From positions 246,800-310,799 of the forward strand of contig NZ_JAVBHX010000004.1 of the NCBI RefSeq assembly GCF_030732065.1: a DNA stretch of 64,000 nt, given 5' to 3'. The translations under genes were made by a program, and so were the position numbers. The notes below the pieces were generated by a model that searched no databases, was not told the DNA's origin, and worked only from the letters and a program-made list of their open reading frames with translations. This stretch comes from Oceanimonas aquatica. Its GTDB lineage: Bacteria > Pseudomonadota > Gammaproteobacteria > Enterobacterales > Aeromonadaceae. Shown here piece by piece: positions 1 to 64,000 of this stretch (positions are counted from its first letter, which is position 1; every line of letters starts with the position of its first letter).

Positions 1-9
1 GCGCACCGT

Positions 10-2391
10 TTAAAACAGCTCGTCGGTGACGCTGGTGCCGCCAAATTGCTGATGGCTGTCGGGGCGGCTGTAGCGGCGGGGCTCACTGCCCTTCACGAAG
101 TATTCGGTGCGGCCCTTGCCATTGCTCAGCAGACCGGTGCTGGTGTCGATGGTGGCGGTCACCAGTTCACCGGGCAGGGGGCGTTCACGCTCCGGAAAGT
201 GCGACAGCGCCACCTTCATGTAATCGGCCCAGATCGGCAGTGCCGTGCTGCCGCCGAACTCGCCGCCGGCCACCTGATCCCGGCCCAGATTGGGGTTGTA
301 GGCGGTGCGGCCCAGGGGCCGGCCAAAGTCGTCGAAGCCCACCCAGGCGGTGGCGACCCGGTCCGGCGTAAAGCCCGAGAACCAGGCATCCCGCGAGTCA
401 TTGGTGGTGCCTGTCTTGCCGGCGATGTCGCTGCGGCCCAGGGCGCGACCGGCGCGCCAGCCGGTGCCGTTCCAGCGGCGCTCACCGCTGACGCCGCCCT
501 GAATGGCCGAGCCCAGCGCCGAGCTGATGAGGTAGGCATTTTCCTCGCTGATAATGCGCTGTTGCTCGGGCGCGGCCCGGTACAGCACCACGCCCTGGGC
601 ATCCTCGATGCGCTCTACCAGAAAGGGCGAGATCTTGTTGCCGCCATTGGCAAAGGTGGCGTAGCCGGTGGCCATTTGCAGCGGCGTGGCCGAGGGGGAG
701 CCCAGCGCCAGGCTTTCGGTGGCGGGAATACGGTGAGTATCAAAACCGAAGTCGTTCAGCCGCTGCATGGCGTTGGCAATGCCGCTGTCGCGCAGCAGGC
801 GAATGGACACCACGTTCTTGGAACGGGCCAGGGCCTCACGAACCCGAATGGGGCCGTCATACACATTGGGCGAATTGCGCGGCTTCCAGGCGTTGCCGCT
901 GCCCGCATCCCAGTGATTGATGGGCGCGTCGTTCACCAGGCTGGCCAGGGTAAAGCCGTGATCCAGGGCGGTGGAATAGATAAAGGGCTTGATGTTGGAG
1001 CCCATCTGGCGCTCGGCCTGATTCACCCGGTTGAACTTGTTGAGGGTAAAGTTAAAGCCCCCCACCAGGGCGGTGACGGCACCGCTGGTCGGCTCCAGCG
1101 CCACCAGGGCGCCGTTGATATCGGGCTGCTGGCTCAGCATCCAGCCGTCATGGTGAGGGCGCACCCATACCTGTTCACCGGCCTTGAGAATATCCGCGGC
1201 CCGCTTGGGCGCCTTGCCCTGGCGGTTGTCGGCAATGTAAGCGCGAGCCCACTTGAGGCCATCCCAGCCCAGCTCGGCCTGACCCTTGTCCTTGATCAAT
1301 ACGGTGGCACTGCGTTCTGATACCTTGGTCACCACCGCCGGTTCCAGCGGCCAGTAAGCGGGCTGCTCGTCCAGATGCTGTTCAATTTGCTCGGTGCTCC
1401 AGGCCTCGTCGCCCTGCCACAGGGTGGCTACCGGGCCCCGGTAGCCGTGGCGCAAATCGTAGGCCAGCAGGCCGTTCACCAGCGCCTGGTTGGCGGCCTG
1501 CTGCTCGTCGGCGTGGACAGTGGTGTAGATGTTCAGGCCACGGGTATAGGCTTCGTCACCAAACATGGACACCGCAAACTGGTGAGCCATTTCCGCCAGG
1601 TAGGGGGCGCTCAGGGTAATTTCGGCGCCGTGGTAGCGGGTGCGTACCGGCGCGGCCATGGCCTCGTCATACTGGCCTTGAGTGATTTTGCCGGTGTCCA
1701 GCATACGACCCAGTACCACCGCCCGGCGTTCGCCGGCCCGGCGCGGGTTGCTGATGGGGTTAAGGGTGGACGGCGCCTTGGGCAGGCCGGCGATCATCGC
1801 CATTTCCGCCAGGCTCAGATCGGCCAGCTCCTTGCCGTAATACACCTGGGCGGCCGCCCCCACGCCATGGGCGCGGTGGCCCAGGGGAATTTTATTGAGG
1901 TAAAGCTCAAGGATCTCGTCCTTGCTCAGTTGACTTTCGATGTGCAAAGCCAGAACAATCTCTTTCACCTTGCGCACTATGGTTTTTTCCCGGCTGAGGA
2001 AAAAGTTGCGGGCTACCTGCTGGGTAATGGTACTGGCGCCCTGGCGTTTTTCCCCCGTGGTCAGCCACACCATGGCGGCGCGGGCAATGCCCACCGGGTC
2101 GATGCCGGGGTGCTCGTAAAAGCGGGCATCCTCGGTGGCAAGAAAGGCATCGATAAGCGGTAACGGCATTTGGTCGATGGTGACCGGCGTGCGGCGTTGC
2201 TCCCCGTATTGGGAGATCAGTTCGCCATCCTGGCTGTAGATGCGCATGGGCGTTTCCAGACGCACGTCCTTAAGGCTGGAAACATCCGGCAGATCGGCGC
2301 TGATTTGCTGGTAAAGAACAAAAAGTGCAACCATGCCGGACAGGCCGAGAAAAAAGGCCAGGGCAAACAGGCGAACGAGCCATTTGAGCAT
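10..2391 (-). CDS. mrcA: Penicillin-binding protein 1A (bifunctional peptidoglycan synthase)
   Basis: Class A PBP of 793 residues. It polymerises lipid II (glycosyltransferase) and cross-links stem peptides (transpeptidase) at the outer face of the inner membrane. Seen: an N-terminal membrane anchor at about residues 7-29; the glycosyltransferase motif ATEDARFYEHPG with catalytic Glu87; the GASTITQQ motif; and the three transpeptidase motifs SNIK (Ser465-Lys468), SKN (524-526) and KTG (659-661). Length is slightly under the usual 800-850. The gene is divergent from pilM across about 160 bases, an arrangement common in gammaproteobacteria. The start is ATG at 2391 and the stop lies just inside the window, so the gene is complete. 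Confidence 0.97.
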   Translation of the reverse strand: MLKWLVRLFALAFFLGLSGMVALFVLYQQISADLPDVSSLKDVRLETPMRIYSQDGELISQYGEQRRTPVTIDQMPLPLIDAFLATEDARFYEHPGIDPVGIARAAMVWLTTGEKRQGASTITQQVARNFFLSREKTIVRKVKEIVLALHIESQLSKDEILELYLNKIPLGHRAHGVGAAAQVYYGKELADLSLAEMAMIAGLPKAPSTLNPISNPRRAGERRAVVLGRMLDTGKITQGQYDEAMAAPVRTRYHGAEITLSAPYLAEMAHQFAVSMFGDEAYTRGLNIYTTVHADEQQAANQALVNGLLAYDLRHGYRGPVATLWQGDEAWSTEQIEQHLDEQPAYWPLEPAVVTKVSERSATVLIKDKGQAELGWDGLKWARAYIADNRQGKAPKRAADILKAGEQVWVRPHHDGWMLSQQPDINGALVALEPTSGAVTALVGGFNFTLNKFNRVNQAERQMGSNIKPFIYSTALDHGFTLASLVNDAPINHWDAGSGNAWKPRNSPNVYDGPIRVREALARSKNVVSIRLLRDSGIANAMQRLNDFGFDTHRIPATESLALGSPSATPLQMATGYATFANGGNKISPFLVERIEDAQGVVLYRAAPEQQRIISEENAYLISSALGSAIQGGVSGERRWNGTGWRAGRALGRSDIAGKTGTTNDSRDAWFSGFTPDRVATAWVGFDDFGRPLGRTAYNPNLGRDQVAGGEFGGSTALPIWADYMKVALSHFPERERPLPGELVTATIDTSTGLLSNGKGRTEYFVKGSEPRRYSRPDSHQQFGGTSVTDELF

Positions 2392-2550
2392 GTAATAAAA
2401 CCCGGTAAATCATTTTTTAACCAATTGGCCGGCAAGTATATCCTGTGAGCGGCGTCATGTTCGAGCGCTTTTGGTTTTATTTTATTAAATGTCTATAAGT
2501 ACAAATGAGTCTGTCTAAGCTTACAGACGCCAACAAAAACAACTACATGG

Positions 2551-3615
2551 ATGCTTATGTTTAGCCTGACCGGAAAACGGGATGTGCAGTGGATGGTGGG
2601 GGTGGACTTTGGCACCGGCAGCCTCAAGGCGGTGGTGCTCAAGGGGCAAAGGGAGCGCATGCAACTGGCTGCCATGGCCAGTGTGCCCACGCCCGCCAAC
2701 AGTATCATCGACCATCAGCTGCAGGACATTGAAGCGGTGGGCGAGGCGCTGAAACAGTTGCGGCGCCAGCTTGGCAGCCGCATCGACAGGGTGGCCACGG
2801 CGGTCACCGGCAGCAGCGTGACCACCAAGATCATCGCCTTGCCCCGGGGCCTGAGCGACGACGATCTGGAAAACCAGGTCATGCTGGAAGCCGGCCAGCA
2901 CATTCCTTTTCCGCTGGAAGAGATCAGCCTCGACTTTGAACGCCTGGGCCCCAGTCAGGCGCGTCCCGACCGGGAAAACATTCTGCTCAGCGCCGCCCGT
3001 ACCGACAGTATTTCCACGCGCCTGGCGGCGCTGCAGCTGGCCGGCTGGGAAGCCGGCGTGGTCGACATAGGCGTGCACGCCGTTGCCCGTGCCGCCCAGG
3101 CCCTGCTGCAGGCGGAGCAGGCCGACGTGGGCCTGCTGGCGCTGGCCGATATTGGTGCCGAGTGCCTGACCTTTGGGGTCATGGAGCAGGGGGAAGTCAT
3201 TCACAGCCGCCTGCAGAACTTCGGCGGCGCCCATTTCACTCGGGAGCTCAGCCAGTTGTCGGGCATACCGGAAACCCAGGCCGACGCCGCCAAGCTGGAA
3301 CACACCTTGCCAGAGCCGCTGCTGGATGAGGCTAGCCAGCGTCACATTACCGCCATTCTCCAGCACATTCGCCGCAACCTGCAAATCTTTCAGAGCAGCT
3401 CCGGCAGCCAGCCGCCCCAGGCGCTGTTTTTAAGTGGCGGTGGCAGCCAGCTGGCCCAGCTGGCGCCGGTGCTGGAGCAGGAGCTGGCCATGCCGGTGTT
3501 TGTGCCCCGGTTTGAGCGGCTGCTGGGCGGCGATGAGCGGCAATATGCCGGGGCGGCGGCCTACACCACCGCACTGGGGCTGGCACTGAGGAGTTTTTCA
3601 CCATGTCAAATATAA
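2551..3615 (+). CDS. pilM: Type IV pilus assembly protein PilM
   Basis: Actin-like cytoplasmic ATPase of 354 residues that docks on the PilN N-terminus and links the inner-membrane pilus alignment complex to the cytoplasmic side. Seen: the phosphate-binding motif VGVDFGTGSLKAVVL at residues 16-30 and a second nucleotide-binding glycine motif, LFLSGGGSQLA, near residue 297. First gene of pilMNOPQ; its end overlaps the pilN start by 13 bases. ATG codons at 2551 and 2557 are both possible starts, and neither has a strong ribosome binding site. Confidence 0.95.
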   Translation: MLMFSLTGKRDVQWMVGVDFGTGSLKAVVLKGQRERMQLAAMASVPTPANSIIDHQLQDIEAVGEALKQLRRQLGSRIDRVATAVTGSSVTTKIIALPRGLSDDDLENQVMLEAGQHIPFPLEEISLDFERLGPSQARPDRENILLSAARTDSISTRLAALQLAGWEAGVVDIGVHAVARAAQALLQAEQADVGLLALADIGAECLTFGVMEQGEVIHSRLQNFGGAHFTRELSQLSGIPETQADAAKLEHTLPEPLLDEASQRHITAILQHIRRNLQIFQSSSGSQPPQALFLSGGGSQLAQLAPVLEQELAMPVFVPRFERLLGGDERQYAGAAAYTTALGLALRSFSPCQI

Positions 3616-4157
3616 ACCTGCTGCCCTGGCGGGAAGGACTCAAGGGCCGGCAGAAAAAACGCTTTATGATATTGCTGTCGGTGGCGGTGGCCGTCACCGC
3701 CGTGATCATGCTGCTGGTGAACCTGCGCATCGGCCAGCTGGTGGCGCACCAGCAGGAGCGCAACCGTTTTCTGCAGGTGGAAACCGTCAGGCTGGATCAG
3801 GTGCTGGGGGAAATCAGCGCCATTCGTCAGCAGCGGGAACAACTGCTGGAGCGCATGCGGCTGATCGACCAGTTGCAGCACAGACGCGCCTTTTCGGTGC
3901 GGTTGTTCAACCAGATGCCGGGGCTGGTGCCTCCCGGTGTGTACCTGAGCTCACTTAATGTGGCCCGGGAGCGCATTGAACTGGTGGGCAAGACCGAAGC
4001 CTATCCGCGGGTGGCCAGCATGCTGCGCAGCATGGAAGCCAGCCGCTGGCTGACCGAGCCCCGCCTTGGCTCCATTTACGCATCCGACAGTCAACCCATC
4101 GCCCTCAGTCAGTTTTCCATGAGCGTGAAGGTGGCCGCAGACAGGGGGCAGCCATGA
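3603..4157 (+). CDS. pilN: Type IV pilus assembly protein PilN
   Basis: Bitopic inner-membrane protein of 184 residues. Its short cytoplasmic tail carries the hallmark INLLPWR motif (residues 4-10) that binds PilM. One membrane helix (about 22-41) is followed by a periplasmic coiled coil and a ferredoxin-like domain that pairs with PilO. The stop overlaps pilO's start as ATGA, indicating translational coupling. Length and position are typical. Confidence 0.95.
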   Translation: MSNINLLPWREGLKGRQKKRFMILLSVAVAVTAVIMLLVNLRIGQLVAHQQERNRFLQVETVRLDQVLGEISAIRQQREQLLERMRLIDQLQHRRAFSVRLFNQMPGLVPPGVYLSSLNVARERIELVGKTEAYPRVASMLRSMEASRWLTEPRLGSIYASDSQPIALSQFSMSVKVAADRGQP

Positions 4158-4738
4158 ACTGGCAAGAGCTGAACGAACTCGATTTTGACAATATCGGCCA
4201 GTGGCCCAAACCCGCCAAGGTGGCCACAGTGGTGATACTGTGCGCCCTGCTCGCCGGGCTGATGGGGCAGTTTTTGATCCGCGACAGCCTGGCGCGGCTG
4301 GAGCGGGCGCAGGCTCAGGAGGCCGGGCTCAAGGCGACCTTTGAAACCAAGGCCCGCCAGGCGGCGGCCCTGCCGGCCTACGAGCAGCAGATGAAAACAT
4401 TGCAGGCCCGGCTGGAAAACGAGCTGCGCAAGCTGCCCAACCAGCTGGAGATCGCCGGCCTGCTGGATGACATCAGTTTTATCGCCACCGACAACGGCCT
4501 GCGTATTGAGCGCATCAACTGGGAGGCGGAGCAGCCGGGCGAATTTTCCACCGAGCTGCCCATGCGAATTATCGTCGGCGGCGATTATCATCAGCTGGGC
4601 CGGTTTGTGGCCGACGTGGCCGCGCTGCCGCGTATCGTGATCCTCGACAGTTTCAGCCTCAGCAACAAGAGCGGTGACCAGCTCGCCATGAGCATGCTGG
4701 CCAAAACCTACAAATACAACGAGCAGGGGGGCCGATGA
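4154..4738 (+). CDS. pilO: Type IV pilus assembly protein PilO
   Basis: Inner-membrane partner of PilN, 194 residues. A cytoplasmic start of about 22 residues is followed by one membrane helix (about 23-42), a coiled coil and a periplasmic domain. With PilN and PilP it aligns the secretin with the inner-membrane motor. Its ends overlap pilN and pilP by four bases each (ATGA), so the operon is tightly coupled. Confidence 0.95.
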   Translation: MNWQELNELDFDNIGQWPKPAKVATVVILCALLAGLMGQFLIRDSLARLERAQAQEAGLKATFETKARQAAALPAYEQQMKTLQARLENELRKLPNQLEIAGLLDDISFIATDNGLRIERINWEAEQPGEFSTELPMRIIVGGDYHQLGRFVADVAALPRIVILDSFSLSNKSGDQLAMSMLAKTYKYNEQGGR

Positions 4739-5253
4739 GACTCACCCTTGCCATGTTGCTGGTACTGGGCCTGAGCGCCTGCTCCGAAGAAGAAGATCTG
4801 CGCCGTTATGTGGCCGAGGTGCGTTCCCGTCCGGCGGCGGCGCCGGAACCCATGCCCGAGGTCAATGAATACGTGCCCGAGGCGTATGTGCCGGTGAGTG
4901 AACGCAGCCCCTTTGTGGCCCCCCGGCCGGAAAGTGCCGCCAGCCGCGGACAGGCGCCGCGGGACTGCGAACAGCCCGATATGCAGCGGGAAAAGCAGCC
5001 CTTGGAGTCCCATTCCCTCAATAATCTCGCCATGCGGGGCAGCCTGCAGAATGCCGGTGAAATGCGGGCGCTGGTGGTGTTGCGGAATGGAGAAACCCAC
5101 CTGGTGGCGCCGGGAGACCGGCTGGGGCTGAACCACGGCGAGGTGACCGCCATCAGCGCGGAACGGATCACCCTGAAAGAATACGTGTCCGATGGCCGGG
5201 GCTGCTGGACTCAGCGGGAAACAACGCTGGCGCTGGCCGGCGAACCACAATGA
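4735..5253 (+). CDS. pilP: Type IV pilus assembly lipoprotein PilP
   Basis: Periplasmic lipoprotein of 172 residues that connects PilN/PilO to the PilQ secretin. Seen: a short signal peptide ending in lipobox LSAC (lipidated Cys16), a low-complexity linker, and a C-terminal beta domain (GSLQNAGEMRALVVL to the end) typical of PilP/GspC-type HR domains. Sits fourth in the operon, with ATGA overlap on both sides. Confidence 0.94.
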   Translation: MRLTLAMLLVLGLSACSEEEDLRRYVAEVRSRPAAAPEPMPEVNEYVPEAYVPVSERSPFVAPRPESAASRGQAPRDCEQPDMQREKQPLESHSLNNLAMRGSLQNAGEMRALVVLRNGETHLVAPGDRLGLNHGEVTAISAERITLKEYVSDGRGCWTQRETTLALAGEPQ

Positions 5254-5291
5254 CTCAAACAACATCATTATTTTTGCAGGGAGTGCGCATC

Positions 5292-7277
5292 ATGGGAAAA
5301 ACGACCGCCGCGCGGTTGAGGGTCTGTCTGCTTGCGGCCCTGGCCTGGCTGAGCGCCTGGCCGGCGCTGGCTGCCAGTCTGGAGCAGTTTCGGGTCAATC
5401 CGCTGGCCGGCGAACAACTGGTGCTGGAAATGGAGTTTGACCAGCCGCCGGCGGTGACCGAGCGGCTCACTCAGGATCCGGTTAGTCTGGTGCTGCGCCT
5501 GCCCGGCGCCAGCTCGGCACTGCTGGAAAACCGCATTCCCATCGAACGCCAGGGCATTTCCACCATTGAGGTGCGTCGTGCCGGAGCGGCGCTGGAGGTG
5601 GTGATCCCCATGAGCCGGGTGCAGCCCTACCGGGTACGCCAGGAAGGCAAGCTGCTGCAGGTGCTGCTGGGGGCGGGGGTTTCCGCCACCTCGGGGGCCG
5701 GCAAGCCGCTGCCGCCGGGGGCCATTAACGGCATTGCCGGCATAGACTTTCGCCGGGGCGCCGAGGGTCAGGCGCAGGTGGTGATCGCCCTCGACCGGGC
5801 CGCGGCGGCGGTGGATCTGCAAAAGCGTGGCCAGCGGCTGGAGGCCAGCTTTCACAATACCCATATTCCCGATCTGCTGCTGAAAACCTACGATGTCACC
5901 GACTTCGCCACTCTGGCCAATCGCATTCACACGCGCCGGGAGCGGGAAAACGTGGTGATCACGGTGGAAGCGGACGGTGAGTTTGTTTACCAGTACGATC
6001 AGCGCGGCCGCGAGTTTGTCATTGAGCTGGCCCGGCCGGCGCGGGCGGTCAGCGCCAGTCGTCCCGGCAAGCGTTACGGTGGCAAGCCCATCTCAATGAA
6101 TTTTCAGGATATTCCGGTGCGCACCGCGCTGCAGCTGATCGCCGACTTCAATAACTTCAACCTGGTCACCACCGACTCGGTGCAGGGCAACCTGACCCTG
6201 CGCCTGGACGGCGTGCCCTGGGAGCAGGCCCTCGACACCATTTTGCAGGTGCGCGGCCTCGACAAGCGGCTGGACGGCAATATTCTGCTGGTGGCGCCGG
6301 CGGCGGAGCTGGCCCAGCAGGAGCAGCAGCAACTGGAAAACCGTCAGGCCAAGGAAGTGCTGGCACCGCTTGAAACCGAGTTTTTGCAGGTCAACTACGC
6401 CAAGGCGGTGGACGTGGTGGCGTTGCTCACCAACGAAAGCACCCGGCTGCTGTCGGAACGTGGCGCCATTGCGGTGGACGACAGAACCAACATACTGGTG
6501 ATCAAGGACACTCGGGAAAACATCGAAAACATTCGTCGCATGCTGTCGCTGCTGGATATTCCCATCAAGCAGGTGGTGATCGAGGCGCGCATGGTGACCA
6601 TCAACGAGGGCTTTGAAGAAGCCTTTGGGGTCAACTGGGAATACCGCAACGACACCAGTGGTGAGCATAACAGCACCGAAGGTAATTTAAACGTTAACCT
6701 GCCCATCACCAGTACCGGTGGCTCCATCGGGCTGCAGATTGCCAAGCTGTCGGACGGCACCATTCTCGATCTGGAGCTGGCGGCACTGGAGCGGGAAAAC
6801 CGCGGCGAGATCATCGCCAGCCCCCGGGTCACCACCTCCAATCAGAAGCCGGCGCTGATCGAGCAGGGGGCCCAGGTGCCTTACTCCAGCTCATCGGGCG
6901 AGGGCGGTACCGAAGTGCAGTTTCAGGACGCGGTGCTGAGCCTCAAGGTGACGCCCCAGATCACCCCCGACAACCGGGTGGTGCTGGATCTGACCGTGAC
7001 TCAGGACTCCATTGGCGAGGAAGTGCCCCAGGCTACCGGGGGAGTGGCCGTGGCCATCGATACCCAGTCGATCACCACCCAGGTGCTGGTGAACGACGGC
7101 GAAACCCTGGTGCTGGGGGGGATCTTTCAGCAGGTGCAGTCCCGCACCGTGACCAAGGTGCCGCTGCTGGGGGATATTCCGGTGGTGGGACGCCTGTTCA
7201 AGAGCACTTCCGATACCAACCGCAAGCGGGAATTGATTATCTTCGTCACCCCCCGTATCGTGCACGACAGCGCCTGA
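5292..7277 (+). CDS. pilQ: Type IV pilus secretin PilQ
   Basis: Outer-membrane secretin through which the pilus fibre exits; 661 residues from this start. Domains in order: signal peptide (cleavage after about residue 27, ALA-AS), AMIN domains that bind peptidoglycan, a short STN/N0 domain (ISMNFQDIPVRTALQ), an N1 domain, and the C-terminal secretin domain with the typical VPLLGDIPVVGRLF signature near the end. I chose ATG 5292 because AGGGAG lies about 9 bases upstream and it gives a compact signal peptide. The ATG at 5250 (ATGA overlap with pilP) would add 14 residues. Confidence 0.96.
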   Translation: MGKTTAARLRVCLLAALAWLSAWPALAASLEQFRVNPLAGEQLVLEMEFDQPPAVTERLTQDPVSLVLRLPGASSALLENRIPIERQGISTIEVRRAGAALEVVIPMSRVQPYRVRQEGKLLQVLLGAGVSATSGAGKPLPPGAINGIAGIDFRRGAEGQAQVVIALDRAAAAVDLQKRGQRLEASFHNTHIPDLLLKTYDVTDFATLANRIHTRRERENVVITVEADGEFVYQYDQRGREFVIELARPARAVSASRPGKRYGGKPISMNFQDIPVRTALQLIADFNNFNLVTTDSVQGNLTLRLDGVPWEQALDTILQVRGLDKRLDGNILLVAPAAELAQQEQQQLENRQAKEVLAPLETEFLQVNYAKAVDVVALLTNESTRLLSERGAIAVDDRTNILVIKDTRENIENIRRMLSLLDIPIKQVVIEARMVTINEGFEEAFGVNWEYRNDTSGEHNSTEGNLNVNLPITSTGGSIGLQIAKLSDGTILDLELAALERENRGEIIASPRVTTSNQKPALIEQGAQVPYSSSSGEGGTEVQFQDAVLSLKVTPQITPDNRVVLDLTVTQDSIGEEVPQATGGVAVAIDTQSITTQVLVNDGETLVLGGIFQQVQSRTVTKVPLLGDIPVVGRLFKSTSDTNRKRELIIFVTPRIVHDSA

Positions 7278-7296
7278 TAACTGGCCCCCAATTTTC

Positions 7297-7331
7297 GAGC
7301 CGGCGGCGTGCTCCTTGCCAGCCGCCGGCTC
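7297..7331. terminator. Perfect 11-bp inverted repeat after pilQ
   Basis: GAGCCGGCGGC at 7297-7307 pairs with GCCGCCGGCTC at 7321-7331 across a 13-base loop, 20 bases after the pilQ stop and about 100 bases before aroK. There is no clear T-tract, so it may be a weak terminator or an RNA-stabilising hairpin between the pil and aro parts. Confidence 0.5.
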
Positions 7332-7434
7332 AGTTGCGATAATCCGGCGTCCAGTTTCAGAAAATCAAGGTTAGGTTCATCGTCGACCCCGCGGTGTTCG
7401 TGGGGCGCATTTGTTTGTGAGAATTTCGTGCAAC

Positions 7435-7953
7435 ATGGCTGAGAAACGCAATATCTTCCTAGTGGGACCTATGGGTGCGGGCAAGAGCACCATTGGCAAA
7501 TACCTGGCACAACAACTCCATATGGAGTTCTACGACTCCGATCATGAGATCGAGCGCCGCACCGGTGCCGATATCAGCTGGGTGTTTGATGTCGAAGGCG
7601 AAGAAGGCTTCCGCCAACGCGAAGAAAAGGTAATTAATGAGCTGAGCGAGATGCAGGGCATCGTGCTCGCCACCGGCGGTGGCTCGGTCAAGAGCCGGGA
7701 AAGCCGCAACCGGCTGTCGGCCCGGGGCATAGTGGTGTACTTGGAAACCACGGTGGAAAAACAGCTGGCACGGGTGCAGAAAGACAAGCGCCGTCCGCTG
7801 CTGCAGACCGAAGAAGCGCCGCGGGACGTGCTCGAGCGCCTCGCCCATGAGCGCAACGAGCTCTATCGTGAAGTGGCCGACTATGTCGTGCGTACCGACG
7901 AGCAGAGCGCCAAGCTGGTGGCCAACCAGATCGTTGAACTGATCGGCCTGTAA
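7435..7953 (+). CDS. aroK: Shikimate kinase I
   Basis: Phosphorylates shikimate at the 3-hydroxyl with ATP, fifth step of the chorismate pathway; cytoplasmic, 172 residues. Seen: the start [19 protein letters not shown], which includes the Walker A loop; the shikimate-binding DSD motif (YDSDHEIE); GGG (ATGGGSV); and the lid arginines KDKRRPL. I chose ATG 7435 because AroK homologues begin MAEKRN; the ATG at 7411 would add eight unusual residues. It precedes aroB by 15 bases, the usual aroKB pair. Confidence 0.96.
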
Positions 7954-7968
7954 GCCGGGAGAAGCTCC

Positions 7969-9036
7969 ATGGAAAGGTTAACCGTCAATCTGGCTGAGCG
8001 CAGCTATCCCATTCTGATTGCCGACGGCCTGATGGCCGACGGCGCCCTGCTGAAGGGCGCCATCAAAGGCAAAAAGGTACTGGTGCTCACCAATGAGGTG
8101 GTGGCGCCCTTGTATCTTGAACGGCTGCTGGCGGCGCTGGCCCCCTTGAATGTCGACAGCCTGGTGCTGCCCGACGGCGAGCAGTTCAAAACCCTGGACA
8201 CCTTTAATCAGGTGATGGGCAAGCTGCTGGAAAGCGGTCACGGCCGCGATACCACCCTGGTGGCCCTCGGCGGCGGCGTGATCGGTGACCTCACCGGCTT
8301 TGCCGCTGCCTGCTACCAGCGCGGCGTGCCTTTTATTCAGGTGCCCACCACGCTGTTGGCCCAGGTCGACTCCTCGGTGGGCGGCAAGACGGCTGTCAAC
8401 CATCCTCTTGGCAAGAACATGATCGGCGCCTTTTACCAGCCGGAACTGGTGTTAATTGACACCGTTTGTCTGCAAACCCTGCCCGAACGGGAGTTTGCCG
8501 CCGGCATGGCCGAGGTGATCAAGTACGGCATTATCTGGGACGCCGACTTCTTTGCCTGGCTGGAAGACAAGCTGCCGCGGCTGCAACAGCTCGATACCGA
8601 GGCGCTGTCCTATGCCATTCGCCGCTGTTGCGAAATCAAGGCCGAAATGGTGGCCTGTGACGAGCGCGAGCACGGCGTGCGTGCCCTGCTTAACCTGGGG
8701 CATACCTTTGGTCACGCCATTGAAGCCGAGATGGGTTATGGCAACTGGCTGCACGGTGAGGCGGTGGCCGCCGGCACCATGCAGGCCTGCCATACCGCCC
8801 GGCTGCGCGGTGACATGACCGAGGCCGAGGTGGCCCGGGTCGAGGCCTTGCTGTCCCGGGCTCACCTGCCGGTGGCCGGCCCTGCCGGCATGACGCTTGA
8901 CCAGTACCTGCCGCACATGCTGCGTGACAAAAAGGTGCTGGCCGGCAAGCTGCGGCTGGTGCTGCCACAAGGCATTGGCCGGGCACAGGTTGTCGACGAC
9001 GTCACCGAAGCCCAGCTGGCACACGTGCTGGATTAA
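7969..9036 (+). CDS. aroB: 3-dehydroquinate synthase
   Basis: NAD- and metal-dependent enzyme of 355 residues that cyclises DAHP to 3-dehydroquinate, second step of the shikimate pathway. Seen: the NAD-binding segment [11 protein letters not shown], the glycine-rich [32 protein letters not shown], and the metal ligand region [11 protein letters not shown]. Length matches the family (about 360). Starts 15 bases after aroK and precedes damX by 12 bases, so the three are probably cotranscribed. Confidence 0.97.
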
Positions 9037-9048
9037 GGGCGGCGTAGC

Positions 9049-10374
9049 GTGACCGTCGAGGCCCTGCCTACCCTTTCTTCCCAACAGCAGTTGCTGGAGC
9101 GGCTGCTGCACCTGTTTCGGCTCGATCACGAGCTGGTGTTGCTGAGTGGCCCGAAGGGCGCCGGCAAAAGCACCCTGGCCAGCCTGCTGGCCCGGCACAG
9201 CGAGCTGCTGACGCCTGTGGTACTTGATGCCCGTCTGATCACCAGTCAGGCCACCTTTCGCGAAGCGCTGCTGGAGCAGTGGTTTGCCGGGGCTGTGTTC
9301 GATGCCGATGATCCACTGCTCGATTCCATGTCCCGGCTGCTGCCGGCGGCGCCGGCCCGGCGTCTGCTGGTGGTGGACAATGCTCAGTGGCTGACCGACC
9401 CTCAACTGCAGGAGCTGGCCGAACTGTGTCTGGGCCTGCCGGCGGAGCAGCGGCCCTTTATGGCGCTGCTGGGTCTGCCGTCCTGGGCCGGGGGCGTACG
9501 GGGGCTGTTGCGCAGCTACCCCGAGCTGCCGGTGGTAGAGCTTGAAGTTCCCGAGCTGAGTGAGGAAGATAAACGGCAACTGTGCCTTTATTCCGGGGTG
9601 GAGCCGGCGGCGGAACTGCTGGAACGGCTGCATTACCCGGGTGATCTGGCGGCCAGTATGGAGTCGAGCATGAGAACCCCGCAATACCGGCAATGGCTTG
9701 AAAACAAATCGGTCAAGATCCTGCTTACCGGGCTGATCCTGCTCGGCCTGGCGGCGCTGGTCGCCCTGCTGGTGGGCAAACCGGAGCCCGCCCCCGAGGT
9801 GGTCCAGCCGTTTCAGGCCGAATCCCTGCCCGAGGCTCCGGCGCAACCCCTCACCCTGGCTCCGGAAGCCCCGGCAACCGAAGCTGAACCTCAGGCCGAG
9901 CCACTGGTGAGTGACTGGCCGGCGGAGCCCCTGCCCGAAGAGCCTCAGGTGGCCACGCAAGTGGCGGAGTCTCCCGACGACAGCAGCAGGGAGCGGGTGA
10001 TCATTGAAGACGAGGTGGTGAGCGAGCTGTTGCGCCGTGACGGCAGCGCCCGATCCGGGCAGACGGCGGAGCGCGCCTCGGCGCCGGCTCAGTCGGCGGC
10101 ACTGAAACAACAGCCGGCAGACCATTACACCCTGCAACTGATGGCCAGCCGGGATCAGAGCGCCCTGAACCAGCTGGTGTCCCGCCACCGGCTGTCGCCG
10201 GCCTGGGTGTATACCCGTACCCTTAACGGCCAGCCCTGGTATGTGCTGGTACACGGTGATTTTGCCACCGCCGAGCAGGCGCGGCGCGCCATTGGTTCGC
10301 TGCCCGGTGAGCTGCGTGCCGCCAAGCCCTGGCCCAAGCCGTTTGGCCAGGTGCAAAAAGAAGCCGGCCCGTAG
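9049..10374 (+). CDS. damX: Cell division protein DamX (AAA and SPOR domains)
   Basis: Bitopic membrane protein of 441 residues that localises to the septal ring by binding denuded glycans. Seen: an N-terminal AAA-type ATPase region with Walker A GPKGAGKS (34-41) and Walker B LLVVDNAQ; a membrane helix at about residues 223-244; a Pro/Glu-rich linker; and a C-terminal SPOR domain (about 357-432, DHYTLQLMAS to the end). The start is GTG 9049, 12 bases after aroB. The position between aroB and dam is conserved in enterics and Aeromonadales. Confidence 0.92.
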   Translation: MTVEALPTLSSQQQLLERLLHLFRLDHELVLLSGPKGAGKSTLASLLARHSELLTPVVLDARLITSQATFREALLEQWFAGAVFDADDPLLDSMSRLLPAAPARRLLVVDNAQWLTDPQLQELAELCLGLPAEQRPFMALLGLPSWAGGVRGLLRSYPELPVVELEVPELSEEDKRQLCLYSGVEPAAELLERLHYPGDLAASMESSMRTPQYRQWLENKSVKILLTGLILLGLAALVALLVGKPEPAPEVVQPFQAESLPEAPAQPLTLAPEAPATEAEPQAEPLVSDWPAEPLPEEPQVATQVAESPDDSSRERVIIEDEVVSELLRRDGSARSGQTAERASAPAQSAALKQQPADHYTLQLMASRDQSALNQLVSRHRLSPAWVYTRTLNGQPWYVLVHGDFATAEQARRAIGSLPGELRAAKPWPKPFGQVQKEAGP

Positions 10375-10436
10375 CCATGAGCGCGGCATGGGGTTACAAT
10401 GCGCGCCCCTCACACGGTTCGGCAGCAATGGCAACA

Positions 10437-11246
10437 ATGACGAAAACCCGCGCATTCCTGAAGTGGGCCGGCGGCAAGTATGGTCTGGTGGACAACATCA
10501 ACCGTCGCCTGCCCGAAGGGCGCACCCTGGTCGAACCCTTTGTGGGCGCCGGCTCGGTCTTTCTGAATTCGAATTTTGATGCCTATGTGCTGGCGGACAT
10601 CAACGCCGATCTGATCAATCTCTATCAGTTGCTGAAAACGCGCCCCGATGTCTTTGTGCGCGAGGCGGCCGGCCTGTTTACTCCCGATAACAACGACAAG
10701 GCGGTGTATTACGGCCTGCGTACCGAGTTCAACCAGGAGACGGAGCCGTTCCGCCGGGCGCTGTTGTTTCTCTATCTGAACCGCCATGGTTACAACGGCC
10801 TGTGCCGCTATAACCGCAAGGGCGGCTTCAACGTGCCCTTCGGCGCCTACAAGAAGCCCTATTTTCCCGAAAAGGAGCTGTGGTTTTTCGCCGAAAAGGC
10901 GCAAAAGGCCACCTTTGTCTGCCAGAGCTACGACGAGGTGTTTGCCAGTGCCAAGCCGGATCAGGTGTTCTACTGCGATCCGCCCTATGCGCCGCTGTCG
11001 AGTACCGCCAGCTTTACCACCTACGCCGCCAATGGTTTTACCCTGGACGATCAGGCCATTCTGGCCCGGCTGGCCCGGGAAGCCGCCGCCAGGGGCGTGC
11101 CTGTGCTGATCAGCAACCACGATATTCCGCTTACCCGCGAGCTGTACCGGGATGCCAGTCTGGACGTGGTGGCGGTCAAGCGCACCATCAGCCGCCACGG
11201 CCACAACCGCCAGAAGGTGGACGAACTGCTGGCGCTGTTCGCCTAA
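10437..11246 (+). CDS. dam: DNA adenine methyltransferase (GATC)
   Basis: N6-adenine methylase, 269 residues from this start, acting in mismatch repair strand choice, replication timing and gene regulation. Seen: the N-terminal TRAFLKWAGGKY match to Dam, the AdoMet motif FVGAGSVFLN, catalytic DPPY starting at residue 181, and the C-terminal RTISRHGHNR segment. Upstream in-frame ATGs at 10377 and 10428 exist. I prefer 10437 because it aligns with the E. coli Dam start; 10377, three bases after damX, would add 20 residues. The stop overlaps the convergent DUF2970 gene. Confidence 0.96.
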   Translation: MTKTRAFLKWAGGKYGLVDNINRRLPEGRTLVEPFVGAGSVFLNSNFDAYVLADINADLINLYQLLKTRPDVFVREAAGLFTPDNNDKAVYYGLRTEFNQETEPFRRALLFLYLNRHGYNGLCRYNRKGGFNVPFGAYKKPYFPEKELWFFAEKAQKATFVCQSYDEVFASAKPDQVFYCDPPYAPLSSTASFTTYAANGFTLDDQAILARLAREAAARGVPVLISNHDIPLTRELYRDASLDVVAVKRTISRHGHNRQKVDELLALFA

Positions 11247-11419
11247 CCCAGCACCAGCTTCACTATTCCCACCAGCATCAGCACAAACAGCAGGATCAGT
11301 ACCGCCCCCGCGGCGATATAGGGCCAGGGGCTGCCGGTGAATTGGGCCTGGCGGTTTTGCTCCGACTGCACCCCGAACAGGGCGGCCAGCACCGCCTGCA
11401 GTCTGTGTTTCCAGCTCAT
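11243..11419 (-). CDS. Small DUF2970 membrane protein
   Basis: A 58-residue gene on the minus strand beginning MSWKHRLQAV. A short amphipathic start with the FGVQSEQNR motif is followed by one hydrophobic helix (about residues 34-56) ending GIVKLVLG. This layout matches the DUF2970 family of single-pass proteins of unknown function in proteobacteria. A ribosome binding site (aaggag) precedes the ATG at 11419. Its stop codon (bases 11243-11245) shares two bases with dam's stop (11244-11246), so the two genes meet tail to tail with no spacer. Confidence 0.8.
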   Translation of the reverse strand: MSWKHRLQAVLAALFGVQSEQNRQAQFTGSPWPYIAAGAVLILLFVLMLVGIVKLVLG

Positions 11420-11433
11420 GATTCACTCCTTAC

Positions 11434-11564
11434 CCCCTTCGGGAAGCTATAAGCCGTAAGCTGTCAGCCGTAAGTTCAACTGGTTGCAGGCACTGCGTTG
11501 CACCTTCAAACAGCGGTAATTTCTTATGGCTTAAAGCTGATAGCTTACAGCTCCCCGAAGGGGT
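11434..11564. repeat. Inverted-repeat element (family A), MITE-like
   Basis: Two imperfect inverted arms of about 41 bp (11434-11474 and 11524-11564) flank a unique core of about 50 bp. Each arm carries CCCCTTCGGG followed by repeats of the AGCTGTAAGC / GTAAGCTGTCAGC type. The same units recur near 27.7, 36.7, 55.8, 58.6 and 61.9 kb. No coding capacity seen; it sits between the DUF2970 gene and rpe. Confidence 0.75.
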
Positions 11565-11626
11565 TGTAGAGAATCCCCGGTCGCTGGGGTAGAATCGGTG
11601 CGTTTTTTGCGCTCAAGGTAACCCTG

Positions 11627-12301
11627 ATGAAAGACTTTCTGATAGCTCCTTCCATTCTTTCCGCCGATTTTGCCCGTCTGGGTGAAGACGTGGAGAAAGT
11701 GCTGGAAGCCGGTGCCGATGTCGTGCACTTCGATGTGATGGACAACCACTATGTGCCCAACCTGACCATAGGTCCCATGGTGTGCAAGGCCCTGCGTGAC
11801 TATGGCATTACCGCGCCCATCGACGTGCACCTGATGGTCAAGCCGGTCGACAGCCTGGTGCCCGACTTTGCCAAGGCCGGTGCCTCCATCATTACCTTTC
11901 ATCCGGAAGCGTCCGAGCACGTCGACCGCACCCTGGGGCTGATCCGCGAGCACGGCTGTCAGGCCGGTCTGGTGTTCAACCCGGCCACGCCGCTGAGCTA
12001 CCTCGACTATGTGATGGACAAGGTCGACGTGATCCTGCTGATGTCGGTCAACCCGGGCTTTGGTGGCCAGTCCTTTATCGCCTGCACCCTCGACAAGCTG
12101 CGCGAAGCCCGTCGCCGTATTGACGCCAGCGGCCGTAACATTCGCCTGGAGATCGACGGCGGCGTCAAGCCCGACAACATTCGCGACATCGCCGAGGCCG
12201 GCGCCGACATGTTTGTGGCCGGCTCCGCCATTTTTGGCAAGCCCGACTACAAGGCGGTGATTGACGAGATGCGCCGCGAGCTGGCCGCCGCCCATGGCTG
12301 A
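11627..12301 (+). CDS. rpe: Ribulose-phosphate 3-epimerase
   Basis: TIM-barrel enzyme of 224 residues that interconverts ribulose 5-phosphate and xylulose 5-phosphate in the pentose phosphate pathway. Seen: [16 protein letters not shown] at the start, metal-binding [28 protein letters not shown] and [17 protein letters not shown] precedes the ATG. The stop region overlaps the gph start by eight bases. Confidence 0.97.
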
Positions 12302-12962
12302 GTTTGAACTTATTCAGTTCGATCTCGACGGCACCCTGATCGACAGCGTGCCCCAGCTGGCCGAGGCCATCAACGAGATGCTGGAACATCTCGGCCACGC
12401 CGCCCAGCCGGTGGATGCGGTGCGTCACTGGGTGGGCAATGGTGCCGACATGCTGGTGCAGCGCGCCCTGACCGCCGCCGAGGGGCAAGCCCCTGAGGCC
12501 GAACTGCACCGTCGTGCCCGCACCCTGTTTGACGAGGCCTACGCCGGTCATGCCGACGGTGACCTGGTGTTTTATCCCGGCGTGCTCGATACCCTTGAGC
12601 GCCTGCGCGCCGCGGGCAAGCGCCTGGCGCTGGTCACCAACAAGCCGTATCGCTTTGTGCCCGGCATTCTGGCGGCGGCGGGGCTCGGCAAGCACTTTGA
12701 GCTGGCCCTGGGCGGCGACAGCCTGGCCGAAAAAAAGCCCAGTCCGGCGCCACTGCTGCACATCTGTGAACGGCTGGACGTGAGTCCGGCCCGTACCCTG
12801 ATGGTGGGAGACTCGGAAAACGACGTGCTGGCGGCAAAGGCCGCGGGCATGGCGGTGGCGGCGCTCACCTACGGTTACAACTACGGCCGGCCCATCGCCG
12901 ACAGCGAGCCCGACTGGGTGCTGGACGACTTCGCCGGGCTCGCTGAACTGCTTAAGCTTTAA
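12294..12962 (+). CDS. gph: Phosphoglycolate phosphatase
   Basis: HAD-superfamily phosphatase of 222 residues that removes 2-phosphoglycolate, for instance from repair of oxidative DNA ends. Seen: motif [11 protein letters not shown], motif II LVTNKP, motif III lysine (EKKPSPAPL) and motif [13 protein letters not shown] chose ATG 12294, which overlaps the rpe end by eight bases, because it places motif I near the N-terminus as in homologues; an in-frame start at 12261 would add 11 residues from inside rpe. Confidence 0.95.
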
Positions 12963-12985
12963 TCAAATACACCACAAGGAACAAC

Positions 12986-13993
12986 ATGGCTAAACCCATC
13001 GTACTCAGCGGTGCCCAGCCCTCGGGCCAGCTGACCATAGGCAACTACATGGGCGCCCTGCGCCAGTGGGTGAAAATGCAGCAGGACTACGACTGCCTGT
13101 ACTGCATTGTGGATATGCACGCCATTACCGTGCGCCAGGACCCGCAAGCCCTGCGCTCCGCCTGCCTGGACGCCGCCGCCCTGTACCTGGCTATTGGCCT
13201 GGAACCGGAACAGAGCACCATCTTTATTCAGTCCCACGTGCCCGAGCACGCCGAGCTGGCCTGGGTGCTCAACTGCTACACCCAGTTTGGCGAACTGTCG
13301 CGCATGACCCAGTTCAAGGACAAGTCCAGCCGCTACGCCGAAAACATCAACGCCGGCCTCTTTACCTATCCGGCACTGATGGCCGCCGACATTCTGCTGT
13401 ATCAGGCCAATCAGGTGCCGGTGGGCAACGATCAGAAGCAGCACCTGGAACTGACCCGGGACATTGCCTATCGCTTCAATCAGCTCTACGGTGACGTGTT
13501 CACCGTGCCCGAGCCCTTTATCCCCGAAGACGGCGCCCGCATCATGAGCCTGCAGGAGCCGACCAAAAAGATGTCGAAGTCAGATGACAATGCCAACAAC
13601 TTCATCGGCCTGCTGGAAGATCCCAAGAAGATCACCAAGAAGCTGAAGCGGGCCTTGACCGACTCGGAAGATCCGCCTCAGGTGCGTTTCGATACCGCCG
13701 AAAAGCCCGGCGTATCCAACCTGCTGACCCTGATGGCGGGCGCCAGCGGCCGCCCGGTGGCCGAGCTGGAGCAGCATTTTGAAGGCAAAATGTACGGTCA
13801 CCTCAAGACCGAAACTGCCGAAGCGGTACTCGATATGCTCAACCCCATTCAGCAGCGTTTTCACGAACTGCGGGAAGACGAGACCGAACTGCGTCGCGTG
13901 CTGACGCTGGGCGCCGACAAGGCCCGGGCCAAGGCGGTGCAGACCCTCGACCGGGTGTATGATGTGATCGGCTTCGTGCCGCGGGTTCGCTGA
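12986..13993 (+). CDS. trpS: Tryptophanyl-tRNA synthetase
   Basis: Class Ic aminoacyl-tRNA synthetase, 335 residues, charges tRNA-Trp. Seen: N-terminal [18 protein letters not shown], which contains the HIGH-equivalent [35 protein letters not shown]; and KMSKS. AAGGAACAAC precedes the ATG. Last gene of the damX-dam-rpe-gph-trpS series; a strong terminator follows 15 bases after the stop. Confidence 0.97.
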
Positions 13994-14007
13994 GCCCGTT
14001 CTGCCCG

Positions 14008-14038
14008 GGTTCCCGCGTCATCGGCGCGGGAACCATTT
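14008..14038 (+). terminator. Rho-independent terminator after trpS
   Basis: GGTTCCCGCG (14008-14017) pairs perfectly with CGCGGGAACC (14025-14034) across a 7-base loop, followed by ATTTTG. It closes the rpe-gph-trpS transcription unit. Confidence 0.8.
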
Positions 14039-14109
14039 TGAATGTTTTGTCGTCTAATTTTCAGGCTTCGGCCATTTACCCTATTTCCTCACCGGAATTC
14101 ACACCATTA

Positions 14110-14328
14110 ATGAACGTATATTTAGAGTCAGAACAGGCACAGGATCTGCAGGACAAGTATTACTGGCTGCGCAAGTTTCGCATGGCCAAAAATGAAAAGA
14201 CCCTGGAGCGCATGGTCTCCCGGGCCATTGATGATCATCATCAGGAATCTTCCGTGGTGGCTGCCATCTATCTGGCCGAATGTCAGCGCGAGCGCGAGCT
14301 GACCCAGGGGCGCTACCTCGACAGCTGA
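14110..14328 (+). CDS. Small basic protein, distant Hha/YmoA resemblance
   Basis: A 72-residue cytoplasmic protein, MNVYLESEQA to GRYLDS, with no signal peptide or membrane helix. I do not recognise it with confidence. By eye, the stretch YWLRKFRMAKNEKTLERMV and the later ELT...YLD resemble Hha (YLMRLRRCQ.IDTLERVI ... ELTMNKLYD), the H-NS-associated silencing modulator, which is also 72 residues. The usual C-terminal SVWKFIR is absent. A TTG start at 14038 would add 24 residues but sits at the trpS terminator, so the ATG is preferred. The coding call is fairly sure; the family is a guess. Confidence 0.6.
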   Translation: MNVYLESEQAQDLQDKYYWLRKFRMAKNEKTLERMVSRAIDDHHQESSVVAAIYLAECQRERELTQGRYLDS

Positions 14329-14333
14329 GCCCT

Positions 14334-14401
14334 TTTGTAGGCCCGGCTTCAGTCGGAAAAACCGCGCCATATGCAATGCCGTTGCCCGGCTAATACCGAA
14401 C

Positions 14402-14408
<7 letters not shown>
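14334..14408. repeat. REP-like palindromic element overlapping the aacS stop
   Basis: Terminal inverted repeat TTTGTAGG (14334-14341) / CCTACAAA (14401-14408), with further imperfect pairing inside (GCCCGGCTTCAG against the CCGGGC side). It resembles the TGTAGG-type REP sequences of pseudomonads and relatives. The aacS stop codon (TAG, 14402-14404) lies within the right arm. Confidence 0.55.
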
Positions 14409-16350
<1,942 letters not shown>

Positions 16351-16354
<4 letters not shown>

Positions 16355-17343
16355 GCGTCCGGTCCCTTGTAATGCACCAATTGCTGATCGATGGCGCCGA
16401 AAATGGAGTGGCCGTCATCGTCGAGCATCTCCATGCGCACCCGATCGCCAAAGCGCATAAAGGGGGTACTGGCACTGCCGGCACCCAGCTGTTCGCGTGT
16501 GCGGCGCTCGGCAATGCAGCAGGAGCCGGTGCTTTCATCCCGGTTGGAGACGGTGCCCGAGCCGATAATGGTGCCGGCCCCCAGTGGCCGGCTCAGGCAG
16601 GCGTGGGCAATAAGCTGGTCAAAGCCAAAGGTCATGTCGGTGCCGGCATGGGGCTCACCGAACAGGCTGCCGTTAAGTGTGACCCGCAGCCGGTGCTGCA
16701 CCCGGCCCCGGTGCCAGTGCTGGCCCAGCTCGTCGGGAGTGACCGCCACCGGCGAGCAGGCGGTGGCCGGCTTGGACTGAAAAAAGCCAAAGCCCTTGGC
16801 GAGCTCCGCCGGGATCAGGTTGCGCAATGATACATCGTTCACCAGCATCAGCAGTCTGACGTAGGGCAGGGCGTGGCGTTCACCGGTGCCCATGGGCACA
16901 TCGGCGGTGATCACCGCCACTTCTCCTTCAAAATCGATGCCCCAGGCTTCGTCGGCCAGGACAATATCGTCGCACGGGCCGAGAAAACCGTCGGACATGC
17001 CCTGATACATCAGCGGATCGGTCCAGAAACTCGGCGGCATATCGGCGCCTCTGGCTTTGCGCACCAGCTCGATATGACTGACGTAAGCGCTGCCGTCGGC
17101 CCACTGATAGGCCCGGGGCAGGGGAGCGGCATATTCCTGGGGAATAAAATCAAAGGCGTCCTTGTGTTCGTCCCGGTTCAGTTGCTGGTAAAGGGCGCGC
17201 AGGGCCCGCTCGCATTCGTCCCAGTTGTCGAGGGCGGCCTGCAGGGTGGGGGCGACCCCTTCGGCACTGCAGGCCCGGCGCAGATCCCGGGACACCACCA
17301 CCAGGCTGCCATCGCGTCCTTCCTTGAGAGAGGCCAGTTTCAC
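16351..17343 (-). CDS. Fumarylacetoacetate hydrolase family protein (likely fumarylacetoacetase)
   Basis: 330 residues. Probably cleaves fumarylacetoacetate to fumarate and acetoacetate, last step of tyrosine/homogentisate degradation. Seen: a FAH-type N-terminal cap (MKLASLKEGRDGSLVVVSRD), a metal-binding core around DFEGEVAVITADVPMGT (about residue 134), and the C-terminal FAH barrel segments RPLGAGTIIGSGTVSN and FGDRVRMEM. It lies 28 bases after hmgA and overlaps aacS by four bases. The FAH fold also serves other ring-cleavage products, but the neighbours fix the likely substrate. Confidence 0.9.
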
Positions 17344-17371
17344 GCTTACCTCCTTGATGCTGTCAGTTGGC

Positions 17372-18502
17372 TTAAGTCTTTCCTTGCCACGAATTCACAT
17401 AATCGGCGTTTTCCACGCCCGGTGGCAGGTCGGCCAGGTTAAGTGGCTGGCGGCTGTCGATCATCACCGCCACCTCGTCGGTCTCGCGGCGGCTGGACTG
17501 ACTGCCGGCGGCCAGGGCCCTGGGATGCGGGCCATGAGTAAAGCCGCAGGGGTGCCAGGTGATCATGCCGGCGTCGATGTTGTCGCGGCTGAAAAAGTTG
17601 CCCTGGTGATAAAAGATGACTTCGTCGTAATCGTCGTTGTTATGAAAAAAGGGCACCTTGAGGGCGCCGGGGTCCGACTCCATGGGCCGGGGCACAAAGG
17701 TGCAGATCACGAAATCATCGGCCACCCAGGTGCTGTGGGCCGAGGGTGGCAGGTGATAGCGGTGGCTCATCAACGGCCGAATGTCCCGCCAGTTGAGCCT
17801 GAGCACGGTGAGATCGCCCTTCCAGCCGATGGCGTCAAGGGGATTGAATGGATAGGTGATGGTGTTGAGCTGCTCGCGGGCTTTGAGTTTAACCTGCCAC
17901 TCGCCGGGCGCTTCGGCCTGACGAGCAAAGGCATCGTCGATGTGCGGGTGCTCCAGCACGCCGGGGTCAAAAATGGCATGCCGCCCTGCCGGCCCCCGAT
18001 CCGCCAGCCGGTAGCTGCCATGGGTGGCTTCGATCATCAGCAGGGTGACCGGCTCGGCGGGCTCAATGCGCCAGCTGGTGGCGCGAGGCAACACCAGATA
18101 ATCTCCTTCGGTGAAGGGCAGCCGGCCATAGTCGCAATACAGCATGCCATGGCCTCGGTGCACGAACAGGCAGTCGTCGCCGTCGCCGTTGCGCACCAGG
18201 TGATCCATGGCGTTTTGGCAGTGCCACAGCCGAACACGCAGGCGATCATTATACAGCAAAGGTGCGGCGTTCCAGGGCGAGGGGCCCATGGTGGGCAGCT
18301 TGCCGGTGTCGAGGGCGCGGGGGCGCAGCGGACCCTCCCAGTGGCTCCAGCCGGTGGGCGGATGACGGTGATACATGTGACTGGCCGGGCCAAAAAAACC
18401 GTCCTTGCCGATTTCCCGCTCAAAACTGCCGGCGGGCAGGTCGCAATGGGCCTGACGCGAGTAGTCGCCTTCGCGCAGGGGAAAGGAGACCCTGTCTTTC
18501 AT
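17372..18502 (-). CDS. hmgA: Homogentisate 1,2-dioxygenase
   Basis: Cupin-type non-haem Fe(II) dioxygenase of 376 residues that opens the homogentisate ring to maleylacetoacetate. It belongs to the shorter bacterial form (about 380 residues against 430 in Pseudomonas), which begins KDRVSFPLREGDYSRQAH. Seen: RHPPTGWSHWEGPLRP, LFVHRGHGMLYCDYGRLPF, and C-terminal GMITWHPCGFTHGPHPRAL, the usual iron-ligand region. First gene of hmgA-fahA-aacS and divergent from a MarR regulator. No maleylacetoacetate isomerase gene is in the window. Confidence 0.93.
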   Translation of the reverse strand: MKDRVSFPLREGDYSRQAHCDLPAGSFEREIGKDGFFGPASHMYHRHPPTGWSHWEGPLRPRALDTGKLPTMGPSPWNAAPLLYNDRLRVRLWHCQNAMDHLVRNGDGDDCLFVHRGHGMLYCDYGRLPFTEGDYLVLPRATSWRIEPAEPVTLLMIEATHGSYRLADRGPAGRHAIFDPGVLEHPHIDDAFARQAEAPGEWQVKLKAREQLNTITYPFNPLDAIGWKGDLTVLRLNWRDIRPLMSHRYHLPPSAHSTWVADDFVICTFVPRPMESDPGALKVPFFHNNDDYDEVIFYHQGNFFSRDNIDAGMITWHPCGFTHGPHPRALAAGSQSSRRETDEVAVMIDSRQPLNLADLPPGVENADYVNSWQGKT

Positions 18503-18627
18503 GTTATGGCTCCCGTCGTGATCAATACCTTACTCACTATAGCCGCTCACCCTGTTATGTGGCCTCTTCAAAGGAGAGGGTGAAAATGGTTACACTTCGC
18601 ACCTTCACGGACTGACAGGAACCACCA

Positions 18628-19074
18628 ATGGATGACAAGGACGACTTTGAGCTGGAACGTTTTCTTCCCTACAAACTGATGCAGGTGGCCGAGCGGGTGA
18701 GCAGTGAGCTGGCGGTGTTTTACCGCCGGGAGTTTGGCATTACCCGGCCCGAGTGGCGCTTGCTGGCGGTGCTGGGCCAGGGAGAAGCCCGTATTGCCCG
18801 GGAGCTGGCCGAACTCACCTGCATGGATAAGGTCAAGGTGTCCCGTGCGCTGCAGGGGCTGGAAGACAAGGGCGTGATCCGGCGCACGCCCAGCCCCCGG
18901 GATCAGCGCGCGGCACGCATCGCCCTTACCCGGCAAGGCCAGGCGCTCTACCGGCGTATGGTCCCCAGAGTGCTGGAGTGGGAGTCCCGCCTGGCTCAGG
19001 GCCTGGCCAACGGCGACACCGGCGCTCTGCTCAGCCACCTTAACCAGCTGCTGGAACAACTGGAGCGCATGTAA
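18628..19074 (+). CDS. MarR-family transcriptional regulator
   Basis: 148-residue winged-helix regulator. Seen: N-terminal dimerisation helices, the recognition region ARELAELTCMDKVKVSRALQ, the wing D-R motif (PRDQRAARIALT), and C-terminal helices. AGGAACCACC precedes the ATG. Divergent from hmgA across 125 bases, so the likely role is ligand-responsive control of the homogentisate operon; the effector is unknown. No convincing operator palindrome was picked out by eye. Confidence 0.9.
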   Translation: MDDKDDFELERFLPYKLMQVAERVSSELAVFYRREFGITRPEWRLLAVLGQGEARIARELAELTCMDKVKVSRALQGLEDKGVIRRTPSPRDQRAARIALTRQGQALYRRMVPRVLEWESRLAQGLANGDTGALLSHLNQLLEQLERM

Positions 19075-19150
19075 CAGGGGCGGTTGCGGGTGGAAGTGGG
19101 TCAGGCGGCTCTATACTTAGTGCCACACTCACTCGTTCAAGGAGACGGCC

Positions 19151-19543
19151 ATGCTCAAGGCTCACGGAATGGAAGCGGAAATGACGCGCCGGGACAATCG
19201 TACCCTGCGTCTGCACCTGCGTATTTTCGGCGACATCGCCTACGACGACTTCAGGGAAATGGAACAGCATCTGGAGCAGGAGCTGGCGGCCATGGACAAG
19301 CCACGTATTTTCGCGCTAGTGGACCTTACCGGCTTCAGCGGCTGGGAGGCCCGCGCCTTCTGGGAAGACATTCGCTTTACGCAAAAGCACGGCGACGAGT
19401 TCAGCAGGCTGGCCATTGTGGGCTGCAATCTCAAGGAAAAGATCATGGCGACCCTGGTGGACTGGTTTATGCTCGGCAGCCAGGTGAAATACTTTGAAAG
19501 CCGGAGTGAGGCCGAGGCCTGGCTTGATGGTGAGCAACCCTGA
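19151..19543 (+). CDS. SpoIIAA-like (STAS-related) protein
   Basis: 130-residue cytoplasmic protein of the SpoIIAA-like family often found singly in marine gammaproteobacteria. Seen: a beta strand series (RTLRLHLRIFGDIAYDD), the conserved PRIFALVDLTGFSGWEARAFWEDI segment in pieces, FSRLAIVGC and the C-terminal SRSEAEAWL. The family has a STAS-like fold and may bind a lipophilic ligand, but its role is not known. AAGGAGACGGCC gives a strong ribosome binding site. Stands alone between the MarR gene and a lipoprotein gene. Confidence 0.8.
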   Translation: MLKAHGMEAEMTRRDNRTLRLHLRIFGDIAYDDFREMEQHLEQELAAMDKPRIFALVDLTGFSGWEARAFWEDIRFTQKHGDEFSRLAIVGCNLKEKIMATLVDWFMLGSQVKYFESRSEAEAWLDGEQP

Positions 19544-19702
19544 CGACGGCTTTGGTCGCACTCGAGCCCTTGCACCGCGCCGGGTTTCAGCTGCAACCGC
19601 GGACTGTCGTGGTATTAGCCTGCAGCATGGCTGCAGGCTATTGAGTTCCGCCTGCAAGCTGTCAGAATTCACGGCAGTTTTATTCATATCGGGGTGTTCA
19701 AC

Positions 19703-20866
19703 ATGCGCTTTTATCAAACCGGGCTGACCCTGCTGGCAGCCCTGGTGCTTTCTGCCTGCGCCTCACAGGGCGGTGATGCCGGCAACGCCGCGGCAACTTT
19801 GGAGCTGACTCGCGGACCCACCTTTATCGAAGGGGGCAATGCCACCGGCGAGCAGGACATTACGGTACGCACACCGTATTTCGCCTTTGCAATCAGCGCC
19901 AACAGCGGGGCCCTGGTGGATCTGGCGCTGGTCGAGCAGGGCCGCTACGGCCCGGATCTGGTGCAAAGCCTCGACGTTGTGCCCGGGGAGGGCGAGCCTT
20001 CTTCGGCTCACATCGAGGTGCTGGAGCAAAGCGAGCGCCGGCTGGTGATTGAGTTGAAACGGCGCTGGCACGGACAGCTGCTGGTCAGCCGCTACGAGGT
20101 GAACCGGGACGACGCCGGTATTCGCCTTTTCACCAGGCTGCCCCAGGGCAAGGCCCGCCTTGCCGGCTACCGCCTGCAGCGCAACAGCGGCGCAGCACCG
20201 GCTGGCTCCGACTACAACGACATGCCCAACATGGTGCAGTCTCACTGGACCGCCGCCAGCCTGCAAAATGAGCTGGGCCTGCTTCATGCCAGCGACGATC
20301 TGCGCCAGCAGCGCAAAGGCGGTGACGTCAGCGCCTGGCTCAGCGCCGGCTCCCTGGGGGCGTTGAATGCCGACAAGCCCTTCTATAGCGGTTTGGGCCA
20401 GGCCGAGCTGGCGCTGCTGGAGCTGAGGCCGGTGACCGAGGGCTTTGACGCTCAGCTGAAAGATCTGCGCCAGCGCTGGAGCAAGGGTGAAAGGGTGTAT
20501 CTGGGGGCCGGCAACGGCAAGCTCTATGCCTATACCCCGAATGGCCGGGGGAGCGCCGGCTATGCCAGCGCCGCCGGCAAGGGCCACAGTTTTCTGAGCT
20601 TTGGGCCTCAGGTTTACCCCATCACCACCAATTTCGGCGGCACCGCCAAACCCTTCAGCGAAAGTCAGGTGGAGTTTCGCTCCGAGGTTGGCCTGGCCAA
20701 GGCCGAGGTATGGCTGGACGGCAAACAGGTGGCCGGCTGGAAGATCAATGGCGCCAGGTGGTTCAGAACCGGGGTGCCCGTGCCCCCCAATCACACCTGG
20801 ATGCAGTGGGTGGTGGAAGATCGCGAGGGCAAACGCGCCTATTCCAATCCCATATGGATCGAATAA
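19703..20866 (+). CDS. Lipoprotein with YidC-periplasmic-like N half and PHP-protein-like C-terminal end
   Basis: 387 residues. Lipobox LSAC gives a lipidated Cys19. The N half (ITVRTPYFAFAISANSG.LVDLAL onward) resembles by eye the beta-supersandwich periplasmic domain of YidC, but no insertase membrane helices follow. The last 95 residues (SFLSFGPQVYPI...TNFGG...VEVWLDGKQV...YSNPIWIE) resemble the C-terminal end of PHP-type metal hydrolases, though the metal-binding HxH motifs are absent. ATG 19703 was chosen over GTG 19694 because GGGGTG lies just upstream. Function unknown; probably periplasmic, attached to a membrane. Confidence 0.7.
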   Translation: MRFYQTGLTLLAALVLSACASQGGDAGNAAATLELTRGPTFIEGGNATGEQDITVRTPYFAFAISANSGALVDLALVEQGRYGPDLVQSLDVVPGEGEPSSAHIEVLEQSERRLVIELKRRWHGQLLVSRYEVNRDDAGIRLFTRLPQGKARLAGYRLQRNSGAAPAGSDYNDMPNMVQSHWTAASLQNELGLLHASDDLRQQRKGGDVSAWLSAGSLGALNADKPFYSGLGQAELALLELRPVTEGFDAQLKDLRQRWSKGERVYLGAGNGKLYAYTPNGRGSAGYASAAGKGHSFLSFGPQVYPITTNFGGTAKPFSESQVEFRSEVGLAKAEVWLDGKQVAGWKINGARWFRTGVPVPPNHTWMQWVVEDREGKRAYSNPIWIE

Positions 20867-20883
20867 TCCCTTGTGTTACAACG

Positions 20884-20909
20884 AGGCCGGCCATGCCGGC
20901 CTGTTTTTT
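20884..20909 (+). terminator. Rho-independent terminator after the lipoprotein gene
   Basis: AGGCCGGC (20884-20891), a 3-base loop and GCCGGCCT (20895-20902), then GTTTTTT. A classic intrinsic terminator 18 bases after the stop. Confidence 0.88.
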
Positions 20910-21060
20910 AAGCGGCCGCCTTCGCAGCAAAAGGGTAAATGCCATTCGTTCTTGTTACCACTTAAATCCAATTAAATCAGTAACTTATATTTGAGCTGTA
21001 TTTGAAAAAAGTGTGATTGCCGTCTATCCTTAGGCCCACGATTCAAAGGGGAGAGTGGTT

Positions 21061-21525
21061 ATGAAAGGCGACAAGAAAGTCATTGAGTACCTGAATCAGG
21101 TGCTCAGTATCGAGCTGACCTCCATCAACCAGTATTTTCTGCATGCCCGCATGTTCAAGAACTGGGGCCTGAACCAGCTCAACGAGCGGGAATACAAGAA
21201 GTCCATCAAGGACATGAAGCAGGCCGATGAACTGATCGAGCGCATTCTGTTTCTCGAAGGCCTGCCCAACCTGCAGCACCTCAACCGGTTGCGTATTGGT
21301 GAAAACACCGAAGAAATGCTGAGCTGTGATCGCCAGCAGGTGGAAGAGCAGTTGCAGGTGCTGAAAGAAGCCATCGCCTACTGTGAGTCGGTGCAGGATT
21401 TCGTGTCTCGCGAGCTGCTGTGCGGACTGGAAGAATACGAAGAAGGCCATCTGGACTGGATTGATACCCAGCTTGACCTGATTGGTAAAATTGGCCTTGA
21501 GAATTACCAGCAGTCGCAACTGTAA
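21061..21525 (+). CDS. bfr: Bacterioferritin, haem-binding-type subunit
   Basis: 154-residue ferritin-like four-helix protein, very close to E. coli Bfr (MKGDKKVIEYLN, FKNWGLNQLN, IERILFLEGLPNLQ). The haem ligand Met52 is present, but the ferroxidase residues Glu51 and His54 are Asp51 and Gln54. It looks like a haem-binding subunit with an impaired diiron site that would need its partner next door. ATG 21061 is preceded by GGGGAGAG. Twelve bases separate it from the second copy, so they are cotranscribed. Confidence 0.93.
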   Translation: MKGDKKVIEYLNQVLSIELTSINQYFLHARMFKNWGLNQLNEREYKKSIKDMKQADELIERILFLEGLPNLQHLNRLRIGENTEEMLSCDRQQVEEQLQVLKEAIAYCESVQDFVSRELLCGLEEYEEGHLDWIDTQLDLIGKIGLENYQQSQL

Positions 21526-21537
21526 GGGAGCACAACA

Positions 21538-22008
21538 ATGAAAGGTAACCAGCAAATTATTGCCGCGCTGAACGAGCTGCTGGCCGGCGAGCTGAGCGCC
21601 ATGGATCAGTACTTTATCCATTCCCGCATGTATGAAGACTGGGGCCTGGCCAAGCTGTTTGAGCGCATCGATCACGAATTCGAAGACGAAAAGGGCCATG
21701 CCTCCAAGCTGATTGAGCGCATTCTGTTTCTGGAAGGCACCCCCGACATGGTGACCCGGGTACCGCTTAACATCGGCAAGGACGTTCCCTCCATGCTGCA
21801 GAGCGATCTGAACCTGGAATACAAGGTGATCGAGGATCTGCGCAAGGTCATGGCCCTGTGCGAACAGGAGCAGGACTATCAGACCCGCAACATGCTGCAG
21901 GTGTTGCTGGAAGACACCGAGAACGACCACACCCACTGGCTGGAGCAGCAGCTGGGCCTGATCCAGCGCATTGGCCTGCCGAACTACCTGCAGTCGCAGA
22001 TGGGCTGA
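21538..22008 (+). CDS. bfr: Bacterioferritin, ferroxidase-type subunit
   Basis: 156-residue bacterioferritin with a complete set of diiron ligands by alignment: Glu18, Glu51, His54, Glu94, Glu128 and His131 (one residue is inserted against E. coli numbering near 125). Position 52 is Lys, not the haem-binding Met. It probably oxidises Fe(II) and co-assembles with the upstream haem-type subunit into a mixed 24-mer, as in bacteria with paired bfr genes. AAGGGAGC precedes the ATG. Confidence 0.93.
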   Translation: MKGNQQIIAALNELLAGELSAMDQYFIHSRMYEDWGLAKLFERIDHEFEDEKGHASKLIERILFLEGTPDMVTRVPLNIGKDVPSMLQSDLNLEYKVIEDLRKVMALCEQEQDYQTRNMLQVLLEDTENDHTHWLEQQLGLIQRIGLPNYLQSQMG

Positions 22009-22032
22009 GCAAGCGCTTATCGCATACATAAA

Positions 22033-22066
22033 AAAGGCCGGCAAGTTGCCGGCCTTTGGTTTTTGA
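22033..22066. terminator. Bidirectional terminator between bfr and putP
   Basis: AAAGGCCGGCAA (22033-22044) and TTGCCGGCCTTT (22046-22057) form a strong hairpin with GGTTTTT after it on the plus strand and a poly-T on the minus strand. It serves the converging bfr and putP transcripts. Confidence 0.85.
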
Positions 22067-22075
22067 GCCTTTGAA

Positions 22076-23569
22076 TCAGTCCAGGGTATCAAGACTCTTT
22101 CGGTAACGGTCGAAGGTGGCGCCGACCGAGGTGCTGGCACCACCGGTCAGGGTGCTGACCAGTACAATGGCGAGCGAGGCAAAGACAAAGCCGGGCACGA
22201 TTTCGTACAGGTCGAACAGTCCGCCGGAGAGCTGTTTCCACACCACCACGGTCACACCGCCCGTCAGTACACCGGCCAGGGCGCCGTTACGGTTCATGTT
22301 GCGCCAGTACAGGCTGAACAGCAGCGCCGGGCCAAAGGCGGCGCCAAAGCCGGCCCAGGCATAGGACACCAGGCCCAGCACTGTGCTGTCGGGGTTGAAG
22401 GCCAGTATCAGGGCGATAACCGACAGCGCGATGACCGCAAAGCGGCCCACGTTCACGATGCTTTGTGAGCTGGCATCGGGCCTGAATACCCGCCGGTAAA
22501 AATCTTCCGCCAGCGCCGAGGAGGACACCAGCAACTGGGAGTCGGCGGTACTCATGATGGCGGCCAGAATGGCGGCCAGCAGAATGCCGGCGATCACCGG
22601 ATGAAACAGGGCGTTCACCAGCACCATAAAGATGGTCTCGCTGTCGGCCAGGGCGTCGCCCTGCTGTTGCACATAAAGCAGGCCCACCATGCCCACCATG
22701 ACGGCGCCGGCCATCGACAGCAGACTCCAGCTGACGGCAATGCGGCGGGCGGTGCCGATGTCCTTGTTGCTGCGGGTTGCCTTGAACCGCGCCAGAATGT
22801 GGGGCTGGCCAAAATAACCCAGGCCCCAGGCGGCGAGCGAAGCAATGGCGACCAGCGACAGCGGTTCGCCGTTGATGTCGTTCCACAGCGTCAGCAGTTC
22901 GGGGTTGATGGCGGAAAGATCCTGGCCGAGCTGACCAAAACCCCCTTCCATGGCGGCGATGGGCACGAACATCAGTGCCGCCGCCATCAGCAGGCCCTGC
23001 ACCAGATCGGTCCAGGACACCGCCAGAAAGCCGCCGAACAGGGTATAGGAGACGATGCAGACGGTGCCGGCCACCACGGCAATCTGGTAATCCAGTCCGA
23101 ATACGGTTTCAAACAGCTTGCCGCCGGCCACCAGTCCCGAGCTGGTGTAAAACAGGAAGAACAGCAGAATGAAAAAGGCGGCTATGGTCTGCAGCAGCTT
23201 GGAGTTGTCTTCAAACCGGCGAGACAGATACTCGGGAATGGTCAGGGCGTTATCGGTCTCGATGGTGTAGGTGCGCAGCCGCTTGGCGCAGAACTGCCAG
23301 TTGGCCCAGGTGCCCAGCAGCAGGCCACCGGCCAGCCAGAGAGATTCGATGCCCGCCACATAGGCGTAGCCGGGCAGGCCGAGCAGCAGCCAGCCGCTCA
23401 TGTCGGAAGCGCCGGCGGAAATGGCCGCCGGCCAGGGGCCGAGTGAGCGTCCGCCGAGAAAATAATCGGCCGAGCTGGCGGTGCGTTTGTAGGCGTAGTA
23501 GCCGATGGCCAGCATGCCCAGCAAATAAACAATAAAGGTGCCGGTAATGGCATAATTAGACTCAATCAT
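22076..23569 (-). CDS. putP: Sodium/proline symporter
   Basis: Solute:sodium symporter of 497 residues with about 13 membrane helices, importing proline with Na+. Seen: early YYAYKRTASSADYFLGGRSL, SAGASDMSGWLLLGLPG, the SSF signature region AILAAIMSTADSQLLVSSSALAEDFY, and the C-terminal YWRNMNRNGALAG. I chose ATG 23569 (GGAGGAACAGGGA upstream); a longer reading frame adds 87 non-hydrophobic residues unlike any PutP. An AraC regulator lies upstream on the same strand. No putA is in the window. Confidence 0.94.
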   Translation of the reverse strand: MIESNYAITGTFIVYLLGMLAIGYYAYKRTASSADYFLGGRSLGPWPAAISAGASDMSGWLLLGLPGYAYVAGIESLWLAGGLLLGTWANWQFCAKRLRTYTIETDNALTIPEYLSRRFEDNSKLLQTIAAFFILLFFLFYTSSGLVAGGKLFETVFGLDYQIAVVAGTVCIVSYTLFGGFLAVSWTDLVQGLLMAAALMFVPIAAMEGGFGQLGQDLSAINPELLTLWNDINGEPLSLVAIASLAAWGLGYFGQPHILARFKATRSNKDIGTARRIAVSWSLLSMAGAVMVGMVGLLYVQQQGDALADSETIFMVLVNALFHPVIAGILLAAILAAIMSTADSQLLVSSSALAEDFYRRVFRPDASSQSIVNVGRFAVIALSVIALILAFNPDSTVLGLVSYAWAGFGAAFGPALLFSLYWRNMNRNGALAGVLTGGVTVVVWKQLSGGLFDLYEIVPGFVFASLAIVLVSTLTGGASTSVGATFDRYRKSLDTLD

Positions 23570-23729
23570 TCCCTGTTCCTCCGGGATGGATTCCTGACTT
23601 GCGTGTGCCTGAGTATGGCTGTTGGTTAATATCTTGTTACAGCGGAAGATGGTAAAGCCTGGTTGAAAGGGCGTCTTTTGCAATGCTCCGGCATTTTTTA
23701 GCAAAACGCCGGTCGCGGCGGGGATGTGA

Positions 23730-24500
23730 TCAGGCGTGCATTTTGCGGTAACGGGCCGGAGACACCCCCTGATGCCGGCTAAACACCTGGGTAAACAGGC
23801 TCTGGCTGGAGAAACCGCAATGCTGGGCAATGTCTGACAGGCTGAGCTGGCTGTTGCTCAGCAGCCGGGAAGCTTCGGCCAGCCTCTTCTTCAGCACGTA
23901 CTGATAGGGTGACAGCCCGGTTTGCTCCTTGAACAGCAGGTGAAACTGGCTTTCTCCCAGAAAGGCACAACCGGCCAGCTGGGGCACCGTGATCTTGCGG
24001 TGCAGGTGCTGCGTTATGTAATCGTCTATCAGATCCAGGTTGAGCTGCGTGCGCCGGGGGCGGCCGCCGGCAACGGTCATGTGTCGCTGCAGTGCGCACA
24101 TCAGGGTATGGGCGCAGGCCTGACCGAGCAGTTGGTCTTCGGGGTGACTGCTGATTTCCTGAGTCAGTGCCGCCACCAACTGCCGGGCCTGGGACGGCAG
24201 CTGGAAGTAACGGGGTTTGTCGAACAAGTCCGACAATCGCTCTTTACCGCCGGGCCCCCATGGGGCGGCGATCGGCGGCAGGTTGACCACCAGTATGCTG
24301 TTGCGTCCCAGACCACCAAAGGCGTGATCCTGCTCCGAGGCCACCAGGCAGCCCTGGCCGGGGCCGAGCAGGGTGCCGTTGCCGTTGATGTCGAATTCGG
24401 TTTGCCCGTTGAGGCCGATCACCATCTGGTTGTAGTGGTGCTGGTGGGTGGCCATTTCGGCGGGCAGCGTCAGAATTTCACAAGGCTTGAACGAGAGCAT
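23730..24500 (-). CDS. AraC-family transcriptional regulator
   Basis: 256 residues. An N-terminal cupin-like sensor (about 1-90, HHYNQMVIGLNGQTEFDINGN in parts) precedes a C-terminal double helix-turn-helix of AraC type (about 160-255: LAGCAFLGESQFHLLFKEQ and LSDIAQHCGFSSQSLFTQVF). I chose ATG 24500, because the upstream extension reads antisense sequence of the LysR gene. Lying 160 bases upstream of putP on the same strand, it may control putP or proline use; this is inferred only from position. Confidence 0.88.
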   Translation of the reverse strand: MLSFKPCEILTLPAEMATHQHHYNQMVIGLNGQTEFDINGNGTLLGPGQGCLVASEQDHAFGGLGRNSILVVNLPPIAAPWGPGGKERLSDLFDKPRYFQLPSQARQLVAALTQEISSHPEDQLLGQACAHTLMCALQRHMTVAGGRPRRTQLNLDLIDDYITQHLHRKITVPQLAGCAFLGESQFHLLFKEQTGLSPYQYVLKKRLAEASRLLSNSQLSLSDIAQHCGFSSQSLFTQVFSRHQGVSPARYRKMHA

Positions 24501-24603
24501 GTCGGCTTCCTGTCGGCTGGGGCGGGCTGTCTGGAATATGGCCAATTGTATACCTGGCACCGGAACAAAGTCAGCTGGGCTCCGTTCAGCGCCATGGTGA
24601 GCC

Positions 24604-25473
24604 CTAACCCAGTTGCTCCACCAGATAATCCACCAGCAGCCGCACCCGCGGCGACAGATGCCGGTTATTGGGGTAGACCACCCAGACGCCGTCGTCCGGC
24701 AGCCGGTACTCATCGAGCAGGCTCACCAGCAGCCCTTTTTCCAGCTCTGCGGTCACGTAATAATCCGGCAGCTGTACTATGCCCAGGCCCTTGATGGCGG
24801 CGTCCTTCAAGGCCAGCCCCGAGTTGCAGTGCCAGCCCGGTTGCAGCCGAAAGGCGCGGGGCTTGCCATCCTCCACAAAACGCCAGTGATCCACGGTGCC
24901 CGCCAGACAACGATGCCGGACCAGATCACCAATATGCTGTGGTGTGCCGAAGCGTGCCAGGTAACCGGGGGCGGCGCACAGGTACTGAGTGCGCCTGGCC
25001 AGCTTGCGGCACATCAGGCTGGAGGAGTCGAGGGTGCCGAGGCGAATGGCCAGATCGAACCCTTCCTGCACCAGATCCACCGTCTGGTTGGTAAGCACCA
25101 TGTCGAGCTTCAGCTCCGGATAGCGCAGCAGAAAGTCGTTCACCAGCGGGGCCAGAAACTGCTCGCCATAATAGACAGGCGCGGTAATGCGCAGCTTGCC
25201 CGCCGGGTTGCCCTCCATCGCCATGACCTGCTGTTCGGCGGCCTGCAATTCGTCCTGTACCCGGCGCACCTGGCGGTAGTAGAGTCGCCCGGTCTCGGTC
25301 AGATTGAGCTTGCGGGTAGTGCGGTACAGCAGCTTGGCCCCCAGCCGCTTTTCCAGCTGATTGATGCGTCGGCTGACATGGGCCACCGACACGTTCAGCC
25401 GGCGGGCGGCGGCGGTGAAGCTCTCGCTTTCCACTACACTAATGAACTCGTTAATGCCTTCCCAGTTGGTCAT
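24604..25473 (-). CDS. LysR-family transcriptional regulator
   Basis: 289 residues. The N-terminal helix-turn-helix (about 8-47, FISVVESESFTAAARRLNVS) is followed by a linker helix and an effector-binding domain (from PAGKLRITAPVYYGEQFLAP). Divergent from frmA across 133 bases; a LysR gene in this position is common next to glutathione-dependent formaldehyde dehydrogenase genes, so it probably controls frmA/fghA. The start ATG 25473 reads MTNWEGINEF. Confidence 0.92.
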   Translation of the reverse strand: MTNWEGINEFISVVESESFTAAARRLNVSVAHVSRRINQLEKRLGAKLLYRTTRKLNLTETGRLYYRQVRRVQDELQAAEQQVMAMEGNPAGKLRITAPVYYGEQFLAPLVNDFLLRYPELKLDMVLTNQTVDLVQEGFDLAIRLGTLDSSSLMCRKLARRTQYLCAAPGYLARFGTPQHIGDLVRHRCLAGTVDHWRFVEDGKPRAFRLQPGWHCNSGLALKDAAIKGLGIVQLPDYYVTAELEKGLLVSLLDEYRLPDDGVWVVYPNNRHLSPRVRLLVDYLVEQLG

Positions 25474-25495
25474 TGTTACTCACTGGTAAAGATGA

Positions 25496-26731
<1,236 letters not shown>

Positions 26732-26754
26732 GTTCAGGACTCTTTCAGGCCGTC

Positions 26755-26824
26755 ATTCCCGCGCAGGCGGGAATCCATGCCAGCGGCGCCGAGCCGTGAC
26801 ATGGGCCCCCGCTCTCGCGGGGGC
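26755..26824. repeat. Two palindromic hairpins between frmA and fghA
   Basis: ATTCCCGC (26755-26762) pairs with GCGGGAAT (26767-26774), and GCCCCCGC (26805-26812) with GCGGGGGC (26817-26824), each with a 4-base loop. The first resembles the widespread GTCATTCCCGC intergenic repeat of proteobacteria. They may set the relative mRNA stability of frmA and fghA; there is no T-tract. Confidence 0.65.
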
Positions 26825-26860
26825 GACAGCAACCTGTCATCGTTTTACAAGGGATCCTCA

Positions 26861-27697
26861 ATGCAACTTGTACAAGAGCAAAAGTGCTTTGGCGGTCGCC
26901 AGATCCGCTATCATCACGACTCCCACACTCTTAATTGCAGCATGCAGTTTTCCGTGTTTCTGCCGCCCCAGGCCGAGCAGGGGCCGGTGCCGGCGGTGTA
27001 CTGGCTGTCGGGGTTAACCTGCACCGACGAGAACTTTTCATCCAAGGCCGGTGCCCAGCGCGTGGCTGCCGAGCTTGGGCTGGCGCTGATCATTCCCGAC
27101 ACCAGCCCCCGGGGTGAAGGCGTGGCCGACGATGCCGACGGCGCCTACGATCTGGGCCTGGGTGCCGGCTTTTACGTCAATGCTACCCAGGCGCCCTGGA
27201 GCAGCCACTACCGCATGTATGATTATGTGCTGAGCGAGCTGCCGGCGCTGGTGGAAAGCGAACTGCCGCTTAACGGCAAGCGCGCCATCAGTGGCCACTC
27301 GATGGGAGGCCACGGCGCCCTGGTGCTGGCGCTGCGCAACCCCGAGCGCTTTGTGTCGGTATCGGCCTTTGCCCCCATCTCCAACCCGAGCGACTGCCCC
27401 TGGGGCCACAAGGCCTTGGGCGCCTACCTGGGTGAGAACAGGGCCGCCTGGGCCGAGTACGACGCCAGTCTGCTGCTTAAGGAAAAGGGCTGCTCATTGC
27501 CGATGCTGGTGGATCAGGGCGAGGCCGACAACTTCCTGGCCGAGCAGCTCAAGCCGCAAGCGCTTCAGGCCGCTGCCGAAGAAAGCGGTGCCGCTCTTGA
27601 GCTGCGTTTGCAGCCCGGCTACGACCACAGCTACTACTTCATCGCCAGTTTTATTGAAGAGCACCTGCGGTTTCATGCGGAGCATTTAAGTCGGTAG
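26861..27697 (+). CDS. fghA: S-formylglutathione hydrolase
   Basis: Esterase of 278 residues that hydrolyses S-formylglutathione to formate and glutathione, the second step after FrmA. Alpha/beta hydrolase fold with the nucleophile elbow [10 protein letters not shown] (Ser147) and catalytic His in [10 protein letters not shown]. The oxyanion region [13 protein letters not shown] is typical of the family. I chose ATG 26861 because homologues begin near [12 protein letters not shown]; an in-frame ATG at 26777 would add residues encoded by the repeat. The stop codon falls inside a repeat of family B (see 27693). Confidence 0.95.
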
Positions 27698-27718
27698 GTT
27701 GGGGCGAGTCCCAACATG
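27693..27718. repeat. Partial copy of repeat family B at the fghA stop
   Basis: GGTAGGTTGGGGCGAGTCCC and following bases match the left half of the longer elements at 30715 and 32796. The fghA stop TAG (27695-27697) is inside it. Confidence 0.65.
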
Positions 27719-27719
27719 T

Positions 27720-27750
27720 CGGCTTACGGCTTATGGCTCCCCGAAGGGGC
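27720..27750. repeat. Repeat family A unit at the kpsC 3' end
   Basis: Contains GGCTTACGGCTTATGGCTCC and CCCCGAAGGGGC. Read on the minus strand it encodes the last eight residues and the stop of kpsC (APSGSHKP-stop). Confidence 0.75.
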
Positions 27751-29802
27751 AAACGCCTCCCATAAATACGTCAGCTTCCGCCACCGGCGATACATAAACA
27801 GCATTGCCGGGTGTGTTGGCTCCCGGTAATTTTTCCGCTCTTCAGCCAGCTGGTGCGCCATACGCAGCGGGGTGCTGCACAGGCCGGTTTTGTAATCCAC
27901 ATAAGTGGGATACCAGGCATAAGTGGCGTACACCAGCGCCGCCAGGGGCAGCTCACTGCCCCGGCGTGCTACCGGGTGCATATCGGTGGTCAGGCCCCAG
28001 CCGGCATAAAACGGCTGTCCCCATACGGTTACCGGCTTACCGCGTATCAAGGCCTCAAGTCCGGTTAAAGAAGTCAGCACATGCACGGCGTTGGCTGCAT
28101 CCAGGCAGTCTACAATGCCGGCGCTGGTTTCAACCAAATCCACACAGGCGTTCAGCACCTTCTCCGGCACCCGACCCTGGCGGTTACCGCTCACCACATC
28201 CGGGTGCGGCTTAAACACAATAAAAGCATCGGGGTAAGCGGCCCGCACCGCTTCAAGCAAAGCAGCATTGCCCGCCACAAAAGGGCTGCCCAACTGCACA
28301 GAGGCATCATCATCCACCTGTCCCGGCACCAGAATAATGCGGCGCTCTCCGGCCAGTGTCCGCCAGTTCAGCTGGCTGCGAGTGCCCACGTTATATTTGG
28401 TCAGGGCCTGCTCGCGAAAGTGCGTTAACAGCTGTTCACCCAGTTTCAGCTCCAGCTCAGAAAAATCATGTTGCTTTAAATGCTGCTCAATGGCGCTGGG
28501 CATGCGCGGATCGTAATACATGCCCACAGAGTCAATCACCAGCGAGCCGGGCCGTCGCAGATCCGAGCCCAGCCCCACCGAGCGCAAAAAACCGTCTTCC
28601 ATGCGCCACACCGGCAGAGAGCAGCTCGCCAGCTGACACTCAAACTTACGGCCCCACACCAGCACGGCTTGTTTATTATTCGGCTGAAGGCTGGAATCCA
28701 TCGCGTCCGGAATACGATCAACAAATGTCACTTTCCTGGCATAACGGCGCAAAAAATAAGGCGCAAACCGCCGCCGCCACAGTGAAAAGCCTACCGCATA
28801 AAGTTCATCCACTTGAGGCACAGGGGCGCGCTGTGCCAGAAGCAGGTCCAGCAGCGCTTCCGGCTCACAGCGTTCACCGGTTACCGGATCAACATAGCGA
28901 CAATAACGAACATACGCCGCTGCCAGCAGCTGCTCCACAGTGCGCGGCTTGCCCCGGCGGGGCACGGCAACACGGTCATCGGTTGCACCCCAGCCGGCAT
29001 AAAAGGGCACACCAAAACATACCACCGGCTTGCCCGCCAGCAGTGCCTCAAAGCCCAGCTGAGAGGTAACCGTATATACTTTGTTTACTTCTGCCATCAG
29101 TGCAAACGGATTCACACTGTCGGCCAGTAACAGCACATCGTCACCGGCTACATCTGTTAAATAGCCTCGCTTTTTGCCCAACAATACATCCGGGTGCGTG
29201 CGCACAATAATCTGGGCGCCCGGATTTTCGGCTTTGGCGGCGGTCAGCATATCGGCAAATGACTGCTCGCTGGCCAGCCCCAGCCGTACCGACTGATCGC
29301 CTTTGGTCTGGTCAATCACCAGCACCCTGGGGCGAGTATTATCCAACCTGGCTGCTACCGCCGAAGGCAGCACATTGCCGGTATAACAGTTGTATTTGGT
29401 AATACCATGCTCAACCAGAGCCTGGCGCAGCGCTCTGGCCCGCTGCTGCCAGCCGTCATTCCACCAATCCAGGTGCTGCAGCATGTGCTCAAGGCGGCTT
29501 GGCCGGGTGGCATCGTAATACACACCCACTTCATCCACGATCAGTGACAGCCGCTGCCCGCCCTCAGCCGGGTGACCGATATAACCCACAAACCCGTCTT
29601 CCAGTTGCCAGAAAGGCAGAGCGCGCTGCTGTGCCAATTTTCGGGCTTTTTCAGTATTGGGTTTCATGCCCCAGCCCACTACAGCAGTGGGGCTGTTGCT
29701 GGGCATAAGTCCAAGGGAATGAGGCACCAGTAGAGCATTAAGCACCCGGCGCTGGCGCCAGATGCCAAGAGATGTGGTTAGAAGCATAAAAGGCTCAATC
29801 AT
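27724..29802 (-). CDS. kpsC: Capsule beta-Kdo transferase KpsC
   Basis: 692 residues with two homologous halves, as in KpsC, which alternately adds beta-Kdo residues to the lipid-linked capsule anchor. Each half has a matching motif: QLEDGFVGYIG...VDEVGVYYDA near residues 80-120, and RMEDGFLRSVGLG...IDSVGMYYDP near 430-480; each later carries TSQLGFEALLAGKPV or TSLTGLEALIRGKPV with F/Y-AGWG. Start taken as ATG 29802 (a second ATG lies at 29787), because the longer frame runs through the hairpin at 29805. The last eight residues come from a repeat. Unusually, it lies about 33 kb from kpsS and next to sulfate-activation genes. Confidence 0.93.
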   Translation of the reverse strand: MIEPFMLLTTSLGIWRQRRVLNALLVPHSLGLMPSNSPTAVVGWGMKPNTEKARKLAQQRALPFWQLEDGFVGYIGHPAEGGQRLSLIVDEVGVYYDATRPSRLEHMLQHLDWWNDGWQQRARALRQALVEHGITKYNCYTGNVLPSAVAARLDNTRPRVLVIDQTKGDQSVRLGLASEQSFADMLTAAKAENPGAQIIVRTHPDVLLGKKRGYLTDVAGDDVLLLADSVNPFALMAEVNKVYTVTSQLGFEALLAGKPVVCFGVPFYAGWGATDDRVAVPRRGKPRTVEQLLAAAYVRYCRYVDPVTGERCEPEALLDLLLAQRAPVPQVDELYAVGFSLWRRRFAPYFLRRYARKVTFVDRIPDAMDSSLQPNNKQAVLVWGRKFECQLASCSLPVWRMEDGFLRSVGLGSDLRRPGSLVIDSVGMYYDPRMPSAIEQHLKQHDFSELELKLGEQLLTHFREQALTKYNVGTRSQLNWRTLAGERRIILVPGQVDDDASVQLGSPFVAGNAALLEAVRAAYPDAFIVFKPHPDVVSGNRQGRVPEKVLNACVDLVETSAGIVDCLDAANAVHVLTSLTGLEALIRGKPVTVWGQPFYAGWGLTTDMHPVARRGSELPLAALVYATYAWYPTYVDYKTGLCSTPLRMAHQLAEERKNYREPTHPAMLFMYRRWRKLTYLWEAFAPSGSHKP

Positions 29803-29804
29803 TA

Positions 29805-29849
29805 AAAAAGGGGTCGGAGTCATTTTAAAAATGACTCCGACCCCTTTTT
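29805..29849. terminator. Perfect 22-bp inverted repeat, bidirectional terminator, between cysQ and kpsC
   Basis: AAAAAGGGGTCGGAGTCATT and two more T (29805-29826) pair with the exact complement (29828-29849) around one base. T-tracts are present on both strands. It follows the cysQ stop by six bases on the minus strand and precedes kpsC. The GGGGTCGGAGTCATTTT sequence looks like a dispersed repeat rather than a unique terminator. Confidence 0.8.
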
Positions 29850-29854
29850 CTTGT

Positions 29855-30652
29855 TTAGGCAAACAGTGCCGGCCAGTTCACGTCATTCTCGCCCAGCACC
29901 AGAAAGTAGGGGTTGAGTACTTCCCTGGTGTTGGCGTAACTCAGCGGTTCGCCGCTCAGTTGCACCACGGTGCCGCCGGCCTGCTCTACCACACACTGAG
30001 CGGCACCGGTGTCCCACAGTGAGGTAGGGCCAAGGCGAGGATAAATATCGGCGGCATTTTCTGCTACCAGGCACAGCTTGAGTGAACTGCCCATAGGCAC
30101 CAGCTGGTGCTCACCCAGTTTTTCCAGCAGAGCCGGCAGCTCGCCACCGCCATGAGAGCGGCTGCCCACCACGCGCCAGGGGGTGCCGGTCTGGTGTTCG
30201 GCTACGCTGATGGCCACCGGAGCTGCATCGCCTTCGGTTTTAAAAGCCCCCAGGCCTTCGGCAGCCACATAGCCCGTATTCAGGGCCGGCGCATACACCA
30301 CACCCAGTACCGGTTTGCCGTTTTCGATCAGGGCAATATTCACGGTGAACTCGCCGTTACGCTTGATGAACTCCTTGGTCCCATCCAGCGGATCTACCAG
30401 CCAGTAACGACCGTGCTCATCGGCACCGGCAAAACCGGCGGTGTCTTCTTCCGACAGCACGGGGGCTTTGAGTTCAAGCCGGGCCAGGCCGTCGGCAATG
30501 ATGTGGTGCGCGGCGGCATCGGCCTCGGTCAGCGGCGAGTTATCCTGTTTATGCTCAACGGCAAAGTCCCGTCCGTAGATTTCCATAATGGCGTCGCCGG
30601 CCCGGCGGGCGAGGGCGTCTACCTGGTTGAGCAATTCCTGAGTAATAGACAT
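29855..30652 (-). CDS. cysQ: 3'(2'),5'-bisphosphate nucleotidase (PAP phosphatase)
   Basis: Mg-dependent, Li-sensitive phosphatase of 265 residues converting 3'-phosphoadenosine 5'-phosphate (PAP), the by-product of PAPS-using sulfotransferases, to AMP. Seen: metal sites PVLSEED near residue 60 and DPLDGTKEFI near 87-96, and C-terminal LWDTGAAQCVVEQAGG. Gene order cysD-cysNC-cysQ on the same strand places PAP removal with PAPS production. Confidence 0.95.
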   Translation of the reverse strand: MSITQELLNQVDALARRAGDAIMEIYGRDFAVEHKQDNSPLTEADAAAHHIIADGLARLELKAPVLSEEDTAGFAGADEHGRYWLVDPLDGTKEFIKRNGEFTVNIALIENGKPVLGVVYAPALNTGYVAAEGLGAFKTEGDAAPVAISVAEHQTGTPWRVVGSRSHGGGELPALLEKLGEHQLVPMGSSLKLCLVAENAADIYPRLGPTSLWDTGAAQCVVEQAGGTVVQLSGEPLSYANTREVLNPYFLVLGENDVNWPALFA

Positions 30653-30671
30653 TTAATTTCCTTGTAACGTC

Positions 30672-30691
30672 ACTCCGGCGAAGGCCGGAGT
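30672..30691. repeat. Palindrome in the cysNC-cysQ gap
   Basis: ACTCCGGC (30672-30679) / GCCGGAGT (30684-30691), 4-base loop, of the same general kind as the GTCATTCCCGC-type repeat near 26755. Confidence 0.55.
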
Positions 30692-30714
30692 CTGTTCTGC
30701 AGAGAGAACGAGAT

Positions 30715-30791
30715 CGTAGGTTGGGACGAGTCCCAATATTCCGGCAGGCGGTATAAATGTTGGGATTCGCTACGCTCATCGCCAACCTACG
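30715..30791. repeat. Repeat family B, complete element
   Basis: A 77-base element with terminal inverted repeat CGTAGGTTGG (30715-30724) / CCAACCTACG (30782-30791) and an internal TGGGATTCGCTACGCTCATC shared exactly with the element at 32796. It lies in the cysNC-cysQ gap. Confidence 0.75.
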
Positions 30792-30814
30792 CCTGTTTAA
30801 CTTACAGCTGTTTT

Positions 30815-32722
30815 TTATCCTGTAATTATTCCCCGCTCTTTCAGCACGGCAATCACCGCATCGGCTGCTTCGTCGGCACTCAGCTGAGTGGTGTCGAGGC
30901 GGATTTCCGGGTTCTCGGGCTGCTCGTAGGCCGAGTCGATGCCGGTGAAGTTCTTCAGCTCGCCGCGGCGGGCCTTTTTATACAGACCCTTCACGTCACG
31001 CTCTTCGGCTACATTCAGCGGGGTGTCTACGTGCACCTCAATAAACTCACCCTCTTCCAGCATTTCCCGGGCCAGGCGGCGCTCGGCGCGGAACGGCGAG
31101 ATAAAGGCAGTGAGCACCAGCAGGCCGGCATCCACCATCAGTCGGGATACTTCCGCCACCCGGCGAATGTTTTCTACCCGGTCGGCATCGGTGAAGCCCA
31201 GATCCTTGTTCAGGCCGTGGCGCACGTTGTCGCCGTCCAGCAGGTAGGTATGGTTGCCCAGCGCGTGCAGCTTTTTCTCCACCCGATTGGCAATGGTGGA
31301 CTTGCCGGCACCGGACAGACCGGTAAACCACAGTACCGCCGGCTTCTGTCCTTTGGAGAGGGCGCGGGCTTCCTTGTTCACATCCACGTGTTGCATATGA
31401 ATGTTCTGGCTGCGGCGCAGGGAGAAATTCAGCATGCCGGCGGCCACGGTATTGTTGCTCAGCCGGTCGATCAGAATAAAGCCGCCGGTGTCCTTGTTGC
31501 TCTGGTAGTCATCAAAGGCAATGGCCCGGTCCAGACTGAGGTTACACACCGCAATGCCGTTCAGATCCAGCTTCTTGGCGGCCACGTGCTCCAGGGTGTT
31601 CACGTTCACCTGATATTTAATATCGGTGACGGTGGCGGTCACGGTTTTGGTGCCGATCTTCAGCAGGTAGGGGCGGCCCGGCAGCAGGGCGTCTTCATGC
31701 ATCCACACCAGGGTGGTCTCAAACTGATCGGCGGTGGCAATGGGATCCTCGGTGGTGGAGATCACATCACCACGGGAAATATCAATTTCATCCGCCAGGG
31801 TCAGGGTCACCGACTGGCCGGCCACGGCCTGAGCCAGATCGCCGCCGTGCACCACAATGCGCTCCACCGTGCTTTCCTTGCCGGACGGCAGCACCCGAAT
31901 GCGGTCGCCGGGCTGGATCACGCCGCTGGCGATGGTGCCGGAGAAGCCACGGAAGTCGAGGTTGGGGCGGTTCACCCACTGCACCGGCAAGCGGAAGGGG
32001 GCCCGCTGCATACGGGTGTCGTCCACTTCCACGGTTTCCAGGTACCCCATCAGGGTGGTGCCGTGGTACCAGGTCATGTTCTGGCTGGGCTCAACAATGT
32101 TGTCGCCCTTGAACGCCGACAGCGGAATGTAGGTGATGCTTTCCAGGTTGAGCTGCTCGGCAAACTGAGCGTAGTCTTCCTTGATGCGGTTAAAGGTCTC
32201 TTCCGAGTAGTTCACCAGATCCATCTTGTTGATGGCCACCACAATATGGCGAATGCCCAGCAGCGACATCAGATAGCTGTGGCGGCGGGTCTGGGTCAGA
32301 ATGCCTTTACGCGCATCCACCATCAGAATGGCGGCATCGGCGGTGGAGGCGCCGGTCACCATGTTGCGGGTGTACTGCTCGTGTCCGGGGGTGTCGGCCA
32401 CGATGAACTTGCGCTTGTCGGTGGAGAAGAAACGGTAGGCCACGTCAATGGTGATGCCCTGCTCGCGCTCGGCGGCCAGGCCGTCGACCAGCAGCGCAAA
32501 GTCGATGTCTTCGCCCTGGGTGCCGTATTTTCTGGAATCGGCTTCCATGGCGGCGAGCTGATCTTCAAACAGCATCTTGGACTCAAACAGCAAACGCCCA
32601 ATCAGGGTGCTTTTGCCGTCATCCACGCTGCCGCAGGTAATAAAACGCAGCAGACTCTTATTCTCGTGCTGCTGCAGATATTGCTCAATATCAGTGGCGA
32701 TAAGATCCGATTGATGCGCCAT
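30815..32722 (-). CDS. cysNC: Bifunctional sulfate adenylyltransferase subunit 1 / adenylylsulfate kinase (CysN-CysC fusion)
   Basis: 635-residue fusion. The N part (about 1-440) is the GTPase subunit of ATP sulfurylase with P-loop GSVDDGKST (31-39), [12 protein letters not shown] and NKMDLV. The C part (about 445-635) is APS kinase with P-loop GLSGAGKST near 467-475, [10 protein letters not shown] and [15 protein letters not shown]. With CysD it makes APS, then phosphorylates it to PAPS, the sulfate donor. In this locus, close to four sulfotransferase genes, PAPS is the relevant product. Follows cysD after 203 bases of repeats. Confidence 0.96.
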
Positions 32723-32795
32723 GATGAAATCCTCTGAATCTTGTGTTTTGGCTCTCGCACATCATGCAAGAGCATAAAAATACTGCCTGTAGTCC

Positions 32796-32872
32796 GTAGA
32801 TTGGGGCGTGTCCCTGCATGTCGGCAAGCGCCTGCATTGTTGGGATTCGCTACGCTCATCGCCAACCTACGC
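32796..32872. repeat. Repeat family B, second complete element
   Basis: Same layout as 30715-30791 and same length (77 bases). The right half TTGGGATTCGCTACGCTCAT and CGCCAACCTAC are identical, while the left half (GTAGATTGGGGCGTGTCCC) has diverged. It lies in the cysD-cysNC gap. Confidence 0.72.
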
Positions 32873-32905
32873 CACTTCCAGCTTCAAGCTGCCGGCTTCC
32901 AGCTT

Positions 32906-32930
32906 TCTAACGTGCCTTCGGCACGTTAGA
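32906..32930. repeat. 11-bp palindrome overlapping the cysD stop
   Basis: TCTAACGTGCC (32906-32916) / GGCACGTTAGA (32920-32930) with a 3-base loop. The cysD stop TAA (32926-32928) is in the stem. No T-tract, so more likely a 3'-end stabiliser than a full terminator. Confidence 0.6.
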
Positions 32931-33825
32931 AGTAACCCTCTTGTTTCTTTTTCTCCATGGATGCGGCGGAGTCGTGGTCAATCATGCGGCCCTGGCGCTC
33001 GGAGGTTTTAGTCAGCAGCATTTCCTGAATAATGTCGGGCAGGGTGGCGGCGGTGGACTCCACCGCGCCGGTGAGCGGGTAGCAGCCGAGGGTGCGGAAA
33101 CGCACGTGCTTCATCATGGGCACTTCGCCGTCTTTCAGCGGCATGCGCTCGTCATCCACCATGATCAGGGTGCCGTCACGCTCCACCACCGGGCGCTCGG
33201 CGGCGTAATACAACGGCACGATGGGAATGTTCTCGAGGTGAATGTACTGCCAGATATCCAGCTCGGTCCAGTTGGACAGGGGGAACACCCGAATGGACTC
33301 GCCCTTGTGCTTGCGGGCGTTGTACTGTTTCCACAGCTCGGGGCGCTGGTTTTTGGGGTCCCAGCGGTGCTGAGCGGTGCGGAAGGAGAAAATACGCTCC
33401 TTGGCGCGGGACTTCTCTTCATCGCGGCGGGCGCCACCAAAGGCGGCATCAAAACCGTACTTGTCCAGCGCCTGCTTCAGGCCTTCGGTCTTGGTGATGT
33501 CGGTATGAATGGCGGAGCCATGAGTAAAGGGGTTGATGTCTTTTTCAATGGCTTCCGGGTTGACGTGCACCAGCAGCTCCATGCCGAGCTTTTTGGCCAT
33601 GTGGTCGCGGAACTCGTACATTTCACGGAATTTCCAGCGGGTGTCTACATGCAGCAGAGGGAAGGGGGGCACCGAGGGGTAAAAGGCTTTCATGGCCAGA
33701 TGCAGCATCACGGCGCTGTCTTTACCAATGGAATAAAGCATGACCGGGTTGTCGGCCTCGGCCACTACTTCCCGCATAATGTGAATACTTTCGGCTTCCA
33801 GCCGTTGCAGGTGAGTAAGGTTCAT
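32926..33825 (-). CDS. cysD: Sulfate adenylyltransferase subunit 2
   Basis: PP-loop ATP pyrophosphatase of 299 residues, the catalytic subunit of ATP sulfurylase (sulfate + ATP to APS), paired with CysN. Seen: start [16 protein letters not shown], the PP-loop [10 protein letters not shown] (31-40), [27 protein letters not shown] and [16 protein letters not shown] 33825 is preceded by GAGGACTTCA and matches the CysD family start and length (about 302). No stop codon separates it from the coding region upstream, which reads in the same frame, so a 584-residue fusion is formally possible. Confidence 0.95.
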
Positions 33826-34680
33826 TGAAGTCCTCGTTGTTACAGATGTAGCCGAGTCACGGGCAGCCAGCGGCTGTGTGCGACGACCATGATGTGTTTG
33901 CACCGGCTCTGCCGGTGAAAATGAATGAGCGGCCGGGTGAAACACATTCAGCTGTGAATGCGTACCCAGCCAGTGCTGAATGGTTTCATTCCGGGATAAC
34001 GCGCAACCGCGCAGCACCAGACAGGCGGATGGCTCTTCAGTTATCAGGCGTTCAAAAAAAGCAATAAAATCAAGGGCAGCAGCGGGATAGGGGGCCATCA
34101 TCCAGTATTGCCGGCCTCTGGGGGTATGAGCATAAAGCTGCGTATAAGTGCCCAGGTTTTTTATTCCCGCCCATAATACACGGGCATTCATATGCCGGGC
34201 ACGTTGCTCGATAATGGGTAACGCATGCCTGCGCCATTGTTCACATGCCGGGTGGGTAAAGCGGGAGAAGACCGTTTGCTCCGGCTCTCTCTGCAACTGG
34301 TGACGTTCCATAAAGCGCAGCAGCGAGCGTTCGCTTACATTCACGTTCAGCTCTGCTGCCAGCCACTCAAGCACCAGCCCAGAGTGCCATAGCCCTCCTT
34401 CCGGCGGCGCAGTGTGCAGGCGCTGCAGCAACACCTGTTCTTGCTCGGCAGACAAGGCGCGGCCTTCACCTTTTTGCCGGCCTCTGGGCTTTACTTTTAT
34501 GGCATCCCAGCCACCGGCGGCAAAGGCTTTGCAGGCGGCAATAATGGTGGGGTTGCTTAACCCGGTGGCAGCAGAAACCTGAGCCAAAGTAGCACCGCCA
34601 AGGCGCAGCTCCACCGCCTGTTTCCGGCGCTGGTTTAACGTTGCTGGCGATAAATCTTTAATACTTTGTTTGTTGTTCAA
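33826..34680 (-). CDS. IS630-transposase-like helix-turn-helix region in frame with cysD
   Basis: 285 codons from TTG 34680, open to cysD with no stop of their own. The N part resembles the IS630 winged helix-turn-helix: [57 protein letters not shown]. The rest looks like an IS630 DDE domain whose catalytic acids are lost: the expected LDN motif reads LRG ([19 protein letters not shown]) and the first acidic motif reads WAGI. An in-frame stop lies at 34687, so TTG or CTG 34686 are the only starts, with a weak ribosome binding site. It could be a decayed element, a domesticated DNA-binding regulator of the cys genes, or an N-terminal fusion to CysD. Confidence 0.6.
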
Positions 34681-34794
34681 ACCCAGTTACCACTTGGCTT
34701 TAAGCGATTTATAAAAAATGCAGGCTCAGTTTCGGATGACAGTGTATTAAACAACAAAGTAGAATAAAAGCATGCATATAAAAGAACGGGAAAA

Positions 34795-36519
34795 ATGATG
34801 GCCTGGTGGGTATTGGCATCGGTAGGAGTGCTGCTGGTGTTGCTGGTGCGCGGAAAGCTGTCGCCGGCTGTGCTGTTTGGCAGCTGGGCAACCGGCTATT
34901 TAATGCTGGGAGTAGTAACTCAGCAGCAATGGTTAAGCAGTTTTACCAATCCGGCGCTGGCCACCCTGCTGGTATTAATGCTGGTGTCACTGGCGCTGGA
35001 GCGCTCTCCACTGCTGGAGCGTTTTTCCGGCGCGCTGCTTAAGGGCAACGAGCATCTGGCCACCTTCAGGCTGATGGGCGTTACCGCCACACTCTCGGCC
35101 TTTCTCAACAACACCGCCGTGGTGGGCTCTTTGCTGGGCGTCATTTCCCGCCAGCAGCACATAGCACCTTCGCGCTTGCTTATTCCGTTGTCGTTTGCCT
35201 CTGTGCTGGGGGGCATCACTACCCTGATTGGCACCTCTACCAATCTGGTGGTTAACTCCTTTGTAGTAAATGCCGGCCTGCCGGCGCTGGGCATGTTTGA
35301 ATTTGCCGCTGTGGGCGTGCCGGTGGCGCTGCTGTGCCTGCTTGTGATTATGCTCAGCCGGCGCTGGCTGCCCCGGCACAAATTACAGCAACACAACGGT
35401 CAGCAGCCTTATTTTCTGGAAGCCAAAGTGCAGCCCGGTGCGCCGCTTATTGGCCGCAGCATAGAGCAAAACAAACTCAGAAACTTAAATGGTCTTTATT
35501 TGCTGGAAATAGTACGCAACGAAAGGCTGATAAGCCCGGTGGCACCCGATGAGATTCTGGAAGCAAATGACGTATTGGTGTTCACCGGAGAAATAGAAAA
35601 AGTGCAGGCACTGCAGCCATTTAACGGGCTGGAGCTGTTTGGCAACGGGGTAGACAAACTGCTGGCATCCAACCTGGTAGAAGTAGTGGTGTCCAATCAG
35701 TCGGAGCTGGCCAAAAGCACCTTGCAGGAAGTGGATTTTCGCACCATGTTTAATGCCGGTGTGGTGGGCATAAGACGGGGCAACAAGCGGTTAACCGGCC
35801 AGCTGGGCACCATACCGCTGAAAGTGGGAGACAGCCTGCTGCTGGCCGTGGGGCAAGACTTTACGCAGCACCGCAACATAGACCGCAACTTTCATATTCT
35901 GGGCAACTGGCAGCGGCCCAAGCTCAGCAACCGGCAAAGCACGCTCGCTTTTGTGGGCTTTGGTGCCGTGGTGGCACTGGCCGCCTTTGGCGCATTGCCG
36001 CTGTTAAATGGCCTGCTGCTGTTGCTGGCCGGCCTGTTGCTAAGCCGCATATTAACCCTGGGCGAGCTGCGCCGGCGCTTTCCGTTTGAGCTGGTTATTA
36101 TTATTGGTTCTGCGCTGACGGTAGCCAAAGCCATGGACAGCTCGGGCGCGGCCCAGCTGGTGGCAGACGGCATGCGCAGCTTGTTCAGTGGCTATGGCGT
36201 GTTCGGGGCTTTTGTGGGCGTATATGTAATGACACTCATGCTTACAGAAACCGTCACCAACAACGCCGCCGCAGCGCTGGCATTTCCGGTGGGGCTGTCT
36301 ACCGCTCAGGCTTTTGGCGCTGATCCCATGCCGTTTATTATGGCAGTGGCCTTTGGTGCCAGCGCCTGCTTTATGGTGCCCTTTGGCTATCAAACGCACT
36401 TAATGGTGTATTCACCAGGCCACTACCGCATGACCGACTTCATTAAAACCGGCCTTCCCGTAAGCCTGGTGTATTCAGCAGGAGTGATAGCACTGGTGCC
36501 GGTGGTGTTTCCGTTTTAA
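34795..36519 (+). CDS. SLC13/DASS-family permease with paired RCK_C domains, probable sulfate transporter
   Basis: 574 residues. Membrane helices at about 3-190 and 385-574 flank two RCK_C (TrkA-C) domains at about 203-283 and 288-360. DASS motifs are seen in both halves: AFLNNTAVV (102-110) with LIGTSTNLVV (144-153), and TETVTNNAAAA. Proteins of this layout import sulfate or other anions with Na+. Divergent from the cysD unit across 114 bases, so sulfate is the most likely substrate; this rests on context. It converges with pgi. Confidence 0.88.
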   Translation: MMAWWVLASVGVLLVLLVRGKLSPAVLFGSWATGYLMLGVVTQQQWLSSFTNPALATLLVLMLVSLALERSPLLERFSGALLKGNEHLATFRLMGVTATLSAFLNNTAVVGSLLGVISRQQHIAPSRLLIPLSFASVLGGITTLIGTSTNLVVNSFVVNAGLPALGMFEFAAVGVPVALLCLLVIMLSRRWLPRHKLQQHNGQQPYFLEAKVQPGAPLIGRSIEQNKLRNLNGLYLLEIVRNERLISPVAPDEILEANDVLVFTGEIEKVQALQPFNGLELFGNGVDKLLASNLVEVVVSNQSELAKSTLQEVDFRTMFNAGVVGIRRGNKRLTGQLGTIPLKVGDSLLLAVGQDFTQHRNIDRNFHILGNWQRPKLSNRQSTLAFVGFGAVVALAAFGALPLLNGLLLLLAGLLLSRILTLGELRRRFPFELVIIIGSALTVAKAMDSSGAAQLVADGMRSLFSGYGVFGAFVGVYVMTLMLTETVTNNAAAALAFPVGLSTAQAFGADPMPFIMAVAFGASACFMVPFGYQTHLMVYSPGHYRMTDFIKTGLPVSLVYSAGVIALVPVVFPF

Positions 36520-36540
36520 CTCAGCCCTTAACCCCACCCT

Positions 36541-36671
36541 AACCCTCCCCTTGGCAAGGGGAGGGAACCGATTTGCTCCTCCCCCTTTTCAAGGGGCACC
36601 ATTTCATCTCCTCCCCCTTTTCAAGGGGCACCATTTCAGCTCCTCCCCCTTACCAAGGGGGAGGCTGGGAG
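36541..36671. repeat. Short tandem repeats (period 32) between the permease gene and pgi
   Basis: Three units starting at 36576, 36608 and 36640, each CTCCTCCCCCTTTTCAAGGG followed by GCACCATTTCA; the third is altered. A related palindrome (CTCCCCTTGGCAAGGGGAG) precedes them at about 36545. Each unit can form a small hairpin. They fill the gap between convergent genes and may act as a terminator region. Confidence 0.8.
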
Positions 36672-36678
36672 GGGGTTA

Positions 36679-36720
36679 ACTTACAGCTGATAGCTTACGG
36701 CTTACAGCTCCCCGCAGGGG
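36679..36720. repeat. Repeat family A unit at the pgi 3' end
   Basis: Contains ACTTACAGCTGATAGCTTAC and GGCTTACAGCTCCCCGCAGG. On the minus strand it encodes the last residues and stop of pgi ([12 protein letters not shown]). Confidence 0.75.
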
Positions 36721-38377
36721 CGCTCCAACGGCAAATTTGCTGCACCAGACTCTGCGTGGCCGCATCGTGGTTTGAGGCATCCGTTTCACCGGCAAGGGCA
36801 CCCACCAGACCGCTGGCCAGCTTTTTGCCCAGCTCTACGCCCCACTGGTCAAAGCTGTTCACGCTCCACAGCACGCCCTGTACAAAGGTTTTGTGCTCAT
36901 ACAGGGCAATTAAGCTGCCAAGGGTGTGAGGCGTCAGCTCCTTGCACAAAATCACCGTGCTGGGGCGGTTGCCGGGCATCACCTTACTGGGCAGCAGCTC
37001 GGCAATGCGCTGTTCGCTCAAGCCTTCCGCGCTCAGCTCGGCTTCCACCTCAGCGGCCGGTTTGCCAAAGGCCAGTGCCTCTGCCTGGGCCAGCATATTG
37101 GCCAGCAGCTTGTGCCGGTGAGCAGCAAAGTCGTAAGGCGAGTTTACAAAACCAATAAACTCCGCCGGCACCACAGTGGTGCCCTGATGCAGCAGCTGAA
37201 AAAACGCATGCTGGCTGTTGGAGCCCACATCACCAAACACAATGGGGCCGGTGGCACAGCTGACCGGCTCGCCACTCAAGGTAACCGACTTGCCGTTCGA
37301 CTCCATATTCAGCTGCTGCAAAAACGCCGGAAAGCGGTGCATCAGCTGGCTGTAGGGGAACACCCCTTCGCTGGCATGGCCCAGCACGTTATGGTTCCAC
37401 ACGGTTAACAACGCCAGCAGCACCGGAATGTTCTGCTCAAGGGGCGTGGTGCGCAGGTGTTCATCCATGGCATGGGCACCGGCCAGCAGCTGCTCAAAGC
37501 GCTCAAAGCCCACGGCCAGCGCAATGGGCAGGCCAATGGCCGACCACAAAGAAAAGCGCCCGCCTACCCAGTCCCAGAACTCAAACATGTTCTCGGCCGC
37601 AATGCCAAACTCCACCACCTTGCGATGATTGGTAGACACCGCCACAAAATGCTGCTGAATCAGGCTCTCATCACCACAGGCACTCAGCAGCCACTGGCGG
37701 GCAGCCACCGCGTTAGACATGGTCTCATCCGTGCCAAAGCTTTTGGACGACACCACAAACAAGGTAGTGGCCGGGTTAAGCTGGTCAAGGGTGGTGGCTA
37801 AATGCGCCGGGTCTATGTTCGACACAAAATGCGCGCGAATGCCGGTGGTGCAATAGGGCTTAAGTGCCTCGCACACCATGGCCGGGCCCAGGTCGGAGCC
37901 ACCAATGCCAATGTTGACCACATCCGTCACGGGCAGTCCGGTGTAACCCCGCCATTCGCCATTGTGTATGCGCTGGCAAAAGCGGCGCATTTTAGTCAGC
38001 TCTGCATGCACAACGGGGATAATATTTTCCCCGTTACGCATCAGCACGGCACCGGCCGGCATACGCAGTGCCGTGTGCAGCACGGCGCGCTGCTCGGTGG
38101 GGTTAAACTGGTTATCGGCAAACAGGCCGGCAATGGCCGCAGGCAGATTCATTTGCCGGGCCAGCTCGCACAGCTGCTGCAACACGCCAGGGCACACCTG
38201 CTGGCGAGAAAGGTCCACCAGCAACTCGTCACCAAAATGAAAAGTAAGCTGCTGCACGCGCTGGCTGTTTTCAGCAAAGCGTTCTGCCAGCGTGGGCATG
38301 GATTCAGCGCTGCGTTGCAGCGCCTTAAACAAAGGATGTGTAGATAACGGCACAATCAATCCAGTTCGGTTATTCAC
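36695..38377 (-). CDS. pgi: Glucose-6-phosphate isomerase
   Basis: 560 residues interconverting glucose 6-phosphate and fructose 6-phosphate; here it probably helps feed sugar nucleotides for the capsule. Seen: [52 protein letters not shown], and C-terminal [11 protein letters not shown]. No ATG is available: GTG 38377 overlaps the galU stop by eight bases, and TTG 38386 is an alternative. The C-terminal tail is encoded by a repeat. Probably the last gene of the long capsule operon. Confidence 0.94.
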
Positions 38378-39281
38378 CCGCGGCAAACGGTACTACCTTA
38401 TTGCCGGTATAAGTTGCAAGCATGCTGGCAAACTCCTCACCCAGCTCGGGGTGGCGCAGGGCATATTCTACATTGGCTTTCATATAGCCCAGCTTGCTGC
38501 CGCAGTCGTGACTTTTGCCAACCATGCGGTAGGCATCTGTCCGTTCTTGCTGCATCAACTCTGCTATGGCGTCGGTAAGCTGAATTTCATCCCCGGCCCC
38601 GGGAGGCGTTTTGGCCAGTAGTGGCCAGATTGCTTTGCTAAGCACATAGCGGCCCACCACCGCCAGGTTGGACGGAGCCTGCTCAGCGGCGGGCTTTTCC
38701 ACAATACCGCTCATGGGTTTGCTTTGGTCAACAGCAACATCATGCCCCATGCAATCCACCACGCCATATTGGCTTACCAGATGCTTGGGGACCGGCTCTA
38801 CCATAATCTGGCTGTTACCCGTTTCTTCAAAACGTTCACGCATTCGTGCCAGGTTATCTTTCGCCAGGTTGCAGGCAGCATCATCTATTAATACATCGGG
38901 CAAAATAACGGCAAAAGGCTGATCACCCACCATAGGCCGGGCACAAAGTACGGCATGGCCCAAACCTTTTGCGGCACCCTGGCGCACATGCATAATGGTA
39001 ACGTCATTGGGGCAAATGGAGCGTACTTCCGCCAGTAGCTGACGCTTTACTCGTTTTTCCAGCGTGGCTTCCAACTCAAAGCTGGTGTCAAAGTGGTTCT
39101 CAATAGAGTTTTTACTGGAATGAGTAACCAGCACAATCTCTTTAAAACCAGCTGCGACTGCCTCAGTTACTACATACTGAATAAGTGGCTTATCCACAAT
39201 GGGCAGCATTTCTTTAGGAATGGCTTTGGTAGCGGGCAGCATGCGGGTGCCAAGGCCTGCTACGGGGATGATAGCTTTCAT
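38370..39281 (-). CDS. galU: UTP-glucose-1-phosphate uridylyltransferase
   Basis: 303 residues making UDP-glucose. Seen: the nucleotidyltransferase start [47 protein letters not shown] ([13 protein letters not shown]), and [12 protein letters not shown] chose ATG 39281: its ribosome binding site (AGGG) lies in the end of galE, whose stop is only two bases away; the longer frame adds 17 residues from within galE. Confidence 0.96.
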
Positions 39282-39283
39282 TG

Positions 39284-40294
39284 TTATCCCTTTTTTATAA
39301 TTGACGACGCCTGCTTCAGCTCCCACTGCCATGCGTGGCGAATAATGGTGTCTATGCTATCAAATTTTGGCTGCCAACCCAGCTCACTTTGGGCGCGGGT
39401 AGCGTCAGCTACAAGCACAGCCGGATCGCCGGCCCGGCGTTCTGCTTCTTCTACTTTCAGCTTATAACCTTGCTCGGCAACCACCTTAATGGCGGCATCA
39501 ATAATCTGCTGCACAGAAAACCCAAGACCATTACCGAGGTTGTAGGCCTGTGCTCCCTGAATGTGCGTGCTCAGCAAATGCTGCAGTGCCAGGCCGTGAG
39601 CAGAGCAGAGATCTTCAACATGAATATAATCCCGAATGCAGGTGCCATCTTCTGTGGCATAGTCTCTGCCAAATACTTTAATGCATTCTCGTCTGCCGGA
39701 AGCAGCCTGTAACACCAGTGGAATAAGATGGGTTTCCGGCTCGTGGCATTCACCCAGCTCACCAGCAGGATCGGCCCCACAGGCGTTGAAGTAACGCAGG
39801 CAGACAGAATTAAGGCCATATGCACTGGCATAATCCTGCAGAATTCTTTCTACCATCAGCTTGCTGGCACCATAGGGGTTGATCGGGCTTTGTGGGTGCG
39901 CTTCATCAATAGGGGTGTATTCCGGCTCGCCAAAGGTGGCAGCCGTGGATGAAAAAATGAAATTTTTCACCCTGTGGCGCACCATTACATCCAGCAGATT
40001 AAGGGTGTTGGCAACATTATTACGGTAATATCTGGCAGGCTCCACCATAGACTCACCCACCAGGCTGCTGGCAGCAAAATGCATCACACCGCTAAAGGTA
40101 TTGTTAGAAAACAGGTTTTCCAGCAGGTGGGTGTCTGCCAGATCACCTACTACCAGCTTGCCATATTGTGCCAGCGGTTTGTGCCCGGTACTGAGATTGT
40201 CCAGAACGGTAACCTGGTAACCGTGGTTAACCAGCTGCTTGGACATATGAGAGCCGATATAACCGGCTCCACCGATAATTAAAATATGAGACAT
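39284..40294 (-). CDS. galE: UDP-glucose 4-epimerase
   Basis: NAD-dependent short-chain epimerase of 336 residues converting UDP-glucose and UDP-galactose. Seen: Rossmann motif [30 protein letters not shown], catalytic YGASK and C-terminal [13 protein letters not shown]. Lies between rmlB and galU, with two bases to galU. Confidence 0.95.
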
Positions 40295-40306
40295 AGTTAA
40301 TAAATA

Positions 40307-41371
40307 TTATGAAGCGGTATATTGTTTGGTGATCCAGTTCTGGTATTCACCACTTTTTACATTATTCACCCACTCCTGATTGGCAAGGTACCACTGCACA
40401 GTTTTACGAATGCCGCTTTCAAAGGTTTCTTCCGGGGACCAGCCCAGTTCACGCTCAATTTTGGCGGCATCTATGGCATAGCGCACATCATGACCGGGTC
40501 TGTCGGCTACGTGGGTAATTAAGCTAGCGTAGGGGGAATGAGCAGATGGAGCCAGCTCATCCAGAATGGTGCAGATGGTTTTTACCACTTCTATGTTCTG
40601 CTTCTCGTTATGGCCGCCAATATTGTAGGTTTCACCCACTTCACCACGGGTGACCACCTCATACAGCGCCCGGGCGTGATCTTCCACATACAACCAGTCA
40701 CGAATCTGGTCGCCCTTGCCATAAATGGGCAGCGGCTTGCCTTCCAGTGCATTTAAAATCACCAGCGGGATCAGCTTTTCCGGGAAGTGATAAGGCCCGT
40801 AGTTGTTGGAGCAGTTGGTAATAAGGGTGGGCAGGCCATAGGTGCGTTGCCAGGCCCGCACCAGATGATCCGAGCTGGCCTTGCTGGCCGAGTAGGGCGA
40901 GCTGGGCGCATAAGGGGTGGTTTCTGTGAAGAGGTCATCAGTGCCGTGCAAATCGCCATACACTTCATCAGTAGAAATGTGATGAAAACGAAACGCGGCT
41001 TTGGCACCGTCTTCAAGTCCGTTCCAGTAGTGGCGGGCGGCTTCCAGCAGAGTGTAAGTGCCCACAATATTGGTATTGATAAACTCAGCCGGACCAGTAA
41101 TGGATCTGTCTACGTGGCTTTCTGCTGCCAGGTGCATAACGGCGTCTGGCTTATACTGCGCAAACACTTCATCCAGGCCGGCACGATCACAAATATCCAG
41201 CTTAACAAAGTGATAGCGGGCAGATTCGGCTACACAGGTAAGCGACTCCAGGTTACCGGCATAAGTGAGTTTGTCCAGGTTAATCACTTCATCCTGAGTG
41301 TTTTCAATAATATGACGAACCACGGCAGAGCCGATAAAGCCGGCACCGCCGGTAACCAGAATTTTACGCAT
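40307..41371 (-). CDS. rmlB: dTDP-glucose 4,6-dehydratase
   Basis: 354 residues; second step of dTDP-L-rhamnose synthesis. Seen: [38 protein letters not shown], catalytic [27 protein letters not shown], and DHARALYEV. Its pathway partners rmlA, rmlC and rmlD lie about 14 kb away on the same strand, separated by the glycosyl- and sulfotransferase genes. Confidence 0.96.
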
Positions 41372-41423
41372 TACAGTCTCTTTTATTATCTGAAGATGAA
41401 TTTATATACACTTTGAGCAAGTG

Positions 41424-41454
41424 CTCTTACCCTTGTCAGGATGAAGGGTAAGAG
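41424..41454. repeat. 11-bp inverted repeat between glycosyltransferase gene and rmlB
   Basis: CTCTTACCCTT (41424-41434) / AAGGGTAAGAG (41444-41454), loop of 9 bases containing GTCAGGATG, a short sequence also seen twice near 55880. It spans the stop codon of the upstream gene. No T-tract. Confidence 0.55.
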
Positions 41455-42359
41455 GTGTGTGTGTCCAGAGCCTGCTGCTGCATGGCCTGTCTCTGCTCTT
41501 CGTTTTTGCTCAGTGCCAGAATTGCGTCAGCCCAGGTCTGCTGCTCCATGGGTAATAGCAGTCCATTATAACCGTCTTTGATGACAGAGCGGTAAACGGG
41601 ATGATCTGCATAAATGCCAACCGCACCTGCCTGAGTAATATCAAAAAATTTGGTAGGTGCCCGCGCTGAGTTAAACGCATTTTCAAGCAGGGGAGCAAGG
41701 CCAATGCACCTGCCCGTGCGGGCCAGCAGAGCCTGATAGGCTGGCCAGCTCATGGGGTGCAGCACATGTATCCTGGGTAAAGTGGCAAACTGCTTACGCA
41801 CGTTATGATTACCTATCAGCTCCACACTGATGCTGTGGTCCTGCATCAGAACTTGCTCAAACACCGGGTAAAGCCAGTCAAGCTCGCTCTGGTGCGAAGC
41901 TGAGCCATGATAAAACAGCGTTTTTTGTGGTGTTTGATGCCGGTGAGGAGATGAAGGTGTCAGCACCAAAGGCGACCAGCTGGCATATTTTTTTGCCAGC
42001 CATGGTGTAGATACCCAAAGCTCGCAGTTGGCACGCTTCAGCCAGAATTGCTGCTGCCAGGCATATTTAAACAGCTTATAACGATAGCGCAGTGGCAGGT
42101 GAACATGAGCTTTAAGGCTGAACAGGTCATCATCCATAAACAGCGCAATGCGGCTAATGTGGTTTTTGTTGTTTGTTAGCCAGGCGCGCCAGGCAGGAGT
42201 GATGTAGCGTACAAAAACAACCAGATCCCATTTTTGCTGTGCAGGTGGCGGGCTGGAGAGCGACATAAACTCACATTGTGCCTGATTATCTTCTGCCCAC
42301 GGACGAATAAAAAAATCGGTGCTGGGGTTGGCACCCTGCTCAACAACCAGAACTTTCAT
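41436..42359 (-). CDS. Glycosyltransferase, GT-B type (family 1/4-like)
   Basis: 307 residues. The start MKVLVVEQGA is followed by KWDLVVFVRYITPAWRAWL, a DDD acidic patch (LFMDDDLFSL), and a C-terminal half with FYHGSASHQSELDWLYP, SVELIGNH and GLAPLLENAFNSARAPTKF-DITQAGAVGIYADHPVYRS, a sugar-nucleotide binding region like that of GT4 enzymes. ATG 42359 overlaps the previous gene's stop by one base (TAATG). The donor sugar cannot be told from sequence. Confidence 0.8.
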   Translation of the reverse strand: MKVLVVEQGANPSTDFFIRPWAEDNQAQCEFMSLSSPPPAQQKWDLVVFVRYITPAWRAWLTNNKNHISRIALFMDDDLFSLKAHVHLPLRYRYKLFKYAWQQQFWLKRANCELWVSTPWLAKKYASWSPLVLTPSSPHRHQTPQKTLFYHGSASHQSELDWLYPVFEQVLMQDHSISVELIGNHNVRKQFATLPRIHVLHPMSWPAYQALLARTGRCIGLAPLLENAFNSARAPTKFFDITQAGAVGIYADHPVYRSVIKDGYNGLLLPMEQQTWADAILALSKNEEQRQAMQQQALDTHTSYPSS

Positions 42360-44656
42360 TATGAGAAACAGGCTGAAGAGCACCGCAGCGAAAAGTCTTC
42401 ATATGCCAGGGTGAGGTTGGGGTTATAGGCCGGGTCGTTATCCAGCAGTGGCCCCCAGGTTTTGCGCATGTAGGCAATTTCTGCCTGAAAACGCGCCTGC
42501 TTTTCCAGGTTGTCTTCCGCGCCGCGAGAAACCGACTCGTGATGATAAAGCTCTGCAAACGGCGTAAAGAGGTTACGGTAACCGGCTTCCCGCACCTTAA
42601 GGCAAAAATCGACGTCGTTAAATGCCACTTTCAAGTGCTCTTCGTTTAACCCACCTACCTGTTCGAAAATATCTTTACGCACCAGCAGGCAGGCCGCAGT
42701 GACTGCAGACAAGTTTTGCACCAGCTGCAGGCGAGAGAAGTAACCCGGCGCATTGCCATTAAAATACTTGTGGCTATGTCCCGCCACGCCGCCAATGCCC
42801 AGAATAACACCCGCATGCTGCAAAGAGCCATTAGGGTAATAAAGCTTGGCACCCACACAACCAATTTCCGGGCGGCATGCCTGGCTGACCATTTCGCTTA
42901 ACCAGCCGGCATTAATGGGCTCCACATCGTTATTAATAAGACCAATAATGCTGCCTTTGGCCTGGCTGGCACCAAAGTTGTTAATGGCAGAGTAGTTAAA
43001 GGGATGATCCCAGCGCAGTACACGCACCCGTTCATCCCGTTCACTCACCTGCTGCATATATTCAAGAGTGCGCGGGCAACTGCTCTGGTTATCCAGAATA
43101 ATCAGCTCAAAATGACGATAATCCGTTTTTTCCAGAATGGCGTTCACACACGGAGCCAGAATGTCTACGCCATCACGGGTGGGAACCAGCAGGCTGACCA
43201 GCGGTGCTGGTGAGGGCAGGGGCCAGACCACACGATAATAATCACCAGCGGTAGAGCTGACAGAGGCTCCCGGGTGCTGTTTGCTTACATATTGTTGAAC
43301 TGCTTCAAGCCCGGCCTGGTGAGCATAGCTTTTTTCATTGCTGCCCAGTGCGGTAGAGCCGGCCACCGCACGCCAGTGATAGAGCACCTCAGGAATATGC
43401 ACAATATGTTCAGCGCTCAGGCCATCGGTAAAGCCATCGGTAAAGCGCAATACAAGGTCGTGATCCTGGCTGCCTTCCAGCCCTTCTCTGAAGCCACCAA
43501 TGCTGATCATTCGCTGGCGCTGATACACCCCAAGATGAGAAATATAGTTCTGGCTCAGCAATAAATCCGGATTCCAGCCGGGCTTGAAATGCGGATCATA
43601 GCGTTTGCCCTGCTCATCAACTTTGTCTTCATCACTATATAGCAGCAAGGCATCGGGGTGTTGGTTAATAGCTGCTGCTACCTTAAGCAGGGCATCGGGG
43701 CTGAGCAAATCATCATGATCCAGCAACGCCACATAGTCACCGGTGGCTACAGCCAAAGCTGAGTTACTGGCTGCGCTAATGTGACCGTTATTTTCCCGCC
43801 GCACCAGCTTAATGCGCTCATCGCCGGCACACAGCTGCTGCAGTGCCTTTCTGGTTTCTGGGCTGGTTGAAGCATCGTCTGCGATACACAACTGCCAGTT
43901 TGAGTAAACTTGGGCGGTTACCGAGTGTATGCACTCAGCCAGCAGTGTTGGTGGCGTGTTATAAACGGGCAGCAATATGGAAATAACAGGCTGACAGGTC
44001 CACTCCGATTGCTGGCGTTGCAGTGTTTGTAACTGTTCCTGGCGGCGCTCAGCTTGTTGTTCAAGCCACCATTCATAACTGATGCCAGGCACTGAGTGTT
44101 CAAAAGTACTCTCATAAGCCTGCAATGCCACAGCTCGCCAGGAGGTTCCTTGCTGCTTTGCTTCTCTGGCAAGAGCTGAACTGATAGCCGGTAACTCCTG
44201 CTCTTTATAATCTCTGTGTACTTTGCTTAAACGCTGCATAATGCGGCTGCTGGCAAAAGAGGGTTTAAGCCATACCAGCTTGCAGTGGGTAATGCTAAAG
44301 CGGCCTTCTGCGGAGATGGGATCTAACCGCAATGCACGCAGACCAAAAGGCAGGTAGCAAACGCGTTTAAGCACTTTGGCCTGTGGTAATGGCAGTTGCA
44401 AACTCTGCCCTGCATTAAAACCATCACCTGTATCGAAAAACAACTCGGCAACGGCACTGGGCTGATCGTGCTCGATGGCAAGTTCCAGCATATACCAGCC
44501 AGGCAGCCAATAGCGAGTGTGGGTAATAAACTGAGGGTCGTTGCTTAATGCCTGAAACTGGTAGGTGCTTTTTTCAAGAGACTGCAGAGAGTTTTTTTTG
44601 TTCCAACTGGGGTGGCGAATAAACCCCAGTTTTTGCCTTGCCGTTTTGCTTAGCAT
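42359..44656 (-). CDS. Double-domain GT2 glycosyltransferase
   Basis: 765 residues. An N-terminal domain (1-220) without clear family is followed by a first GT-A domain (223 to about 440: ISILLPVYNTPPTLLAECIH, ADDAST, LLDHDDLLSPDALL) and a second (about 475-720: VSLLVPTRDGVDILAPCVNA, GLINNDVEPINAGWLSEM, GGLNEEHLKVAFNDVDFC). This layout is common in rhamnosyltransferase-like enzymes of O-antigen and capsule loci. With rml genes present, a role in adding rhamnose or another chain sugar is likely but unproved. Confidence 0.88.
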   Translation of the reverse strand: MLSKTARQKLGFIRHPSWNKKNSLQSLEKSTYQFQALSNDPQFITHTRYWLPGWYMLELAIEHDQPSAVAELFFDTGDGFNAGQSLQLPLPQAKVLKRVCYLPFGLRALRLDPISAEGRFSITHCKLVWLKPSFASSRIMQRLSKVHRDYKEQELPAISSALAREAKQQGTSWRAVALQAYESTFEHSVPGISYEWWLEQQAERRQEQLQTLQRQQSEWTCQPVISILLPVYNTPPTLLAECIHSVTAQVYSNWQLCIADDASTSPETRKALQQLCAGDERIKLVRRENNGHISAASNSALAVATGDYVALLDHDDLLSPDALLKVAAAINQHPDALLLYSDEDKVDEQGKRYDPHFKPGWNPDLLLSQNYISHLGVYQRQRMISIGGFREGLEGSQDHDLVLRFTDGFTDGLSAEHIVHIPEVLYHWRAVAGSTALGSNEKSYAHQAGLEAVQQYVSKQHPGASVSSTAGDYYRVVWPLPSPAPLVSLLVPTRDGVDILAPCVNAILEKTDYRHFELIILDNQSSCPRTLEYMQQVSERDERVRVLRWDHPFNYSAINNFGASQAKGSIIGLINNDVEPINAGWLSEMVSQACRPEIGCVGAKLYYPNGSLQHAGVILGIGGVAGHSHKYFNGNAPGYFSRLQLVQNLSAVTAACLLVRKDIFEQVGGLNEEHLKVAFNDVDFCLKVREAGYRNLFTPFAELYHHESVSRGAEDNLEKQARFQAEIAYMRKTWGPLLDNDPAYNPNLTLAYEDFSLRCSSACFS

Positions 44657-44676
44657 CTATTTTCCAAGAGTAATAA

Positions 44677-46038
44677 TTAGTGAGCTTTCAAAGTGGCTTT
44701 TTGAGTGTTTATTTTTTGCTCTATTCTGGCTTTTATGCGCTTAATACCTTCGCCATTGGGACGGTTTTTTAAAGCGGCTGAAATGGCAAAGTGAGCATCT
44801 TGTAACAAATTCTGCTTTTCCAGTAATACAGCCAACTCACGTAAGCAATCAGCAGGTTGAGCCTTTCCGCTATTTAATACCTGCTTTTGAGGTGCGGTTA
44901 AACCCGGGATGGCTTTTCTTGCTTTAGGCTCAGCAAACTCAATGCCAAGTACATCAAGCAACTTACAAAACGCATAGTCATCTCTGTGAGAGTCCCGTAA
45001 TATCACGGCCTGTTTTATAACTGCATTTACCGCTATGGGGGCAGACTCTTCCAGCGCCTTAAGAGGTTTGGAAAGATTGAGGTCACTCTTGGTGTTGCTG
45101 GCAGAGGCCATTTTGGTCACACTTTCCAGCTGAGGAAACCGCTTAACAACTGGTTTCATCTGACTTAAAAGATGATGATTCAGCTTTTCTCGTATGTCAT
45201 CGCCAAGGTCAGCCTGGGTAAAAGCATGTTCATCTGTTGCGTTATCTGAATAATGCTGCAATGCCCAATCTATCTCATGAGCATATTGCGCTGGCAACTC
45301 GGGCAAAACAGTATTAAGTAAACGCTTAAGCTCAAGGGCTGATTTTACATAACTCCGGTTAGTGATTTTGTCCAGGTTGTTAGTCAAAGCTTTGGCGTTT
45401 TTTTCCGGTATGCCAGCAGCCATTAAAAATTGCAGTTCAAGAGGTGTGCTGCCTGCAGAAGGTGACTGATAAGGCATAAAAATACAGTTATCATCGCCAA
45501 ACTTGTCTGCCCAGTGTAACAGTGGCAGCCCCGCCAAATGACCCGTTTGCTGACCAAGCTGCACAGGCAACAGCTCACTGAGCCGGCGAGTTTCCATATG
45601 CCGCTTTATTCCCTGATTATGGTTGGCCAGTAAATAGTCTGCAGGGTGCCTTAAAAAGGCGATAACGGTTACTTTAACCCCTTCACACAATTCAGCAATA
45701 GCATTGTGCTGGCCATAAAAAGCCTCGGCAGAAAGCAGTAATGTGGCATTTCTAGTCTTGGCTTCCGTTAACCAGGTTGTCAGGTTCGCTTTGGCCAGGC
45801 TAATGTCTTTTTGTATCAGTGCGCCGGCTACCTGGGTGTGGCCGCCAGATACTCCATTACTGTCCAGACTATGCTCCGGGTAGTAATAGCCAAGTTCAAG
45901 AAGTTTTTCTCTGTTTTTAATGCAAAACCTTTGTACGGCGGATGAGCCACACTTCGGCGAACCTATATGAATGATTACATCCTGAGGCGTTGATGAGCCT
46001 TTTGAAGGGCGGAATACATTTACTATTTTATTTATCAT
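44677..46038 (-). CDS. Sulfotransferase-like protein with C-terminal helical repeat region
   Basis: 453 residues. Near the N-terminus lies a PAPS 5'-phosphosulfate loop, IIHIGSPKCGSSAVQRF (about 22-38), and later a 3'-phosphate motif candidate AFLRHPADYLLANHNQGIKR, the two signatures of PAPS-dependent sulfotransferases. The last 150 residues (LREL-AVLLEKQNLLQDAHFAI-SAALKNRPNGEGI) look like TPR-type helices. Probably sulfates a sugar of the capsule chain in the cytoplasm before export. Twenty bases separate it from the GT2 gene downstream. Confidence 0.75.
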   Translation of the reverse strand: MINKIVNVFRPSKGSSTPQDVIIHIGSPKCGSSAVQRFCIKNREKLLELGYYYPEHSLDSNGVSGGHTQVAGALIQKDISLAKANLTTWLTEAKTRNATLLLSAEAFYGQHNAIAELCEGVKVTVIAFLRHPADYLLANHNQGIKRHMETRRLSELLPVQLGQQTGHLAGLPLLHWADKFGDDNCIFMPYQSPSAGSTPLELQFLMAAGIPEKNAKALTNNLDKITNRSYVKSALELKRLLNTVLPELPAQYAHEIDWALQHYSDNATDEHAFTQADLGDDIREKLNHHLLSQMKPVVKRFPQLESVTKMASASNTKSDLNLSKPLKALEESAPIAVNAVIKQAVILRDSHRDDYAFCKLLDVLGIEFAEPKARKAIPGLTAPQKQVLNSGKAQPADCLRELAVLLEKQNLLQDAHFAISAALKNRPNGEGIKRIKARIEQKINTQKATLKAH

Positions 46039-46179
46039 TTTGTTTTTCGGTCATTGTTTTCAGGCATTAAACTCACTCCGGCGGCTTATAAGTCAAAGTA
46101 GAGGCTTTTGTTAGTTTGATAGCCGTGTTTACTACAACTCACACTAAGTCAATCATATAATGTTGTTTGTTTTTACTTT

Positions 46180-47136
46180 TTAATCGGAAGACTTGGTTGA
46201 CTTTAGTTTTTTAATGACATTTCGCTGTTCAAGTATACGCTTTGCTAATGAGTTACAAATTACTTCAAGTTGTTCTGTAGATAGTGTCATCTTGTTTTTA
46301 ATTGAGTCTTGTGATTCGGTTACATCAAATCTATAGGCTTCATTGGGGAATTTTTTGTTTACGAAGTTAATATCCTCCTTGATACGTTCTAACATTTCCG
46401 TTTGAGTTTTTGTGTCTGGCAGGATAACATCTGCTTTCACATTGGGAAGAAGCTCGCATAGAGGGTCAGATATTAGGGCGGAGCATTTTCCAAGATGCTT
46501 GTTGAATGAAGATTGGATATATAACTCTGAACTGGTAAGTGAGCGATTTATTGTCTTCTTTTTGGGGAGAGAAAAAATGCTTTTATCTAAGTTGAGCCAA
46601 TCAGCAAGCCTTCCAACCAAATCTTTTTTGTGCTTCGAGTAATTATAAACCCTGATATCAAAAAAGCTGTCAGAGTTTACTGTTCTAATTAGTTCAGCTA
46701 CCTTCTTCGGAATGTCATATGATTCGAACCTACTCTCTATAGAATGGTGGTTACCATCTCTTTTTATACTTTGCTGGTATGAAGATGCAGCGTGAGAAAC
46801 TGGATCCCTAGTAAACAGGAGAATATGGGCTTTGGTAAAGCCTAAACTCTTAAATTGTTCCGATAGTTTATTTAAATACCTGCTGTCACACATCATTCTA
46901 AATAGGTGCTCATCACTAAATATTACTTTTTTGTTTTTGTCTAACCAATCGAGGTTTAATTCATATATCAATCTTCCATTTCCTGAAGAGATTTTTTCTG
47001 GATCTAAACAGTCCTTTTCTTCTAAAGGATAAGAAAAGCCATTCTCCAATAGTTTTTCTTTGGAAAGGTTCAGGACGCTTTGAAGGTAGGATGACCCAGT
47101 TTTGCCGTGTCCTATATGTAAAAAAACTTCAGACAT
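46180..47136 (-). CDS. Sulfotransferase-like protein (AT-rich gene)
   Basis: 318 residues. PAPS loop FLHIGHGKTGSSYLQ (5-19) and 3'-phosphate motif LFTRDPVSHAASSYQQSIKR fit the sulfotransferase superfamily. The gene is clearly richer in A+T than the rml, gal and kps genes around it, as are the next two genes upstream, suggesting separate acquisition. Flanked by AT-rich gaps of 141 and 169 bases without visible genes. Confidence 0.8.
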   Translation of the reverse strand: MSEVFLHIGHGKTGSSYLQSVLNLSKEKLLENGFSYPLEEKDCLDPEKISSGNGRLIYELNLDWLDKNKKVIFSDEHLFRMMCDSRYLNKLSEQFKSLGFTKAHILLFTRDPVSHAASSYQQSIKRDGNHHSIESRFESYDIPKKVAELIRTVNSDSFFDIRVYNYSKHKKDLVGRLADWLNLDKSIFSLPKKKTINRSLTSSELYIQSSFNKHLGKCSALISDPLCELLPNVKADVILPDTKTQTEMLERIKEDINFVNKKFPNEAYRFDVTESQDSIKNKMTLSTEQLEVICNSLAKRILEQRNVIKKLKSTKSSD

Positions 47137-47305
47137 AATGATACCAGTTTTTATTGTTACTTTATTTACTTGCCTTTATGGAAATGGCAATGAACTTTTC
47201 CACAAAGAAAAATATGCTTTAGATGCAGCTATCATTTTGATAACTATAATCTATTCCCGTATTTCATGATTGCCTTAAAATATAAATGTAATTTCTATAT
47301 TGTCC

Positions 47306-48154
47306 TTAAGATAACCTTTGACTTAGCAATTGGTTAAACCTTTCATTTTTGAACTTCAATTCTCTTAAAGTATTAATATCATTGTTTGCTCTGAATTCAG
47401 CTATCATGCTAGATGCATGGAAGTTAAAAATTCTATTGTCATTTAATGGTGATTTTAGATAACTATCTATACTATCTTTTTCTGGTGACTTACTATGTTC
47501 ATGCCATAGTTTTTTAAACCATTGATATAATAGGATATCATCTTCTAATGAGCAATAAAGTGCCTCCTTAATATCTAAGTCTATTTCATTACCTTCTTTT
47601 GGTGCTTTGTTTTTCTGTATGCTTAAATTTAGTTTAACGCCAAAGTTTTCTTGAAAGACGTTTTGGAAAGAGATTAGATCATTTGAATCACCCACATAGT
47701 CGAACTTTTTAAGCACAGATGCGGCTTTCATCCAACGGGGCACATTTTTATCTTTTTGAATTAATCCAGGAAATCGATCTAGAATAAATCCTGTTATAGA
47801 AGGGATTGATTTGACAAAAACTTCAAACTCAACTTCAGGCAAACCAACAGACAAGTTCATTCTGTTTAAGTATTTATAATGGCTTAAAGCTCTGTCAAGA
47901 GGATCCCTAAGGAAGGTAAATAAAAATATATCATTTTTGATTATTTTTAGTAGTTCGTCACAGAAGTGATGGCCAAAATAGCCATCATGAGAAAGATTTG
48001 GATAGTCATCTAATAAGTCAGGCTTATTTTCTCTCACATTACTTATTAATGAAGTTGACTGATAGATTCTATCTCCATAATTTCTCTTAAGCTCAGATAA
48101 AACACTTGTGCCAGCACACTTTGGTATATGAAGTCCAAAAAATATCTTTTCCAT
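47306..48154 (-). CDS. Sulfotransferase family 2-like protein
   Basis: 282 residues. The start EKIFFGLHIPKCAGTSVL carries the HIPKCAGTS loop typical of family-2 carbohydrate sulfotransferases, and FTFLRDPLDRALSHYKYL gives the 3'-phosphate motif with the usual RDP...S. AT-rich like its neighbour. Ten bases separate its start from the stop of the upstream epimerase gene, so it is cotranscribed with it. Acceptor unknown; a capsule sugar is likely. Confidence 0.82.
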   Translation of the reverse strand: MEKIFFGLHIPKCAGTSVLSELKRNYGDRIYQSTSLISNVRENKPDLLDDYPNLSHDGYFGHHFCDELLKIIKNDIFLFTFLRDPLDRALSHYKYLNRMNLSVGLPEVEFEVFVKSIPSITGFILDRFPGLIQKDKNVPRWMKAASVLKKFDYVGDSNDLISFQNVFQENFGVKLNLSIQKNKAPKEGNEIDLDIKEALYCSLEDDILLYQWFKKLWHEHSKSPEKDSIDSYLKSPLNDNRIFNFHASSMIAEFRANNDINTLRELKFKNERFNQLLSQRLS

Positions 48155-48164
48155 ACAATTATCT

Positions 48165-49085
48165 CTATATATTGTTTCTTAAGCTTGCCATTAAAGATAT
48201 CCCGTCGTATAAATCTATCTTAGGAGTCCAATCTATTTCACTTCTAGCTTTGTCTATATTTAAATGCACAGATTCGACATCGAAGCTACGTGAGGGTTTG
48301 TAGGATAAGTTTGGTCGCTTACTCACGATTTCAGAAATCAAGTTAATCAGTTCCAGGATGGATACTAGTTTTCCTGAGCCTATATTAAGCAAATGCTGAT
48401 TGTTTGGTGACCATAGCACAGAGTCTATTGCTGAAAGAACATCATCAATATGTATAAAGTCTCGGCTGGTGGAGCCATCTCCCCATATTTCTATTAGTGT
48501 TTCTCGCTTAATTCGATCCAGAAAAATTGAGACTACTCCAAGTGGCTTATCACCTAGCTGGCCAGGGCCGTACGGATTGGACACACGAAGAATCGCATAA
48601 GGAACATCATACAGTTGATTATACATTTTAATGTATTTCTCAATTGCAAGTTTTACTATGCCATAGGAGCAAATTGGATTTGTAGGAGCATCTTCTTTAA
48701 AGGGAACTCCGGAACCTTCACCATATACAGTTCCTCCCGACGATAGAAAAACCAACTTTTTTATTTTGTGCTCAACGGCCGCATCAAGAATATTAAGCGC
48801 GCCGACAAGGTTGGTTTGAACATCAAAGACCGGATCCGCGTTTGAGGTGCTTGGTATAACACTGGAAGCAAGGTGTATTACATAATCCATGCCTTCCATT
48901 GCTGCAAATACCTGATCACGATCAGTGATGTCACCTTTTACGTAACTTATATTTGATTCACTACAGCTTGAAATTTTAGTATCTATTGGGTTACGCGCCA
49001 TAACCAGGACATGGTTATTTTTTGCGAGGTACGGACTGAGGTGACGACCGATGAATCCCGTACCACCTATTACTAGAATCTTCAA
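48165..49085 (-). CDS. NAD-dependent sugar epimerase/dehydratase
   Basis: 306-residue extended short-chain dehydrogenase. Seen: Rossmann motif VIGGTGFIGRHLSPYL, VIHLASSVIP, FLSSGGTVYGEG, catalytic YGIVK, RVSNPYGPGQ and a C-terminal substrate region. Likely works on a nucleotide sugar of the capsule, perhaps as a UDP-hexose 4-epimerase, but the exact substrate cannot be read. The start overlaps the end of the large glycosyltransferase by four bases (ATGA). Confidence 0.87.
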   Translation of the reverse strand: MKILVIGGTGFIGRHLSPYLAKNNHVLVMARNPIDTKISSCSESNISYVKGDITDRDQVFAAMEGMDYVIHLASSVIPSTSNADPVFDVQTNLVGALNILDAAVEHKIKKLVFLSSGGTVYGEGSGVPFKEDAPTNPICSYGIVKLAIEKYIKMYNQLYDVPYAILRVSNPYGPGQLGDKPLGVVSIFLDRIKRETLIEIWGDGSTSRDFIHIDDVLSAIDSVLWSPNNQHLLNIGSGKLVSILELINLISEIVSKRPNLSYKPSRSFDVESVHLNIDKARSEIDWTPKIDLYDGISLMASLRNNI

Positions 49086-52000
49086 CGCATCACCTCTCTA
49101 TATACTTTTTGATACTCAGTTAGCATGTTGCTCATCTCAAAGTACCGGAATCTTCTTTTTGAATTAGTCTCAAGCTTTTTTATGATATTTGGGTTAGTTA
49201 TCAAACTCTTGAGTTCTTGCGCGAATTGGGTGGCTGTTACTTTTCCATCCTGGAGTTCAATAATGACTGCGGCGTGGCCTTTATCATCTTGTGTCATGTT
49301 ACGGATCTCGCCAATATCTGTTGCCAGCATAGCCTTGCCCTGCGCCATGAACTCGATGAGTACAAGTGGCATTGATTCACTTACAAACATTGAGGGCAAC
49401 AAGCCAATATCTGAGATAGCGATGTAGTCCTGTAAATTTGAAACCTGGCCTATCAAGTGAATATACTCTGGCGGTTGGCTATCTCGTATTTTGTCAGCAG
49501 CGGGGCCTTCGCCTATTAATAGCAGATCTGCCTTGTGGCCGGATTCATTTAATGCTTTCACTGCCTCAACTGCGACAAACCAGCCTTTGTCTGTAGTTGC
49601 TCTGCTGGCAAGACATAAGACAGCTGCTCCGTCTCTGATCCCGAGGCTGGCTTTATCCAGGGCGTTGGGAAGTTCCGGCTCGTAACCATTTAAAATCTTG
49701 GACAGCTTTTCAGGGATTCCAAGTTTTTGAAAAACCTTACGATTTTTCTCTGCTGTGTAGACCCAATGGTCTACCTCATAGAGCATTCCTTCGTAATATT
49801 TTCTGAAGTCATGATCCAGAGCTTCCGACTGCAGAAGCGCTTCATAGCATCCGTGAGTAGATACTATCCATCGTACTTTTTCTGGTAAATCTTTATAGTT
49901 CTCATGGACGTACTTATCGGACCACCATACTGAGCTATGGATGATATCTATGTCGAAAATCTCTGCTAGTTCACTCAACTTGATCTCAGCTGCGTTAAAA
50001 AGAGGTACATCCTGGTTAATTTTTCGCGAAACTTCACAATGTTCTGGGTGCTTTCCTACATTGACAAGAATTGCTTCCCCACCGATTCTCCGGTATGCGT
50101 TCGCTAGCCGTATTGAAAAAAGCTGTCCACCACCAGGCGACAGATCACTTACAACAACCAGCAGTGATGGCAACTCTATTGTCTTTTTCTTTGAAAGCTT
50201 TTTGATTAATTTTGCTTTATTGTACAGTTCGTTCAATATTTTTCCGGGGTGCTTGTAACTGAACCTTTCCCACTCATGATCTATCGCCCTGAAGGCTCCC
50301 ATCAATTGTTTTTTCCCAATAGGGAAGTGATCGATGATGTAACTGGTTATTTCGTATCGTTCCCTAAAATACTGCTCAGTACCTTCAATTTTGACAACTT
50401 GAGATGCCGAATGCCGCCGAAAATAATTAACAGCACTGGGACAGAATGCAATTTTCCCTCGCTTCATACATTCAAGATATATGAGCCAGTCACCACACAT
50501 TTTGTGCGCTCTAGCTGTCTCAAGTGTTTCACCAAATGAGGTTCTTCTGATCAATAACCCACTTGCGTTGACTAGAGTTTGGTAGGCCGCAAAGTGTTCT
50601 GAAACCTCTTGAATCCCTGTTTTTACGTACGCAGTATCAAACTTTCCCGGATAGGCCATTTCAAAATAGGGAGTAAAAGCGCCAGTGTGCACATTACTGT
50701 GTTCATCAATCATTTCCACTTTGGCAAAGGCTATATTGACTAATGGGTCATCAAACTTGGGCAATAGTTCAGACAGAAAATTAGTTGAGCAGCTGTCATC
50801 GCCTTCTGCAATCCATACAACATCACCTTGAGCTAAGTGAATGCCCTTCTCCCATTGCTTAAAGGGAGAACCCGAGTTCACCTTGTTCTCTATAAGAGTC
50901 ACGCGACAATCTTGTAGGTACGGGCGCACCTTATCCACTGTGCTATCCGTCGAGCAGTCATCCAATGCAATGATTTCAATGTCTTTGATTGGCTGATCCA
51001 GAATACTGTTCAGACGTTCTTCAATGAATTTCTCGTGGTTGTAGAACGGCACAATAACAGATACCGATGGTTTGTATTCTGTAACTTGTTGAATAGTATG
51101 GTATATTTTAAGGTTTTGCTGCTCTGTTGTGTAGTTGGAAAAAAGTTTTGCCCGAGCGCAGTCGCCAAGCTCCTGCCGATACTGGGGATGCTCCAGCAGT
51201 TGCTGAATGGCCTTTGCTGCCAGTTGTGGATCTATTTCCGGTACAGCGATGCCTGCGTCTTGCTCAATAAACGCTATGATGCCAGTTGCGGGCTCAAAGC
51301 AAACAGTAGGTACACCGTGTTGGGCAGATTCCAGAACCACAAGTGGGAAAGGATCTTCCCGAGATGACATAAAGAATACATCAGCTGCGGCGAGCAGCTT
51401 ATTAGCATTGTTCCTGTTACCAGCGAAGATAATCCAGCTTTTTTCTTGTTCAGTTAGCGACGCTTCCAATGCTTCCTGGTCTGGGCCCTGGCCCAGCCAT
51501 GCGAACTCAATGTGCCGATTGGTTTGCGTTTTCAGAAAACGAGCTGCTTCAAGAAACAGATCCGGGCCTTTGCGCTCATAAACGGTTCCACAACCCATAA
51601 CTACAAAAGAGTCTGGACTCAGGCCCAGCTCTTTCCTCGCATCGGCCTGCAGTTCATTGGTGATCGCTTCTTTTCGGGCTACCGGGTTGATGAAGGCAGG
51701 GACCGTCGTCAGTGCTTCGGTAGCTATTTGGTATTTGGCTTCAAGTGTTGCTGAGGAAGCAGGAGAGGCTGAGATCCAATGTTTGGTTCGGCTGAGCAAT
51801 GCTTCCATTTCATCAGGAAAGGTTGAAAGCACTTTTTCCATTTCATGTATATGAGTAATGATCTCACAATCCAGTTTTGCTCCTGTGTGTTCCAAGTAGT
51901 TAAACAAGCGACCAGAGACAACAGTGTTGAGATACGCGAACTCAAAGTCTTCGTTAAGGAACGTTTTCAGGTCTTCAGGTTGATCGACACCACTACCCGA

Positions 52001-53038
52001 CAGCACATATACATCTGCGAATTCAGCATATCTGTCAGCTACAGGTCCAGGAGCAAGAAGCAGAAGTTTGATTCTGCGAGTAGTATGGTTGAAAAACCAT
52101 CGTACTACCTCAAGTAGTACGATCTCTGAGCCTGCTAATACACCATCATGCCCTACAAACAACAGTGGCTTATGAGCATAACTAATTACACGTTCACTAT
52201 TTTGAAGTGGGGAGTGACTTGCTCGGCCTTCTTGGTGTCCTGACTCGATATAATGGCGAAAAGCAGGTATACCAGCTTCTCTTACATCAGCATTCAGCTT
52301 GTAATAGAACGAAGGATCAAACCATTGATTTGGTTTTCTACCTTCACGCTCACCGTTTGACCAATAGTGTTCTTCTGGAGTAATGCCAGCTTTTCTTACA
52401 TCATCATTTTCTTTCAGGTAATATTCGGGATCAAATTTATTTCTTTCTATAACTAACTCATTTGAGTGTGCTAAAGAATCTGATAGTGAGCTTATTGGAT
52501 TTATCTCATCATCTTTTGACACATAGATGGTAGGTTCCTCGAGCTCTATACTTGATAGCTGAGAGTCTTCTGTTGCTTGAATTACTGGAAGATGAGGGTT
52601 AATCTTTCTTCCTTCATATTTGCCATGTCTGATATAGTGAGTTAGTATATCAAACTTCTCGTCAAGAGACTGAAGGTCCTCATAAAGGTTTTTATAGTAG
52701 TTTGCATCAAAATGACCAAGGCTCAGCACTCTGTCGTATTCTAATTTTTCCTCTTCATTTCGAAGCCGACCTTCACCAAGCCCGTGCATAATAAAGTGAA
52801 TGACAGGGTTAATTCCTGCATCTTTTACATCTTTATAATTGGAAAGGTACCATTCAGGATCAAATGAAGGGTTCGGTTTTCGGTTTTCCTTGAAGCCAAT
52901 TTGAATATAATGTTCAATTGAGTTGGCATCAGATAAGCGTGCGTCTTGATATTTTCTTAGATAAAACACGCTATCAAAAAAGTTGTTTTTTTCTAGGAGT
53001 GCTCTGAGCTTTTTGGGTTTCATAATGATTGGTATCAC
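49082..53038 (-). CDS. Giant multidomain glycosyltransferase (five N-terminal repeats, GT4-GT2-GT4)
   Basis: 1318 residues. Residues 20-275 hold five copies of a repeat of about 38 residues with consensus FDxxYYL...DVxxAGI.P..HY...G..EGR (copies near 20, 59, 110, 202 and 240). Then come a GT4-type domain (about 290-650: LLFVGHDGVLAGSEIVLLE, VMGCGTVYERKGPDLFLEAA), a GT2 domain (about 655-890: VSVIVPFYNHEKFIEERL, ALDDCSTDSTV, IAEGDDSCS) and a second GT4 domain (about 960-1318: VVVSDLSPGGGQLFSIRLA, CLASRATTDKGWFVAVEA). It could build several linkages of the capsule repeat. Start GTG 53038 overlaps the upstream stop (GTGA); ATG 53023 is an alternative. Confidence 0.88.
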   Translation of the reverse strand: MIPIIMKPKKLRALLEKNNFFDSVFYLRKYQDARLSDANSIEHYIQIGFKENRKPNPSFDPEWYLSNYKDVKDAGINPVIHFIMHGLGEGRLRNEEEKLEYDRVLSLGHFDANYYKNLYEDLQSLDEKFDILTHYIRHGKYEGRKINPHLPVIQATEDSQLSSIELEEPTIYVSKDDEINPISSLSDSLAHSNELVIERNKFDPEYYLKENDDVRKAGITPEEHYWSNGEREGRKPNQWFDPSFYYKLNADVREAGIPAFRHYIESGHQEGRASHSPLQNSERVISYAHKPLLFVGHDGVLAGSEIVLLEVVRWFFNHTTRRIKLLLLAPGPVADRYAEFADVYVLSGSGVDQPEDLKTFLNEDFEFAYLNTVVSGRLFNYLEHTGAKLDCEIITHIHEMEKVLSTFPDEMEALLSRTKHWISASPASSATLEAKYQIATEALTTVPAFINPVARKEAITNELQADARKELGLSPDSFVVMGCGTVYERKGPDLFLEAARFLKTQTNRHIEFAWLGQGPDQEALEASLTEQEKSWIIFAGNRNNANKLLAAADVFFMSSREDPFPLVVLESAQHGVPTVCFEPATGIIAFIEQDAGIAVPEIDPQLAAKAIQQLLEHPQYRQELGDCARAKLFSNYTTEQQNLKIYHTIQQVTEYKPSVSVIVPFYNHEKFIEERLNSILDQPIKDIEIIALDDCSTDSTVDKVRPYLQDCRVTLIENKVNSGSPFKQWEKGIHLAQGDVVWIAEGDDSCSTNFLSELLPKFDDPLVNIAFAKVEMIDEHSNVHTGAFTPYFEMAYPGKFDTAYVKTGIQEVSEHFAAYQTLVNASGLLIRRTSFGETLETARAHKMCGDWLIYLECMKRGKIAFCPSAVNYFRRHSASQVVKIEGTEQYFRERYEITSYIIDHFPIGKKQLMGAFRAIDHEWERFSYKHPGKILNELYNKAKLIKKLSKKKTIELPSLLVVVSDLSPGGGQLFSIRLANAYRRIGGEAILVNVGKHPEHCEVSRKINQDVPLFNAAEIKLSELAEIFDIDIIHSSVWWSDKYVHENYKDLPEKVRWIVSTHGCYEALLQSEALDHDFRKYYEGMLYEVDHWVYTAEKNRKVFQKLGIPEKLSKILNGYEPELPNALDKASLGIRDGAAVLCLASRATTDKGWFVAVEAVKALNESGHKADLLLIGEGPAADKIRDSQPPEYIHLIGQVSNLQDYIAISDIGLLPSMFVSESMPLVLIEFMAQGKAMLATDIGEIRNMTQDDKGHAAVIIELQDGKVTATQFAQELKSLITNPNIIKKLETNSKRRFRYFEMSNMLTEYQKVYREVMR

Positions 53039-54855
53039 TTATTTTTTATAACTTTACTAAAGCCGAGTATTGAGTAAATACGGGATGGTTTTTTCTGCTT
53101 TTTCAAAATGTCAAGATCTTTAACTACGATATCAATGGATTCTGTCAGGCTGTTAACTTCTTGCGAAAGTTCGTCTTTTATTTTTAACAGTTCAGAATTT
53201 TCTGATTCCAAATTATTTATCTTTACTTGGCTCTGTTCGATTTGTTGAGCATAGCTCTGCTTGAGATCTAACAGCTGTTGGTCTTTCTCTTGTAATGCCT
53301 GTTCACTGCTCAGCGTCTGTTCTCTGAGTTGCTGTTCCAGCTTGTGTGATTCTTCGTGCAGGGCAGCCTTCTCTTTGCTTAAACGATCAATATGGCTTTG
53401 CAGCTCATCTTTTTGGGCTTGCCTGGCTTTTTTGATGCTATCCAGATCTTGCAGTAATTGCTCTGCCTCTTGTTCCTGTTTTGTTTGGCACTCCAACAGT
53501 TGGTCATTTTTCTGTTTCAGGAGTTTTATCTGTGCCTGATTCTGCTCCACCTCTTGTGCGTGGCTTTGTTCAAGCTCTGTAAGCTTGGTCTGGATTTTCA
53601 GTAGCTGCTGGTCGCTAACTTGTGTTTGCTTTTTAAGTTGCTGCTCCAGCCTGTTTGATTCTTCGTTTAGTGCTACTTTCTCTTTATTCAGAGTATTAAT
53701 CTGGCTTTGTAACTCGGCCATTTGAGACCGTTTGGCTTCTTTGATGCTGTTCAGATCCTGAAGTAACTGCTCTGCTTTTTGCTCTAACCGACTTTGGTGT
53801 TTCAATAGTTGGCTTTTTTCCGACTCCAGAATCTCCATTTGCTCTCGGCTCTGCTCTAACTCTTGCTGCAGCTGATTTTTCTGTCTCGAGAGGCGATCTT
53901 TTTCCGATTCTAAAGCCGCAATTTCAGATTGGTTCAGCTCAGCTTGTTGTTCGAGTTGTTCTTTAAAGGAATGTGCTTGGTTAATGGCCTGATCTCTTTG
54001 TACATGGAGATCTCGGGAAATTTGGCTTTGAAACTGAACATCATAGGTATGGAGAAATTGGTAAAGAGAGCTTACTTCATTAAAAATAGCATTCCATTTT
54101 TTTTCTGTTACGTCTTTAAAACTATCATGTTGGACAAAAGAAATCAGCTCTCTAATAAATCCAGGAATGTTTTCTGCAACGTTATTTATATCAATGTTAT
54201 GGTGCTTTAAAGTTGGATCCAGAAACTGCTCTTTAACGGTAGCTATGGTATTTTTACTAAGCTCAACTTCAACAAAGTGAGCCAGTTCTGGCAAAATATC
54301 GGCAGTGTTAGCCATTAAGCTGTTAAAGCTAATAAAATAGCGTGGATATATTCTTGAATATTTTTCCGCAAGCAAAAGGTGCTTGGCCCATAGTAGTAAC
54401 GATTTTTCTGTTGAGAAGTTATTACGTTTTTTTAAAGAGCGCGAGACTTCAAAGGGGTTCCTATAAGGGATAACAACTTTTATTGTAATTCCAAGCTCCA
54501 GTAAGACTCTTTCCCAGAAAGGGAAAGTTATACACATTCTGGGATCTTTGAGTGCAAAGCACTTACTGTAACTAAATTCTTCCTGGATGAAATTTTTTGC
54601 TTCATCCAAATGTTGAACTATCGACTCTTCACTGATTGTAATATTAAACCGAGTATCGTCGTAGTTAGAACCATTAGCAGCGATAACTCTTGTGTTGATA
54701 TCAACTACTTTTTGTCCTTCAAAGAAACCCTTTGGATTATCTTCTTGCGCCGGCCATAGATCTTGCGGTAGCATTACTCCAATTTTTTCTAATGTACCTG
54801 TTAAAGCGGAAGTTCCGCTTCTGTGCATACCAAGAACAATAATACATGTTTTCAT
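53035..54855 (-). CDS. Sulfotransferase-domain protein with long coiled coil
   Basis: 606 residues. N-terminal sulfotransferase-type domain (1 to about 270) with PAPS loop LGMHRSGTSALTGTLEK and 3'-phosphate motif PYRNPFEVSRSLKKRNN. About residues 280-590 are a continuous Gln/Glu/Leu-rich coiled coil containing a tandem duplication with a period of about 103 residues (AEQLLQDLNSIKEA and AEQLLQDLDSIKKA mark the two copies). The coil may tether the enzyme in a synthesis complex. ATG 54855 has AAGGA upstream; an earlier in-frame ATG at 54879 is less likely. Confidence 0.82.
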   Translation of the reverse strand: MKTCIIVLGMHRSGTSALTGTLEKIGVMLPQDLWPAQEDNPKGFFEGQKVVDINTRVIAANGSNYDDTRFNITISEESIVQHLDEAKNFIQEEFSYSKCFALKDPRMCITFPFWERVLLELGITIKVVIPYRNPFEVSRSLKKRNNFSTEKSLLLWAKHLLLAEKYSRIYPRYFISFNSLMANTADILPELAHFVEVELSKNTIATVKEQFLDPTLKHHNIDINNVAENIPGFIRELISFVQHDSFKDVTEKKWNAIFNEVSSLYQFLHTYDVQFQSQISRDLHVQRDQAINQAHSFKEQLEQQAELNQSEIAALESEKDRLSRQKNQLQQELEQSREQMEILESEKSQLLKHQSRLEQKAEQLLQDLNSIKEAKRSQMAELQSQINTLNKEKVALNEESNRLEQQLKKQTQVSDQQLLKIQTKLTELEQSHAQEVEQNQAQIKLLKQKNDQLLECQTKQEQEAEQLLQDLDSIKKARQAQKDELQSHIDRLSKEKAALHEESHKLEQQLREQTLSSEQALQEKDQQLLDLKQSYAQQIEQSQVKINNLESENSELLKIKDELSQEVNSLTESIDIVVKDLDILKKQKKPSRIYSILGFSKVIKNK

Positions 54856-54944
54856 TCTAATTCCTTCAGAGTTCAACAACTGACTCTTAGTATGATTTTA
54901 ATTAACTTTTATCTTATATAAATCTTAAAGCAGGTGTTAAATGA

Positions 54945-55805
54945 CTATACTAACGCCTCATTTAACATGGCATTTAACTGTTCGCGCCAGTGAACAGATT
55001 TAATATTTAATGCTTGCTGTAATGAACTGCTGCTTAATACGCTGTAACTAGGGCGCTTTGCTGGAGTAGGGTAGTCTGCCGTCTCTATGGCATTAACCGG
55101 AATTTGCTTGTTAAGCAGCCCCTTGCATCGTGCCAAAGACTGAATAGCTACGGCAAAGTCATACCAGCTGGCCACACCCGCATCGCTCCAGTGATAAATG
55201 CCAGCCGGTTTCTGCTGTGCCGCTTGCCAGCAAACTCGTGCCAGGCCAGCAGCCCAGGTGGGTGCCCCTATTTGATCTGCTACCACGCCCAGTTGCTCTT
55301 TTTCGTTCATTAACCGCAGCATGGTTTTTACAAAGTTATTGCCATGGCTGCTGTATACCCAGCTGGTGCGGATAATGGTGGCAGAGGGCAGGGCTTGTTG
55401 CACGCCTCGTTCACCGGCCAGCTTGCTGCTGCCATATACGCTTACCGGGTTGGGTGTGCTGTCAGGGGTATATGGAGTGTTGGCTGTGCCGTCAAATACA
55501 AAATCAGTAGACACTTGCACCAGGTGAGCGCCTATCGACTGGCAGGCTTCTGCCAGATATTGTGGCCCTTTGGCGTTGATATTAAATGCCTGCTCTTGTT
55601 CGGTCTCAGCCTTGTCTACGGCTGTATAAGCGGCGGCGTTTATTACTGCATCCGGCTGTTCTGCGGTAATAAGGGTATGCACTGCGGCCTGGTTGCTGAT
55701 GTCCAGCTCTTGGCTTGATACAAAACGGGCTGTTATTCCGGCAGGAATACTGTTGGCCAGCTCATAAGCAAGCTGGCCATTTTTGCCGATAATTAGAATG
55801 TACAT
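54945..55805 (-). CDS. rmlD: dTDP-4-dehydrorhamnose reductase
   Basis: 286 residues; last step of dTDP-L-rhamnose synthesis. Seen: ILIIGKNGQLAYEL, VINAAAYTAVDKAE, VSTDFVFDGTANTPY, catalytic YGSSKLAGE and IIRTSWVYSSHGNNFVKTM. ATG 55805 is chosen because the upstream extension is encoded by a family A repeat. Part of the rmlA-rmlC-rmlD run. Confidence 0.95.
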   Translation of the reverse strand: MYILIIGKNGQLAYELANSIPAGITARFVSSQELDISNQAAVHTLITAEQPDAVINAAAYTAVDKAETEQEQAFNINAKGPQYLAEACQSIGAHLVQVSTDFVFDGTANTPYTPDSTPNPVSVYGSSKLAGERGVQQALPSATIIRTSWVYSSHGNNFVKTMLRLMNEKEQLGVVADQIGAPTWAAGLARVCWQAAQQKPAGIYHWSDAGVASWYDFAVAIQSLARCKGLLNKQIPVNAIETADYPTPAKRPSYSVLSSSSLQQALNIKSVHWREQLNAMLNEALV

Positions 55806-55812
55806 CAAAAAT

Positions 55813-55861
55813 GCCCCTTCGGGGGTGTTAGCTGTCAGCTTTAAGCTGTAAGCCATAAGTT
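55813..55861. repeat. Repeat family A unit upstream of rmlD
   Basis: GCCCCTTCGGGGGTGTTAGC followed by TGTCAGCTTTAAGCTGTAAG and CCATAAG. Lies in the gap between rmlC and rmlD. Confidence 0.72.
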
Positions 55862-55867
55862 AAAGAA

Positions 55868-55935
55868 ACCAAAGATCCTGACCTTCGTCAGGATGACGGC
55901 TAGCAAAAGTCAGGATGACGGCTAGCAGAACCGGC
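55868..55935. repeat. Palindrome and 20-base direct repeat in the rmlC-rmlD gap
   Basis: ATCCTGAC / GTCAGGAT form a short hairpin around 55869-55888. GTCAGGATGACGGCTAGCA occurs twice in a row about 27 bases apart. GTCAGGATG also occurs in the loop of the palindrome near 41424. Confidence 0.6.
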
Positions 55936-55962
55936 AGCTAAAGCGCCGGCTACAAGGCTCAT

Positions 55963-56508
55963 TTAGAAGGTATCAGCCTGGGATAGCAGGGGGGCGTTGG
56001 TGTCTTTTTCGGAGAGGGTGGGCTGCTCTCCGTTTACCAGAGGCCAGTTTATGTTCAGCTCCGGATCGTTCCAGCGCAGGCTGCGGTCGTGCTCAGGGGC
56101 GTAGTAGTTGGTGCACTTGTAAACAAAGTCTGCGCTGTCGCTCATTACATAAAAACCATGAGCAAAGCCTTCGGGCACCCAGAACTGGCGTTTGTTTTCT
56201 GCAGAAAGCACCACACCTACATGCTGGCCAAAGGTGGGGGAGTTTTTGCGCATATCTACGGCCACATCATAGACTTCGCCGCTTACCACCCGCACCAGCT
56301 TACCCTGGGGCTGCTGAATCTGATAATGCAAACCGCGCAGAATACCCTGCACCGAGCGTGAGTGGTTGTCTTGCACAAAGGGTTTGCCACCGGTCAGCTC
56401 ATCAAACAGGCTTTGACGAAAGGTTTCCATAAAAAAGCCACGTTCATCACCAAATACGGTGGTTTCAATGATCTTTACCTCGGGAATGGCGGTGTCGATA
56501 ATATTCAT
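55963..56508 (-). CDS. rmlC: dTDP-4-dehydrorhamnose 3,5-epimerase
   Basis: Cupin enzyme of 181 residues, third step of dTDP-L-rhamnose synthesis. Seen: FGDERGFFMETFRQS, QDNHSRSVQGILRGLHYQ with the catalytic His, VRVVSGEVYDVAVDMRKNSPTFG and the Tyr/Asp region DFVYKCTNYYAPEHD. Two bases separate it from rmlA. Confidence 0.96.
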   Translation of the reverse strand: MNIIDTAIPEVKIIETTVFGDERGFFMETFRQSLFDELTGGKPFVQDNHSRSVQGILRGLHYQIQQPQGKLVRVVSGEVYDVAVDMRKNSPTFGQHVGVVLSAENKRQFWVPEGFAHGFYVMSDSADFVYKCTNYYAPEHDRSLRWNDPELNINWPLVNGEQPTLSEKDTNAPLLSQADTF

Positions 56509-56510
56509 GT

Positions 56511-57440
56511 TTATGCCTTGTAGCTTCTTTTAAAACCAGTTTCATTAAGCAAATTAAGCAGGTACTGACCATAGCCGTTTTTCTTCATGGGGTCGGCCAG
56601 AGCTTTAAGCTGGGCATCGTCTATATAACCAAAGCGCCAGGCAATTTCTTCCGGGCAGCACACTTTAAGGCCCTGGCGTTTTTCTATGGTGGCAATAAAG
56701 TGGCCGGCTTCCAGCAGATCGTCGTGGGTGCCGGTGTCCAGCCAGGCACTGCCGCGGCCCAATGGCTCTACGTTCAGCAGGCCGTCTTGCAGATAGGCTT
56801 TGTTCACATCGGTAATTTCCAGCTCACCACGGGCAGAAGGCTTAATGGATTTGGCAATCTTAACTACGTTGTTGTCATAGAAATAGAGGCCGGGCACGGC
56901 AAAGTTGGACTTGGGCTGAGCGGGCTTTTCTTCCAGTGACAGCACCTTACCGTTTTCGTCGAACTCGGCCACACCGTAGGCGGTGGGATTTTGTACATGG
57001 TAGCCAAAAATGGTGGCACCTTGTTGTTGCATATTTGCTCTGTTTAGTGACTCGGTAAGATTATGGCCAAAGAAGAGGTTGTCACCAAGGATCAAACACA
57101 CCGGTGAGTCGCCAATAAACTCCTCTCCCAGAATAAAGGCCTGAGCCAGTCCGTCGGGAGTGGGCTGCACTTTATAGCTGAGTTTAATTCCCCATTCGCT
57201 GCCATCGCCTAGCAGGTCCTGAAAACGGGGCAGATCGGTGGGAGTAGAGATAATTAAAATATCTTTAATGCCTGCAAGCATCAGGGTGCTGAGCGGATAA
57301 TAGATCATGGGCTTGTCGTATACCGGCATCAGCTGTTTGCTGACCGCTTTAGTCAGCGGGTAGAGCCGGGTGCCTGAACCACCGGCCAGAATAATGCCTT
57401 TGCGCTGAACGGAAGATGAAGTCTTTTTAATGTTTAGCAT
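56511..57440 (-). CDS. rmlA: Glucose-1-phosphate thymidylyltransferase
   Basis: 309 residues; first step of dTDP-L-rhamnose synthesis. Seen: [72 protein letters not shown] and [19 protein letters not shown] 13-residue N-terminal extension ([13 protein letters not shown]) precedes the core; the ATG at 57440 has AGGTACC upstream. Confidence 0.96.
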
Positions 57441-57457
57441 TTGGGGTACCTGTGTAC

Positions 57458-58540
57458 TTAGTCGCGGTGGTCACGAATGATCAGCATCATCATATTGGCA
57501 ATAAAAGCCAGAAACAGAGTGATGAGTGCAAAAATGGTGGTGTTGTAGAGTCGCTTCGGCTCGGTAGCATATTCCGGCTGCAGCGGGCTTTGCAGCACGC
57601 TTACCTGCTTGAGCTTGCGCGCAGCTTCTATCCGGGTGCTTTCCAGTGCAGCCAGGGCGCTGGAGTAGGTTTGCTGAGCAAATTGCGCTTTCAGCTCAAG
57701 GGCCTGATAACCGGCAGATATCTGGTTCAGGGCACTGCCGGTTTCTTTGGCAAGGCGGTTTTGCTCTTTGCCAATTTGTTGTTGCAGGGCGTTTATTTCG
57801 GCTTTTATTTGCACCAGCTCGGCGGAGCGGGTGCTCTGGTAGCTTTGTGCTGCGGTATAGCGGGCCTGCAGGCGGGCCAGTTCGCCTTCCAGCGTGCCTA
57901 CTACCTGATTAAGACTTTCTACGGTATGAATGGGTGAGATAAGACCATGTTCGTTCTGAAACGCCAGCAGGTTGGCCCGGGCTTCATCCAGCCGGTCACC
58001 CAGGCGATCGGTTTGTTTTTCAAGAAACTTAACCTGCTCTTCAGCCAGGCGCTGACCCATGTTGTTCATATGGGCTTCGCCGGCGCTTAGCAGCAATTGA
58101 GCCATGTCGTGGGCAAATTCAGGAGTAAAGGCTTGCACTTCTATATTGAGCACTCCGGCGTATTCATCCAGCTCTACACTTACGCGCTTTTGATAGTATT
58201 TGTGCAGCTCTTCTATGGGAGCGTCTTTGTTCCACAGGCTGGCAAACAGATCACCATTCTCGCTGTAGTGCTCGCGAAAGGGCAGTTCCCTGAGAACTGT
58301 GCTGAGCATATCGGTTGAGAGCAGGTGTTCGCGCAGCAGTAGCAGATCGCTGTGGCCGCCATTGCCCTGTATGAGGCTGGAGAAGCTGAACTCGGGGGCG
58401 GCAATTTGCGGGCTTTCCAGCACTACGGTAGCACGGGAGACGTAGCGATCGGATGCCCAGGCAAACCAGTAAAAGGCAACGGCCAGAATGGCCACCAGGG
58501 CGAGCGCCCAATGAGGTTGTTTTTTGATGAATTTTTGCAT
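57458..58540 (-). CDS. kpsE: Capsule export inner-membrane protein (KpsE/Wzz-type)
   Basis: 360 residues. A short N-terminal cytoplasmic tail and membrane helix (about 12-30) lead into a Wzz-type domain ([16 protein letters not shown]), a periplasmic coiled coil (about 150-310) and a C-terminal membrane helix (about 333-355). This fits the polysaccharide co-polymerase of ABC-dependent capsule export, which bridges the KpsMT transporter and the outer-membrane KpsD channel. Followed by rmlA after 17 bases. Confidence 0.9.
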
Positions 58541-58584
58541 TTTTTTTGTTCAGTTCCTTTTTCGAACCTGGCGTTTGTCTGGGG

Positions 58585-58676
58585 CGAGCTGTAAGCCGTA
58601 AGCTGTCAGCTTTAAGAGCCCCTTCGGGGAGCTATAAGCCATAAGCTGTCAGCTTAAAGCTTACGGCTCCCCGCCG
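58585..58676. repeat. Repeat family A, double unit between kpsE and kpsT
   Basis: Two adjacent copies of the GAGCTGTAAGCCGTAAGCTG / CCCCTTCGGGGAGC units. On the minus strand the element encodes the last residues and stop of kpsT (PPAGSRKL-stop). Confidence 0.77.
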
Positions 58677-59349
58677 GAGGCGGGGACGTTTCTTCATGGT
58701 AAGCCGCTATAGCATCGTTAATATCGTCATACCAAATGGCCTGGCCATTTTTAAGGTAAATGCCGGCCTGGCAGAGCTCTTTAAGAATGCCTTCTGCATG
58801 GGACACAATAATCAGGCTTGCCTGGCCTACTTTATCTTTAAAGGCTTTGCTGGCTTTTGCTTTAAAAGCGCGGTCGCCTACAGCCGTTGCTTCATCCGAA
58901 AGGTAAACATCAAAGTCAAAAGCCAGAGACAAGCCAAAGTTCAGTCGTGATCGCATACCCGAAGAATACGTTTTTATGGGCCGGTCGAACGCAGCTCCCA
59001 GCTCGGAGAATTCTTCTACATAGCGAATAATACGCTGAACTTCCTCATGGCGGGCACCGTGCACTCTGGCTACAAATTTTACGTTTTGCCGCCCGGTCAT
59101 GGAACCTTGAAAACCACCCGCAAGGCCAATGGGCCAGGATACCCGGCAATAACGCTGTACTGTACCTTTCTCGGGATTGTCCATGCCGGCAATTAAACGC
59201 AACAGAGTGCTTTTGCCGGCACCATTGCGGCCCAGCAGGCCTACGCTTACGTTGGCAGGAATGGTGAGGTTAATATCTTGTAGTACCCAGGGGGCTTCGC
59301 GGCCATCACGGCTGTTGTAGCGTTTATAAAGATTGCTGATTTCTATCAT
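58654..59349 (-). CDS. kpsT: Capsule ABC transporter ATP-binding protein
   Basis: 231 residues. Walker A GLLGRNGAGKSTLLRLIAG, the non-canonical signature YSSGMRSRLNFGLSLAF and Walker B VYLSDEATAVGD are as in KpsT-type capsule exporters. With KpsM it drives the finished lipid-linked polysaccharide across the inner membrane. The stop of kpsM overlaps its start (ATGA). The last ten residues are encoded by a repeat; E. coli KpsT is slightly shorter. Confidence 0.95.
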   Translation of the reverse strand: MIEISNLYKRYNSRDGREAPWVLQDINLTIPANVSVGLLGRNGAGKSTLLRLIAGMDNPEKGTVQRYCRVSWPIGLAGGFQGSMTGRQNVKFVARVHGARHEEVQRIIRYVEEFSELGAAFDRPIKTYSSGMRSRLNFGLSLAFDFDVYLSDEATAVGDRAFKAKASKAFKDKVGQASLIIVSHAEGILKELCQAGIYLKNGQAIWYDDINDAIAAYHEETSPPPAGSRKL

Positions 59350-60143
59350 TGTGCTTTCAGCCTCTCTTTATAGCGAACATGTAACAGCAGGCCTAAAGCG
59401 TTTAAAGTCAGAGTCCATAGCCATAAATATATCTCACTGGTGCCATGCACTACTTTATAGTTTTCAAAAAAAGCGGCGCGAATAAACTCTATACCATGCA
59501 CCATAGGGTTGAGCATCAAATATTCGAGCAGGTAGTGGGGCAGCATATTTAATGGGAGTATAACGCCTGAGATAATCAGCAATGGCATAGTAAGCATACC
59601 TACTATTTTTGCGGTTTCCGGGATCAGCGTGCCTGTAACCGACAAGACCAGGCCAAAGCCCATTCCCAATGCCCATAGCGATAGCCAGCCAAACAGTGCT
59701 TTTATGGCATTGTCCGGGAACAGGTCTAACCCCAGCAACAGGCCACCCAATATAAACAGCAGGAACACAAAGGTTCTTAATAAACCGTCCAGATATCCCC
59801 TTACAAATACGGCATCACTGGGGTGAACCTGGCGGTAGGCAAACAGGGCTTTGCTGGCGTTTATTGCACCCTGGCTACGGACCATATTTTCTCGAACCAG
59901 AAAAAAGCCCATCATGCCTACTATCATCCAGGGTATAAAATCAGCACCGGTAATCAGCTGATGACTGCCACTTACAAAGCTTCGGATGAAGGTCATGATC
60001 GCAATAAATGCAACCGGCTCTGCAATCATCCAGAACCAGCCCATGCGGTCGGCCATGGTGCGCGAAACCGCCTCGCGCATAAACATGGCATGCCATACAC
60101 TGCGGGTTACCTGCCAGGGTGTGCGGCTTTGCATGGTGCTCAT
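59346..60143 (-). CDS. kpsM: Capsule ABC transporter permease
   Basis: 265-residue ABC-2 type permease with about six membrane helices. Seen: FMREAVSRTMADRMGWFWM, IPWMIVGMMGFFLVRENMVR, and the C-terminal NPMVHGIEFIRAAFF motif typical of KpsM/Wzm. Its start overlaps the kpsD stop by one base (TAATG) and its end overlaps kpsT by four. Confidence 0.95.
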   Translation of the reverse strand: MSTMQSRTPWQVTRSVWHAMFMREAVSRTMADRMGWFWMIAEPVAFIAIMTFIRSFVSGSHQLITGADFIPWMIVGMMGFFLVRENMVRSQGAINASKALFAYRQVHPSDAVFVRGYLDGLLRTFVFLLFILGGLLLGLDLFPDNAIKALFGWLSLWALGMGFGLVLSVTGTLIPETAKIVGMLTMPLLIISGVILPLNMLPHYLLEYLMLNPMVHGIEFIRAAFFENYKVVHGTSEIYLWLWTLTLNALGLLLHVRYKERLKAQ

Positions 60144-61843
60144 TACAGATCTACTGCCACTTTGGCGGCAATGGCAATCTGGTAAAGAATCTGGGTAATG
60201 GTGCCGGCCAGCTGCAGGTTTTTGGTGGGTGCCTTGGGCAGCACCAGAATTTCGTCACCCGGGCGCAGGGTTACGTCGTCAGCTTCGCGCACCTCACCGT
60301 TCTGGCGCACCACCAGAATACGGCTTTCATCAGCATGGTCGGTAAAGCCGCCGGCCCCTTCTATATAGTCTCTGGCGCTGCGTTTGGTGTTAAACACCAC
60401 AGACTGAGGCACCAGTACCTCGCCGCTTATCAGCACCGAGTCGGAGGTTTCCGGAATGGTGATAACGTCACCGTCTTGCAGGCGAATATCGCTGATCTGC
60501 CCGTTATTGGCCAGCACCAGGCGGCCGTTGGGCTCTACCTGACGGGCGCGCTCAATAAACTGGCTGATAAGCTCCGCTTCGCGCACCCGGATTTCGGCTT
60601 CTTCCGGGGTAGAAGATGAGGCGCCCATATAGGTGGTTTCCAGCCGGGCCAGGCTCTCATCCAGTGCCTGTTTCTGGCGCTCGGCCACGCTTACCCGCTT
60701 CAGCGAGATGCTGTTGGTATCAGTCATATTTTGCGGCACAGCCACGGCGTTCAGCAGCTCGTGCAGGCGGGCATCACGGGGCAGGGCAAAGCGGGACGGG
60801 CCATAATAGCTGCCTTCCAGCTGCACTACTATGGTGTTGTCGCGCATGTCGCTGCTGAAAATAACCTGATCACCGCTCTTAAGTGACTGCTGGCTGAGTT
60901 CGTCCAGTTTTACGTAGCGTGAAATGGGACCTTGAGTGCGGGCACCGCGCAGCAAAACATGGGTTACGTTAGACTTGAGCCGGGCCAGATTCAGCAGTTC
61001 CTGCCCGGTCATTTGGTCAGGCTGCAGTTCATAACGGTAGGGGCGGGCTACGTCACCGTCCACGGTAACAGTGGGGCCTCGTTCTTCCACTACTATGGTG
61101 TCGCCGTCTTTCAGTTGCACATTGGGCAGGGTGCCGTTCAGCAAAAAGGCGTAGAGATCGGCGGTGGCAATGGTTTTGCCGTGGCGCTTCAGCCGCACTT
61201 TGCGATAGCTGCCGGTGGCGCTGTCTATGCCGCCGGCCTGATCAATAAAATAAAGCAGCGAGTCGCTGGGAGTGCCGGCAAAACGACCGGGGTTTTGCAC
61301 ATAGCCGGTGACAAACACGGAGACCGGCTGCACGCCCTGCAGGTTGGTGTATACCTGCACGTTATTGGAATAAATAGAGTTAACGGCGCTGCGCACTTTG
61401 GCATCCAGCTGGCCGTGCTTTATGCCCTGCACTTTAATGGGGCCCACGCCGGGAATGAAAATATTGCCCTGAGCATCCACCGGCAACACTCTGTCTATTT
61501 CTACCGCGCCCCATACCCGCAGGGTGACCTGATCACCGGGAGTAATAATGTAGTCGGGGTTCAGGCCATCGGCACGCACACCACTGAAGCCACCGGTAAA
61601 CAGGTGGCTGCCAAAGCTCGGGTAGTCTTCCTGTGTCATGGTGGCACCGGGCACACCATAGCGTGCATTGTGCCACTGGGTGTTGCTGTTTTGCGCGGCG
61701 TTGTCAGACTCGGATGGTGCATTAAAACGGCTTTGTTGTTCGGCAGGCAGTTCGCCGGCATTTATGCCAATCAGCTGAGCCTGGGCGGGGCCCGCCAAAA
61801 ATGCGATCAAGCCGAGAGGTGCGGCGAGTTTTTTTAAGGACAT
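60143..61843 (-). CDS. kpsD: Outer-membrane polysaccharide export protein (KpsD/Wza-type)
   Basis: 566 residues. Signal peptide (about 1-22, ending AQA), a polysaccharide export domain (LNPDYIITPGDQVTLRVWGAVE, GNIFIPGVGPIKVQGIKHG) and several SLBB domains (PVSVFVTGYVQNPGRF, TVTVDGDVARPYRYEL, SVLISGEVLVPQSVVF). Forms the outer-membrane/periplasmic channel for the capsule polymer. AAGGA lies just before the ATG. The lipoprotein gene upstream is 104 bases away, the gap filled by repeats. Confidence 0.93.
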   Translation of the reverse strand: MSLKKLAAPLGLIAFLAGPAQAQLIGINAGELPAEQQSRFNAPSESDNAAQNSNTQWHNARYGVPGATMTQEDYPSFGSHLFTGGFSGVRADGLNPDYIITPGDQVTLRVWGAVEIDRVLPVDAQGNIFIPGVGPIKVQGIKHGQLDAKVRSAVNSIYSNNVQVYTNLQGVQPVSVFVTGYVQNPGRFAGTPSDSLLYFIDQAGGIDSATGSYRKVRLKRHGKTIATADLYAFLLNGTLPNVQLKDGDTIVVEERGPTVTVDGDVARPYRYELQPDQMTGQELLNLARLKSNVTHVLLRGARTQGPISRYVKLDELSQQSLKSGDQVIFSSDMRDNTIVVQLEGSYYGPSRFALPRDARLHELLNAVAVPQNMTDTNSISLKRVSVAERQKQALDESLARLETTYMGASSSTPEEAEIRVREAELISQFIERARQVEPNGRLVLANNGQISDIRLQDGDVITIPETSDSVLISGEVLVPQSVVFNTKRSARDYIEGAGGFTDHADESRILVVRQNGEVREADDVTLRPGDEILVLPKAPTKNLQLAGTITQILYQIAIAAKVAVDL

Positions 61844-61874
61844 GGTTTGTTCTCGGAATCTGCGAAATATTTGG

Positions 61875-61966
61875 CGGGCAGCTGTAAGCCGCTAGCTGTC
61901 AGCTTTAAGCTGCCCGGTGGTGTTTGTTGGTGTTTTTAACTTACAGCTTACTGCTCCCGCAGGGAG
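61875..61966. repeat. Repeat family A, inverted pair between the lipoprotein gene and kpsD
   Basis: One unit CGGGCAGCTGTAAGCCGCTA and onward (61875-61916), and an opposing unit ACTTACAGCTTACTGCTCCC (from 61938). The second encodes the last residues and stop (SLREQ-stop) of the lipoprotein. Confidence 0.72.
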
Positions 61967-62289
61967 CGGCTGAGTTGCCATTGGCCGTTTTTGGCTTTGC
62001 AGGCGATTTGCTCCAGCTGGCTGCCCGCTGGCTGGATTATTTGCAGCGGGCGGCAGGTTTTGCCGCTGGCGGCGAAGTAAGTGGCACCGGTGGTTACCTG
62101 CACATTGGCACCCCAAGGGCTGGTGGCCAGTTGGGTGGCGCTGTGGCTGGCGGCGTTGTTTAAAAATTCATTGAGCGGGGTGCTGTTTACGGTGTTTGAG
62201 TTTGTGGTGGCAGAAGGCTGGCTGGCGCAGCCGGCCAGAGTGGCCAGTGCAATGAAAGATGCTGCCAAAGATTTGTTAACAATATGCAT
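61948..62289 (-). CDS. Small lipoprotein at the head of the capsule export operon
   Basis: 113 residues. The signal peptide ends in lipobox LAGC (lipidated Cys21), followed by a Ser/Thr/Asn-rich stretch and a small domain with two cysteines (TCRPLQI and IACKAKNG) that could form a disulfide. I do not recognise the family. It is the first gene after the ops leader and before kpsD, so a role in capsule export or surface attachment is plausible. The last residues are encoded by a repeat. Confidence 0.75.
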   Translation of the reverse strand: MHIVNKSLAASFIALATLAGCASQPSATTNSNTVNSTPLNEFLNNAASHSATQLATSPWGANVQVTTGATYFAASGKTCRPLQIIQPAGSQLEQIACKAKNGQWQLSRSLREQ

Positions 62290-62317
62290 GGAATCACTCG
62301 TGTTATTAATAAAAAGG

Positions 62318-62329
62318 CACGCTACCGCC
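62318..62329 (-). promoter_or_regulatory. ops element (RfaH recruitment site)
   Basis: Read on the minus strand, GGCGGTAGCGTG, a perfect match to the 12-base ops consensus, preceded by CCAAG as in the 3' part of E. coli JUMPstart sequences. It lies 29 bases upstream of the lipoprotein start, in a transcribed leader. RfaH loads on paused RNA polymerase here and suppresses termination in long surface-polysaccharide operons. Confidence 0.87.
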
Positions 62330-62413
62330 CTTGGGGTGCGGCTCCCAATTCGCCGATTGAGTGTTATTTAAACGCTTTTGCATTTTGCATGTTCAGCGTT
62401 ATTTTTCGGGCCG

Positions 62414-62454
62414 CATGCTACCACTTGGCTTAGGGTATTACGATGTGCCAGAGC
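62414..62454 (-). promoter_or_regulatory. JUMPstart-like element, degenerate
   Basis: On the minus strand: GCTCTGG (62454-62448), then TAAGCCA (62432-62426), then GGTAGCATG (62422-62414). These are the three blocks of JUMPstart in order but with changed spacing (15 and 3 bases instead of about 7 and 5) and one change in the ops core. It lies about 40 bases after the kpsS stop and upstream of the perfect ops. Confidence 0.45.
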
Positions 62455-62492
62455 CTTTCATTATTGATGCTGATCAATAAGTGGGCGCTTAC

Positions 62493-63755
62493 TTAGGCGG
62501 CTTCTTGCTTTGCTTTTTCTGTGATTGGCTGTTCTAGTTTTCCAACCAGGCGAATGGGCGGCTCTGCCTGTTGCTGCAGTCGCTGCCAGATTTGCTGACA
62601 GGTGCTGTTAGGCCGGCAATAAAAGCTGCCGTTCAGTTGGGTATGCTTCAGCAGAAAGGCGCGCAGGCGATTGAACAGATCGCCACTTACCGGCTGAGGT
62701 GCCTGCCAGAATTCATCCAGGCTGCACTGGCTGGTGAGTCCCGGCACATCATACAGGGCCTTGCCGAGGGTGATGGTGGGCACATGGTGCAGAAGTGCCG
62801 ACATGCCCACTGTGCTGTTTACGGTAACCACGCCTTTGCAGTGGCGATATACCTCGGGCAGGGGCAGCTCATAACCGTAGAACACCCTCCCGGTTAGCCC
62901 GTGCTTTGCAGCCAGGTTATGAATGAGCCTGCTGTAGTTGGTGTAGCCTCTGTCCATAGGGTGATGCTTGAACAACAGCACGTCATTCTGTGACGCATTT
63001 GTTGCAAATGAGTTCGTTATGTGAACAATAGACTCAGTCACGTCGTTAAAGTGCGAGTGCTCACGAATTTGAAAGTCGTCTGCCACCTGCAGCGGCACCA
63101 GAAATATGTGCTTTGAGTGTTGGTCTGCCAGGGTTTGCAGCAGGCCTTTGTCGTGGGCGGTGTGGGTATATTTGGTATACCAGCCCTTTAGCCAGGCTAT
63201 GCCTTCTTTCCAGTAAGGGCGGTGACGGTGGTGCACATAGTGACGAAAGCGCCAGCGGCAACAATGCATGCTGAAGTAGTAACGCATGGCAAAATAAATG
63301 CGGCGCTTGAAGTTGGCTTTTATATCAAACTCATGTTGCACCCGCTCGGGGCTTTGTTTGGGCAGTGCTTGCGCCAGTTTGCCATACCAGGGGCTGTGGG
63401 CGTTTACGCCGTGCTGCTCCAGAGTGATGTAGTGCGGGCGCAGGTAGCCTTCTTCAAATACAAAAAAGCGAATGTTGTGGCTTTGGCAATAAATGCGGGC
63501 TACGGCGTGATATTCGCGGCAGTCGCTATAGCAGAAAACGGTATCAATTCCGTTTTCGCTAATGTAGTTGTGCAGAAAATTACGCCATTCCGGCAGGCTG
63601 CCGGTGTAGTGAATATTTTCACCGCGGCAGGGCCAGCAGCCGTCGCCACCATTGAAGTGAATTTTGTGTACAGAAACGCCTTGCTCGCTGAGGAAGCGAG
63701 AGAAATGCTGGAAGAACGGTCCTAATGGTCCCTGGAGTAGCAAGGCTGATTGCAT
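62493..63755 (-). CDS. kpsS: Capsule beta-Kdo transferase KpsS
   Basis: 420 residues, the enzyme that puts the first beta-Kdo on the lysophosphatidylglycerol anchor. Seen: LLLQGPLGPFFQHFSRFL at the start, HYTGSLPEWRNFL, VFCYSDCREYHAVARIYC, FFVFEEGYLRPHYITLE, FLVPLQVADDFQIREHS, and the HHPMDRGYTNYSRLI and VNSTVGMSALLH motifs of this family. Length is close to E. coli KpsS (about 390). It lies upstream of the ops leader on the same strand. Confidence 0.94.
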   Translation of the reverse strand: MQSALLLQGPLGPFFQHFSRFLSEQGVSVHKIHFNGGDGCWPCRGENIHYTGSLPEWRNFLHNYISENGIDTVFCYSDCREYHAVARIYCQSHNIRFFVFEEGYLRPHYITLEQHGVNAHSPWYGKLAQALPKQSPERVQHEFDIKANFKRRIYFAMRYYFSMHCCRWRFRHYVHHRHRPYWKEGIAWLKGWYTKYTHTAHDKGLLQTLADQHSKHIFLVPLQVADDFQIREHSHFNDVTESIVHITNSFATNASQNDVLLFKHHPMDRGYTNYSRLIHNLAAKHGLTGRVFYGYELPLPEVYRHCKGVVTVNSTVGMSALLHHVPTITLGKALYDVPGLTSQCSLDEFWQAPQPVSGDLFNRLRAFLLKHTQLNGSFYCRPNSTCQQIWQRLQQQAEPPIRLVGKLEQPITEKAKQEAA

Positions 63756-63934
63756 TCAAATCCCGTGAAATTTTTTTGGTGTTCCCACTTTCTTGGCGGC
63801 GGGATAATAGCACAACTGAAATTTGGTATTAATGAAAAAGTGATACCGCCCTTCGGACGGGAGCTGGCAGCTGTCAGCGGCGCTGTTGATCAAATCAGAG
63901 CCGGAGCAGGCTGTCCCTACTGGGCTTGGCGCCC

Positions 63935-64000
63935 TTAACTGACCGGCTGGCGAACAGGCATACCGAGCCCGATGACCTTGTTCATGACCTTCACGCCGGC
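63935..64000 (-). CDS. Possible 3' end of a gene running out of the window
   Basis: Read on the minus strand, the last 66 bases give 21 codons ending GLGMPVRQPVS and a stop at 63935-63937, open at the window edge. Too short to recognise. It could be the gene upstream of kpsS on the same strand. The 179 bases between it and kpsS hold a family A-like CCCTTCGG...CAGCTGTCAGC remnant at about 63850-63880 and no other gene. Confidence 0.3.
   Translation of the reverse strand, partial: AGVKVMNKVIGLGMPVRQPVS

Follow-up and report, generated by a model that had tools for sequence, protein, structure and literature searches.

In Cobetia marina KMM 1449, sulfate on the rhamnose of the capsule was demonstrated by NMR, and cysN/C, cysD, cysQ and a sulfate permease gene lie between the kps operons (PMC11766843). 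Vibrio sp. KMM 8419 likewise has an NMR-proven sulfated capsule, and a second cysC/cysN/cysD together with sulfotransferases was called a hallmark of sulfated polysaccharide synthesis (PMC11641403). We analyzed a stretch of 64,000 nucleotides from Oceanimonas aquatica (the window), whose kps capsule locus holds cysQ, cysNC, cysD, an SLC13 permease gene and the genes of four proteins with PAPS-binding motifs (Table 1). Containing KpsC, KpsS and export genes of the KpsMTED type, the locus belongs to the ABC-transporter-dependent (kps, group 2/3) class. A dedicated CysD/CysNC copy beside a sulfotransferase is also found in rhizobial nodPQ/nodH, where the product is a signal molecule and not a capsule; we know of no transposase-like extension for nodPQ. 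An environmental strain of Oceanimonas smirnovii has this locus as well. As in the C. marina cluster, a kps transporter, KpsS/C, rml, sulfotransferase, cysN/C, cysD, cysQ and sulfate permease genes occur together, although the sugars differ (PMC11766843). The Vibrio cluster has in common the second cysC, cysN and cysD, the sulfotransferases, a kps transporter and rml but is without kpsC (PMC11641403). A sulfated rhamnose capsule fed by its own source of PAPS would thus be of an already known kind, and a sulfated kps capsule, which our preliminary description held to be rarely shown, is not unprecedented. The unusual part, which that description missed, is a fusion of CysD.

Table 1. Features of the capsule locus, with positions counted from the first nucleotide of the window.
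Feature	Position	Strand	Basis
KpsC, Kdo transferase of capsule lipid anchor	27724..29862	-	PF05159, three stretches, 296 bits
CysQ, PAP phosphatase	29855..30652	-	TIGR01331 above cut-off
CysNC, ATP sulfurylase large subunit and APS kinase fusion	30815..32722	-	NF004035 above cut-off
CysD domain, ATP sulfurylase small subunit	32926..33825	-	NF009214 above cut-off
CysD N-terminal in-frame extension, TTG start	33826..34680	-	NF033545, PF13551/13565
SLC13/cysD divergent intergenic region	34681..34794		promoter-like block
SLC13-type permease	34795..36519	+	PF03600 and TrkA_C; TIGR00785 below cut-off
Phosphoglucose isomerase	36695..38386	-	PF00342
GalU, UDP-glucose synthesis	38370..39332	-	TIGR01099 above cut-off
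GalE, UDP-glucose 4-epimerase	39284..40294	-	TIGR01179 above cut-off
RmlB	40307..41371	-	TIGR01181 and NF007490 above cut-off
Glycosyltransferase-like	41436..42383	-	PF00534
GT2 glycosyltransferase, two domains	42359..44656	-	PF00535
ST1, sulfotransferase-like, C-terminal TPR-like helices	44677..46038	-	
ST2, sulfotransferase-like	46180..47136	-	5'-PSB loop, R110/S118, family profile match 3rnl
ST3, Sulfotransfer_2 family	47306..48154	-	PF03567 above cut-off
NAD-dependent sugar epimerase/dehydratase	48165..49085	-	PF01370
Multi-domain glycosyltransferase, GT4- and GT2-type domains	49082..53038	-	
ST4, sulfotransferase-like N-terminus, long tail reading as coiled coil	53035..54879	-	LGMHRSGTS loop, R140/S148
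RmlD	54945..55856	-	PF04321
RmlC	55963..56508	-	PF00908
RmlA	56511..57440	-	PF00483
KpsE-like export protein	57458..58540	-	TIGR01010 E 6e-85, below its cut-off
KpsT-like ABC ATPase	58654..59349	-	PF00005
KpsM-like permease	59346..60143	-	PF01061
KpsD-like export protein	60143..61843	-	PF02563, SLBB
KpsS	62493..63755	-	PF05159

The 5'-PSB loop of PAPS-dependent sulfotransferases is present in all four candidates, ST1 to ST4. On inspection of the sequences, the Arg-x7-Ser 3'-phosphate motif was found in ST2, ST3 and ST4; in ST1, Ala replaces Ser, a residue present in 12 of 33 rows of the ST1 family. The predicted fold of ST1, the one protein of the four that was modeled, matches sulfotransferases, in keeping with the reading of the preliminary description, yet because of the Ala at the Ser position it is filed as sulfotransferase-like only. 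In the ST2 family, loop and R110/S118 are kept in 35 of 35 aligned rows. R140 and S148 of ST4 are invariant in its three aligned rows; the protein matches a paralogue in a second polysaccharide locus at 32%, its profile matches that of the ST2 family weakly (hhalign probability 38%), and against the clear sulfotransferase in that second locus the profile aligns over no more than 25 residues. Single-sequence PDB searches with ST1, ST2, ST3 and ST4 found no sulfotransferase, and the ST1 profile matched mainly TPR proteins, with the sulfotransferase 1zd1 at E 0.28 only. The ST2 profile was built from 35 of 120 relatives listed (239 found) and the ST1 profile from 33 of 104 found, each picked for spread. 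Relatives of both proteins are present in Cobetia and in Halomonas/Vreelandella; among the matches listed, those with a name are mostly called 'hypothetical protein', which would make them new polysaccharide-sulfotransferase candidates. The surroundings of relatives were scanned for the sulfotransferase motif by regular expression alone. A wider second pattern found some that the first had missed, and nine KpsC loci (L014-L022) gave no match to the first, narrower one.

The capsule-locus CysD is encoded by an open frame of 584 residues. Over residues 277-584, NF009214 and TIGR02039 match above cut-off, covering full-length CysD, while residues 1-285 resemble an IS630 transposase (NF033545, E 4e-16, 59 bits, below the cut-off of 100). 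According to sequence and predicted model, this extension consists of a paired-type helix-turn-helix and a degenerate RNase H-like domain, joined to CysD by a linker of about 30 residues that has low model confidence and is probably disordered. It has both folds in common with IS630-family transposases, at 20-24% identity. Unlike these, it has lost the first and second catalytic acids (in 10 of 10 CysD-linked rows), is fused to or located beside cysD, and keeps this place across species. The column of the third catalytic acid cannot be aligned reliably; E stands there in three of the ten rows. As judged from invariant columns, conservation is highest in the helix-turn-helix, and the extension is predicted to bind DNA. 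It is likely a domesticated IS630-transposase-like protein. Gene calling hides the fusion, since the database entries P0001 (window) and P0003 (Oceanimonas sp. GK1) start at internal ATG codons and thereby lose the helix-turn-helix part. No report of a CysD-HTH or CysD-transposase fusion was found in one literature collection searched, nor, by title or abstract, among the matches listed from the sulfated-capsule and sulfate-activation literature. The terms HTH, transposase and IS630 are absent from the main text of PMC11766843, which hence describes no such CysD extension for C. marina KMM 1449; HTH and transposase are absent from that of PMC11641403.

Of 23 genomes of the genus, six have the extension as an open frame; in all six it is free of stops and less than 4 kb from kpsC. 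All five extension-bearing genomes that have a second CysD copy carry that copy without the extension. Fused forms also occur in two other family-level groups, and the linkers are in frame in 10 of 10 cases. In one genome (G332), the helix-turn-helix is the sole part of the extension left and there is no Met near the CysD start. In a third family-level group (f172), the extension protein has a gene of its own, located a short way upstream of cysD. A scan of 151 f172 genomes gave 16 matches. Among eleven loci inspected, six have the separate gene followed by the CysD core at a distance of 56-85 bases, two have the gene with CysD missed by the pattern (G516, one of these, has an adjacent cysD), and three were missed by the pattern (G818 among them has gene and adjacent cysD). 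Two of the 16 matches (G975, G964) have stops within the matched stretch of the separate gene; the two stops that were counted in G885 and in G896 are consistent with the space separating this gene from cysD. Further sequence matches to the extension were seen in G751 and G670. G076 and G134 have another kind of extension upstream of CysD, about 200 residues long, and long open frames upstream of CysD in G199 and G142 were judged on inspection to be open by chance.

Rather than a regulator, the extension could be a tether or oligomerization domain that holds ATP sulfurylase at the site of capsule synthesis or on CysNC. RNase H-like folds can dimerize, and the probably disordered linker would be in keeping with such a role. 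However, conservation is strongest in the helix-turn-helix, which alone persists in G332, and the protein is encoded separately in f172; we regard a tether as rather unlikely. The extension evolves faster than CysD and is under purifying selection, with dN/dS of 0.18-0.37 for 14 of 15 pairs compared (nucleotide identity 50-87%). A Shine-Dalgarno-like site precedes the internal CysD ATG in all six fused loci of the genus, and this putative ribosome site suggests that both fused and free CysD may be made. A functionless remnant, left behind by IS630 inserting ahead of cysD, open by chance and with CysD made only from the internal ATG, would fit the ancestry, the faster evolution and the kept internal start, but is improbable in view of the low dN/dS without any stop, the in-frame linkers, the separate gene of another family and the missing Met in G332. 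The fused frame is very probably a real, selected protein. When the DNA between SLC13 and cysD was compared by eye for copies with and without the fusion, no extension-specific operator was found, as the conserved promoter-like block is common to both.

The preliminary description had read the locus as a capsule cluster that encodes both PAPS supply and sulfotransferases and would lead to sulfation at several positions. Its gene set was confirmed, and the reading as a whole is partly supported. That description had taken the capsule copy to serve sulfotransfer, and the genome was searched for a second cysD/cysNC and for cysHIJ. Both are present on other contigs: cysH, cysI and cysJ lie apart from the capsule locus, and a second cysD-cysNC-SLC13 copy is on a third contig, which agrees with that reading. 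If the capsule-locus cys genes were instead a second copy for ordinary cysteine synthesis, placed there by chance, one could point to G044, where the fused CysD is the sole CysD, and to CysD copies that are nearly identical within a genome in some species (dS 0.04-0.13 in G055, G056 and G051), which suggests exchange between copies. Against this, the cys genes sit with kpsC on one side and sugar and sulfotransferase genes on the other, the genome has another complete copy and cysHIJ elsewhere, and the same PAPS module adjoins capsule genes in several genomes, making this explanation quite improbable. A second polysaccharide locus (L013) at the end of contig C20 carries two further sulfotransferase-like genes, one of which passes PF00685 and PF13469, so PAPS need not feed the capsule alone; its ABC ATPase shares 35% identity with the window KpsT over 219 residues. 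That PAPS mainly serves that locus while the capsule stays unsulfated is very improbable, given that the capsule locus has four sulfotransferase-like genes of its own, of which two belong to families with Cobetia members.

A sulfated capsule with a dedicated PAPS supply is likely, and we consider it reasonably probable that the whole is explained by a sulfated, rhamnose-containing capsule together with the fused CysD extension as local regulator of the PAPS module. Sulfate would be imported by the SLC13-type permease, whose sequence makes a role in sulfate uptake likely, and converted to PAPS by CysD and CysNC, as their family assignment implies. The sulfotransferases would modify sugars or the nascent chain in the cytoplasm, CysQ would hydrolyze the by-product PAP, and KpsC/KpsS would prime the chain for export by KpsMTED. 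The most likely binding site of the extension would be the SLC13/cysD divergent promoter or its vicinity, from where it would tune the module to sulfate-activation flux. Taken by itself, this regulatory role is proposed tentatively. More doubtful is the full scenario, in which a domesticated transposase came to regulate specifically the PAPS module for capsule sulfation. Its fusion to the ATP sulfurylase subunit would have followed in some lineages and given an enzyme able to bind the divergent promoter of its own gene and to match sulfate uptake and activation to sulfotransferase demand. PutA, BirA and NadR are enzymes fused to a DNA-binding domain; the mode we propose in common is an enzyme reporting substrate flux to its own promoter, whereas enzyme and DNA-binding fold differ and regulation by CysD is a candidate role.

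Bacterial capsule sulfation and cysteine synthesis share one PAPS pool, and how bacteria separate these two demands is, to our knowledge, not settled. PAPS itself was reported as a signal for polysaccharide genes in Vibrio vulnificus (PMC6113621). A copy-specific CysD with a DNA-binding domain, if true, would be a direct link between sulfate activation and gene control, for which the separate-gene state of the f172 type offers a natural comparison.

In the 3.45 Mb genome of Oceanimonas aquatica (G000), the window is placed at the right end of contig C19. Family matches confirmed the capsule locus with PAPS genes and sulfotransferase-like genes noted in the preliminary description. The locus is transporter-dependent (KpsC, KpsS, KpsE/T/M/D-like genes) and also encodes RmlA, B, C and D, GalU, GalE, phosphoglucose isomerase and several glycosyltransferases. 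A profile search of the whole genome found PF05159 genes only as its KpsC and KpsS. G+C, about 0.60 in the left flank, drops in a central stretch (table), the pattern expected of a variable region that undergoes exchange. The contrast at the genes for the sulfotransferase-like proteins ST2 and ST3 (0.33 versus about 0.6) suggests their recent import.

KpsC relatives were found in named loci of Oceanimonas, Zobellella, Oceanisphaera and one gammaproteobacterial assembly. Among nine such neighbourhoods (L014-L022, flanks up to 10 kb), cysNC, cysD or cysQ flanked kpsC in five (L015, L018-L021), and none of the three was found within these flanks in L014, L016, L017 and L022. Hence, the sulfation module is common, yet not fixed, in this capsule type. 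We infer that the window capsule is likely sulfated and has its own PAPS supply, as had been proposed, but there is precedent. As described for Cobetia marina KMM 1449, whose sulfated capsule is NMR-proven, cysN/C, cysD, cysQ and a sulfate permease lie between kps operons, the same logic as here (PMC11766843). Vibrio KMM 8419, likewise with an NMR-proven sulfated capsule, follows this logic in carrying an additional copy each of cysC, cysN and cysD; the authors regard PAPS genes plus sulfotransferases as a hallmark of sulfated polysaccharide synthesis (PMC11641403). A homologue search showed that Cobetia encodes relatives of ST1 and ST2; with these precedents, the capsule finding itself is of a known type.

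On contig C20, a second polysaccharide locus (L013) near the contig end holds a KpsT/Wzt-like ABC ATPase, glycosyltransferase-like genes, another phosphoglucose isomerase copy and a pair of sulfotransferase-like genes whose products have 552 and 249 residues. In genome G822, a 1140-residue frame joins an ST4-like, sulfotransferase-like N-terminus to glycosyltransferase-like domains.

Coordinates of features in the window and in other loci
Feature	Sequence	Coordinates	Strand	Remark
Capsule locus	window	27724-63755		
cysD-cysNC gap	window	32723-32925		203 bases
CysD domain	window	32926-33825	-	from residue 286
CysD extension	window	33826-34680	-	residues 1-285
Low G+C stretch	window	46001-54000		G+C 0.33-0.45
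ST2 and ST3 region	window	46001-48000		
CysD compared with window CysD	L011	8663-9562		
Stretch with second polysaccharide locus	C20	261000-280727		L013
Region of note	L013	13369-15825		
1140-residue frame	L137	9946-13365		G822

The preliminary description had overlooked that the window cysD is an open frame of 584 codons, in which the part ahead of CysD proper matches IS630 transposases (NF033545, E 4e-16; 59 bits, where the cut-off is 100) as well as helix-turn-helix families. The second CysD copy, on contig C1, lacks this extension, with just 8 open codons ahead of its CysD. The predicted protein entries P0001 (window) and P0003 (Oceanimonas sp. GK1) start from an ATG inside the fused frame, so that the helix-turn-helix part is missing from them. 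In four relatives (L032, L035, L037 and L041), the cysD-cysNC gap contains a small gene with repeats on both sides, presumably for a four-helix-bundle (S23-type) protein; none was seen in the window gap.

A family-level search of 75 genomes for the extension matched 8. In six, all from one genus (6/23 genomes), it is joined to CysD; the other two gave weak matches to transposase-like frames only. The six fused frames are open over 586-607 codons with zero stops, and all start with TTG. Pairwise comparison of the extension gave dN/dS values of 0.18-0.37 for 14 of 15 pairs; the remaining pair is saturated. None of the six is more than 4 kb away from kpsC, and in five cysNC and cysQ lie in between; in G044, SLC13 occupies this interval and no cysQ was seen there. 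What is new here is an ATP sulfurylase extension that is transposase-derived, conserved and copy-specific. The literature search returned no report of a CysD-HTH or CysD-transposase fusion.

Beyond the genus, a class-level sample of 369 genomes revealed fused frames in G428, G232 and G437, a helix-turn-helix-only version in G332, and a separate extension gene upstream of cysD in G439. A search within the order of G437 showed the fused frame in 4 of 27 genomes. At phylum level (398 genomes), the extension as a separate gene occurred in G439, G516 and G818. In the family of G818 (f172), 16 of 151 genomes match the extension, and CysD follows the separate gene after 56-85 bases in 6 of 11 loci inspected. 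The G818 gene is surrounded by SLC13, galU, pgi, rml genes, glycosyltransferases and two genes with sulfotransferase motifs, a gene content close to that of the window. Judged by eye, the neighbours in G428 and G332 look like MiaB and other non-capsule genes. In L086 and L089 (G076, G134), CysD has another kind of N-terminal extension, some 200 residues long, which may represent a further degraded form of the RNase H-like domain.

All ten genomes in which two CysD copies were seen (G000, G055, G056, G051, G059, G437, G232, G439, G516, G818) have the extension on or beside one copy only. The fused CysD is the only CysD of G044 and the one found in G332 (5/9 candidates scored), where no Met lies near the CysD start; thus, a fused CysD can probably act as ATP sulfurylase there. 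Five genomes have both a fused CysD and a second copy. Within-genome CysD comparisons (window/L011, L043/L066, L044/L065, L047/L068) gave dS of 0.04-0.13 in three of these five, versus 0.22 or more to same-type copies of other species, which suggests gene conversion between CysD copies that ends at the extension. G000 (0.46) and G059 (1.13) gave no sign of exchange.

The ribosome site at the internal CysD ATG (-5.9 to -6.1 kcal/mol) is better than that at the TTG (-2.8 to -4.9) in all six fused frames. Other in-frame codons inside the extension have similar or lower values, and the own starts of unfused copies reach only -3.9 to -4.6 kcal/mol. Both fused and free CysD are therefore likely produced, and the fused form may be the minor product.

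SLC13 and cysD are separated by 114 bases that form a divergent promoter region; in the intergenic comparison, the unfused copy has the same promoter-like block. A local regulator is usually a DNA-binding protein encoded by the first operon gene, alongside a divergent transporter gene, and the separate f172 gene occupies this position. Such metabolites can control genes, as shown by Cbl, which binds APS, and by the signalling role of PAPS in Vibrio vulnificus (both described in PMC6113621). Fusion to CysD would allow the state of the enzyme to influence the predicted DNA binding.
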